Positions 1-64,000 of a stretch of 64,000 bases of DNA are shown in pieces. The stretch is from Mesostigma viride (Eukaryota > Streptophyta > Mesostigmatophyceae > Mesostigmatales > Mesostigmataceae): contig RPFO01000667.1 of assembly GCA_009746045.1 (NCBI GenBank), positions 1,004,221 to 1,068,220 of the forward strand, read 5' to 3'. A program made the position numbers and the translations under genes. The notes under the pieces were generated by a model that searched no databases, had not been told where the DNA came from, and was given only the letters and a program-made list of their open reading frames with translations. Each line of letters begins with the position of its first letter. Position 1 is the stretch's first letter.

Positions 1-220
1 GAAATTTCCAAGTATCTGACGCTCGGAGACCTGCCACCGTTTTCCCCTACTTGACCGACCCACATTCCCCGCTAAAAAAGGTGTCCTAGGCGGCGAAATG
101 TAGTGCTAGTAGATAGCCGCTTACACCATCCATTCCATCCCATGTTCCCCTCCCACTGAGGACATGCTCACGTGACGCAGTCACGTGCCTATTAATTAAT
201 TAATAAATTGCTGGCCAAGT
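1..220 (+). mobile_element. Relic 3' end of a LINE-type retroelement
   Basis: The stretch around 121-205 closely matches the 3' end of the reverse-transcriptase element at 49087-49175. Both have the same order: a CATCCCATGTTCC-type segment, TCCCACTGAGG, GCTCACGTGACGCAGTCA, then a short ATTA-repeat tail (193-207). No coding part is left. It marks the 3' terminus of a plus-strand copy whose body lies outside the window or is lost. Confidence 0.7.
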
Positions 221-1377
221 GAGGAACCCTCACTAGGCCGGCTAGTGCAAGGATACTAGCTCCGCGGCTCGGCTCCCGGGCGACAAGAGCTCTTCAGTTG
301 GGACGAGCCGTTTAGTTGTTACCGGCAACTGGCGTCGATCAAGGGCGGTTGAGAACGGTCACTTGGCCTGCATGTGGCAGGCCGGTGTGCACATCATGCA
401 TGCCACTCACGCCGGGATTGTGATGCACCTCTAAACTTAGTTCAGTCGGTGATGATCAGTAGCTCAGCGACCCCTGGGCCAAGGTTATGAGTTGCCACCT
501 TGAAGGCGGGTCAATCAGAAAGGCCTAGTAATTGGCCCGTGCCGGGTGTCAGTAAGAAGTTAGCTAGAAACCTCAAAATATGAACATATGTTATCACTAG
601 CTCAATCAATCATCATCAAGATAATGGCTCCCCGGTGAGAGGAGGGGATGGGATGCTAGCCTAATTCTACCGTTAAGTTGCGTTACCGCGTTAAGTTGCG
701 ACGCCGAATTGTAGGCGTCGATGGCAACTTAACGGGGCAACGACTGTAGTTCAATTTTATTTAGTCACTCACGCCTCAAGTTGTGTCCACGCCTTATGAG
801 TTGACCCGATTAAACCCTCAAACCCAACGTGAATGAGATTAAGTCAAATAACCGAATTTGGATGACGCGATGATGAAGGAATCCATAGATGACGCGATAA
901 TATTCCTGCACGCAGTACTTACTGTGTCTACAGGAATTTTGACAAGGCGGCGACACAGGTGGTGCATCATGATACTGCACTTTATCCACCAGGTACTTCA
1001 CGTAAAAATGACCATTGAAAGTTGAAGAAAGAGACTTAATATCTAAGGAATGAGAGGGCGGTGCTTCCAGCAAAGTCTTCATTGATTTTAGATTTATGCA
1101 AGGCATCAGGGAACAAAGCGGTAGAAATCTGGCGACACGAAGGTGCATTTGCGACACGGCTTGAAATTTAAGGTAGTGGATGTGCTTAGTGCTGGCTCCA
1201 TCTGAAATCCAGCGCCACATGAGCTCGACATAATTTTTCAAGAGTATATGCATAAGAGTATTAAGGAAGCGACAAGCCAGGCGCATCCTCACTACCCGTC
1301 CTACGGCATTCTGTCTTCCGCAAGACGTGCCCGAGACGTCTGCCTATATCGAGCTAATGTACTCCTAACAATAATAT
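221..1377. other. 5' flank of the pseudouridine synthase gene
   Basis: No gene is recognised. The open frames at 810-1292 (minus) and 1248-1430 (plus) have no conserved motif. A bulged inverted repeat lies at 689-734: a CGTTAAGTTGC/GACGCC arm and its complement with a 4-nt bulge, around an 8-nt loop. No TATA box or other promoter element can be assigned with confidence. Confidence 0.4.
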
Positions 1378-4300
1378 ATGGATCCTGCGAAAGTGCGGTA
1401 TCTGCTGACTGTGGAGTACGTCGGAACTAACTTCGTCGGATGGCAACGCCAGTCTGTTGGTCGTACCGTGCAGCAAGTTTTGGAGGTATGGCATCGTCCG
1501 CAAGCTCGCCCATGTCGTTCATTGGGCTTGGCTTTCAGATTCTGACCACTTTGGGTGGTTCGCCCGTCATGACGCACAGGTTTAACCATGAAAGCCAATA
1601 TTGGAAGAAGAATCACTTCGAAGAACGGATATATCAAATTAATTATCTTATTAACTTACCCCAGTCAAGCCAAGGGGGGGGGGCATCTCTTAGATCGGCG
1701 TTTACCCATGGTTGACATCGTGCCGCTGTTTGACGAGATAATGCGAGGCATGTAATGACCACTGCCAAAGGATATTTGATCGAAACCTTGCAGTCAGCCA
1801 ATTTTACTGCACGGCACAGAAAATCGGTTACGTCGTTTCTGAAGGGACTACGTCCTTCAGGAGGCATTGCAAAGTGTTGCATGGATACTTGTAACCCATG
1901 CGCGCAGTTTATGCAGCCATGTTGCCAAAATCCTTCTTAGGTTGCCCCCCCGTACTATATTTGTATCTCTGATGGCCGATTTGCTTGGTCGTTCTTTCTT
2001 CCATGTATTTTTTACACTGGTTGACATCTGCTTATAAATTTAGCTGCTTTTCACCCTGTACTTGCAACCTATTCCTTTGGCATCGTTCTCTCTTCCATGT
2101 GTTGTTTTTGACACTGGTTGACAGCTGTTTATCAATTTTGTTTGTCGACTCTCGTGCATGTTTGTTAGGTCTCTGCGTGTTTGGTTATTCCCTGGCCTGC
2201 CTGATGTTCCGCCAGGATGGTTGCAGGAAGCCGTCAAGTGTTTCTTTGGCAAACCTTTTTAGTAACTGATTCTCTGGCATGCTTACCTACATTCGGGATG
2301 GTTGCATGCTAACTTGTTCTCTACTATGCTTATCTACATCCGGGCCGGTTGCAGGAAGCCATCAAGAGTTTCTTGGGCGAACCAGCGCTCATCCATGGCT
2401 CGAGTCGCACGGTGGGGAATAGCCAACCACGAATGCAGTTATGACCACCATTTATGATTAAGAATGTAGAGTGTACGGCTCGATTCGAACGGCGAAATGC
2501 AGTTATGACCACCATTTATGATTAAGAATGTAGAGTGTACGGCTCGATTCGAACGGCGAAATGCAGTTATGACCACCATTTATGATTAAGAATGTAGAGT
2601 GTACGGCTCGATTCGAACGGCGAGTGATCGTGATAGTCTTTTACAGAGGCTAGTTCTTGGATTACACAGCGATTCTCTAGTCCATGTGCCCTATGCCAGA
2701 TGTCATGAGCACAACATCCCCCAGTCGCACGGTGGGTGCTTTACGCCGTTGGTAACTTCAGGAAGTCTATCTTGCCGTCATCGGTGCGTCGTTGGGTTGT
2801 GCCGCCGCAATGCCACAGTGGATGGATGCTGTATTATATAATGCTAGTATATCTACTAAATTAATTAGGGGGTTGCGATGGCTTCCTGCCCGTGTGGCGA
2901 AATTCCCCAGTGCCCGTACTACCGCTTCGCTAGCCAAGCCCTATGGTGGTTGGCTTCCAAAATGCCAGCTGTCACCCATACACAGTCGGGAGAACGTTTT
3001 TAGAATACATATTTCCGTTGCACAGAGTGTGCTGGGCTCTACCAGTGACTCTGCCTCTTCTGGGTGTATCGGCTTAATAAACACGTATCCCCTTAATAAA
3101 GACGTATCCCCTTTAATAAACACGTATCCCTTTAATAAACACGTATCCCCTTAATAAAGACGTATCCCCTTTAATAAACACGTATCCCTTTAATAAACAC
3201 GTATCCCCTTAATAAAGACGTATCCCCTTTAATAAACACGTATCCCTTTAATAAACACGTATCCCCTTAATAAAGACGTATCCCCTTAATAAACACGTAT
3301 CCCTTTAATAAACACGTATCCCTTTAATAAAGACGTATCCCCTTAATAAACACGTATCCCTTTAATAAACACGTATCCCTTTAATAAACACGTATCCCCT
3401 TAATAAAGACGTATCCCCTTTAATAAACACGTATCCCCTTAATAAACACGTATCCCCTTAATAAAGACGTATCCCCTTAATAAACACGTATCCCTTTAAT
3501 AAACACGTATCCCCTTAATAAAGACGTATCCCCTTAATAAACACGTATCCCTTTAATAAACACGTATCCCTTTAATAAACACGTATCCCCTTAATAAACA
3601 CGTATCCCCTTAATAAACACGTATCCCCTTAATAAAGACGTATCCCCTTAATAAAGACGTATCCCTTTAATAAACACATATCCCCTTAATAAACACGTAG
3701 GCTGCGACACATGAGCATTCTTGATATAGTGACATACCCCAGCTGTGACATGTACAGCTTGCTACTCCATGATGACCAGTTCCCTGGTTCTGTTGCCACA
3801 AGACAACAAAGTACGGCTTTCGATGTTTTGTGGTTTGATCTCCTGGTCCTGTTGGTAGAGAGCAAAGGGGCCCGTGCGCTCCTTTGCCCTTTATGACGTA
3901 TCGTCGCATTGTTTGCCCCATATGGTCGCATTGTTTGCCCCATATGGTAGCATTGTTTGCCCCCTATGGTAGCATGCATTGTTTGCCCCATATGGTAGCA
4001 TTGTTTGCCCCATATGGTAGCATTGTTTGCCCCATATGGTGGCATTGTTTGCCCCCTATGGTAGCATTGTTTGCCCCCTATGGTAGCATTGTTTGCCCCG
4101 TACGGTAGCATTGTTTGCCCCGTGTGGAAGCGCTGTTTGCCCCATATGGTCGCATTGTTTGCCCCATATGGTAGCATTGTTTGCCCCCTATGGTAGCATG
4201 CATTGTTTGCCCCATATGGTAGCATTGTTTGCCCCATATGGTAGCATTGTTTGCCCCATATGGTAGCATTGTTTGCCCCATATGGTAGCATTGTTTGCCC

Positions 4301-7300
4301 CCTATGGTAGCATGCATTGTTTGCCCCATATGGTAGCATTGTTTGCCCCATATGGTAGCATTGTTTGCCCCATATGGTAGCATTGTTTGCCCCATATGGT
4401 AGCATTGTTTGCCCCGTACGGTAGCATTGTTTGCCCCGTGTGGAAGCGCTGTTTGCCCCATATGGTAGCATTGTTTGCCCCATATGGTCGCATTGTTTGC
4501 CCCATATGGTAGCATTGTTTGCCCCATATGGTAGTATTGTTTGCCCCATATGGTAGCATTGTTTGCCCCATATGGTAGCATTGTTTGCCCCATATGGCAG
4601 CATTGTTTTCCCCATATGGTAGCATTGTTTTCCCCATATGGTAGCATTGTTTGCCCCATATGGTAGCATTGTTTGCCCCATACGGTAGCATTGTTTGCCC
4701 CATACGGTAGCATTGTTTGCCCCATATGGTAGCATTGTTTGCCCCCTATGGTAGCATTGTTTGCCCCATACGGTCGCATTGTTTGCCCCATATGGTAGCA
4801 TTGTTTGCCCCCTATGGTAGCATTGTTTGCCCCATATGGTCGCATTGTTTGCCCCATATGGTAGCATTGTTTGCCCCATATGGTAGCATTGTTTGCCCCA
4901 TATGGTCGCATTGTTTGCCCCATATGGTCGCATTGTTTGCCCCATCTGGTAGCATTGTTTGCCCCCTATGGTAGCATTGTTTGCCCCATATGGTCGCATT
5001 GTTTGCCCCATATGGTAGCATTGTTTGCCCCATATGGTAGCATTGTTTGCCCCCTATGGTCGCATTGTTTGCCCCATATGGTCGCATTGTTTGCCCCATA
5101 TGGTCGCATTGTTTGCCCCATTTGGTCGCATTGTTTGCCCCATATGGTTGCATTGTTTGCCCCCTATGGTAGCATTGTTTGCCCCCTATGGTCGCATTGT
5201 TTGCCCCATATGGTCGCATTCTTTGCCCCATATGGTCGCATTGTTTGCCCCATTTGGTCGCATTGTTTGCCCCATATGGTTGCATTGTTTGCCCCATATG
5301 GTAGCATTGTTTGCCCCCTATGGTCGCATTGTTTGCCCCATATGGTAGCATTGTTTGCCCCATATGGTAGCATTGTTTTCCCCATACGGTCGCATTGTTT
5401 GCCCCCTATGGCAGCATTGTTTGCCCCATATGGTCGCATTGTTTGCCCCATATGGTAGCATTGTTTGCCCCATACGGTCGCATTGTTTGCCCCATATGGT
5501 AGCATTGTTTGCCCCATATGGTCGCATTGTTTGCCCCATATGGTAGCATTGTTTGCCCCATATGGTCGCATTGTTTGCCCCATATGGTCGCATTGTTTGC
5601 CCCATATGGTCGCATTGTTTGCCCCATATGGTCGCATTGTTTGCCCCATATGGTCGCATTGTTTGCCCCCTATGGTAGCATTGTTTGCCCCATATGGTAG
5701 CATTGTTTGCCCCCTATGGTAGCATTGTTTGCCCCGTGTGGAAGCGCTGTTTGCCCTGTATGGTAGCATGCAATAACAGAAGCTCCCTTTCCCCACCATT
5801 CCGCCCGCCCGCCCACCCGCCCCTCCCTCCCTCCCTGCCTCCCTCCCTCCCTCCCTCCCTCCCTCCCTCCCTCCCTCCCTCCCTCCTCCCTCCCTCCCTC
5901 CCTCCCTCCCTCCCTCCCTCCCTCCCTCCCTCCCTCCCTCCCTCCCTCCCTCCTCCCTCCCTCCCTCCCTCCCTCCCTCCCTCCCTCCCTCCCTCCCTCC
6001 CTCCCTCCCTCCCTCCCTCCCTCCCTCCCTCCCTCCCTCCCTCCCCCTCCCTCCCTCCCTCCCTCCCTCCGTCCGTCCCTCCGTCCGTCCGTCCGTCTGT
6101 TTGTTCGTTCGTTTGCCATGGAAACCGGGCGCACTTTCATCTGTCTTAGGGCACCTCGTAACTGACCTGCCTCTAAATCCTAAACCCTAAACAGCATCTC
6201 GTGACTTACCTGCCTTCGATGATATGCTGAAACAAAAGCAAGCTTCTGTTCCCCACCCGTTGCTTACTTTTCCCCTTCCCCTACAAGAACGTGGGTGTGC
6301 CACCGCGGGGCAACACCATTTCCTGACTTGCGATATCTAGCAGCTTACCTATCCCTTATGATATCTCACCGTAGTGGTCAAAATCACTTTGCGTATAATT
6401 GTTTGCGAATCGACCTCGCAAACTGCTATTAATGTGCTTCATTTTGGGTCGCAAAGTTCAAATGTTACCGCACCGCGCCTGCGCCGTGCCGCACAGCCCC
6501 AAGCCTAGCTATTTTAATCAGTGCTACCCAATGGATCAATAAAATTACTCAGTTGGGTAGTTGGGTTACATTGGAAGGGGGACAAGGGATATGAAGTCGG
6601 TGAGACCCAAGCCACTGACCACAAACAAGTCGATCGGCTCGCAAACCTAAAACTTTGCCTTCGTTTTGGGTCGCAAACTATAAATTTCACCTTGTTTTGG
6701 GGTTGCAAAGTAATTATTCGCAAAGTGATTTTGACCACTACGGTATTGCTCACCTGCCCCTTACGATATCTAATAGCTCACCTGCCCCTTATGATAACTT
6801 ACATCTTACCTGCCCCTCATGATATCTAATAGCTATTCGCATCTGATAATGTTGGTTCTTCTTCCCATTCACCCACCCTTTTGTCCCTACCAGGACGCGG
6901 GCGTGCACGCGCTGGGCAACACGGCGCACCTGGATATCTGCCGCGTGAGCAAGCGCAAGCCGGGGCAGACGGTGCGTCCCATGAAACAGTTATGAGATAT
7001 GCATTGTGCTGAAAAAGAGTACTAGCAACAGTTATGAGATATGCATTATGCTGAAAAAGAGTACTAGCAACAGTTATGAGATATGCATTATGCTGAAAAA
7101 AGAGTACTAGCATGCTATGAAACAATGAAGGGGTACCGTGCGTGCGCATGTTGGTGGCACCGCTCCCTTTGCCCGCTAGGAACGTGGCAGGCAGGGTTGA
7201 TGGCCCATTGAGTCAAATGATAGTAAATAGTGATGGTAATAGTGATAGTAACAGTGATAGTTATCGTGATAGTAATGGTAATAGTGATAGTAGTTAATGA

Positions 7301-10300
7301 TGTTGAAAAACAACTGTATGGTGCTGAATCGCAGCACATTACCTTCACATGCAATGTTTTCTGGCCTCCGTTTCCTTCTGGTCTATCTTGTTTTGATTGT
7401 GTCTTTCTTTCTGTCTGCGACCGTTGGAATCCGTTGCAGTTGCATGTACTCATGGTAGAGGTAGTAGTAGTACTACCTAGTAGTAGTAGTATACTACTAA
7501 TATAGAGGTCCAGAGTGCAGCCGTGATCAACCAGGAGTCACCTTTGGCCGGCTTCCGCGGCGTGACCCAGTGCGTAGTTCTCCTACTCACATCCGCCCCC
7601 GTGGGGCTAGCAGTTAGATCTGATCCACTGGTTCATATTGGGGAATTTCGGACGCACTTGCACCGCTCTCCGGTAGAGTGCTTTTTTCGCAGTTGGGCTA
7701 TCGCTTGGGATGCCTTCGGATCAGGAGACCCCTACAGCCGCGAAATCATGCAAGAGGTCCTGTGTTCGAATCCGGTACGGTACCAAACTATTTCATAGTA
7801 TACTACAAATCTAGTATACCAATGTATATACTACTTATCTAGTATACTGCTAATGTATATACTACAAATATAGTACTACTAATATAGTAGCACATTTAGT
7901 GTCAGCACATCTAGCTTTCCTTCTTGCGTTCCTCCCTCTGTGACCACCACACCGCCTGGCCCCCGGCAACGTGTGCCATCCAGCAACTTATATCCGCAAA
8001 CCCAAACACCATCTCCCTCGTTTGCAACAGCCCACCCTTCTGCGCTCGTGGACCTGCGTCAGCGCTTTTTACACCTTTTGGTGTCGTGCGTGCGCATTGT
8101 GGCGACACCGTACTTGTGCCACTGCCTTGTTGCATATTCTAAAAGAGATTCGTTTTTTTCCTGTGAATCCTAACTCAAGGGGATACTATGATGTAGCCCA
8201 AAATTATACCACTTGACAACGGCAACAGGCTCTGTTGCCAAATGGTATAATATCCCCTGCATATTGTTACATACTACTATTATTTCTTTGCTATTAAATG
8301 GTGAGATCTGGCAGCTCCTCCACACTAACATTTTCAACTTTGTCTTTGACAGCCATTTGCAAACTTTGCTTCTGTGGTGCACGTGATGGAGACGTGCAGC
8401 TGGCCCCCCACGAGCCGTCGGCGGTGCTTAAAGCGATCAACCACTTCCTGAGGGTAAGTAATCGACTTACTCGTTGATACCTATACTTCTCTTGTAACTA
8501 ATTAATCCTACGGGTAAGGGCGTGTGTGGTGGTGAAGAGCGCAGCTACCTTTGGGAGGAGCTATGTTACTCCTCTCTTCGGCAGCAGCTGTGTTATTCCT
8601 GTCTTTATTATTCCCGTCTTTGGCAGCAAGCCAGCAACTATATGATTCTTCTCTTTATCATTCCTCCCTTTGGCAGCAACTATAGGATGGTGTTCAAGGC
8701 GCTCAACCACTTCCTGCATGCAGGGGTCTTCATACGGACGACGCAACAGCCAGGTACCGATTGGGTCAGCAGGCACTGGACAAGAGGGGAAAATCTGCTG
8801 CGTCGTCCGCCGTATAGTCGGCAGGTAGATCAGCGGGCACCTCCGTTTGCTTCAGAGGCCCGCGATTCAGAGCATCGTCAGCAGCAAGCATCAAATGCTT
8901 AAACTGCTTGGCCAGTTCAGGTTGTGCCACGAGGGTTTGCATCAGCCTCGTGGCCTCGTCCGCACTAAAGCGTGGCAGGACGGAGCTTGCGGCCTCGCCA
9001 CTTGGCGCATCTGTGTGTTCTCCCGTGCGGCTCCGTGTGCCGGAAGCCATCGGGACGTGTATGAATACAAGTTAAAGCCCCCGGCCGGCTAAGCTATGGC
9101 GGTCGGTCACGTTGAGCTTGGGAGAATGAGAACACAGAGAACCGCTGTCCGAGCTGGCCAACCACTGGCTTATGTCCTAGCCAGCAAAGCCTATCCGGTT
9201 AGCCGTAACCGTGGGACAGGCTAGCTGTGCGTACTGACCCGGATAAGGCCCCGGACTGGGGCCTAGGTGGCGCCGGCCCTAGGCGCCGCCCTTAGACCGG
9301 TCGACCGCATCGGACCGCCGGATAATAGCCGGCGGCTTAGCGGACGCTAGCGGAAGGCGTGCGGACGGACATGGGGAACTTAGAGCCAGATGCTAGGGCT
9401 CTAGAGTTACTCAACTCCCTTATCTCTCATGCATTCCCGTAGGGACGGTTCTCGACGCCTTCCACCGCTTTGTGCGGGTAAGCAGGCACTGGACAACAAG
9501 AAAATACATTTCTTGTTTTTGGTCCATTGGAGTTCCTTCCCACCAAGAGAAACATTTATTTTACATTTTTGTGTGCTAGGCTTTATACGGACAGCCTATA
9601 CCACACCTTCAAACTCAGTGCACATCATTATCAAGTTGGTTATTGTAGCACCATGCTGGGGGCCCAGCATACTCGAACACAAGGTGTTGCCCCTCTTAGC
9701 AGCGTGGGTGGGTGGGTGGGAGCTGAAAAGAGGCCTCCCTACGTCCCCTACACCACTCTAAGTACTGACTATCATTCACATTGCGCCACGCAGGCCTGCC
9801 GGCTGGCGCAGGTACAAGGTGTACTGACTGCCAATCACAGTTGCGCCACGCCTGGCGGCTGGCGCAGGTAACAAGGTCTAGTGACGTACGTTAGAAGCTA
9901 CCTAGGCCTGCACTCCGGAACCACACTCAGCCTAGGCACAAAAAGGGCCGGCCGGTGCAGTACCCTCGTGACAAGCGCTAGTCTTACGCTACCTACGGCA
10001 GGTCGGTCCCCTTTGAGCCCGTCCACGCGTCATATATAAAATGAGCGAAGCTCAGCAAATACATTTCTTGTTTTTGGTCCATTGGAGTTCCTTCCCACCA
10101 AGAGAAACATTTATTTTACATTTTTGTGTGCTAGGCTTTATACGGACAGCCTATACCACACCTTCAAACTCAGTGCACATCATTATCAAGTTGGTTATTG
10201 TAGCACCATGCTGGGGGCCCAGCATACTCGAACACAAGGTGTTGCCCCCACACCTCCTTCCTGGCCACCAAGGCTGTCGCCAACCTTGGTGCCGATTTTC

Positions 10301-13300
10301 TTTCCGCCCATGGCCCCCCTCCTGCACGCTGCCACGGCTGTACTGCCGCCCCCGTGTGGCCGCTACGGTTTCCCGGCGGACGCAGGGCGGCACCCATGTC
10401 GTTCCCCCCGTTAGGGGGGCGGTTTCCAGCGGCTGCTCATTAGGCCTTACGCCCCCGGACCGTCTCTCACAAGCCCAGGACCCATCACCAGCCCCACCCC
10501 CGAGGCTGGGATTTCCCGGCATTGAAACCTTTGTGGCGATAGGCCCTCTACCCTACCAAGGCCTTGGCTTGGAAACTGCTTAGCCAAGGCCCTGACCAGG
10601 GCTTGTGTTGTTGTAGGAAATTTTTTATGGCATAGATATGCCCCCCTGGCTGAACCGAACTCTTTATCGCTTTTCCTATAATGCATCATACAGGATAAAA
10701 ACAAGGCGATAAAACAGCAAGAATTTCAGCCCCGCCAGGCGAACATTCTTTGCTGAAAAACTGGGCAATGATGAAGAGCGCGCTCCTCCCACCAAGATTC
10801 GCTCCAGCCCCGCATCCTCCCCGAAACTCCCGTCTGGCCACAGGCCGAAAGATCGGGTCCGCTGTCAGGCTCCTGGCAGTTATGGGCTACCCTGGCACCC
10901 CGCGCTAGCCATCTCCACGTTTAAGGCAGATTCGCCTCCACCTGTGATTCTTTCCACCGTAGCCGCTGGCCCTGGCCTGTATGGCTCCTTCCCTGACGTT
11001 GTCCGACTAAAACGCAGCTTCCCCAGTGTCAGGAAGCCGCTTGCCGCACCCAGGGGTAGAGGGGAATCGTCAGTGGGCCCAGCGCCGGAAATCACACCCT
11101 TTTACTCAAAACGTAGAGCCCCCCACCCAACAACCATTACCGTGGCCTGTAACGGTGGGTGGCGAACATAAAGAACTTTATTCCAGGCCTCTCCACGCCC
11201 GGAGAGGCCGATAGCATCGTCTTACATTCAGCGCAGCCGCCATAGCGGCCAGCCGACCTTGCCAGCAAATGCTGGGATCAAGTTGCGAAGCTGAAAAGAG
11301 GCCTCCCTACGTCCCCTACACCACTCTAAGTACTGACTATCATTCACATTGCGCCACGCAGGCCTGCCGGCTGGCGCAGGTACAAGGTGTACTGACTGCC
11401 AATCACAGTTGCGCCACGCCTGGCGGCTGGCGCAGGTAACAAGGTCTAGTGACGTACGTTAGAAGCTACCTAGGCCTGCACTCCGGAACCACACTCAGCC
11501 TCGGCACAAAAAGGGCCGGCCGGTGCAGTACCCTCGTGACAAGCGCTAGTCTTACGCTACCTACGGCAGGTCGGTCCCCTTTGAGCCCGTCCACGCGTCA
11601 TATATAAAATGAGCGAAGCTCAGCAAATCCTTACAGAAAAAGTAACAGTCACAGATGTTTTTATCTAATCCCCCCGTGTCGCTCATCAATCAACCAGGGG
11701 ATGCCGCAGCCAACCGTTTTCTGCGGGTAAGCACACACTAGATTGCCAGGTTGGGCACTCGTAGATGCGCTCGGAGCAGGTGGTGCAAGCATTTCCGTTT
11801 TTTCAAGCTTTGTGGGAGCCGAGACAGTAGGGTTACAATCATCTTGCTTCACATCACACATTATCTGGATCTTTCGCGAGCTAGAACTGCTTTCTAGGTA
11901 TACTGCTACTATTGATGGAAGTCAAGTGTTTGTGAGGGTTTTGGACGTGGTGGTTGGGGGGGCGGGGGGGGGGGGGGGGGGGGGGACGTGACGGCTGCCA
12001 GTGGTCTGCCAAGTCCCTTGGAAGCGGTCTCTGTGACTTTGGTGTAGTGAGGCTTTTTGGTGTGTTCATTAATGTATTAATGAATAGCACGTGGATCTGT
12101 TGGCCCCCAGTCAATGGCAGAGCGATCCAGGCATGCGTGCAAAGGTCACTATAGACAGCGTTCATGATTCGCCTGCTGCAGTTTTTCATTTACCTACTTT
12201 TGTTTTCCTTACTCTACTTAAGACTATGAGCCCGTTGTATGAGCCCTTTCTCGCTGATGTGAGACGCGTGTCCATGGGATCGCCTTATTGGTCCTTATGT
12301 GTGAATCAGTGGAAGATATTATGTAGTCGTCCACTTTATTATGTTGTGTATGAATCAATGGAATCAATTTGTAGTCCATGTGTTACTTAATGGGATTGCC
12401 TGATACGTCCTTACGTGCGTGCAAAGTAGTTTACACGCTCATCGCCCATTCCCTTGCTTGTCTCACATACATTGTTAGTAGCGGTATTACTGCTATCACG
12501 TTACTTGCTTTTTTATGATAGTATCTGCTAGTTTGATACTATGGAAAAATTCCTATAGCTAGCTCGTGTAATGTATCCAAAGCTTGCCGCAAAGGGGGGG
12601 GGCAAACATACTAGAACTCAAGCACTGAAGGGTGTTTTGCGCGGCGAAGCTATACACCTGTTATTCAGTAAGTAGGATTGCTCTTAACTCTCCATAGTAA
12701 AATATATACTACTATGAGCTATACACCTGTTATTCAGTAAGTAGCATTGCTCTTAACTCTCCATAGTAAAATATATAAGCTATACACCTGGTATTCAGTA
12801 AGTAGCATTACTCTTAACTCTCCATAGTAAAATATATACTACTATGAGCTATACACCTGGTATTCAGTAAGTAGCATTACTCTTAACTCTCCATAGTAAA
12901 ATATATACTACTATGATTCTTCTTTTCCGGGTTTTCCTTGTGTTGCATTCCCCTCTCACCTCCGTAACTTATCATTCTCAATGAAAATATATATATATAT
13001 ATATATGATAATGACAAAGTACGGAGGTGGGATGGGCTCTCCATACATACATACACGCCCCTCTTTGGGCCATGCTCTTATTCCTGTGTGCATGCGTGGA
13101 CATGGTCTGTGGGGTTTGGCTCATTATTGTTGCAAATACTGTGGGGGGCCCCATGGCCCTGTGCAGAAGGCAGGGACCCTGGATGTGTCAGTGCGCGGCG
13201 CCCACCGCGTGCCAGAGACGATCCACGCACGCTACGCCGCCACGAGCCGTGTGTGAGTGGTTGGATGTCTGGTTTGTTTCGTGGTCGCGATGCACTAAAC

Positions 13301-16300
13301 CTGCAGGCTTGACGGATACCCTCCCGTTTCCTCTTTTTGCTCAGACCTTGGCATCGTCAAGCCTGTGCTGGTGGTCTTGTGACGTCGTGGGCACTGAAGT
13401 AGCAATGCCACGCCCGTGCTGGTCGTCTCGTTGATAAGTACACACATTCTACTCTGGGCAAGGGGAAATGTCTTGGGGCACCGCCAAAGGGGAGATGCTT
13501 GGTACTACTATACTGCCAAAGTCAGAGGAAATTTCTTGGGATACCACCACCGACCACGTGTGAGTCACTAGAAACTTGTTTAGTGGACTCTCCATGTCCA
13601 CAGGGGCGAGAACCAGCATGGACTCAGCTTCTGGGGCGTAGCCGGTGCCATAACCGGAAGTGGGAAAACATAACCGGATGGGAACCCCCTTACAGGCTTG
13701 TTCCCCGAGCGCATGAACTCGTCGCCCCATAGATTAATTTTTCGTTGCTCCTAGATAGTGGGTTTAGTTTTGTGTGCTTTTGGTTACACTGTGGGTCGCC
13801 GATGAGGCAGTCACGTACGAGGAGTTCCTGTCATCTGATGCAGACACCGAATTCCCAGACACATAGGAAGTCTATTCAAGCTTATGACGTCGTAACCAGA
13901 ACGGGGGTCCATGTCCCGGTCATGGGCCGTCAGCCAGAAGTTGAGAGTTACGCCTCCACCTGACCAGTGCCCAAATTGACCAGTGGTTCAGTTGCCAGAT
14001 CATCGAAGCTGCTCACATAATCTGTGATGGCCCTTGCTTGGTTCTTTTGTGTGCACAAGATCATTGAGGCTGCTCACATCATATGTGATGGCCCTTGCTT
14101 GGTTCTTTTGTGTGCACAAGATCATTGAGGCTGCTCACATCATCTGAGATGGCCCTTGCTTGGTTCTTTTGTGTGCACAAGATCATTGAGGCTGCTCACA
14201 TCATATGTGATGGCCCTTGCTTGGTTCTTTTGTGTGCACAAGATCATTGAGGCTGCTCACATCATCTGTGACGGCCCTTGCTTGGTTCTTTTGTGTGCAC
14301 AAGATCATTGAGGCTGCTCACATCATCTGTGACGGCCCTTGCTTGGTTCTTTTGTGTGCACAAGATCATTGAGGCTGCTCACATCATATGTGACGGCCCT
14401 TGCTTGGTTCTTTTGTGTGCACAAGATCATTGAGGCTGCTCACATCATCTGAGATGGCCCTTGCTTGGTTCTTTTGTGTGCACAAGATCATTGAGGCTGC
14501 TCACATCATATGTGACGGCCCTTGCTTGGTTCTTTTGTGTGCACAAGATCATTGAGGCTGCTCACATCATCTGTGACGGCCCTTGCTTGGTTCTTTTGTG
14601 TGCACAAGATCATTGAGGCTGCTCACATCATATGTGACGGCCCTTGCTTGGTTCTTTTGTGTGCACAAGATCATTGAGGCTGCTCACATCATCTGTGATG
14701 GCCCTTGCTTGGTTCTTTTGTGTGCACAAATTTCATTTGTCCCCCAGTTACCTGCTAGCGCGCATTTGAGCTGCGCTGTCCTCGCACGGACCATTTGTTT
14801 GTCGTTCTGTGCGTGGTGTGAATGTGTGCGCAGGTACCGCTAGGGGACACTCCTCATTGCCCACTTTAATCCTCAAAACACTGTGCCCTCTGTGCAGGTA
14901 CCACTACCGCACGCTCCTAAATGCCTGCGGTCATCCTAAAACCACGCGCCCTATGCACACATATGTGTTCTATGTGCATATGTGTGCAGGTACCACTACC
15001 GCATATTGTCAGGGTCGCTGCAGCCATCAGCGTTCGAGCAAGGGCGGGTGTGGCACGTGCATGAGGAGCTGGATGTTGATGCCATGCGGGTGGGTGGGGA
15101 GACTTGGATTGTTGTAAGACTTTGATGAAGACCTTGATTAAGACGGACTTGACGAAAACTTGGTGGTGTGCTTTGGACACCATGTGGGCAACTATGAGAC
15201 CTGGGTTTGCCCCTTAGTAGTTGGTCATGGAAGCCTCGCCGGTGGGTACAGGATTATGCGGGTGTCTGTACTGTAGGACTTGGGCTTGAGCTGTTACAGT
15301 TTGTACAGTTTGCAGCGAAACTCTGTCGATCTCTATAGGGCTCTTGTCTGCCACAGCTGTGGGTCTACGATTAGCTGTTTAGCTTTAGCTTTTTAGCTTT
15401 GACAAATTCGTAGTGGATGCCATGTGGGTGGGGTAGGCTAGTCTTCAAGATTTAGTGGATGGCGTGGATGCACTGCGTGTGGGTTGAGATGTTCAAGTGA
15501 AGAGTTGGCTTGACCAAGCCCATCGACAGGTGAAGGCTTTTGGACGCCGTACAGCTGGGTATCGAACCTGAGTTTTTGGTTTCGTGGACGTGGACATGGT
15601 GGGTGGAAGAAAGATTCAGGTCTGAAAAGCATTTCCAAAGACAAGCTCCAGCTACTGTTTCGAAGGCAACCGCAATCAATATTGTTGTGCAAATTTGTTA
15701 TTGTTGTTGTTGTTGTTGTCGTCGTCCTCGTCGCCACCGTTGTCGTTGTTGTATAAAGGTCGTTCGAGGCCATGAATGCGGTAATGGTAGCCTTCATGTA
15801 AGCTCGACTTTGCCTGATTCGGGTAATGTGCGCTGGAGGCCATGCAATGGGTAGAGTTCCCCCTGCATGTCGGGGACATACCTAAGCGGTAGGAGTCTTG
15901 CGCTTAGGTTAAATGGACTGGGCTTTGGAGGCCGTGCAAGTGGGTTTGGTTATTAAGTGAATTAAGGAAGGTAAAAGTTTCTGGGGCCATACATCAGGCA
16001 GATGGGTCGAAGCTTAGGGATGGAGTAAGGTTGAATTAACTTGAAGGCATTGGGAGGGTGGTGCGGACACCCGGTTTCAAGCTCTCGTTTTGCATGTCGG
16101 TTGTGGTGGGTTGTATGGAAGTGACTGTGGAGTTTCACGTGTGCTGACTATTTCCTTCCACTCACCCCACCACATACTGTATGCCACCACACGCAAACCA
16201 CAACCCGCACCGCACACTCACCACATTTGCGTCCTCGCCCAAGCCTTTTTGCAAACCCACAAGTTCGAAAATGGTGAATACATGAATGTGATGTGCACAT

Positions 16301-19300
16301 GTTCTTTTAAATATACGAATATTTGATGCAGAGTGCGGCGGAGATTCTGCTGGGCCGGCACGACTTCAGCTCCTTCCGCGCCGTGGGTTGCCAGGTATTT
16401 TGATTTATATACTCGAATATGATGGGGTGGAGATTCATTACGTCATGGTTAGCCCTGATGTGTTTGAATGGTTCCGCGCCGAGCCACGCCTGGTATTTTA
16501 ACAGATGGAATGGAGAGGTCGCTCGTGTATGTTAGCAACAGCCTCATAACCTTGTACTATCTATTTATTTCAAGATGACCCACTATCTATCTATTTATTT
16601 CAAGATGACCCACTATCTATCTATTTATTTCAAGATGACCCACTATCTATCTATTTATTTCAAGATGACCCACTATCTATCTATTTATTTCAAGATGACC
16701 CACTATCTATCTATTTATTTCAAGATGACCCACTATCTATCTATTTATTTCAAGATGACCCACTATCCTGGGGACCTGGGCCAGTGCAGGCTTGATGGCT
16801 TGGTTCTACCCACACGGCCATGCACCCACTAAACCCTTTCACCCAATGCATCATCGCTCCCTCCGTAGTGTCAGCCGATTTCCCACCGTCCACGTGCCAA
16901 ATCCCCAGGCACAGAATCCAGACACGCAGGCAGACTGACGTGTACTCACTATTACTGGCATTCGTCACCAGCGGAGCTTGTACCCTTATTTCCCACATCG
17001 CACCCGTTTGTAGGCGTGACCGCTGCTGACCTCTCCATGATTGGCATCTTGGTTACGGTCACCATGATCTGCACCCCTCCATGTTTGGGCAGGGGCATCT
17101 TTACCCCGCTTATGTATGCGCCCACCACCCGGCACGCAACCCCGTCCACACACACACATACACACACACAGCTAGTTGATACCCAACTGACGAGTACCCA
17201 ACTCATTGGTGCTCGTTATGATTGACGTCCGTCACCGCCCACCCGCCCGCCAGGCGCGCGATCCCGTGCGCACGCTGGACGTGCTCACCGTGGCCACTGT
17301 GGCCCACTGGCCCCACTTCTGTCCGCCGCAACCGGCACCTCGACCCACGGAGGGCGGCGACGACGGCCTCGTGAAGAGCGAGCCTAGGGGGGAGGCAAGG
17401 ACTGGTAGTGCTGGTGATGCAGCAGTCAATAATGCCGGTGAGGGCCTGCTGCAGAGCGAGCCTCAACTCCGCGGGGATGCCTCTGGTGGCGACGCCGACG
17501 TCATGCATGCTGGCGCCGTAAAGGTTGCTGCTGGTGACGGGACGTTCCGTGCTCACGCGGGTGACAGTAATGCTAGCATTGGAAACCCAGGCAGATCCAG
17601 GGACAAGACAGAGGATGCTGGCAACGCGGGAGTCGGCGCGGGCGACCCCGCGGCGTTGAATGCTGTGGACGGCCTCCCCAGGCGCGGGTACAACCCTCTG
17701 CACGGCCATGGCGTGCGGGAACCAAGTCCTGACGCCGAACAACGCATGGGGCACGAGCGCCCTGTCATCACGGCGCAGGAGCATAATTCCCCGCTGGCGG
17801 TGTCCAAGCGTCGCAAGGGGGAAGCTGGCGGCCCCATCCCCGCTACTCCCCCCCGTAGCGTTGCACCCGCCCCGGGCAGCCTTGTAGGAATCAGCTCCCC
17901 AAAACACACAGCACTCGGCGGAAGTGGGGGAGCAGCTGATGCGGCTGCAAGCGCTGTGTCGGCGGCTCCCTCTCGGGAGAGGCGGGCGGGCGTGAGAACG
18001 GCGCAAGGTGACGTGCCGAGTTTCCAGGAGGCGTACCGGGAGGTGGTGGTCACGGTCAAGGCGCGCTCGTTTCTCTACCATCAGGTAAGCGGGCTGTTCA
18101 ATACTGGTACTATGGTACTTATAGTAGTAGTATAGTCCTTTTGATATCAGAGCGCCATGGTATTGTTAGTAGTACTCTGGCAAGGCGCGCTCGTTTCTCT
18201 ACGGTCAAGTAGGCGGGCTGTTCCTGTGATCACCTGCTTGTGATGTATCTGGGTGATGTGGGAGTGGCGTTCATGGATTCGACCGAAAGGCGCGCTTGTT
18301 TTTCTACCGCCAAGTAAGCGGGTTGGATAGTGAGAAGGTTGGCTGGTCAAATGTTTAAGTCCTTATGCGATCACTGTGATGTGGAAATATTAGTAGCACT
18401 CTGGCCAGGCGCAATCGTTTCTCGACCATCAGGGAAGCGTGCACGATACTCAGTACTAATTTACGGTACGGAGAGTAGCATGTGAAACCGACATGCCATT
18501 AATGGATAGCCTGGTAAGGCGGTCTGGTTCCATCAAGCGGGCAGTACTGTCGAGTAGGGCGTTATTATAACCACTGTAGATGGGGTATTCATGGATTCGG
18601 CAGACAAGGCGCGCTCATTTCTCTGCCGTCAAGGGAGCGGGAGCGCCGCGTCGCAGGAGATTCGTGATGTTGGTTTGGGAGTGTTTGTAGAAACTGGTGC
18701 ATGATGGTGGCTGGGGGAGTGATTATAGAAACTCACCAAGTATGTTGTTTTACGAGTCTCGTGCCTATATCGATGAGGATGAGGGAAACAAATAACCCAG
18801 CACTTTCCTGCCCCGCTAGGGTACGGGTGCTAGCATGTAGGCTAGTGCATAGTGCTAGCGTGTAGGCTAGTGCATAGTGCTAGCGTGTAGGCTAGGGCGT
18901 AGTGCTAGCGTGTAGGCTATTGCATGTAGGCTAGCGTGTGTGGTGACTGCTTTCACCCCTACCCTGTGTGCTTGTGGTGCAGGTGCGGCTCATAGTGGCG
19001 GTCCTCAAGGCTGTTGGCTGCGGCAAATTGGCGGTGGAGGACGGTGAGCATGTGGCCTCTATCCCATACTGGCTTCTTTTGCCCCTTTGCTCCTTGGGAG
19101 AAATGTTTTGTTGGCTGTGGAGGGCAGGCATGAGGTGGATGGCGGTGAGCGCAGGGGGGAATGTGCAGAGGGTTTCTTGGCATTGGCATGTGAGTCAGTC
19201 CTGGCAGTGGTCTTACTGTTGGCAGGTAGAGTGGCGGTGAGCGCGGGGGGGGGCATGCGCCAGGAACAAGTTGTACCAAGAGACGTGCCAGGAACATGCA

Positions 19301-19752
19301 TATCAAGAGACGTGCCAGGAACATGCATATCAATTGAATTTTATTTCCCTCACTTCAGTGCCCACAAACAGGCTTGCCTTCGATTCCTGGCCACACTTTG
19401 GTTGGGGCATGATGCAGACGATATTTGTAACTTTCCTGTGATTTTTTTCCAATGAGATTAGCATAGTACTCCGTGGCATGCCCATGCGCATGGCACGCAA
19501 GTACTTTCTTATGCCCCAGTCTCTCACGCGCCACTTTGCTGAACTAACTTTTTATGAAATCCTAATATATTTTATACTACTTGTTTCTGTGCCCATGCAG
19601 TCCGCAAGATCCTTGACGCAAAGAACAATTTAGAGATCGCTCGCCACAAGGTGGCCATGGCCCCTGCCTGTGGCCTATATTTGGCCCAGGTGAACTATGA
19701 TGAGAGCGAGGTGCTTGGTGCGGAGGAGCGGATTGACGAGATGGAATGCTAA
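1378..19752 (+). CDS. PUSL1-like: tRNA pseudouridine synthase, TruA/PUSL1-like, ten exons
   Basis: Isomerises uridine to pseudouridine in tRNA; PUSL1-type members are usually organellar. Exons: 1378-1485, 2355-2411, 6894-6971, 8400-8453, 13167-13252, 14990-15089, 16332-16394, 17254-18084, 18983-19043, 19601-19752. All junctions are GT-AG, all phases fit, and the frame is open for 529 residues to TAA. Family landmarks run in order: YLLTVEYVGTNFVGWQRQ (8-25); GSSRT then DAGVHALGNTAHLDI, with catalytic Asp56 as the first codon of exon 3; HARYAATSR; YHYRIL; EILLGRHDFSSF; PVRTL (186-190); RSFLYHQ (453-459); VRLIVAVLKAVGCGKL; APACGLYL near 500. Exon 8 adds about 235 Gly/Ala-rich residues between the PVRTL and FLYHQ strands, including two tandem copies of a roughly 26-residue unit. 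Only 1,590 of 18,375 bp are coding. Exon 2 is the smallest well-supported exon (57 nt). No targeting peptide is evident before residue 8. Confidence 0.93.
2207..2256 (+). repeat. Degraded upstream copy of exon 2 and its acceptor
   Basis: The segment GGTTGCAG/GAAGCCGTCAAG at 2219-2238 repeats the true acceptor and first codons of exon 2 (2347-2366, GGTTGCAG/GAAGCCATCAAG). Similarity continues for about 29 nt and then hits a stop. A partial copy of the acceptor side alone (TACATTCGGGATGGTTGCA) lies at 2288-2306. It is intronic and non-coding. Confidence 0.8.
2397..2740 (+). repeat. Downstream copies of the exon 2 end with donor region
   Basis: The exon 2 end GGCTCGAGTCGCACGG (2397-2412) recurs as GGCTCGATTCGAACGG at 2477, 2541 and 2605, in a 64-bp tandem unit. 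A further match, AGTCGCACGGTGGG, lies at 2723. The donor GT is lost in the three tandem copies (GGCG instead of GGTG) and kept in the last. Confidence 0.8.
3066..3705. repeat. Minisatellite, 19-20 bp unit, about 33 copies
   Basis: Tandem array of a unit built on CGTATCCCCTTAATAAACA with C/G and length variants. It lies in intron 2 of the pseudouridine synthase gene. The alternation of the AAACACG and AAAGACG variants suggests expansion in blocks of two or three units. It has no coding meaning. Confidence 0.97.
3899..5772. repeat. Minisatellite, 22-bp unit, about 85 copies
   Basis: A 1.87-kb array around the core GGTAGCATTGTTTGCCCC. Because 22 is not a multiple of 3 and the unit has no stop, several frames on both strands stay open for hundreds of codons. 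These frames are artefacts of the repeat. Single-base variants (TAGC/TCGC, CATATGG/CCTATGG) and a 4-bp CATG insertion (near 3973, 4197, 4311 and 5767) mark higher-order blocks. It lies in intron 2. Confidence 0.97.
5816..6110. repeat. CCCT tetranucleotide tract grading into CCGT and GTTC
   Basis: About 250 bp of CCCT repeats, polypyrimidine on the plus strand, with a few one-base slips. It ends in short CCGT and GTTC runs (6067-6110). It directly follows the 22-bp array in intron 2 and is open in all plus frames as low-complexity Pro/Ser/Leu. Confidence 0.97.
6278..6320 (+). repeat. Degraded copy of exon 3 start
   Basis: The segment AACGTGGGTGTGCC...GGGGCAACACC, preceded by a pyrimidine tract, mirrors the true exon 3 start GACGCGGGCGTGCA...CTGGGCAACACG at 6894. 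The AG acceptor and frame are decayed. It is about 610 bp upstream of the real exon. Confidence 0.65.
6321..6840. repeat. Degenerate repeats in the intron 2 end
   Basis: Short units with GATATCTAATAGCTCACCTG-like cores occur at about 6335, 6750, 6785 and 6815. Segments with CGCAAACT/TTTTGGGTCGCAAA recur at about 6410-6460 and 6640-6730. No gene is seen. Confidence 0.6.
6985..7115. repeat. 43-bp tandem repeat, three copies
   Basis: Three near-identical units with the core ACAGTTATGAGATATGCATT start just after the exon 3 donor in intron 3. The last copy has one extra A. Confidence 0.9.
7116..8340. other. Intron 3 body: AT-rich trinucleotide-like tracts
   Basis: Contains GATAGT/GGTAAT-type repeats (7215-7300) and TAG/TAC-rich tracts (7450-7505, 7795-7890). 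A B-box-like GTTCGAATCC sits at about 7767-7776 without a foldable tRNA around it. No gene is recognised. Confidence 0.6.
8685..8725 (+). repeat. Degraded copy of exon 4 end
   Basis: GTGTTCAAGGCGCTCAACCA/CTTCCTG repeats the true end of exon 4 (GTGCTTAAAGCGATCAACCA/CTTCCTGAGG, 8423-8453). It lies 240 bp downstream. The donor is lost. Further copies occur at 9443-9476 and 11705-11731. Confidence 0.8.
8769..9496 (-). mobile_element. Retroelement-like insertion with 16-bp flanking repeat
   Basis: AGCAGGCACTGGACAA occurs at 8769-8784 and at 9481-9496, bracketing about 700 bp and consistent with a target-site duplication. Inside, a minus-strand frame (9050 to about 8785) encodes a hydrophilic protein start (MASGTRSRTGEHTDAPSGEA onwards), cut at the left edge. 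This looks like the 5' end of a minus-strand element that has lost the rest. The family is not recognised. Confidence 0.5.
9443..9480 (+). repeat. Second degraded copy of exon 4 end with intact donor
   Basis: GGTTCTCGACGCCTTCCACC then GCTTTGTGCGG/GTAAGCA resembles the exon 4 end and donor (8423-8459). The GTAAG donor is intact, so this is a possible cryptic splice site. A third copy, CCAACCGTTTTCTGCGG/GTAAGC, lies at 11712-11734. Confidence 0.65.
9502..11628. mobile_element. Composite repeat A-B-A'-X-B' in intron 4
   Basis: A (9502-9693) and A' (10057-10248) are near-identical 192-bp direct repeats. B (9721-10060) and B' (11289-11628) are near-identical 340-bp direct repeats. X (10249-11288) is single copy. 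This reads as two head-to-tail units, one lacking X, or as an LTR-like arrangement with B as terminal repeat. B ends in CTCAGCAAAT, and A' begins at that AAAT. No reverse transcriptase, gag or transposase is recognised in X. Near-identity of the copies implies a recent event. Confidence 0.75.
11956..11985. repeat. Poly-G run
   Basis: About 28 G in 30 bases within intron 4. It could form a G-quadruplex and is likely to be unstable or prone to sequencing error. Confidence 0.95.
12647..12916. repeat. 62-70 bp tandem repeat, four copies
   Basis: Four copies of a unit starting AGCTATACACCTG and ending AAAATATATACTACTATG, with one internal deletion. It is in intron 4. Confidence 0.9.
14004..14731. 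repeat. 61-bp minisatellite, about 12 copies
   Basis: Near-perfect tandem unit beginning GATCATTGAGGCTGCTCACA and ending TTTTGTGTGCACAA, differing mainly at an ATCTGTGACGG/ATATGTGATGG/ATCTGAGATGG stretch. It occupies much of intron 5 just before the exon 6 acceptor cluster. There are no spacers, so it is not CRISPR-like. Confidence 0.97.
14827..14935 (+). repeat. Two upstream copies of the exon 6 acceptor and start
   Basis: CAG/GTACCGC at 14831-14840 and CAG/GTACCACTACCGC at 14895-14910 precede the true CAG/GTACCACTACCGC at 14987-15002. The second copy keeps 14 identical bases including the acceptor, then diverges. Both are usable-looking AG sites. Confidence 0.85.
15165..15950 (+). repeat. 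Series of degraded copies of the exon 6 end and donor
   Basis: The exon 6 end GTTGATGCCATGCGG/GTGGGTG (15075-15096) recurs in weaker form at about 15176 (ACACCATGTGGGC), 15413 (GTGGATGCCATGTGGGTGGG), 15468, 15542, 15583, 15768, 15837 and 15928. Spacing is 40-240 bp. Some copies keep GTGGGT or GTAATG as a potential donor. No other gene is seen in intron 6. Confidence 0.75.
16405..16502 (+). repeat. Degraded copy of exon 7
   Basis: This stretch mirrors 16311-16404 in order: ATATACTCGAATAT, GGTGGAGATTC, then GGTTCCGCGCCG and CTGGTATTTTAA. The true sequence has ATATACGAATAT, GGCGGAGATTC, CCTTCCGCGCCG and CAGGTATTTTGA. The whole exon plus both splice sites was copied about 97 bp downstream and has decayed, with AG to TG at the donor side. 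Confidence 0.8.
16560..16768. repeat. 30-bp minisatellite, seven copies
   Basis: Near-perfect 30-bp unit (core ATGACCCACTATCTATCTAT), in frame as a 10-residue repeat on the plus strand. It lies in intron 7, so it is presumably not translated. Confidence 0.95.
18160..18650 (+). repeat. Ladder of five copies of the exon 8 end and donor
   Basis: The exon 8 end AAGGCGCGCTCGTTTCTCTA then CCATCAG/GTAAGCGGG (18058-18094) is repeated at 18182, 18286, 18404, 18514 and 18604, with growing divergence and a period near 110 bp. The copy at 18286 keeps AAGTAAGCGGG. Other copies have the donor changed to AAGTAGG, AGGGAAG, AAGCGG and AAGGGAG. Confidence 0.9.
18818..18940. repeat. 25-bp tandem repeat, about five copies
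   Basis: Unit GCTAGCGTGTAGGCTAGTGC and ATAGT, degenerate at both ends, in intron 8. Confidence 0.9.
19108..19250 (+). repeat. Degraded copies of the exon 9 end and donor
   Basis: TTGGCTGTGGAGGGCAGGCA at about 19113 mirrors the exon 9 end TTGGCGGTGGAGGAC/GGTGAGCA (19029-19050). GTGGATGGCGGTGAGCGC (about 19134) and GTAGAGTGGCGGTGAGCGC (about 19226) repeat the donor GGTGAGC. Confidence 0.65.
19395..19504 (-). repeat. Dispersed short repeat, copy 1
   Basis: A 110-bp segment in intron 9 is the reverse complement of 22541-22661, at an estimated 80 percent identity. Shared blocks are GCATGCCACGG, CTAATCTCATT, AAAGTTACAA and CATGCCCCAACC. A third, partial copy is at 44238-44300. It has no coding capacity and is MITE- or SINE-like in size. 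Confidence 0.75.
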
Positions 19753-20014
19753 GGACAAGTTATGATCCATGTAAGGATAATTGGATTCCTGCAAGGTATT
19801 TATGGGAGAATATTAACTTCATGGTGAACTGCCAACGTAGCCTGGCTGCTTGACCTTGCGCGATGCATATGAACGCCATGCACATGGCATCACGTGCATG
19901 TGTTAGCAGAGCTACCAATGACCAATCAATCATTGTTGGAGAACTTCCATGGGGAAGCTTGCAGCGGCTCAGCTATGAGGATCCCGAACCAACACAGGAT
20001 CTCAGCCCCGCATG
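19753..20014. other. 3' flank of the pseudouridine synthase gene
   Basis: A TGTAA motif, the green-algal type of polyadenylation signal, occurs at about 19771 in CCATGTAAGG, 20 bases after the stop. Whether it is used cannot be told from sequence. Nothing else is recognised. Confidence 0.35.
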
Positions 20015-20905
20015 AATTAATTAATTAATTAAACGCGTGCTCCCGTTGGGGAGTCACGGAGCACCGAAGTGCTTTTAATCCCTGTGTGTGCACAACAGGA
20101 GAAAGGGCAGAGACCCCCAGTCTCCTTCATGCCAAATGCATGCCACAGCTGCATTCGGGCGCGCTAGCTAAACGGACACGCTAACGATCCGGCAATCTGT
20201 GGGTGCAATAAGACCCATGTGAGCATATCATAACAAGGAGCGTGGGCAAGTAATCTGATCGAAGCCAGGACGTAGCATTGCTGTACAAGGTTTAAGCTAA
20301 GGCTATGGCTGCTTGTGTACCGTGTGTTAGCGGGGCACGTGACTAGGTATGGTGGCACAGCTAGGCAAACATTCTAAGCATGGCTGCCATGGCGGCAGTG
20401 ACCAGCTAGCCTGGCTACAAGCTATTCTAGCCCGCTGGGCCGGGGCGTCCACATCTTGTGGTTAATCATCAGGTCCCGGCCCGGCCGCCCCTCCCGTACA
20501 CCTTGGGCTTCTGCGGGTCCTGCTTGTGGCGGAGGTATTCAGGCCACAGGTCACGTCGCTGCTGCTAGCTGAGCGGGGGTCAGGTCGTCATCCAGCGTCC
20601 AGGTGAGGTCGTGTAACCGCTTGCGACGAGAGAGGAACCGCTGCTTGTCCTCACGGGAGGGGAAGGTGAGCAGGACTGGTGGGGGAGCCGCCTTGTCCGG
20701 CCCGTGAGGGGGGAAGGCGGTGGCACCCACGCAGTTCTACCTCACCTACCAGGCCCATGAGGGTAAGGAGCTGGTCCTTAAGCTCGTCGGCAAGGGAGGT
20801 TGACGTCTCACCTGGCTTCTGGGGGAAACGACGCAGCACCACCGGCAGTCGCGGTGGGCGCGGTCGGTGGCCTCCCCGCATGAAAGCCAAGTGATTGACC
20901 ATGCG
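20015..20905 (-). mobile_element. Relic of an ORF1-only LINE derivative
   Basis: On the minus strand, between about 20890 and 20490, remains of the ORF1 C-terminal domain can be read in broken frames: HRLPPSRAGQGG, a PLPSRED-RRKRL segment, then LDDDLTPAQ and VYGRG. They are in the same order as in the intact copies at 50680-51013 and 52280-52576. The ATTA-repeat tail at 20015-20032 sits at its 3' end, as in the other copies. Confidence 0.65.
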
Positions 20906-21157
20906 TGGAGTTGTCTCGTTAATTGATATGTTGGGAAGCATATTGGTGTACTGGCCACAGATGGATGGGAGTGTGACCGTGGCACAGAAATTTGCATTTA
21001 TCAATGGATACAACTTTAACTCTACCTTGCCGGTGCTGAACCTTGCCTGCATGTCTTCTATCATGCAGGGAGACATGAACCAGCGCAGGCCAGAAATCGG
21101 GAGAATCTATAATAGCTAGATGCTGCATGCAGCAAGCGTCGGGGAATTAACTTATTG

Positions 21158-22264
21158 CATTCATTCATTCACTCATTCACTCATTCATTCATTCATTCAT
21201 TCATTCATTCATTCATTCATTCATTCATTCATTCATTCATTCATTCATTCATTCATTCATTCATTCATTCATTCATTCATTCATTCATTCATTCATTCAT
21301 TCATTCATTCATTCATTCATTCATTCATTCATTCATTCATTCATTCATTCATTCATTCATTCATTCATTCATTCATTCATTCATTCATTCATTCATTCAT
21401 TCATTCATTCATTCATTCATTCATTCATTCATTCCTTCCTTCATTCGTTCGTTCGTTCGTTCGTTCGTTCGTTCGTTCGTTCGTTCGTTCGTTCGTTCGT
21501 TCGTTCGTTCGTTCGTTCGTTCGTTCGTTCGTTCGTTCGTTCGTTCGTTCGTTCGTTCGTTCGTTCGTTCGTTCGTTCGTTCGTTCGTTCGTTCGTTCGT
21601 TCGTTCGTTCGTTCGTTCGTTCGTTCGTTCGTTCGTTCGTTCGTTCGTTCGTTCGTTCGTTCGTTCGTTCGTTCGTTCGTTCGTTCGTTCGTTCGTTCGT
21701 TCGTTCGTTTCGTTCGTTCGTTCGTTCGTTCGTTCGTTCGTTCGTTCGTTCGTTCGTTCGTTCGTTCGTTCGTTCGTTCGTTCGTTCGTTCGTCGTTCGT
21801 TCGTTCGTTCGTTCGTTCGTTCGTTCGTTCGTTCGTTCGTTTCGTTCGTTCGTTCGTTCGTTCGTTCGTTCGTTCGTTCGTTCGTTCGTTCGTTCGTTCG
21901 TTCGTTCGTTCGTTCGTTCGTTCGTTCGTTCGTTCGTTCGTCGTTCGTTCGTTCGTTTCGTTCGTTCGTTCGTTCGTTCGTTCGTTCGTTCGTTCGTTCG
22001 TTCGTTCGTTCGTTCGTTCGTTCGTTCGTTCGTTCGTTCGTTCGTTCGTTCGTTCGTTCGTTCGTTCGTTCGTTCGTTCGTTCGTTCGTTCGTTCGTTCG
22101 TTCGTTCGTTCGTTCGTTCGTTCGTTCGTTCGTTCGTTCGTTTCGTTCGTTCGTTCGTTCGTTCGTTCGTTCGTTCGTTTCGTTCGTTCGTTCGTTCGTT
22201 CGTTCGTTCGTTCGTTCGTTCGTTCGTTCGTTCGTTCGTTCGTTCGTTCGTTCGTTCGTTCGTT

Positions 22265-22295
<31 letters not shown>

Positions 22296-22321
22296 TCGTT
22301 CATTCATTCATTCATTCATTA
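21158..22321. repeat. Compound TTCA / TTCG / TTCA tetranucleotide tract
   Basis: 21158-21445 is ATTC-type, 21446-22300 is GTTC-type (about 855 bp), and 22301-22321 is ATTC-type again. The core carries one CpG per unit and the flanks carry none. Sparse one-base slips (extra T at about 21709, 21841, 21957, 22141, 22179; missing T at about 21793 and 21941) interrupt the core. Long frames of FIHS, FVRS or NERT repeats on both strands are artefacts. Confidence 0.98.
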
Positions 22322-22540
22322 CATGCATGCGCGCGCGATCGTTGGCCGGGGAGGACTACTTCGCGGCCGACGCAGTGAATAGATCAGTGCTTTCCATCCC
22401 TGGTTGCTACACGACGTACAAGCAGGGCAGAGACACCTATTATCCATCTCTCACTGTCAAGAATTAGGGAGGCAATGGGTGCAAACAAAACTACTCGCGA
22501 GGAGAGCGTGGCATCCACTGTAAGTACAAGTAAGTAAGTA

Positions 22541-22661
22541 AGTACTCGCGTGTCATGCGCATGGGCCGCATGCCACGGACTACTATGCTAATCTCATTAG
22601 AAAAATAATTACACAAAAGTTACAAGTATCATACCTGCCGATTGATCATGCCCCAACCTTA
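22541..22661 (+). repeat. Dispersed short repeat, copy 2
   Basis: This is the fullest copy of the family described at 19395-19504, beginning GTACTCGCGTGTCATGCGCA and ending CATGCCCCAACC. A short AAGT run precedes it. Confidence 0.75.
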
Positions 22662-22959
22662 TAGTCACTATAGAGCTCCTGTGGATATAATCCTCATCTG
22701 AGCTCTCCTCTACTGTAATGGCAGACGAGGCGGTATATAGTGTAGCGGAGCCCTAGATCCTCAGGGGCCATAATCTCCACCTGCAGACTTCTACCCTGCA
22801 TCATTGGCTGTACGTAGCAATGGCCCGTGGGAATACAATAGTACAGGAGGAAGGCACTTATCGCAGACGGCAGCCCATTTCTCCTTGTCGATCTATCATG
22901 CAGGCGCGGATCGAGTACCGTACACTGAGATAGTCCCAGAATTAAGCTCTGCGCATCCT

Positions 22960-23450
22960 CAAGCAGTTGTCTCACATGCATGGGTTCGGGTCACGCCGCG
23001 TCTGTACGTGCGGGGCGCGCGCAAGTTTCAGTGCCAGTGGATTGCACAACAGGACAAGAAGGGGACCCTGCGCCATGGCAGGAGGTGTCTACCTAGCTGG
23101 TTGGCCAGTCCTAGCTAAGCCCGCCGGCAGGGCCCACATTGGTATTCACATGGCCTAGCTGTGCGGGCATGTGCAAGATGGCCGGCAAAGAGGAGGCGGC
23201 GATGTCGGAAGGTATCCATGGTTGACAAGAGGGAGCTCGCAGTAGAGCGCGGCCCGGGTGCGGCGCTCAAGATTGGTAGCGGACGCTTCAAGGATGCATG
23301 TGACGGAGCATGCATGCATTCTAGTGACGATGCTGTCAAGCTGCTTGCTCAGCGCCTGGTCCACGGTCCACGCCTCGCAGCCGTAAAAGAGGATGCTGAT
23401 CGGGACAAGGGCCTTGAACAGAATGCATGCGCCACTCACTCAGGTAGCGA
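22960..23450 (-). pseudogene. LINE reverse transcriptase 3' fragment (relic)
   Basis: Minus-strand frames read LFKALVPISILFYGCEAWTV (about 23416-23357) and, after a frame change, FRHRRLLFAGHLAHA (about 23215-23170). These match the thumb and C-terminal landmarks LTYGAETWTL and HRRLGLAGHLAR of the LINE at 47646-49081. There is no intact frame. Confidence 0.7.
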
Positions 23451-24039
23451 CATGTCCAGAAACTGTCGCGGCAGCGAAGGGCCACCCAGGCCTGGCCATA
23501 TTGCAGGTGTTGATGTCGTCGGCCGTGGAGGGGAGCGCCATCAGCAGCTGCGAAGGAGCTTGAAGCGAGTTGCCGGGGGGGGGGGGCGGTGGGGCTTCCG
23601 TCCAGCAAGAGGAGGGTGGGTGGGTGGTGCCAGCAAGGAATTCGCCGATGCCCATGACCTCCGATCTGTTTTCTTGCAGTCAGATCATCATTCTTGCTGT
23701 CATCGTTGGATCGCCATGCGTCCAGGCATAACTTTGTCTCACTTCATAATCCCCACCGCTCGCGCATTCACCATGTGGCCGGTGCTGACCTAGGAGGTCA
23801 GCGGACATGCTTGTGGCCGCCCGCAGATGTACGTGGGCCGGCTTAAAGTACGCCATGCAGGTTCTTGAAATTTTCATATACATACTATATTACTTGCAAG
23901 AGCGCTGATTACATACCATCAGTCTGCAGACTGAATGCAGACCATCTGTGCAGACTGAATGCAAATCAGCCGATATAAAGCTGAACAACTCGAAAACGCG
24001 GATAAGATAACAGCAGGCTCGAGCTACCATGGTCCGGAT
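23451..24039. other. No recognised gene
   Basis: The minus-strand frames at 23440-23655 and the plus frame 23161-23793 show no conserved domain. A poly-G run lies at about 23575-23587. Confidence 0.4.
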
Positions 24040-24200
24040 TCTTCCGATTTCTGGCCTGCCGGCTGACCAGTTGTCTCATTGATATGAGGATTTGTACGCT
24101 GATCGATGTACCAGCTTTGTTCGATCCGGCCACATCCTTGCGCTTAGGCAGAGGCGCCTGGGCCTTGAGTGCGCTGGTCACCCGCCCCGCAATGATGATT
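24040..24200 (+). pseudogene. LINE fragment, plus strand
   Basis: ATGAGGATTTGTACGCTGAT and AGGCGCCTGGGCCT match 48654-48720 of the LINE in the same order and strand. Relic only. Confidence 0.65.
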
Positions 24201-24390
24201 GATTTATTAATTTACCGAAGACTGCGTCACGTGAGCAGAAGTCCTCAGTGAGATGGAAATGCGGAATGGGGTGGGTATAGCTATCTAGCTTCTAGCTAGT
24301 TACAGGCGGCCGGGTACTGCATGCGGGCACCTCGACCCGAATCACTATGTTTGCCGACTTTGGTCAGACGCATTTATTATCCCCATAGCT
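24201..24390 (-). mobile_element. LINE 3' end, inserted in the opposite orientation
   Basis: The reverse complement matches 48995-49178 of the LINE, including GACTGCGTCACGTGAGCA, CCTCAGTG and CTAGTTACAGG, and ends at a degenerate ATTAAT tail (24203-24215). It sits between two plus-strand LINE pieces. Confidence 0.65.
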
Positions 24391-25084
24391 GACGTGGGGT
24401 TGATATCTTTCATAATTCGTCATGTGCACCAAAACTGCCCACTCCAAGTTTGGTCCGACGGGGCTCTGACAGACGTGAAGCGAGCTCCAAAATCGCCCCG
24501 TTGCCAGAATAATTGAAAAGGTGTGCGCTCAAGTTGGCTTTTTGAGGGCGGCACGAGGAAAATAGAACCGGAACATTTGCGCCCGGCAAACGGCACCCGG
24601 CGCCTAGTTTAATTTCAGGAAACCTGTGCGCGCTCACCCGCGTGAGCTACTATGTTTAATGGTCCGGCGCTTTGCCTTACATCCTGGAGTGAGGTACTCG
24701 TGGACGTACTAATGCACTTATACGTATACTACAGTAACAATACGGTCATTATTTATAGGGCGCGTTGCGAAACTAGGAGTGATCTTGGTGGCGTTAGATA
24801 CAAGCCCTGACTGTGCCGACTACCTCCATCGCGTATAAATGCCACGTGTCACACGTCTGGATGACGTGCACTCCGTTTCGCCCCGACGGACCCATTTTGG
24901 CAAAGGTGTACGCACTGCCATTTTTCACTTTGGCTGTTGACGGACGGCGCTGTCCAGACGGCAAAAAAGTGTGGGGGCTCAAGTAGGAAAATGGGGGGGT
25001 ATGCCCCCCCTCCTCTTTCATAACTGTACCTGACCCCTAGATCTTCTGGGACAGATGACCTGGCCGCCCGTACGGTTCAGGTGG

Positions 25085-25330
25085 ATCCATCATGCAGATC
25101 TAGGCTAGCTAGCTGGCACCAAGCTCGCCCAGCCTAGGACACTTCGAGTCCTCCTCTGGGATGCTCCTTTTCGGCAAATGTGGCCGGCCCAAGGACCTTT
25201 CGCAATACAGGCCTGCTATGTATGGATCGAAAATGGGCTATCCTACGAAGAACGGGCTCATGCCCAGGCAGCCTATTGGTTATCTGTGACTATGACTATC
25301 CCAACGGAAAGCACCTGATGATCTACAAAT
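25085..25330 (+). pseudogene. LINE fragment, plus strand
   Basis: CTAGCTGGCACCAAGCTCGC, CCAGCC and ACGGGCTCATGCCCAGGCAG, CCT match 48762-48925 of the LINE in order. It is probably the continuation of the fragment at 24040-24200, split by later insertions. Confidence 0.6.
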
Positions 25331-26340
<1,010 letters not shown>

Positions 26341-26816
26341 GTTCTATGAAAGTCAGAGAGCTACACCAAATAGCTTTGTGGGTAGCTCAGACAAATTATG
26401 TTATGACCTACCATTCTGCACATCTCTAATATTAGACCTGAGATAGGCATCCCGGCCCCTCCAACCCACCACCCACTTCATTGAGGATCTATCCTCACGC
26501 CGTGCAGTCATTTGCTTTAATTTGATGTTCTGAGCAGTGCAATGCTGCCTTTGCAAACACACAAGTTAGCAGGTTTTCCATCCAAGCAGCTAACTGGACT
26601 TCTGCGTCCTAGTAGCCAAGATTTGAATTGCAGGCACTTTGAAATGGGGCTGAAAATGGTGAATAGTGAAGGGGTACTGGACAGGTAATTGTGAGGCAAT
26701 AGGGGCGATCTGGGTACCGTGTAAGCCAGTCACCATTTCAGCATAAGAAGGGATTCGATTTCAATAGGCAATTCCAGAAAAAGAGGAGGCCCGGACCTTT
26801 CGCTATTAAAACGAAA

Positions 26817-27210
26817 GAGAAGAAGAAGAAGAAGAAGAAGAAGAAGAAGAAGAAGAAGAAGAAGAAGAAGAAGAAGAAGAAGAAGAAGAAGAAGAAGAAG
26901 AAGAAGAAGAAGAAGAAGAAGAAGAAGAGGAGGAGGAGGAGGAGGAGGAGGAGGAGGAGGAGGAGGAGGAGGAGGAGGAGGAGGAGGAGGAGGAGGAGGA
27001 GGAGGAGGAGGAGGAGGAGGAGGAGGAGGAGGAGGAGGAGGAGGAGGAGGAGGAGGAGGAGGAGGAGGAGGAGGAGGAGGAGGAGGAGGAGGAGGAGGAG
27101 GAGGAGGAGGAGGAGGAGGAGGAGGAGGAGGAGGAGGAGGAGGAGGAGGGAGGAGGAGGAGGAGGAGGAGGAGGAGGAGGAGGAGGAGGAGGAGGAGGAG
27201 GAGGAGGATG
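26817..27210. repeat. 390-bp pure purine tract: GAA then GGA
   Basis: About 110 bp of GAA repeats switch at about 26927 to about 280 bp of GGA repeats with one slip near 27148. The plus strand is all purine. GGA repeats favour G-quadruplex folding, and GAA and mixed purine tracts favour triplex DNA. Poly-Leu, Ser, Pro or Phe frames on the minus strand are artefacts. Confidence 0.98.
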
Positions 27211-27289
27211 AGGATTGTCTATAAGATGATGTTCGTAGTCCTGCAAGAGGGGATGCACAGATGTAGCTTAACTTCCTAGAACAAAAAAG

Positions 27290-27460
27290 GATATGTTGAA
27301 ATGCTTGAAGGGTACCAGGGTATGACGCCACCTGGCAGCCTGCAAAATCAAGGTATAGGCATACTGCCGAAGACAACGGCTTCAAGGGGGGTGGATTGTG
27401 AAAATGTTTTAAAATGTTTTAAAAGGGGGTTGGATCGTGAAAATGTTCATGATACCCCAC
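27290..27460. repeat. Duplications beside the TLDc exon 5 donor
   Basis: GGGGGTGGATTGTGAAAATG and GGGGGTTGGATCGTGAAAAT form a tandem pair (27386 and 27425). CTGCCAGGTGGCG (minus strand, about 27332) resembles the exon 5 end and donor CTCCAGGTGGGG. Confidence 0.5.
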
Positions 27461-30400
27461 CTGGAGCTCCACGAGGTCCGTCTTGAACGTGGAGCCGCCA
27501 AAGAGGGACTTGTTGCCGTTTGCCAGTCGCGCGTAGTAGCTGCCCAGGCGGCTCTTGGCCAGCCGGGGGTTGCCCGTGGTGGGCTGCGTGATGGGTGGCA
27601 GGAGGGAAGAGAGGTGACGCAGGTGACGGGATCGAGTATAGGAGAGGTGATGCAGGTGGCAGGATCGAGTATAGGAGAGGTGATGCAGGTGGCAGGATCG
27701 AGTATAGGAGAGGTGACGCAGGTGACGGGATCGAGTATAGGAGAGGTGATGCAGGTGGCAGGATCGAGTGTAGGAGAGGTGATGCAGGTGGCAAGATCGA
27801 GTATAGGGCAGTATAAAGTAAGCTCGTGGCCGGACGGGCACTACCCATTAATTAACTAGCACGTAATTAGAATGTGCCACGTGGGTACCCATGACCGGCT
27901 GAGTAATGTGTGGTGGGCTTAAAAATGAAGAGGTGTTGCAGGCAGCAGCACTTTGGGGCGACAAAGCAGCAAAGGGAATAGGGACTTCGTGCAGCACAGG
28001 TGTCACGTACAGTATGGGCTGAGGGTAGGTGGCAGCAGTTAAGGGCGAGGGTGGGCACTTGAAAAAGACCCAGACAGCGAGTGTAGAAGAGTCTACGCAT
28101 GTCATGTGTGACGCATAAGCGGAGTTGCTGGGCAAGATGCCGGAAGGGCAGGGAGAATGCAGTGACAACAGGAACTAGAGTATGCAATTATACTACTATA
28201 CTACTATAATATTATACTGCAATAGTAGTATAATATTGTACTGATATATATAATAAGTAGTAACATACTACTAGCAGCATATAAGAAGTATAATATTGTA
28301 CTGATATATATAATAAGTAGTAACATACTAGTAGTATATAACTAGTATAATGATAGTCGTATACTACTACTAGTATAATAATATACCACGGAGACAGAGC
28401 ATAACGCCATTTCCACCCTTTCAGCCGTGGAGCCAGTAAACCATGCAGAGGGTTGGAGAGTGCGCTGGCTGGCCTCTTGTCACCTTGACACTAACAAAAA
28501 AAATTTCAAATAAAATGAACGCTAACGCATCATATTAGTGACATCTCATTGGTAACAAAATTTAGAACATCTCCCGGCCCTCGGCTCCTTGTCGATCAGC
28601 ACATTCACTTTCAACAGCAGGCTCCAACCAATCAGATAGCGGGAGCAAGCCAACATGTACCCTCAGCCAGGGGCAGACAGGCAGGAAGTACTCACACCCC
28701 ACTCCCCCTCCCCCCTGCCCCCCTCATACTCACGGCCCCCTTCCCCATGGCCCTCTGCTAACCCGACGAGGAAATCGAAGAACTGATACTGATATGAGGA
28801 ACTCAGGGATGCTTGTAATGCAGAAATTTGTCTCTGACAGGGAATACTCACATTCCCCTTGCCTCAAGCGGATAGAGGGAAGGGGAGCCCAGCCCTTTCC
28901 CCTCTGATTCCTTCCCCTCCCACCTGGCCCCAACAAACTCACACCCCCCTGCCCCCCTCGTTACTCACGCCCCCCTGCCCTCCTCGTTACTCACGCCCGC
29001 CCTGCCCGCCTCGTTACTCACATCCAGGGGCACCACGAGCGCGTCCGGCGAGAACATGGGCCCCTTGTCAGGGTTGTCGATGACAGCCAGGGACGACCCG
29101 CCGACCTTGGGCAGCTTCTCGGCGCGTTTGCTGGTGTCGCCGTCGAGCCAGGTGAACAGGAACGCGGAGATGCACTCCAGCTCGTCGCCGTAGCCCAGCC
29201 AGCCCTGCAGAACACAAGCGCATGCATCCCATGAGGTCACACATATAAGGTCACATGAGGTCATGCATATGAGGTCACATGAGGTCACACATACACCACC
29301 ACAGAAACCACCACCCTCAACCCAAAAGGGATATGCACCACAGCTCATGGCCATAGCTGAGCCCTATACAGTATGACTGAACACTACCCACACAAGGTCA
29401 GGGGTGTGGAAGTACGACCAGCCAGCCATCCCTGCAGAATGTAAACACTGCGAGAATTAATGTACATATGTACCCCCCCTCCCGTTACCGGCAAGATGAA
29501 GGACAATCCGCCTTCCTCACACGGCATCTGAGTAATAGAAGCTGTTGTAGAAGCTGATGAGACCCTCTGTTTGAGTGGCAAGCCCGTACAGCTTGCACCC
29601 TAAATGGAGATGAAATGTCCAGCCACTGTGGTAGCCCAGCCAGCCCTGCGGGCTATCATAGCACGCCACCCACAAGAGGGATGTAGTACCACGTTTGTGG
29701 AACCCTATCCACCCTTCACCTAGACAGAGGCGAAAGCCAGTTTCTTACCATAGCCCAGCCAGCCCTGTGCAACACAGGCCCTACTAGCCCCAGGGAGGTT
29801 GAGAGGAAACCGCCGCAGACACCCTGTCTCTGTTGCCGAATTCCAACACCCAACAACAACTGTTATAGCCCCCAGACCGTTGAAACTGAAGTTGAAAGGG
29901 GACTCAACTCACTCCCCATTCTGTGCGAACCCGTTTTCTGATTCAGTCATTCTTATTCATCATTGTGTTTTTTTTTCCGACCCGTGTTGGCAGGGAGCGT
30001 GGGCAAAACTAATTCATTCATGAACGAATGGACTGGTCATTGAATCAGATAATGTATTTCACAGCACAGGCGGGCCGTCGTTCTAACATCGGTTCTACCA
30101 GCGGTTTTAACAGCGGTTTTAACAGCGGTTATAAACAGCGGTTTTACTAGCGGTTTTACCAGCGGTTTTAACAGCGGTGTTAACAGCGGTTCTAACAGCG
30201 GTTTTAACAGCGGTTCTAACAGCGGTTCTACCAGCGGTTCTAACAGGCAGCCAGATACCTGAAAAAAACACATGGCTACACATCAGACTTGGAGTCCAAT
30301 AGGGAAAGTAAACAGGAAGCAAGGAAGCTAGGAAAAGAACGAAAAGGCAAGTACAGGGCAAGGGAAAGGAGTCCAGCTCGCCCGCTCTTCCTACCTGCGG

Positions 30401-31362
30401 GTTGTAGCCCCCAAAAACAACTCCGCTGGAGGTGCGCCCCAGCAGGACCGAGGGACCATACCTGGAGTACCGCACATGTGTTTGTGCGGCAGCATAAGGC
30501 AAAAGGAAATGGCAGGCACACACGGTAAAAATCACGCACATGGTAAAGCGGTGCAATGATGCAGGAGCGTGCGGGCGGACTGGGATGCTAGAGAAAAGGG
30601 CTGCTAAGAAGAAGAGAAGATGGGGTGGTGGCCATTTATGGGCCATCCCGTTAAGTTGAAGAATGGGGTTGTCCATCCGATGCCAGCCTGCGCAACAATG
30701 CCAGCGAGCAATGGCATTCCCCTCAGTACGGTTGGAACCCCACCGAAAGGCAGTTCAACGCCTTGCCAAGGGACAGCGTCATACACAAGCCACCTTTGGC
30801 ATACCTGGATGGAAAGGGGGGGGGGTGAAGGGGCGTTGGATTGTGGAGGTGTTGGATGCACCAGCTAGCTTGGGCATACCTAAGTGGCGAGTGTCCCCAG
30901 GATAAAGACAAAATTGGCAGCGATGCTTACTACATTCGATGATATGGCGGGTTGGCTAGTGGAATCAGCGTCAATTGCAAGCACATGAATGGAAATTGGA
31001 TCAATTTGCCGAACATGCCTTGGATGTGCCTGTGAACTCCCTACCAGCCCCGCTACCCCCCGCATCTTTCCGTCACAATTTTCCCCCCGCCCCCACCCCC
31101 CCACCCCCCCACCCCCACCCCCACCCCATGAGCCCGATTCAAATACTAGAAGTAGTAACATATTGTTATTTGCGGTTCCCTCGCAAGTGGCTGGATCCCA
31201 TTCTCGAAGCAAGTCATCTCTTTGACCATCTCACCGGCGTACCCATTCATCCATTTGGAAAGCTACTGCCGTCCAACCCATCCTCCTCCATGGCAATACA
31301 GGGCTGCGCAAGAGTCTGGACTTTTATCTACTACTACAATTACTACCACTACAACAACAACA

Positions 31363-31395
<33 letters not shown>

Positions 31396-31414
31396 GCTAC
31401 TACTACTACTACTG

Positions 31415-31507
<93 letters not shown>

Positions 31508-33714
31508 TAAATATATTTCCTGTCATGTTTCAGGCCTGTGCTGGTCGTCTCTCGATATCGAGACATGTAATGCCCAATACTTTGTGGAAACAGATTTAAC
31601 TGATGGTATCCCACCCATTGTCCTCGATAGCAATTCATAGCTTTGCGAGTGGCTGGATGTTATTTATACAACAGCTCACCCACCGACATAGAGCAGCTCA
31701 CCCGTCCACCGCCTTGTGGAAACTGCTGGCGACCCACCTCCTTCTCCTACATAGCAACTCATAGCTTTGCTCACGTATGTACGCTATTTATAGAACAGCT
31801 CACCCATCGACATAGAGCAGCTCACCCGTCCACCGCCTTGTGGAAACTGCTGGCGTCCCACCCATTCTCCTCCGCCGAGTACAGTAGCGCGAGCGGGACC
31901 TTCTCCAGGCTTGTCCTCTTGAGCAGCGGTCGGAAACTCGCCACCTCGTCACTGTCTCCCGGCACCGGGTCGGCAAACTCGGTCAACGTGGGGGGGTACT
32001 GGTCGGGCCACTTGGTGGGGGTCATGCGCACGAGGCCCGCGGGGGCAGGTTCCTCGAGGGCTTTCTTCCCGAATAGCCGACCTGTGACGAAACAATGCAG
32101 ATAGTGTAAGCAAAGCAAGCAATGCACGCGATGCAAGCCACGTAAGCAATACGCCATGTACGGAAGTTGAGCTATGCAAGCAATACGACCAATCCAACCA
32201 ATCCAACCAATGCAAGCAATTCCAGCAATCCGAGCAATGCAAGCAACGCAAGCAATGTAAGCCATGTAAGCCATGTGAGCAATGTAAGGAGTGTAAGCGA
32301 TGCACGCGATGCAAGCCATGCAAGTGACGCACGCAATGTAGGTGATACAAGCAGAGAACGCGGTGCAATTCCATGCCAACGAGGCGTGTGCTGGTTGCAC
32401 GTTCAGCATGCGTGTGAGCCTGGGACCCATGCCATCACAAATAGAGATGTTCGTTGGGTTTGAGGTCAAGGTTTTCTAAGTGCGCCGTTGGCCACATACC
32501 CCCACTTGGGGTGCACCAGTCGACCGCAGCAAAGTTGCAAAAATATAAGTATTGATAGGTATATTGTTGTTAAGCGCTAAGTAAATACCGGTCTCTGTGC
32601 ACTGTATGCATAAGGTAATGCAGTTCTCTCACAACGCATAAAAAAGTTAATCCCGCTCTCTCTGCACTTTGCAGGACTGGCTTTAGTCAAAGCTACGCGC
32701 GGTAGCACATGACGATCAGGCTCGCAAGCAATGGCATTATGGCTGGGAAGCTAGTAGTCCCTGCCACCTGCGTGCCGTCCTTTCTCCCCCCCGCACTTGC
32801 CAGCCACCACGCATGTCCACACATTCAACGTAACACTGCTGAGCACAATTGGATGTGATATCTACTTTTTTTTTAACTTTCTTTTTTTGATGTCCTCAAC
32901 AGACGCCAGCACGAGTTATGCACACCACACTGTGAGCACGCTATTAGAGGCATATCAGGAATTTTTTTTCTTGAGTTCAAAAGATGGTCCTCGCACTCAT
33001 GGTTTTCGTTGATCGGGGCAGGAGTTCCCAACTGACCCAACATAATGGACCTAGCCGCGCGATAATCTCTGCCACGGGCGCGACGACACTGCATGCTGCA
33101 AGCACAGGCGCCGCTGGCCAAAATGCAACAAGCACCAAACTAAAGCTGTCCGTGGGCACCAGACTGAAGCATTCCGTTGGAATAATAGGCTGTATTGATG
33201 GTTTGGCAGTACAGTGCTGAATTGCCTTCCAATTGCAACTGAGACGCGACATTGATCGAAGCGCACGCCGGCAGAAGTTCCCGAGAAATTTACGGAACAG
33301 CGTCACAGAGCGCTGAGACCCCAACGACTCCTTAAGTGCATGGGGGAAGAATCTGGCTGGGGAGGACTTGGAGGGGGCAATGCATGCCAGTTCGCGGGCA
33401 GACAACTCTCATTTCATATCACAGCAAAGAATTGTCAGCCCTCAAATAAGGCTGCGTGACTTACCCACTAGACTTTCAATTGGGTCAAGCTTTCCTCCGC
33501 CCGAGGCATTGCCTGAAGCACGAGTTTGTAGCCCTCTACCAGGTGTGCAGGCGGGCCAAGCCTTGATTGCCGGGCATGCCAGCCGTTGTCGGCATGGCCC
33601 TCGTAAATTGCGCATCGGCGAGTTACATTTCTGCGGGATCTCATGAGAGAGTACACTCCGGACGCACAGAGCAGCGCCATCGCAGTAAGCTGAGAGGTTC
33701 ACATTATGCGCCAT
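27461..33714 (-). CDS. TLDc-domain protein, five exons found, 3' end missing
   Basis: Exons on the minus strand: 33714-33465, 32081-31826, 30461-30395, 29204-29022, 27583-27461. All have GT-AG borders and matching phases; 293 codons are open. The order fits a TLDc domain: LLYSAEENGWDASSFHKAVD (exon 2), then GPSVLLGRTSSGVVFGGYNP (exon 3), then a GWLGYGDE...SAFLFTW stretch, KLPKVGGSSLAVIDNP and PMFSPDALVVPLD (exon 4), then RLAKSRLGSYYARL, SLFGG and TDLVELQ (exon 5). TLDc proteins are linked to oxidative-stress protection and V-ATPase regulation, but no function is shown here. The start at 33714 is the first ATG of the open frame. Alternatively exon 1 begins at an AG acceptor at 33513, giving GNASGGGK directly after a Met encoded upstream, a possible N-myristoylation motif. 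No such upstream exon was found. The exon after 27461 and the stop are unresolved. Confidence 0.82.
27594..27815. repeat. 33-bp minisatellite abutting the TLDc exon 5 acceptor
   Basis: About six copies of a 33-bp unit (core AGGTGATGCAGGTGGCAGGA). On the minus strand the unit contains CTGCCACCTGCATCACCT, resembling the real acceptor CTGCCACCCATCACGCAG. The array may therefore have grown from the splice junction. It is open on both strands because 33 is a multiple of 3. Confidence 0.9.
28190..28390. repeat. AT-rich TAGTA/TATAC tract
   Basis: Simple AT-rich sequence with two copies of AGTATAATATTGTACTGATA at about 28227 and 28286. Intronic, no gene. Confidence 0.8.
28685..29020 (-). repeat. Copies of the TLDc exon 4 donor
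   Basis: The true minus-strand donor GAT/GTGAGTAACGAGG (29030-29010) is echoed by GTGAGTAACGAGG at about 28996 and 28973. Weaker GTGAGTAT, GTGAGTAC and GTGTGAGT forms occur at about 28853, 28731, 28696 and 28940. Units are rich in GGGGG and GGCAGG. Confidence 0.7.
29410..29780 (-). repeat. Three copies of the TLDc exon 4 acceptor and start
   Basis: True junction (minus): CTGCAG/GGCTGGCTGGGCTA at 29210-29191. Echoes: CTGCAG/GGATGGCTGGC at about 29437, CGCAG/GGCTGGCTGGGCTAC at about 29649, and CACAG/GGCTGGCTGGGCTATG at about 29770. The last two keep 13 or more identical exon bases. Confidence 0.85.
30060..30260. repeat. 15-16 bp minisatellite
   Basis: About 13 degenerate copies of AACAGCGGTTCTACC-type units in the TLDc intron between exons 3 and 4. 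Confidence 0.9.
30780..30892 (-). repeat. Two copies of the TLDc exon 3 acceptor
   Basis: True junction (minus): CTCCAG/GTATGGTCC at 30466-30453. Echoes are ATCCAG/GTATGCCAAAGGTGGC at about 30808 and ACTTAG/GTATGCCCAAGCTAGC at about 30882. The two echoes resemble each other more than they resemble the true exon. Confidence 0.65.
31226..31745 (-). repeat. Three copies of the TLDc exon 2 end and donor
   Basis: The plus-strand string CTCACCCGTCCACCGCCTTG then TGGAAACTGCTGGCG, spanning the donor and exon end, occurs at 31821 (true) and almost perfectly at 31691. Weaker forms are at about 31580 (TTTGTGGAAACAGA and TCCCACCCATT) and about 31230 (CTCACCGGCGTACC and CCAACCCATCCTCCTCC). Confidence 0.8.
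31326..31508. repeat. CTA trinucleotide tract
   Basis: About 60 CTA units with two TGC interruptions, in the TLDc intron between exons 2 and 3. Homopolymeric frames through it are artefacts. Confidence 0.98.
32090..32360. repeat. Degenerate 9-10 bp repeat (GCAATGCAA type)
   Basis: Over 20 degenerate copies of AAGCAATGCA/AACCAATCCA lie directly upstream of the TLDc exon 2 acceptor on the minus strand. Confidence 0.85.
32361..33464. other. Intron 1 of the TLDc gene, remainder
   Basis: A minus-strand frame of 142 codons (33405-32977) and short overlapping frames have no recognised domain. No repeat dominates. Confidence 0.4.
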
Positions 33715-34387
33715 GTTTAAATGTCTAGCGAAGGCTCACCAATTTTAGGAAATCGATGTAGGTTATTAGTTATTACTACAGCAGTCCGCCATGATTTTGC
33801 CTGTCACGAGCCGGAGATCAATTTCAGGTGGTGGAATTACTGCTGAGGTGGCAGCACAGATGCGCGCTCCGGAGACCGTATCGCTACGAGACATTCGTAC
33901 GGGGCGACTTCTCAGAATCCAGGAATTCAATGCCGGACGTACGGTACGAAACGCTTGGACATTGAACAACTGTCCATGTGTGTTGAGATTGGCGGGTAGT
34001 CGAACGGAGACGGGAGAAGCCGAGCACGCACCACGGAATGGGGGCACAGGAAGGCTGACCAAACGTCTCAGATGGGCCAGGGCATTGCTCGTGCTGTAAA
34101 ACAACGCACAAGCTGGTGGCATATAACGTGCGAGGCGGTGGCCGAGCCATGGGGCCGCAGCACCTGCTGCTGTAAGCCAGGTGCCACGATATCCAGGCGC
34201 GGGCCTTGAATCTTTGAAGGAGGTCATTGCTCGGGATCTGCATGACTGCGAATAGTCATCACAGTTTCCTAGCCAGAATGCCAAAATATAAGCCGTGGTT
34301 ATTTATAATGAGTGTGGTCCCTCCGTTGGAGTGAGCCGCAACATGACATCAGCAATATATTTCTGCGGGGCATGGTTTTGATGAGAT
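33715..34387. promoter_or_regulatory. Shared upstream region of TLDc and carboxypeptidase genes
   Basis: The two genes start head to head, 673 bp apart if the TLDc start is at 33714. The interval contains a 172-codon minus frame and a 102-codon plus frame without known motifs. It is inferred to hold both promoters; no core elements were identified. Confidence 0.4.
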
Positions 34388-43276
<8,889 letters not shown>

Positions 43277-44215
43277 ATTGTTTCGCTGCTGGCCCAATCT
43301 TGTCTGGTGTCCGGTGAAGTGCATCGCCTTTGGCCTAACCTCGTAGGGGTTTTGGTGAAGTACGGCGCTTGGGGCCTAGACTTGTCAGGTCTCCGGTGAT
43401 GAGGTCATTCCGCTCTATCGCTTTAAATGCAGGTCTTCTTGGGATCTCAGTGATCCTAGAGCTCAGTGATCCTGAGCGGTAAGTTGTCACTGGCGACCTC
43501 TCATCTGGGGGTTCCGGTGAGGAGGTCGCTGGCCTGTTCTGGCCCAACCGCTGGCCCATTCTCATCCGGCAGCCGGTGGAGCATGCACTGGCCTATCTTC
43601 ATCCGGCATCCTCTTCATCCGGTGGCAGGGGAGTCGATCCCATCTCATGCCGTGGTTTCGAATGCCATCTCTGGTGTTGAGATGGTGAAGCGGGTCCTGG
43701 AGTCTTCCCTCATGGTTCGGGCACATTGGTCGAGTGGATTTGATTCTGGCCCATCCGGGGGGAGTTGTTGCCTCACGCAGCAATGATGGTCATTAAATTT
43801 TCAGGTTACCGCCTCGGAAGTGTTCTATGTGGACCCCGGGGCCATTTTTATCTGGACTTTGGGCCGTGGATGGTGAAGTGGATTCGGGTCCTTTCGTCTC
43901 TGATTTCCAGTTACGCTAATCCTGGGCCCCGGTCGACTACTTCTCCAATGGTTTGGGTCACTCCTGTCTGGCACCAGTGAAGAGGATTTGTGTCCATTTT
44001 CGTTCGGTTTCTGGGCGCTGAAGGGGATTCAAGTCCGTTCTCTAGTCCTGGCTGAAGTGGATTCTAGTCCGTTCTCTACTCAGGCCTTGCTGGCCATGCT
44101 AGGCTTCTTGGATCCAACCACCAAGGGGCTTGCATCCCAAGTTTCTTGGGCTGTGTCTGGACCATCCTTGTTCTCTAGTCGGGCCTTGGGGTTGAAGTGG
44201 TTTTCATGTAGGTGA
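43277..44215 (+). repeat. Degraded tandem copies of the carboxypeptidase gene end
   Basis: The last codons and stop, TCTCGTCGGGGTTCCGGTGA (43258-43277), recur with increasing divergence: TCTTGTCTGGTGTCCGGTGA (43299), CTCGTAGGGGTTTTGGTGA, CTTGTCAGGTCTCCGGTGA, TCATCTGGGGGTTCCGGTGA (43500), TCATCCGGCAGCCGGTGG and weaker forms to about 44200. Between them a CTGGCCCAA word recurs. Period is about 40-45 bp in the first copies. No gene is recognised here. Confidence 0.8.
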
Positions 44216-44237
44216 AGTATGTATTAAGTACTTCGCG

Positions 44238-44300
44238 TGTCATGCGCAGAGGCATGTCACGGAGTGATATACGAATCTCATTGAGTGCAATGGTTTTCAT
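44238..44300 (+). repeat. Dispersed short repeat, copy 3 (partial)
   Basis: GTACTTCGCGTGTCATGCGC, GGCATGTCACGGAGT and AATCTCATT match the first half of the copy at 22541-22661. Confidence 0.6.
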
Positions 44301-44747
44301 ATGGTCCATCCTTGTCACACTTGTATTTGGTGAAATGAGCTTGTTCGGGTTGTGGTGGCAGCCTTACGAGCTTCTTCCGGCCGCGGTGGCAGCATTGGGC
44401 TTTTAACCTTGCTGCCTGTGTTTTCTCATGTGGGATCATTATTGGCGGATTAGGTATGCCCGGGTCCGTGTCAAGACTGGTGCATTCACGGTTGCCAAGT
44501 AACGCGCATGCATGGAGGTAGTTGCGCTAAGCATGGCATTTTTTATGCAGCCAATGGGGCCCTGGAACGGGGAGGGCTCTGGGCATAAGGTGGCAGATCA
44601 GAATAGGGTGGCGTAGCATGCCTTTTATCAGCTAGCGACGTTCTGTGTTGCGAAGCAGGATGCCCATGTTGGTGGGCGCCTGTGCACAACAGGCTATCTC
44701 TTGGAGGTACCTGTTCCCTCCCTTGCCCAGGGTCACCGTGGGGTGAT

Positions 44748-45005
44748 CATTAATTAATTAATTTGAATTATAACATGACTCCGTTGGGAGATCATGTAGC
44801 ACGTATTCCCTTGCTGGATGGATGGAGGTGGGCGAAAAAAAAAGGCGCGAAACCGAACTAAGCTAACTCCAAGCTATTCTAGAAAATCCTACCTACTCTA
44901 CTCAGCAAAGCGCCCCTTCTCCTCGGGGGGGGGAGGCTTGCCCACAGGGGCTGGCGTGTGAGCCTGGACAATCGTCTGCCACCTCTTCTTGTTCTCACCT
45001 CAAAC
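44748..45005 (-). mobile_element. LINE-2 3' end fragment
   Basis: The reverse complement matches 46560-46780: CTTGCCCACAGGG, a G-rich run and TCTAGAAAATCCTA followed by GATGGATGG. It ends at an ATTA-type tail (44750-44765). Relic, minus strand. Confidence 0.65.
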
Positions 45006-45260
45006 TTAGCTTGGACCACTACGTCGGCCAGTGCTCAACTGCTGCAACTGATGGAAGATAACTACCTGGGAGAAATAATTTCCTGGATTTCAGTGCGCAA
45101 CGCCTATGCGATTGTGCACCTATAATGAGAGCTACTCTCTGCTGAGACGCCATGCCCTAGCCATCATGTATAGCCATGATGATCTTCCACCCAAAAACAA
45201 AGGTTCCCCTGACGACCCCGCCAACTACAGAGGAGTCTGCATCCAGAGCGCCGCACTTAA

Positions 45261-47641
45261 CCCGTGTTTTTTTACAACGCGATACATCGCGTTGTAGGGT
45301 TAGAACGCGATGTATCGCGTTGTAATCTGACACGTGGCAAACCTATTAAACATGCGATTTTTGGTCTGAAACTTTCAAGATAGGTCAGAAACATCTCATA
45401 GAATTCAAGAAAAAATCCTGGTATTTTTGGTATTTTTTTTGTGACAGCTGCAAACAAATATGTACCACTGAAATCAGGCATTTTCGCGGGACGAAGGTGA
45501 AGACGACGGCGATGGCGGCAGGTAGATCTCGCCAGTTTTCGCGCGAATTTCAGTGGCTGTTGGGTAGCACGACCATGATGATGCGTTCAAAGGTTGATAA
45601 TTAGGTTTCTACGAGTTTGTTGAGGTACTGGGGCAAAGGAAACGTAGTTTTTTCCAGTTTCTCACCCAACTTTCATGCGGAAACCCTGGAAACCGGCATA
45701 CGTATTATTACGTCAAGACTCGGGTCTGCTGCGGCACCATGCTTGGTATTTCCATGGTGTTTCGACTTCTTAACACATGTTTATTCATTCCGAACGCCCG
45801 GACTCTCGGCTAAACCGAGATTTGTGCAGACTTTTATTGGGTAGCTCCGGGCATGATGGTGCCTGCAAATAGCGTAAGGCGTGACCGTGGCTATTGCTAC
45901 GGTATGCTGTATTTTCCTGGAAATGGCCTCTGCCACCGGCTCAATAGTGCATGCAGGCGTAAGTATGTCGTGTTTCTACCTAGTTTCTGCCAGTTTTCCA
46001 CATATTTCTACCGACCTCTGCCCAGCCTCTCTAAGACCGCCATCCTACTCGGCGTTGCTTGCATGTCAGCCATAGCAGGTTGCAGTTGTGCAGTATTTAG
46101 GTGCTGTATACGTCGTCAAGCCGTGCATATATCGTGAGGATTGGATGTTGATGGTTTATACTGCGTTGATTGTGCATGGCGCCGAGGCGTGGACCCTCCC
46201 CCCCAAACTGGCAGCTCGGCTCGACGGCACAGTTTACAGGATGCTCCGGCAGGTTTTTCCGAGCGTCCGTCATCAGAGTCTCTGTATCATGGCATGCCTC
46301 GTGTTTCGGACGAGATTAGACAGCGTAGGATAGCATTTGTAGGTCACCTTGCACGCACCAGCCAGGTCGACACCACCCTTGGTCTGGCCGGCCCCCAGCG
46401 GCTTGGACAGCCAGGGCGGCACATTCTGACCTGGCCTGGCCCCAAGGACATTCCCAAAAGGGTAGGGAAACCTGTCACCAACTACGTTCAGATGCTGCTG
46501 GACGACCTCGTGGTCCCAGCCCAGTTTGAGCACCGCATCCACTCTCTCTCCCGTCTTTGGACTGCCATGCAGGACAAGACGCGGTGGAAGAAGATTGTCA
46601 AGGCACACACGCCCGACCCTGTGGGCAAGCCACCTCCCCCCAAGCGGAGGAGGCGCCGGTTTTGATGAGTAGTGCAGTTAGGATTTTCTAGATAGAGTTA
46701 GGATAGTTCGATCACGCGGCTTCCTCCACCCCATCCATCATGAAATATGTGCTACATGACCTCCCCACGGAGGCATGTTATAATTTAATTTAATTTAATT
46801 TAATTTAATTTAATTGTGCAAGAAGATCAGCTGGGTGCCCATAATCATGGTGTATAATCATGTGTTGTTAGCATCTTGCCACCATTTGCTAGCATGCATT
46901 CCAGCGTCATCTTTGCCTGCATGTAAGCTCATGGATCACTCAACCTATCCAAGCCTTGCATTACACGTGCCTCTTTCTTTCAGTATTGCACGCGTTATGG
47001 AATGAAAACCCAGCACCTCCATTCCCACAAGGCATGTGCTCAACACGTTGTGAGAGTGGATGATGCTTTGGCTATGGCTGCCTGATTCAGTCATATTAGG
47101 TCATCCAGTCATGATGTTTGATGCATGTTTGATGCAGTATAACTTATACAACACCTATTTTCAACGTTTTGACCCTCCAAGCTCACTATGGCCCCGTTTA
47201 TGGGGCTCGGGTCGTTGCGTAATGTTGTCAAGGGCTCTCATGTTTCCCACTGCGTTGTACTGCGTTGTAATTGTGATGCTAATGAAAAATAGCTCCAGTG
47301 GCCCAATGGGCCTGAGTTTTGTTTCACAGAGCCTGCATATGTTGCCCATAGCTCGTGCAAGAAGCCAGATTTTTTTCATGAACCATTTGTGAATAAGCAC
47401 ATGACCTGTGACCTAGGGTCAAGAAATCGCGGTCATGGTCAGACCCCCCTGTATTCAAACCAGTGTATCTCTCTAATGAATAAGCATTTTGTAGGTCTGA
47501 GTAGCTCAAAAAATCCTTTGATTTATGGGCTTTCAGGAAAGTATATACATGACCATGAAAAAAAATTTTCCCTAGGTGCTATACGCGTTCTAAAAAAAGC
47601 TTACAACGCGATATATCGCGTTCTAATTAAAAAAACACGGA
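45261..47641. mobile_element. piggyBac-like non-autonomous DNA transposon in LINE-1
   Basis: Flanked by TTAA at 45257-45260 and 47642-47645. Removing the element and one TTAA rejoins the RT frame. The left end is CCCGTGTTTTTTTACAACGC; the reverse complement of the right end is TCCGTGTTTTTTTAATTAGA. Near both ends lie palindromes around CGCGATATATCGCG. TTAA targets and CCC/YCC-type termini are typical of the piggyBac superfamily. No transposase is recognised inside, so it is non-autonomous, 2,381 bp with a LINE fragment included. Confidence 0.8.
46050..46816 (+). pseudogene. LINE-2 fragment nested in the piggyBac-like element
   Basis: Frames read YTALIVHGAEAWTLPPKLAA (46155-46214), then after a frameshift near 46290 RRIAFVGHLARTSQVDTT and a basic C-terminus ending KRRRRRF at 46665. 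This is homologous to, but clearly diverged from, LINE-1. The tail at 46780-46816 is a TTTAA pentanucleotide repeat, unlike the ATTA tail of LINE-1. 5' truncated. Confidence 0.8.
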
Positions 47642-49179
47642 TTAAGTTGTTCATGCGCATGATCCTCAACCGCCTTCGTTCTGCCCTCGACTGTCACCTT
47701 GGGGAAAGTCAAATGGGCTTCCGTCCTGGGCGCAACACGGTCATGGCCATCTTCGTCGCGCGTCGCCTCTTCGAGGAAATCGCTCTCCTGCAACCTGGTG
47801 AGTTTCCCGCCATCCTCATCTTCGTCGACTTCATCAAGGCTTTTGATTCTGTCCTCTGGGACGCTCTATGGGCTGTACTTGCTCGCGCTCGCGTCCCCAC
47901 TCCCCTGATTACCGTCATCCGCACGCTGTATGAGGGGTCGACCACTTCGGTGCGCACTCAACACGGCATTACCCCGCCCTGCCCACTGCAGACCGGCGTC
48001 TGGCAGGGTTGCGTCCTGTCGCCGTACCTGTTTATTATTGTAGTGGATTATGTTATGCGCCAGGCACGTGCTCGCTTTGCTAGCATTGCAGGCCGTGCCC
48101 CTGGCCTAGCGATCACGAACGAGCTTGGGGAAGGGGGGCCGACTAACAAGCAGAATTTACTAGCTGACCTCATTTATGCCGACGACATCACGCTCATCGA
48201 GAAGCCGGAGTCTGCCCAACTTTGGCTGGACTGCCTGGCGCTCGAGGCTCGGGCGGTTGGTCTAGAAATCAGCCCCAAAACGGAGGCCCTGGCCCTCGGC
48301 ATGGCAGGGCCCGCACCCACACTCCGCCTCTTAGACGATGCCGACTCAGGTCAACTACCCTACTTCAGGCCGCTTCAAGCTGCTCGGCAGTTGGCTTCCC
48401 GACTGCGAGGACGACATGACGACACGGATCGGCATGGCGTGGGCGCACCTCCATGACCACCGCCGCTGGTGGAGCAACCCCGCCCTACCCCGGATCGTCA
48501 AGCGTGACCTCTTCAAGGTCGTCATTCTGACGATCCTGACCTACGGCGCCGAGACGTGGACACTGATGCAGGAGCTGGAGCAACGACTCGACGGCGCCGT
48601 CACCAAGATGCTGCGCAAGGCCCTTAACATCCCCTTTGGTTTGCACATTAGTAATGAGGATTTGTACGCTGATTTGCCCTATGTTTCCCACATTATTAGG
48701 CACAGGCGCCTGGGCCTAGCCGGGCACCTGGCCCGCACAGATCAGGTAGATACATCAGATAGACTAGCTGGCACCAAGCCCGCCCAGCCTGGGCGATATG
48801 TCCTCACCTGGCGTGCCCCCGGCCGCGCGCGGCAGGGCCGCCACCCGTGGACTTTTCGTGATAGACTCGGCATGGACATGTGCTACACTAGACGTGACGG
48901 GCTCACCCCCGGGCAGCCTCCTGGTTTGTCTGTAATATGGAGGCAGATGGTGCACAAGGATAGATGGCAAGTAGTGATGAAGGAGACCACCCCCAAGCCT
49001 GTGGGGGCTCCGCGTGTGACCAAGTATGGCATTCATAGCGATTCGGGCCGCGGTGCCCACACCCCTGTAACTAGGACCTAGATAGCTTATACCATCCATT
49101 CCGGCATCCCATGTTCCGCTCCCACTGAGGGCTTATGCTCACGTGACGCAGTCATGTGTCTATTAATTAATTAATTAAT

Positions 49180-49440
49180 CTTCCACCCTATGCACGCACC
49201 TTAGCTGCTGGAATACATAGTGGTGCAGGTGCACTTCGTGCACCCAGAGCAGGTGTAGTTTACACCCTACGGCTTGCAGGACTTCAGTAGCCCAGAATGT
49301 ATTAATAGCCATATGCCCCTTCTCAGGGATATGTGCTACATGTACTCGGACCAACTGAGATTAATTAATTAATTAATTAGGAACATAACTCCGTTAATTG
49401 GGAGTATCTGTAGCACATAGCCCTTGCTATGTGCTACACT
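49180..49440 (+). mobile_element. 3' untranslated fragment of an ORF1-only element
   Basis: Matches the 3' region at 51290-51453 and 53560-53728: CATATGCCCCTTCTCAGGGA, TATGTGCTACAT, then an ATTA tail (49361-49379). Next comes a stretch complementary to the same 3' region (GGAACATAACTCCG, GTAGCACATAGCCC). Confidence 0.65.
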
Positions 49441-51453
49441 TGCTATGAGTTCGTTTGTCCACTATTCATATTTGTTGCGACGAGCCACGAGCCACGAGCC
49501 ACGAGGTAGCCATGGCTGTCGGAGCTCATAACTTTCATGTTTGAGCGCCGAATTCAGCTGTGAATATCACAATCGCTTCGTCTTTCTAAGACGCACATGC
49601 TGATATAATTTTCCGACGCTATTACGCAATATACGATGAGCAAACGCCTCTCGACGCAACGCAGCCTGGCGGCTGCGCTCGGCAATGAAAATACGCCTGC
49701 AGCTTCGGCTGCAGCTTCGCCCACCGGCCCAGATGGCAACGGTGACACTAGTAGTGCACTGGTGCTCGCCCAGCCTCCCGGGCTCGCCTCGCCATCAGCC
49801 TCGCCTGAACCTAAGCGCAGTCGCTCTGCTGAGCCGCCCTGGGAAGAGCGCTCCTTTGACGTCAACAGCCCCGACTTCTGGCAGCGCAGCCCCGGTTGGA
49901 TTATGGAAGACTTTTATTACGGCAATCACGCCTCGCTTCTAGCCCTGTGCGTGTACCTCACGTCCCACAACCGTGGCCGCTGGCCTGGTGACGGCAGGCT
50001 TGTCGACCCCGCCGAGGCTCTCCCCATCATTCACCGCATGCCTCGCCCCAAGCTTCAACGCTTCGCCCTCTGCTCCCTTGTTGGACGCTCCGAATCCGAG
50101 ATCTGGGCTCCCAAACCGCCCCCCTTCCCCTCCGAAGCCTCCATCCGCACCATCCTCAAGGAAGCTTTCGAGCAGCACGTGACCCCTCTTGCCGCAGATG
50201 TGGCGGCACTTGGCGGCACGCTGGCTGCTGAGCTCCCCACCATCCCCACCGCCACCGCCACCCTCCTCGCCTCCACCCCCCCCCCCCTCCGCCTCCACCG
50301 ACTCCATCACCGCCCAGCTCCGCGACATCGACCAGCGCCTCAAGGATAATGCAATCGCTATCGAGGTCTTGCAGAACACAGCCGGCCTCACCGCCCAGGC
50401 AGTGAAGGACATTGCCGCCAAGCCAGCCCCGGCTGGCCTGGCCGGCGATGCTCCTCCCATCACGACCTGGGCGGACATGCTTAAGCAACATACCACCTCC
50501 ACCACCTCCGCCGTCGCAGCCCAGCTCCAGCGGCAGACGCTCGACCTCCGCGAGGAGGCCGAGCTCGCCAAGCGCAGCCTCAACGTCATTGTCAAGAATC
50601 TCAAGATGGAGGAAGGTGAGAATTCCGAGAAGCTTGCGCGTGCTTTTGAGAGAGAAATCCTTGATCGCATGGGCCTTACTGGTGAGATCGAGCTGGCCGC
50701 CCACCGCCTTCCCCGCGCGCGGGGTAAGGCAGGGCCGCCCCCGCTCCTTCTCACCTTTAAGACCCCGGCGGACAAGATTTCTTTTCTCAGACGCCGCAAG
50801 CGGCTCGAGAAGACTCTCTTCACCCTTGACGACGACTTGACCCTGGCACAGCAACAACGGCGACGGGAGCTATGGCAGACCTACCTCCAGCTCCGGCAGA
50901 CCAAGGCGGGCCAGCCGGTGTACTGGAAGGGGGCGGCCATCTACGTCGGCCACAAGCCCTGGCAAGCGACCCCCTCGACCACCGCGGCCCCAGCAACTCC
51001 AGCCCCAGCCTAGGGGAATACAGCAGTAGTGTAGAATAGTTAGACAGTGGCCTTGTACATGCCCGCCTAATACAAGCACTATACCAGCTGAGGCCTAGCC
51101 TTTTTAGTCATGTACATGTGTGCCTATGATGTGCCACACTCCAGACGATGCCTAGCCTTATTTAGTAATGCTGTGCCCATGCAGGGAGTCACTCTCTGCT
51201 GAGAAGCCATGCCATAGCTCTTGAATAGCCATGATGATCTTCCCCCTCACAGGCATGCTCCCCCCTTACCCGGGCATAGCGTGATAGACCATGAGGGTGC
51301 GGGTGCCCTGGTGCACCTAGAGCAAGTGTTGTTTACATTCCCACCCTTGCAGGAAGTAGCTTAGAATGTATTATAGGCTCATATGCCCCTTCTCAGGGCT
51401 ATGTGCTACATATACTCCCAACGGAGTTATGTTCCTAATTAATTAATTAATTA
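49441..51453 (+). mobile_element. ORF1-only LINE derivative, near full length (H1)
   Basis: A 5' leader with GACGAGCCACGAGCCACGAG (49480-49499), a single ORF1-type gene (49636-51013), a 440-bp 3' region and an ATTA tail (51436-51453). No reverse transcriptase. It shares its 5' leader with the minus-strand copy ending at 55290. The design resembles mammalian HAL1 (half-LINE) elements. Confidence 0.75.
49636..51013 (+). pseudogene. LINE ORF1-like protein, one frameshift
   Basis: A nucleic-acid-binding chaperone-type protein of non-LTR elements. It starts MSKRLSTQRSLAAALGNENT with a basic KRSRS segment. A helical, coiled-coil-like middle (QLRDIDQRLKDNAIAIEVLQ and LDLREEAELAKRSLNVIVKN) leads to a C-terminal RRM-like part with AHRLPRARGKAGPPPLLLTF, FTLDDDLTLAQQQRRREL and VYWKGAAIYV. 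The frame shifts by one base inside the poly-C stretch at 50273-50287. This is a single homopolymer change, so it could also be a sequencing artefact. 459 codons if joined. No Cys-His zinc knuckle was seen. Confidence 0.78.
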
Positions 51454-51790
51454 ATAGCCCTTGCTCAAGAAGGGGCAGATGGCATATAATACATTCTAGG
51501 CTACTTCCTGCAAGGGTGGGAATGTAAACAACACTTGCTCTAGGTGTACTAGGGCACCTGCACCACCCAGAGTCTCGGGCAACTCCCAGCTAAGGGGAGC
51601 CCGTCATAGGTGGGGAAGATCATCATGGCTATACAAGAGCTAGGGCATGGCTTCTCGACAGAGAGCATCTCTCTGCATAGGCATAGCATGGCTAAATTCT
51701 TAATGCAACATCCATGGGGGTCCCATTATAGGCATGTCTTGGCTAAACTCTGAGGGCATCATCCATGGGCCGGGGCCATTATAGGCGCAC
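51190..51790. repeat. Large inverted repeat of the element 3' regions
   Basis: 51200-51435 and 51455-51670 are inverted copies (CTTGCAGGAAGTAGC versus GCTACTTCCTGCAAG; GAGCAAGTGTTGTTTACATT versus AATGTAAACAACACTTGCTC), arms of about 210-230 bp around the ATTA tail. 51660-51790 is likewise the inverse of 53330-53480. Confidence 0.85.
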
Positions 51791-52576
51791 ATGCGCGTGG
51801 ACATAGCAGCAATCGGCGGCACGCTGACTGCTGAACTTCCTCACATTTCCACCGCCGCCGCCTCCACCTCCACGGCCATTTCCGCCTCCACTGCCGACAT
51901 CAAAGCCCAGCTCCTCGACCTCGACCAACGCCTTCAAGCCACCGCCAACGCCCTTGAGAGCTTGCATGACACCGCCGGCCTCACCGCCCAGGCGGTGAAG
52001 GACATCGCCGCCCAGCCGGCGCCTGCTGGCTCGGCCGGCGATGCTCCCTCCACCTGGGCGGACTTGCTTAAGCAGCACACCACCTCCACCACCTCCACCA
52101 TCTCGGCACAACTCAAGCAACAAGCCCTCGACCTTCGCGAGGAAGCCGACATCGCCCGGCGCAGCCACAATGTCATCGTCAAGCACTTCGACCAGCAGGC
52201 AGGTGAGACCTCCACGAGCCTTCTTGAGGCATTTAAGCGCGCCATTCTTGCCCCCATGTTACTCACTGGTGAGCTGGACATGTCGGCTGTCCGCCTCCCC
52301 CGCGCGCGGGGGAAGGCTGGCCCGGCCCCCGTGCTCCTCACCTTTAAGTACATGGCGGACAAGCTGGCGTTCCTTAAATGCCGCAAGAAGCTCTCGGAGA
52401 CTCGCTTCACGCTGGACGACGACTTGACCCTGGCCCAGCAACAACGGCGACGCGAGCTATGGCCGGCCTACCTTCAGCTCCGGCAGAGCGCAAGGGGGAA
52501 GCCGGTATACTGGAGGGGGGCGGTCATCCACGTTGACCACAAGCCCTGGCAGCCCCCTCCTGCCACCTCAGACTAG
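51779..52576 (+). pseudogene. LINE ORF1-like protein, 5'-truncated copy (H3)
   Basis: Homologous to residues from about 195 onward of the ORF1 at 49636, with an intact frame for 261 codons: DLDQRLQATANALESLHDTA, LDLREEADIARRSHNVIVKH, VRLPRARGKAGPAPVLLTF, FTLDDDLTLAQQQRRREL and VYWRGAVIHV. The N-terminal part is missing and replaced by inverted 3'-region sequence. The intact ATG at 51791 is probably fortuitous. Confidence 0.8.
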
Positions 52577-53262
52577 GAATATATATTAAAAATATAATTA
52601 CTTACAGCAGAGTGAAATCACTCAAACCAAAGCAAACGCCCAGCTATAAACCTATATACAGAGCCATGTCAAAGCTCTATACTACGATAAGACCAATGGA
52701 AACGCCTAACGGGAGGAACCTAATAGCCCTGCTGCACCGCAAAATCAGCCCGCGTACGGCGGAGCATGATGTCCGCCATGGCCCGAGTCAGCGCCACCGA
52801 CAAGCGCTGACGCCAATATGACGTCCAGGTCCGCGCCGACCATGGGGCCCGCTGGCCCTCCAGGTCCAGCCGGTCCTCCCGGAGCCGGCAACACTCCTTG
52901 AAGAAGGCGGAGGTCAGGGGCCCCATGGCCCCAAACTCCTCCAGGACAAAGGGCACCACACGATGGTGCCCGACGTCGCCGTAGGCCAGGAGCTTGGCCC
53001 GCTCCGCCCGGTCCGCCGTGTAACCTGCCGTGAGGGAGGCCCCAGCCACGTGGCTAAGAGCCAAGGGCCGCGCCACCGAAACGTCAATAAGCAGATGCCG
53101 GCCACCCCCTCAAAGTCCAGCACCACGATGTCAGGCCGGTGGTTGGGGGAATAGAAGGCAGCGCCATCCGCATCCTCGGACCGGATGTTCGCGTGGGGGA
53201 AAACCGACCGAATCATGGCGAGCACCACCGTCAGGAGGACAGTGTGCAAATACTAGGAATAT
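52577..53262 (-). pseudogene. Retroelement nuclease-like C-terminal fragment, inserted
   Basis: Flanked by CTAGGAATATATAT on both sides (52574 and 53255, again at 53280), consistent with a target duplication in the 3' region of H3. Minus-strand frames, shifted once near 53080, read YSPNHRPDIVVLDFEGVAGI, then VSVARPLALSHVAGASLTAG, and HHRVVPFVLEEFGAMGP. The order P-D...D plus a downstream D-V-S-V-type strand resembles PD-(D/E)XK restriction-like nuclease domains found at the C-terminus of some retroelement polyproteins. The family is assigned by pattern only. Confidence 0.5.
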
Positions 53263-53728
53263 ATATAATAATAAATAATACTAGGAATATATATACCAGT
53301 AGTGTAGATTAGTAAGGCTTAGCCTAGCATGTGGCCCACGCGCATGTGCGCCCATAATGGCCCCCATGGATGATGCCTTCAACATTTAGCCATGCTTTGT
53401 CTATAATGGGACCCCCATGGATGTTGCATTAAGAACTTCGCCATGCTATGCCATGCAGAGAGATGCTCTCTGTCGAGAAGCCATGCCCTAGCCCTTGCAT
53501 AGCCATGATGATCTTCCTCCCCCGTGCCAGGATCCCCTTAGCTGGGTTGAACCTGAGACAGCATGGTGGTGCCGGTGCCCTTGCGGCACCTAGAGCAAGT
53601 GTTGCTTACATTCCCACCCTTGCATGAAGTAGCCTAGGATGTATTTAAAGCCATATGCCCCTTCTCAGGGATATGTGCTACATTGACTCCCAACGGAGTG
53701 ATGTTGATAATTAATTAATTAATTAATG
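53263..53728 (+). mobile_element. 3' region and tail of element H3
   Basis: ATATATACCAGTAGTGTAGA, GCATGTGGCCCACGCGCATG, GATGATCTTCCTCCC and GGGATATGTGCTACATTGAC are followed by the ATTA tail at 53709-53728. This matches 51020-51453. Confidence 0.75.
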
Positions 53729-55290
53729 CGCGTGGGCCACATGCTAGGCTAAGCCTGACTAATCTGCACTACTGGTATATAGTCTGAGGTGGCAGGAGGG
53801 GCCTGCCAGGGCCTGTGGTCAACGTGGATGACCGCCCCCCTCCAGTATACCGGCTTCCCCCTTGCGCTCTGCCGGAGCTGAAGGTAGGTCTTCCATGGCT
53901 CGCGTCGCCGCTGTTGCTGGGCCAGGGTCAAGTCGTCGTCCAGCGTGAAGCGAGTCTCCGAGAGCTTCTTGCGGCATTTAAGAAACGCCACCTTGTCCGC
54001 CATGTACTTAAAGGTGAGGAGCACGGGTGCCGGGCCAGCCTTACCCCGCGCGCGGGGGAGGCGGACAGCCGACATCCGCAGCTCACCAGTGAGTTGCATG
54101 GGGGCAAAAATGTCGCGCTTGAATGTCGCAAGAAGGCTCGCGGAGGTCTCACCTGCCGGCTGGTCGAAGTGCTTGACGATGACATTGTGGCTGCGCTGGG
54201 TGATGTCGGCCTCCTCGCGAAGGTCGAGGGCAAGCTTGTTGCTTGAGTTGTGCCGCGATGGTGGAGGTGGTGGAGGTGGTGTGATGCTTAAGCAAGTCCG
54301 CCCAGGACCGTGGTGGGTGCATCACCGGCCGGGCCAGCAGGTGCCGGCTGGGCGGCGATGTCCTTCACTGCCTGGGCGGTGAGGCCGGTGGTGTCATGCA
54401 AGCACTCAAGGGCGGTGGCGGTGGCTTGAAGGCGTTGGTCGAGGTCGAGGAGCTGGGCTTTGATGTCGGCAGTGGAGGCAGAAATGGCAGTGGAGGTGGA
54501 GTCGGCGGTGGTGGAGAGGTGAGGAAGTTCAGTAGCCAGCGTGCCCCCCATTGCTGCCACATCGGCGGCAAGGGGGGTCACGTGCTGCTGAAAGGCTTCC
54601 GTAAGGATGGAACGAAGGGTGGGGGCGGAGATGGATGGAGCCCAGATCTCGCCGTCAGAGCGCTGGAGAAGGGAGTTGAGGATGGCATGCTGGAGGCGGG
54701 GGCGGGGGGATGCGAAAACCATGCTGACGTTGTGCCAGCGGCGGCCGTCGGTGCAGAGGAGGCGATTGGTACGTGTCGTGGAGATGGAGGCACAGGTCGT
54801 AAAGCGAGGCGTAGCCCCCGTAGAAGATGCAGTGCATAGCATCGGACGGAGACATGTTGGTCCAGTCGTGATCATTGACCTGGAAAGGTTGGGGCCGAAA
54901 GCGCGGTTCCGAGGGGCGTGAAGACCCTCCTGTTTTGTCGGCTGAGCGGGTGCGTTTAGGGTCAGGCGATGCAGTGAGCCCGGGAGGGTTCGGGGCGACC
55001 ACCAGTGCTCGACTAGTGTCACCGCTGCCTGCCGGATCTGAGGGCAAAGCTGCAGCCTGAGCTGCCGCATTTTCATGGCCAAGCGCATCCGCTAAACTGC
55101 GTTGCGTCGAGGAGCGTTTGCTCGTCATATATTGCGTTTTAGATTCGGAAAATTATATCAGCATGTGCGTCTTAGAAAGATGAAGCGATAGTGATATTCA
55201 CGGCTGAATTCGGTGCTCAAACGTGAAAGTTATGAGCTCCACCGTCAGCCATGGCTACCTCGTGGCTCGTGGCTCGTCCCACGCGCATGT
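53709..55290 (-). mobile_element. ORF1-only LINE derivative, minus strand (H2)
   Basis: A 5' leader (55290 to 55129) carries CGAGCCACGAG. ORF1 runs from ATG at 55128 (MTSKRSSTQRSLADALGHEN) down to 53749 with at least two frameshifts. It shares the ATTA tail at 53709-53728 with H3, tail to tail. The C-terminal part reads VRLPRARGKAGPAPVLLTF and FTLDDDLTLAQQQRRRE. Nearly identical to H3 over about 750 bp but inverted, which creates a long potential hairpin. Confidence 0.8.
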
Positions 55291-55496
55291 GCGCCCATAA
55301 TACCTGATGCCCATAAAACCAACTGAGATATGTTACAATTTAATTTTAATGCTACTATAATACGAGTCGTAAAAAAACGATTCGTAATCTTTACGCCTCG
55401 TATAGAAGCTCAATTACAGCATAGTTCCCGTACATAGCAGAGTCGTAAAAAAGACAAGTCGTACTAACTTATAGTCTTATACGAGTCGTTATTTCA
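55291..55496. repeat. ACGAGTCGTAAAAA-type palindromic segment
   Basis: TACGAGTCGTAAAAAAACGA at 55362, GAGTCGTAAAAAAGACAAGT at 55440 and ATACGAGTCGTTATTT at 55478 are variants of one palindromic word. Possibly a small MITE of about 130 bp; its ends are not defined. Confidence 0.45.
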
Positions 55497-55700
55497 TCGT
55501 CTAGTGTTTTGCTGTGCCAGGGTCAAGTCGTCGTCCAGCGTGTAGGGGGTCCCCACGAGCCGCTTGTACGTGACTTTTGAGATACAGCAGCTTGTCCGCC
55601 ATGTATTCAAAGGTGAGGAGCAGCAGGGGCGGTCCAGCCTTACCCCGCGAGCCATGCATGGGGGAAGGCGGGTAGCCTCCAGCCATAACACCAATGAGGG
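55497..55700 (-). pseudogene. ORF1 fragment
   Basis: On the minus strand, broken pieces of the ORF1 C-terminal domain: GSRGKAGPPLLLLTFEYMAD then YTLDDDLTLAQQ in another frame. A relic of the same family. Confidence 0.7.
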
Positions 55701-56207
55701 CGATGGGGGCAAGGATTTCAACACCAAGGAATCAACACCGATCCAGTCCATAAATAAGGGAGTTGTTTTGACAATTCGGTGGGAACCTCTATGAATAGTA
55801 GCATGTCCACGCACGTGGACAACCCACATTGTTACCGGGAGCCTGGTATACAAAATTGGGCACTGGAATGGCGCTAGCTTTCAATAGACAGCAGCGGTGA
55901 CAGGCCCGTGCAGAAAAACCCACAGCACCTTAGCAACAAACATATCGCATTGACACATCTGACATGTCGAAAATTATCACTAACCGCGGGCTAGTGCCCG
56001 TTGCCAGGTGCCAAATTGCCACTTGTACGGCATGTCATCCACGTATATACATTCCCAGCTAGAATGATCTCATTCCTACTATTCCATCCCACTGAGGACG
56101 ATTTGAGAAAACTAATCTATGCTCACGTGACGCATCCTACACGCAGATTGATTATTAGTTACTTCATACATTCCCTGACTGGTGGGGCTGGACATGCTGC
56201 TCAAGAC
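55701..56207 (+). mobile_element. LINE 3' end relic within gene-free DNA
   Basis: 56085-56140 carries TCCCACTGAGGA and GCTCACGTGACGCA, matching the LINE-1 3' end. The rest (55701-56030) shows no gene or clear repeat. Confidence 0.5.
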
Positions 56208-59200
56208 TTAAGCACCGGGTATGCAGCTGTCGCTTTGTTCGTCACAAACCTCCCCATACTGACACAATAAAAGGTCCGGCTCGCTAACACACGCGCCATC
56301 ACGACACTTGTCCAGGGAGCAAAACTGGCCATCGTTACAGTCAGCATTAGAAGAACACTGGGCGGAGCCTGCACAGATGTCAGCATGAGAGGAACACGTG
56401 GCGGAGCACCGATGTCAGTGTTAGAGGACCACTGGGCGGAGCCTGCACGGATGGCCAATGCCAGTGGTGTGAAGCGGTACACCGCAGGTATGGGAGGCTT
56501 CAACCAGCAGCCATACGTGACTCAGCAGAGCCTGCATGGGGTGACTGTTGGTACAAATCATTTTTTTTGTAGCCCGCTCAAGCTACTTCAGAAATGATCA
56601 TGGCAGGAGCGGTGCATGGCTGAACAGCATGCATCAGAGCTGTGAGCTTTGGGCGTGCCAGTATCATTGGCAGGTCTGTGCATGATGCTGGCTCAATTTG
56701 CAAACTACTCTTTCAGGTGGCATAAGGCGATAGCCCAGTGGTTGTGCAACCAAAGTCGCTATCCCTTTTCCTTTTCATGACAGCCGGTCAAAACATTCGT
56801 CTAACATTCAATACTGGACCATGGTGTGCATGATAGCACACTGATGGGTACATTCACACTTCACTACCAGCCTGTTATAATAATATAGCACATTATTAAA
56901 TCCATAATGCCTACCTCTGAACGTGCATGAATTTAGTAGAAAAGTTCAGGAACTCATACAGCAGAATCTCTTATACAGAACTCTTGGCAAAGGCAATGAT
57001 AACTAGTTCACACAACTCTAGCCACCCGCGCCACCCCGCTTACCCTTGCAGCTGGGAAAGTGAACGGCCCCGATGTACGTGGCCGAGCGCGACGCCCTGG
57101 TCTCCCAGGGACCCACGAAATAGAAGCTGCAGCCGTCCATCGGGTCCACCGCCATGCTGCTCTGGCCGCCAAACGAGGAGGTGGCGGACGCCGCCGTGCC
57201 GGCGATTAGAAGCGTCTCGGGACTCGGCATGCTGCCAGGTGGCGCAAACGCGACCCTACCGGTATAGTACAGGCTGGGGTAAACGTTCCTGCTGGAATCC
57301 GCCACGGAGTAGCCGAGGGCAACGTTCCCTTCTCCGTCCAACGCGGCGTGGGGGAGCCAGCGGTGCGCCCCGTCGTAGGGGAGGACCCCGTCCTGGGACC
57401 TCTCCCAGGGGCCCGCAATGCCTGACGTCGGGTCGACCGATCGGCGCAGCTCCACCCACATGATGCCGGCCTGCGAGGTTGACCAGTGCGCATGAGGAAA
57501 AGAACAGCACCTGCCAGTGAGTTGCTATGAGGAGATAAGAGTACTCTCACCATTTCTATTTGCTAATCCTGCGAACAAGTGGGTGAGTGGTGACAATGCT
57601 GCTATGCGAGCTCTATAGTAGTATGAGGAGGAAACCGTAGAGGGGGGTTGTGGAGGACCCTAGCTAATGCACGACGACTTGGTCAGCTTTATTGGATGGA
57701 CCACTGTGGGCTGGAACAGATATCAAGATATGCCGAGGTATGGGGGTTAGATTACTATATGTGCCACTGTATACACAATAATAGTAATACAGTATAACTG
57801 TATTAGATATCAAGATAGATCATCCGCAACCCAAGGAGACAGTATATCACGCCTGGGTGCAGCCTGATAGTAGATCTCTGTCAGTATGTCGGTACATCCT
57901 TGAAGGCACAACAGATTGGGTAGAGGTTCATTAACATTCCTGCATGCTAGTGCAATCATCCGAATTCTCGTAACTTTATTCATTTCATTAGAGACAATTC
58001 GATTGATGCACTTCGTAGCAGCACTGTTTACATCATTAATGGGCACTTGGCAACAAATAGGAGCGTTAGCACCCACGTTGTTTACAGTTCCTGTGCACAC
58101 TTGGGCATGCTCAATAAAAATTGGGATCAAGGTGCCACAACCAGGGGCACTCACATTCACGCTCACATGGGCATTACATTAGTGCTCTCAGGGGCACTTA
58201 CATGCTCTGAGAGACATATACGTTAGCGGCTCAGCATATGGTCCCTGCCTCCCTGGAGAGGTTCCTAGTGCGTTGACGATTCTTCAGGAGCAAGGTCTGG
58301 CCCAAGAAATCACAGAGCCGCTCAGAAATCACGGAGCCGCTCAGCATTGTGATCACGCACCTTCTAGTAGTATGAGTGACAGGACTAACCATAGGACTAC
58401 GCGCGGCCATCTACGTGAGTGCAAGTTCCGTAGGTGACACTGACCACTATGAGTCGGTGTGCAAGAATAGGCCTCGTGTTGGACAGCACGATGCCCACAA
58501 GGGGATGCTTTGTCTGCTGCAAGACATCTCGATCAGTGTCTTAGGGGCGACTCTTCCCGTGGCAAGAAGCGCAAGCAGCAGAAAAAATGAAAAAAACTCT
58601 CTGTTTATTTTTAACCCTGCGTGGCAGTGAAGGCCTTCCAGGGGTTCATCAACATCCCTACGGATGTCATTTGGGTTAACCCGTTAAATAAACAGAGAGT
58701 TTTTTTCATTTTTTCTGCTGCTTGCGCTTCTTGCCTCGGGAAGAGTGGCCCCTAAGACACTGATCGAGATGTCTTGCAGCAGACAAAGCATCCCCTTGTG
58801 GGCATCCTGCTGTCCAACACGAGGCCTGTTTAGATACCACCGAATATCATACATAGTAATAACAGAAAAAAATAGTAGTAAGTATGTAAACCATAATCAT
58901 TCTCGATAGATACATACATATATGCCACTGTTCCAGCCAGAGGGGTACGTCGTCATGCCGCTGCCTGTGCCTGTTCAGTGATCCGCTTGATGAAAAACAA
59001 ACTGCTAGATAAGATCGAGTAAAACGATGCCACCCTATCGTAAAATGTCACCAGATAGGAAATAGAAATTTCGAATAGGAATGTCAGATAGAAACATTGC
59101 CTGGATAGTGATGTCGCCGCAACGTGGGCACATACGCCAAGATAACCCAGACCTCTTTTCTCACAACATAGTTCAAGCACCTCCATTGGGCACATCCATA

Positions 59201-60209
59201 GTCATTCAATGATGGCCCCCATCACTCACCGTGTTGTTGCCCGAGTTGACGGTGAATGTCGCCAGCAGCGAATCGTGGCCGTCCGCAAAACTCCGAAACG
59301 ACGCCTTGCCTGTCAGCCCCCGATGGTACGGCGCCAACACCACCGTCGACCCTGGCTGTGCAACGCAGGGCGTGTCCTGCAGGCCCGCATCCCCGCATAC
59401 GCCAGCAGAAAACTCGGACACGCTCACCAGGGCCTCCAGGCCGAAATCGGCCGCCGCTGGGGTGTCAAACGAGGGGCAGAGGCGCCACACCTCCACGAAA
59501 TCATTGCGGGGATTCGTGGACGCGCCGGAGGGAACCGCCAGCTCATCGTCGATCGGCCGAAGGAAGTACCCGCACGCGCTGCCCACCCTGGGCCGCCCCG
59601 CCAGGTGGGCCGGCATCAGCCCGCGCAGCACCGCGCCCGTGTGCGCCGGCACTAGCACATGCACCGTGGGGCGCAGGGACCCGCCTGTTAGCATCCGCGC
59701 GCGGTCCAGCGCGTACACCGCGGGCGGGTCCTCGCCTGTCCCAACATAGAACGCGTCCGGCAGCGACGCGAACGCCAGGGCGTCCCCAGGGTCCCCCCCA
59801 GGGAGCGCGACCGCGACACCCCGGTAGAGCAGCCCGTAGGGGATGCCTGTGAGGGAAACGATCAGGCACAGGTAGTGGCTGGGCGTACTACCGCCGCTGC
59901 CGCCCGTGGCATTGCGCGCGTATTCCATGATCAGCCAGCGGTCGGCCAGGTGGTCATAGGTGGCGTGGGGGGCACCCTGGAAGGGGCCCGTCCGGCAGAT
60001 GGTGTTGGAGCGGTGGAACTGGGTCAAGAAGGACTGCTTGACCTGCAGCCAGGGCTGCTTGGTGTAGACGCGGTACAATGATTTCCCGAACAGACTGCGG
60101 ACGATGGTGATGACGTTGTTGGGCCCTATGGCGGCGGCGGGGGAAGGGGGAACGCCGCCAAAGCCTCTTTCGGAGTAGCGCAGCATGGGGGGGGCCAGGA
60201 AGCCGCCCG
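56208..60209 (-). CDS. Secreted probable beta-propeller protein with Cys-rich C-terminus
   Basis: Three minus-strand exons with fitting GT-AG junctions: 60209-59230, 57470-57044, 56368-56208; 521 residues from the first exon to TAA. Exon A has AAIGPNNVITIVRSLFG, YDHLADRWLIMEYA, LPDAFYVGTGEDPPAVYALD and a DFVEVWRL strand. Exon B has MWVELRRS, PYDGAHRWLPHAALDGEGNV, ALGYSV, YPSLYYTGR and SMAVDPMDGCSFYF. These blade-like motifs match a family of secreted bacterial and algal proteins of unknown function, probably propeller-fold. Exon C encodes CSSNADCNDGQFCSLDKC and RDGACV...CDEQSDSC, a small disulfide-rich domain. The 5' end is open: the acceptor at 60210 needs one base from an upstream exon. The Cys-module exon ending at 60902 offers two, so joining them requires another exon or a one-base change in the C8 run at 60185-60192. 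Confidence 0.8.
56430..56560 (-). repeat. Copies of the exon C acceptor and start
   Basis: True junction (minus): TGTGCAG/GCTCCGCCCAGTGTTC at 56375-56353. Echoes: CGTGCAG/GCTCCGCCCAGTGGTCC at about 56447, with downstream AACACTGACAT resembling AATGCTGACTG, and CATGCAG/GCTCTGCTGAGTCA at about 56540. Both keep an AG acceptor. Confidence 0.85.
57480..58460. other. Intron between exons A and B, distal part
   Basis: No gene recognised. Minus- and plus-strand frames near 57810-58182 lack known motifs. ACAGAGCCGCTCAGAAATCA is tandemly duplicated at about 58313. Confidence 0.4.
58468..58832. mobile_element. Fold-back element, arms about 140 bp
   Basis: 58470-58607 and 58692-58830 are near-perfect inverted repeats (outer ends AGGCCTCGTGTTGGACAGCA and its complement; inner part with CTCTGTTTATTT) separated by an 85-bp loop. 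It looks like a fold-back or MITE insertion in the intron. No clear target duplication was seen. Confidence 0.85.
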
Positions 60210-60901
60210 CTGGGAGAGGGGCGGCCGGTGCATGTTATCAGGAGGAAGAAAGTGAGGGACATTTGCAGAGGAAGTTAGACAGGCTATCAACTCAAAGAGG
60301 TTGTTAACCCCAACATCCCAAACAATCTAACACAGGGCGCCCCATGCATATGCAATGATTGCTAAGTGGAAGCTAAGGGCATTCAAATTGAAGGATGGGT
60401 GTCAACTCCAACAGTCAAGGCCCGCTGCTTCTAGGAAAGGGGCGGGCATTGTTGTACAACTGCGAGGGTGACCCCAGGGGGAGATTGTGAAAGTGTAGCC
60501 AAGCATTGCCTGCTGACCATAGCACAAAATTTCTAAGGCAAGAACCTCAGAGCCGTACATTTCCACAGACAGAGCGAGGGTCATGGAGACTGATATTTCG
60601 CAAAACAATTTCGCAAAACACATTCGTGTGATAAAATTGATTGGCAGGCACAACCATGCTGTGCCCGGCCCGCACATGCGTGTTTATCTGCCAGGCGCCA
60701 CATTCCAACAAACTAAGCATGCATAAAATCAGCTGTGATAAGAGCCCCTCCCCCCATAAAAGAGTCAACTGTGTTTCAGCAGCAGAGAAGACGACTTTAG
60801 CATGCGGCAGAATCGCTGTACAGAGGCAGCTATTGTATGACTGCGGCAACAATGCAGAAATGCCAGCAGAGTAAGAACGCTAGACAGGGTGCCATGCGTA
60901 C

Positions 60902-63780
60902 CTGCAGGAGGGGGCGGCCATGGTGATGGTGGCGGCGGCGGCGGTGGTGGTGGGTGGTGGTGGTGGTGGTGGTGGTGGTGGTGGTGGTGGTGGTGGTGGT
61001 GGTGGTGGTGGTGGTGGTGGTAGAGGTGGTCGTGGCGAAGGAGGCGGTGGGGGCGATGGTGGGGGAGGCATCGCTGGTGGCGAGGAAACGCACTTGCCAG
61101 AGCATGAGCAAGTTGGCAGCGAGAGGGGAGTGATGCGCTGCACAAGGACGTCCCATTCGGCCGTCAAGTTGCACTGCGCATAGCCCTGGAGGTATTGAGG
61201 GGAATCCAGGGAACAGCCCGCCAGGAAGGTAGTGTCGCAACCCGACAGTTGAACCAGCTGGTCATCATATGTTCCTCTGCCGTTATCCGAAAGCGTGTTG
61301 AACATGATAATCTGCTCTCGGTAGCAGGCACATTTGTCGACCAGCGATGCGCTGGGCTTGGGGCAGCGGGTAGTTTGGTCAAAGGCCTGGTAACAAGCGA
61401 CGAAGCCCACTTCTGAAATCGCATGAAAGACATCATCGGCAAGCTTGGTCTCCCATGCCTGGCAGGTAGTCCGGTTCGGGCAGACTAGCGGGGCCGCAGC
61501 GAGTGAAGGCGGGGGCGGGGGCGGGGACGGGCATCGGTTACCACAGGTGCAGTTTGTAAGAGGGTTGGCAGTTATGCCTGCACAGTTGAATCCCATGTGG
61601 CCGTCAGATTGCGCTGCGCGTAGCCTTGAGCGTATTGAGGAGAATCCCATGAGCAGCCCACCAGAAACCGAGGGGCGACCCGAAAGTCTCTCCAGTCGTT
61701 GACAATCTGGCTCCGTTTCTCAAATTCACAATTTCTCAGAGACGGGGGCTGAGATTAATTAAGAGGTAGCTTAAAATTAAATAAGAGGCATGATTCTATC
61801 AAGATATATTACTGGAGGCGAGTTTCTATTGGCGTAAATGTGCAGTATTGTACGACAACATGTCAAGGGTGACGGAAAGTACTGAAGTCGCGGAAGTGTC
61901 GCGGAAAAGTCGTAAAATTCATGAGTACGTCTTGGTTCTTTGCGCCGTTGCTGGACTATTACTAACTCTGAAATTTCAGCAACCGTAGCTTGAGTTACGG
62001 TCCTAGGACGTTAAGCTGCACGAGAAACTCTTTCAAGTTTGCTTCGTAAGACTAGGGTTAGTTCTAAGTGCGTGTCCTTTGGTCGATCCAAAGGCGACAG
62101 CGAATGCGCGTCGCGTCTTTCATGACAGCTGGATGTTGGATGAAGGGAAGAGGGCGCGAGAGCACAGGCACCACAAGGAAAGCCACTGGCGGTGGTAGGC
62201 AGGTGCGGGGCGATGGCGACAGGGCCACAAAGGCCTTCAGGGATTTTCATACTTCGGTTCGCAAAGTTTCCCACAGTCCTGGTTGAATATATATACACAA
62301 AGTCTGTCTAGCGGGTGAATCTGTCCAATGTGATCAAAAAGAGCGTGATGAAATGAAAGAAAGCTGAGGACAGTGTCAACGGTCAAACTCCTAAGGATAG
62401 TGGTGGACTATGCCAGGGAAGCCTCTATGCAAGGAACACCAATGGTGGTCGCAACATTGGTTTATAATAAAAAACGCGACATTGATTTATAATCTGCCAT
62501 GCTTTAGGAATCTGCCACGGTTTTATTGTCATTTTCATCCAGCATCCTTTTTCAGCCGGCGATCTAATTAGAAGTATGATCGTCTATGGTCTTGATTTCC
62601 TTGTTTCAGCGTTGCCTATGCATCTTGTGTGCAGGCAGAAGGCCATGCAAGGCGAGCTAGACGCGGACGAGGCTTATGCAAGATGAGATGACGCGGTCGA
62701 TGACGAAGGGGGAAACTTTGTACCTCTCCAGTCAGCATTTAGCAAGAAACCGAGCATTTTAAATAGGGAGGGTACAAAGCGCCACAAGATCAATTTTTCT
62801 GGCATGGTTGGGTACCCTAGAAATTGGAAAATTAGAATGGGTTTGACATTTTGTAAGAACATTGTATTGACGAAGAAGAGTAAGGAAACCATAGGAGATA
62901 GATCGAGTATGTTGCATGGATCTCACACATTGTGTCTCAATGCGTACAACTTACCAGAAGTGCAGCCGTGTACTGGTTCAAACATCATGCAAGGATTAAT
63001 CGCGAGCCGAACTTCATTAGGACGCTACCGATCACACACGATGAAGACTGGCCACTTGTCTGTCGACACACCAAATTCCTGCATGCTTTGCAGGAGAGTG
63101 GACTATCAACGTGCCTAAGCTGCCCATAAGAATTTCGTAGAGCCAATTGATTCAGTGGATGTAGTTGCACATGGATCATAGAGTGGTACTATTCAGTACT
63201 CGAGGAAGTCCGATGCCCTGTAACTGTGGATTCGGAAGGTGATGGCGAAACTCCTGCAAGATCGCGACATAATAGACTTACCATGGTGACTGCAGTGATA
63301 CCAAGTCATTGGAGTATGTTCGGTCCATGACTCCGATAGCGGCAAACAAGTAGACCCACTGCCACAGTGCCAGGAAATGGGTGCCATGAGATGATGTCAT
63401 GGTCATGCTGTAATTATAACTTTTTATAAATAAAAAAATGACTTTTCTGATTTATTTTGAGAAACGAGCAATCGAGAAAATAGCACATCGAGCCAGTCGT
63501 TGACAATCTGGCAGTTGGTCGTCATACGTTCTTTTCGTGCCACCACCAAGCGTTAGCGAGTTGAAAATGGACAGCTGTTCTGTGTAGCAGGCGCATTTGT
63601 TGGCCAGCGTTCCACTGTCCTTGGGACAGTGGGCAAATTGGTCAAAGGCTGTTCCACAGGCAAATAAGGCGTCGTTGGATATCAGCGCGAGGATGGCATC
63701 AAAGAGTTCCTGCTCCCATTGTTGGCACGTCATTCGGTTGGGGCAGGTTTGACCGGCGATTAATTGAAGCCCGCCATTGC
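60902..63780 (-). CDS. Cys-rich module protein with polyproline stretch (interrupted)
   Basis: Two copies of a module of about 110 residues. Module 2 (about 61490-61100): CPNRTTCQAWETKLADDVFH, VACYQAFDQTTRCPKP, KCACYREQIIMFNTL, TYDDQL, AGCSLDSPQYLQGYAQCNLT and CSCSGKC. It is followed by about 30 prolines encoded by CCA repeats and a donor at 60902. Module 1 (63745-63500): CPNRMTCQQWEQELFD, ACGTAFDQFAHCPKD, KCACYTEQLSIFNSL and TYDDQL. It is then cut by an insertion and resumes at 61710 with FLVGCSWDSPQYAQGYAQRN in a shifted frame. Polyproline spacers are typical of algal extracellular matrix proteins. Family not recognised. Probably the N-terminal part of the propeller gene, or a decaying neighbour of it. 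Confidence 0.6.
60948..61023. repeat. GGT trinucleotide run encoding polyproline on the minus strand
   Basis: About 24 GGT units. In the minus-strand frame of the Cys-module exon this is CCA-encoded proline, so here a microsatellite contributes coding sequence. Confidence 0.9.
61711..63491. mobile_element. 1.78-kb insertion with 19-bp direct repeats
   Basis: CCAGTCGTTGACAATCTGG occurs at both borders (61692-61710 and 63492-63510) inside module 1. The two ends share an inverted CGTTTCTCAAA (61714 and about 63455). No coding sequence is recognised inside; short frames at 62804-63179 lack motifs. It is either a transposon or a transposon-derived intron: using a GT within the duplicated site and the AG of CCAG next to it would leave the frame open, but the donor would be weak. 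Confidence 0.65.
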
Positions 63781-63811
63781 TAACTTGCATACACATAACG
63801 ACCAGACTGAC

Positions 63812-63910
63812 AACCTGGCACCTGGACGTGAGCGGTGGCGGTGGGGCCCGCGATGAGCGTCAAGGAATGGCACCTGGACGTGACCGGTGGCGGTGGCGTT
63901 TGCGAGTGTA
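63812..63910 (-). repeat. Duplicated segment near the module 1 exon
   Basis: GGCACCTGGACGTGAGCGGT then GGCGGTGG (63819) and GGCACCTGGACGTGACCGGT then GGCGGTGG (63872) form a tandem pair. On the minus strand they give CCACCG followed by GTCACG or CTCACG, possibly an exon end with its donor and a decayed copy. Confidence 0.5.
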
Positions 63911-64000
63911 GTACAGGTTTCTTACATTACTATTTGTGATGCCAAATGGGGTGTGACGAAGTATGTGACTTTTGGTTGATACAGCAAGCATCAGGGGGGG

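Follow-up and report, generated by a model that had tools for sequence, protein, structure and literature searches.

Genes of the window and copies within their introns

The stretch of DNA analyzed here (the window, 64 kb) comes from the nuclear genome of Mesostigma viride, a streptophyte alga, since the protein encoded by its TruA-type tRNA pseudouridine synthase gene is 100% identical, over the aligned part, to a Mesvir1 protein (P0001). P0001 is the translation of TruA exons 1 to 8, and this published model reads through the exon 8 donor. An M14 zinc carboxypeptidase gene can be aligned exon by exon with a Mesvir paralogue (P0121) that carries PF00246. On the reverse strand lies a TLDc-like gene, for which three joined exons gave a weak TLD match (E = 0.071, under the curated cut-off), and the fourth host gene, a propeller gene, contributed three edges to the echo test. 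By "echo" we mean a degraded copy of an exon end, together with its splice site, located in the adjoining intron (Table 1).

Table 1. Host-gene features and exon-edge echoes, in window coordinates
Feature	Position	Strand	Remarks
TruA-type tRNA pseudouridine synthase gene	1378..19752	+	10 exons; Pfam PF01416 in P0001
TruA exons 1-5	1378-1485, 2355-2411, 6894-6971, 8400-8453, 13167-13252	+	
TruA exons 6-10	14990-15089, 16332-16394, 17254-18084, 18983-19043, 19601-19752	+	
TruA exon 2 acceptor echo	2174..2255	+	82 columns, 71%; ttgcag|GAAG kept
TruA exon 3 acceptor echo	6279..6316	+	
TruA exon 4 end echo	8689..8716	+	second, weaker echo 9437-9482
TruA exon 6 acceptor, two echoes	14817..14911 (14817-14842, 14891-14911)	+	
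TruA exon 6 donor, two echoes	15413..15489 (15413-15432, 15464-15489)	+	
TruA exon 7 donor echo	16472..16499	+	
TruA exon 8 array, unit 0	18057..18180	+	final 28 nt of exon 8, donor and intron start
TruA exon 8 donor, echo unit 1	18181..18286	+	core 43 nt, 91% identical
TruA exon 8 donor, echo unit 2	18287..18406	+	85%
TruA exon 8 donor, echo unit 3	18407..18604	+	73% over 73 columns
TruA exon 8 donor, echo unit 4	18605..18641	+	84%
TruA exon 9 donor echo	19109..19150	+	borderline; 69% over 42 columns; 3/301, p=0.0100
26-bp tandem array over donor of TLDc exon 29204-29022	28937..29021	-	GTGAGTAACG repeated
TLDc-like exon	29022..29204	-	three joined exons match TLD weakly; acceptor 29204 echoed
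TLDc exon 29204-29022 acceptor, four echoes	29329..29779 (29363-29329, 29439-29422, 29672-29606, 29779-29737)	-	
M14 zinc carboxypeptidase gene	34388..43276	+	7 exons
Carboxypeptidase exons 1-4	34388-34812, 37150-37371, 38445-38540, 39316-39541	+	
Carboxypeptidase exons 5-7	40408-40556, 41510-41645, 42860-43276	+	
Carboxypeptidase exon 3 acceptor, two echoes	38020..38170 (38020-38057, 38137-38170)	+	
Carboxypeptidase exon 4 start echo	38853..38890	+	
Carboxypeptidase exon 5 acceptor-side echo	40270..40296	+	
Carboxypeptidase exon 5 donor echo	40867..40908	+	
Carboxypeptidase exon 6 acceptor echo	41323..41404	+	87 columns, 71%

Direct copies of exon edges

Each exon edge was represented by a 60-mer (40 nt of exon and 20 nt of intron) and compared with its own intron, up to 1.5 kb, in a single assembly, after tandem arrays of at least three copies or with a period ≤12 had been masked. 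For each edge, the null was formed by 300 genome segments of matching length drawn at random; its pool, like that of the paralogue and propeller-family tests below, excludes locus L015 (31% GC). Two tested coordinates, 40555 and 42859, lie one base off the end of carboxypeptidase exon 5 and the start of its exon 7, which is negligible for a 60-mer.

A same-strand copy was present in the own intron at p < 0.01 for 14 of the 37 edges of the four genes, 13 of them outscoring all 300 segments, and at p < 0.05 for 15 of the 37. Reverse complements gave no inverted copy at any of the 37 edges, even at p < 0.05. Own introns outscored foreign ones, as the initial annotation required, the edges being at chance against introns of the other window genes and against random segments; random segments, foreign introns and the reverse complement rule out chance.

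At p < 0.01 the echoed edges were distributed as 8/18 in TruA, 5/12 in the carboxypeptidase gene, 1/4 in the TLDc gene and 0/3 in the propeller gene. The initial annotation had described copies in all four host genes, which is upheld for the first three and fails for the propeller gene, where the donor of exon C, the case named, gave p = 0.56. The edges named in TruA (exons 2, 3, 4, 6, 7, 8 and 9) were recovered, exon 9 barely, as were those at carboxypeptidase exons 3, 5 and 6, to which this analysis adds exon 4. For TLDc exons 2, 3 and 4, a single edge survived, the acceptor of exon 29204-29022, at which three of the four echoes cross the junction with cag|GG kept.

The echoes contain about 10 to 50 nt of exon plus adjoining intron, and their cores are about 70 to 100% identical to the source over short lengths. 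The window genes have one to four exon-bearing copies per edge, and not the figure of about ten reached in the initial annotation. AG or GT is retained in 20 of 25 junction-spanning copies with a score of at least 14, as judged by eye among copies that are not each significant. Among the seven edges with at least two exon-bearing copies (score of at least 14), the nearest copy had the top score at five, tied at one and did not at one, largely in keeping with the earlier impression that copies are most alike next to the exon. In the scores behind these two counts and behind the comparison with foreign introns, masked N could match N, which makes the rows for carboxypeptidase exon 2 and the exon 7 acceptor artifacts, and carboxypeptidase exon 5 was started at 40406; the main test is free of such matches and starts that exon at 40408.

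None of 100 40-mers centered 60 to 120 nt within exons was echoed; therefore, the copied piece includes the exon edge. Offset profiles of the window likewise showed a sharp peak of decayed copies at the junction (13/30 and 13/32). These profiles omit edges or tiles with masked query bases or too little target, their counts being 13/32 with all arrays masked and 14/34 with only repeats of period ≤9 masked, and with 62 to 63 of 64 edges retained for the propeller family. Junctions were echoed about 4 times as often as randomly chosen points in the introns concerned (P = 0.00005, the lower limit of the test), or about 2 times as often (P = 0.001) if only repeats of period ≤9 were masked.

The clearest case is exon 8 of TruA, where a five-unit array has spacings of 124, 106, 120 and 198 nt and the homology of units 0 and 2, as seen by eye, also covers the intron part. 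Regular unit spacing was found only there among the echoed edges. The copies are direct and often junction spanning and, at this exon, whole units are repeated in tandem, which sustains the core of the initial proposal: short direct tandem duplications over exon borders that are fixed and then decay, many copies retaining AG or GT. The 26-bp array at the TLDc donor, masked in the main test, is a young counterpart of the echoes.

Other genes and the genomic background

The carboxypeptidase paralogue has the same six intron positions as the window gene, and 1 of its 12 edges was echoed at p < 0.01. The echo lies at the exon 4 donor, an edge without one in the window gene, and none of the five edges echoed in the window gene is echoed in the paralogue; echoes therefore arise and vanish independently. 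In the propeller family outside the window, 2 of 64 edges (32 introns) were echoed at p < 0.01, in a sample that excludes very long introns and one near-identical copy, in which several introns are near copies of each other and for which donors were picked by script (those of L041, L049 and L058 to L060 possibly being off by some bases). The out-of-window total is thus 3/76 edges versus 14/37 in the window. The dense ladder in nearly every intron that was initially envisaged genome-wide is not borne out, and absence of the pattern from other genes, which the initial annotation had itself named as counterevidence, is largely what this sample shows. Junction-centered 40-mers reached a score of at least 14 at 5/74 out-of-window edges (paralogue, 1/12; propeller family, 4/62).

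Local direct duplication is common in the Mesostigma genome, at random loci and in intron interiors too. Among 3,569 60-mers from random loci (18 of 20 loci, with no rows for L012 and L019 and with L015, 31% GC, included), 8.0% were copied in direct orientation within 1.2 kb, 3.0% had an inverted copy and 0.3% had a copy in a far segment (one-sided). Recognizable tandem arrays make up 24% of the introns of the window genes, 17% of those of the carboxypeptidase paralogue and 14% of those of the propeller family. Such young arrays are not enriched at junctions, 10/36 junctions lying within 50 nt of an array versus 8.5 expected (P = 0.32), and a mutational hot spot there was rejected.

A codon-usage exon finder was left unused because it predicted 171 exons in the random loci versus 160 in locally shuffled sequence, and no host gene was recognized by eye among the printed open reading frames of these loci. 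A Pfam search of raw open reading frames gave nothing informative except a reverse transcriptase, an Rfam search gave zero matches at gathering scores, and a plasmid search with part of the repeat block gave zero matches.

Origin of the echoes and comparison with known systems

We consider the echoes to be, probably, relics of short tandem duplications that straddled splice junctions by chance. Units of roughly 25 to 200 bp would be duplicated in tandem, some of them straddling a junction; splicing would go on at the outermost site (the first of the donors or the last of the acceptors), leaving the exon unchanged, while the extra exon end and splice site, now within the intron, would decay. 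Duplications wholly within exons would be removed by selection and those wholly within introns would fade on both sides; a junction copy would stay visible longer, selection having frozen its exon half. Creating echoes would then need no splice-specific process. We infer this order of events, neutrality of the copies and continued splicing at the original sites, and a tandem origin seems to apply also where a single decayed copy remains.

A simulation of uniform duplication plus exon constraint, run with array masking and with free parameters, yielded 10 to 17%, and the out-of-window 5/74 is no higher than this. The window signal is stronger than the uniform-duplication model predicts: 13/32 junctions compare with about 12% in the simulation nearest the observed array coverage, an excess inflated by the choice of the window, which was made because the pattern had been noticed there. 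The three rich genes look like a local excess rather than the genome norm, and a genuine excess, confined to this region or to particular genes, is possible. It is improbable, in our view, that some Mesostigma genes preferentially retain junction-spanning duplicates (at about 3 times the level of uniform duplication plus exon constraint), with duplicated splice sites as tolerated backups or decoys and gene-specific ladders as a record of selection on splicing.

A related and likewise unlikely reading is that the copies are kept for function in particular genes, as backup splice sites or decoys, as splicing enhancers or as alternative junctions under regulation. The window excess over the simulation, the retained AG or GT and the read-through of the TruA exon 8 donor in P0001, which suggests that splicing may vary there, are consistent with it; however, copies that align across a junction are expected to retain AG or GT anyway, the two carboxypeptidase paralogues are echoed at different edges of the same introns, and most propeller-family edges have no echo.

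The junction-centered peak and the top-scoring nearest copies could also point to a genome-wide process directed at splice edges, by which introns grow outward through repeated edge duplication. We regard this as very unlikely, given the scarcity of echoes out of the window and at the window propeller gene, and given that young arrays do not sit at junctions and that duplication also affects intron interiors and random loci. The outward growth initially proposed does not agree with arrays that are spread over the introns.

Rogers (1989) and Zhuo et al. (2007) are cited for tandem duplication that crosses the border between intron and exon or a proto-splice site. Under the Rogers model, which likewise involves tandem duplication near splice sites and was proposed for amphioxus globin genes, introns would be born through tandem duplication of exonic AGGT and echoes would be the birth scar. 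This is exceedingly unlikely here: the scar (an exon end resembling the intron end, or an exon start resembling the intron start) scored above all 17 foreign introns in 2/36 comparisons, which is the chance level, and the carboxypeptidase paralogues have all six intron positions in common but not the echoes, so that the introns are older than the echoes. Mobile introns of the introner type, or else an artifact of assembly or of chance, conceivable in a genome published as 66% repetitive elements (PMC6947507), are hardly credible, since the edges tested are at chance against foreign introns of the window and against random segments, the published assembly combined PacBio long reads with an optical map (PMC6947507), and decayed copies of about 70 to 90% identity are unlike read misassembly.

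Echoes attributed to chance-straddling duplications are of a kind already known, since tandem repeats over exon-intron boundaries have been called "mirages" in amphioxus; in Mesostigma they are locally dense, much rarer in the other genes sampled and without a genome-wide ladder. According to PMC3087553, mirage units also span the boundary, at both 5' and 3' sides, measure 10 to 160 bp and in many copies carry AG or GT, and degenerate repeats within an intron are known as well. Mirages as described there are young arrays, whereas the copies in this green alga are mostly decayed and occur at several edges per gene in three neighboring genes. In human segmental-duplication genes, minisatellite expansion over exon-intron boundaries similarly alters introns, but those internal tandem repeats are recent and recognized between near-identical paralogues, unlike relics within one gene (PMC2812944). 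Tandem-duplication intron gain, as treated for Drosophila (PMC2891723), shares the duplication across an intron-exon boundary or proto-splice site, whereas in Mesostigma an existing intron is lengthened, with no sign of a new one. Introner elements of the protist Amoebophrya likewise put repeats where exons meet introns, but they recur among many introns (PMC7789003), whereas each echo is private to one exon edge.

The echoes thus extend amphioxus mirages to a green alga. Exon edges act as fixed references against which decayed duplications stay visible after intron-only ones have become unrecognizable, and their echoes offer a cheap gauge of the share of tandem duplication in intron length. 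The long introns of Mesostigma, whose published genome has 24,431 genes, have been linked to repetitive elements, which account for 30.1% of intron space (PMC6947507), compared with the 14 to 24% that recognizable tandem arrays occupy in the introns sampled here.

Host genes of the window

The TruA pseudouridine synthase protein read from the window equals the Mesvir1 TruA protein P0001 at 100% identity over 68% of the query (best local alignment), and exons 1 to 8 of the window gene were recovered when P0001 was aligned back. This agreement places the window in the nuclear genome of a streptophyte green alga. For Mesostigma viride, the published assembly measures 442 Mb and the intron length is given as 1141.9 bp (PMC6947507). 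The donor at which the P0001 model overruns its exon is the one inside the five-unit array at TruA exon 8. Pfam searches found no family for the large exon of the propeller gene and no match for the cysteine-rich segments upstream of it, and of 7398 candidates scored against the main propeller exon, only four proteins matched at E ≤ 0.001, all named Mesvir1.

Coordinates of features in the window (nt, numbered from its first base unless a contig is named)
Feature	Position	Strand	Description
Window	C2133:1004221-1068220		Contig stretch in the 440 Mb assembly
TruA pseudouridine synthase gene		+	10 exons
M14 carboxypeptidase gene		+	7 exons, each confirmed by a paralogue
TLDc-like gene		-	Weak Pfam match, E = 0.071
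Propeller gene	56211-60234	-	Name from initial annotation; member of large family, 87 exon matches in assembly
P0001 overrun	17254-18132		Model runs past TruA exon 8 donor into intron and stops; lacks exons 9-10
TruA exon 8 donor array	Units start 18057, 18181, 18287, 18407, 18605		Spacing 124, 106, 120, 198 nt
TLDc exon acceptor	29204		Echoed by four decayed copies reaching 560 nt upstream
Cysteine-rich coding segment	61292-61483; 63555-63746	-	Two diverged copies, 66% identical
TruA intron 4 duplications	9499-9693 / 10054-10248; 9721-10060 / 11289-11628		Recent; 99.5% and 99.7%
Large tandem array	3899-5769		22-bp unit x84
Large tandem array	13997-14729		61-bp unit x12
TTCG array	21184-22317		About 283 copies, within long open frame
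Repeat-rich block	44500-55900		Also holds longer ORF-bearing element in several copies, direct and inverted
Reverse transcriptase ORF	47389-48456		RVT_1, in repeat-rich block

Echoes of exon edges in the window

Thirty-four exon ends (edges) were compared with introns from other genes of the window, against which they scored at chance; a cleaner test scored 37 edges against their own intron and 300 random genome segments per edge, with longer tandem arrays masked. Own-intron copies, or echoes, were found at p < 0.01 for 14 of the 37 edges, and inverted controls gave none at that level or even below 0.05. At least one edge passed in 8/9 TruA introns (one through the borderline exon 9 donor alone), 4/6 carboxypeptidase introns, and 1/2 introns of the TLDc-like gene. 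In the propeller gene, neither side of the one tested intron passed, nor did one further donor; the claim of echoes in all four host genes therefore holds for the other three. The echo pattern in the window is real, local, and well supported.

Exon-bearing copies mostly comprise 9 to 48 nt of exon and 0 to 52 nt of intron, the intron share usually being smaller, and AG or GT is kept in 20 of 25 junction-spanning copies (counted by eye at score ≥ 14, not each significant). The clearest example, the TruA exon 8 donor region, is a tandem array whose repeat unit includes the splice junction: every copy starts with 26 to 28 nt of the exon end, the core is conserved, and by-eye homology between units 0 and 2 extends deep into the intron portion. 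The TLDc exon with an echoed acceptor has its donor on a young 26-bp array.

Origin and persistence of the copies

None of 100 40-mers centred 60 to 120 nt inside exons was echoed; the copies therefore stem from duplications that include the edge rather than from exon copying. Together with the TruA exon 8 array, this supports the earlier suggestion of tandem duplications that span exon borders and then decay. The process is not of a new kind, and the most likely mechanism is tandem duplication and decay like that of the amphioxus “mirages,” which are tandem repeats (units of 10 to 160 bp) spanning exon-intron boundaries, with both boundaries affected, AG/GT kept in many copies, splicing reported as undisturbed, and degenerate repeats also inside an intron (PMC3087553). 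Minisatellite expansion at exon-intron boundaries is described in human segmental-duplication genes (PMC2812944). No report of junction-spanning repeats in Mesostigma was among the literature matches listed, and the main text of a second Mesostigma genome paper (PMC7027972) does not contain the word “intron.” Intron gain through tandem duplication, as in potato (PMC4974935) and Drosophila (PMC2891723), was rejected, its expected scar being at chance level in the window genes (2/36 comparisons).

With all arrays masked, 13/32 40-mers centred on window junctions were echoed, compared with about 10% at randomly chosen positions in the corresponding introns (P = 0.00005); with only periods ≤ 9 masked, the figures were 14/34 and about 20% (P = 0.001). 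Because decayed copies thus peak at junctions whereas recognisable, hence younger, arrays do not (an array lies within 50 nt of 10/36 junctions, against an expectation of 8.5), duplication birth looks uniform, the difference lying in persistence. Junction copies would be expected to persist longer if their exon half is unable to change, and any duplication falling across a splice junction would be the sort that stays readable. Simulated uniform tandem duplication with frozen exons, arrays masked, gave 10 to 17% at junctions and 5 to 16% in interiors, a mild or absent excess; that of the window is larger, and the model therefore explains it incompletely.

Echoes elsewhere in the genome

A ladder in nearly every intron genome-wide, as initially proposed, does not emerge from the sample tested: 3/76 edges outside the window passed at p < 0.01 versus 14/37 inside, a window rate inflated by selection of the window for its visible echo pattern. 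In this sample, echoes occur elsewhere yet are uncommon, and the three echo-rich genes, which adjoin one another, have more of them than the model predicts and more than the other genes sampled. The loci sampled show local direct duplication in general: of 3569 60-mers from 18/20 random loci, 8.0% are repeated in direct orientation within 1.2 kb and 3.0% in inverted orientation. Tandem Repeats Finder arrays cover 24% of introns in the window genes, 17% in the carboxypeptidase paralogue, and 14% in the propeller family.

For the propeller-related family, the intron between two conserved exons was fetched in 32 copies from the 87 exon matches; the copies are interrelated and thus not fully independent, with mostly short introns (median, 588 nt). 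Two of 64 edges, belonging to a single intron (L047), passed at p < 0.01, and five at p < 0.05, where about three are expected by chance; inverted controls gave 0/64 and 1/64, respectively. Junction-centred 40-mers were echoed in 4/62 cases versus 2 to 3% in intron interiors with all arrays masked, and with only periods ≤ 9 masked junctions did not stand out (4/63 versus 5 to 10%).

The carboxypeptidase paralogue on contig C1989, whose rebuilt exons translate exactly to the public protein P0121, has all six intron positions in common with the window gene. One of its 12 edges passes, the exon 4 donor, for which the window gene shows no echo; none of the window gene's five echoed edges has an echo in the paralogue. 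Its intron 6 (L023, L029) starts with GCAAGT at the exon 6 donor and looks like a GC-AG intron.
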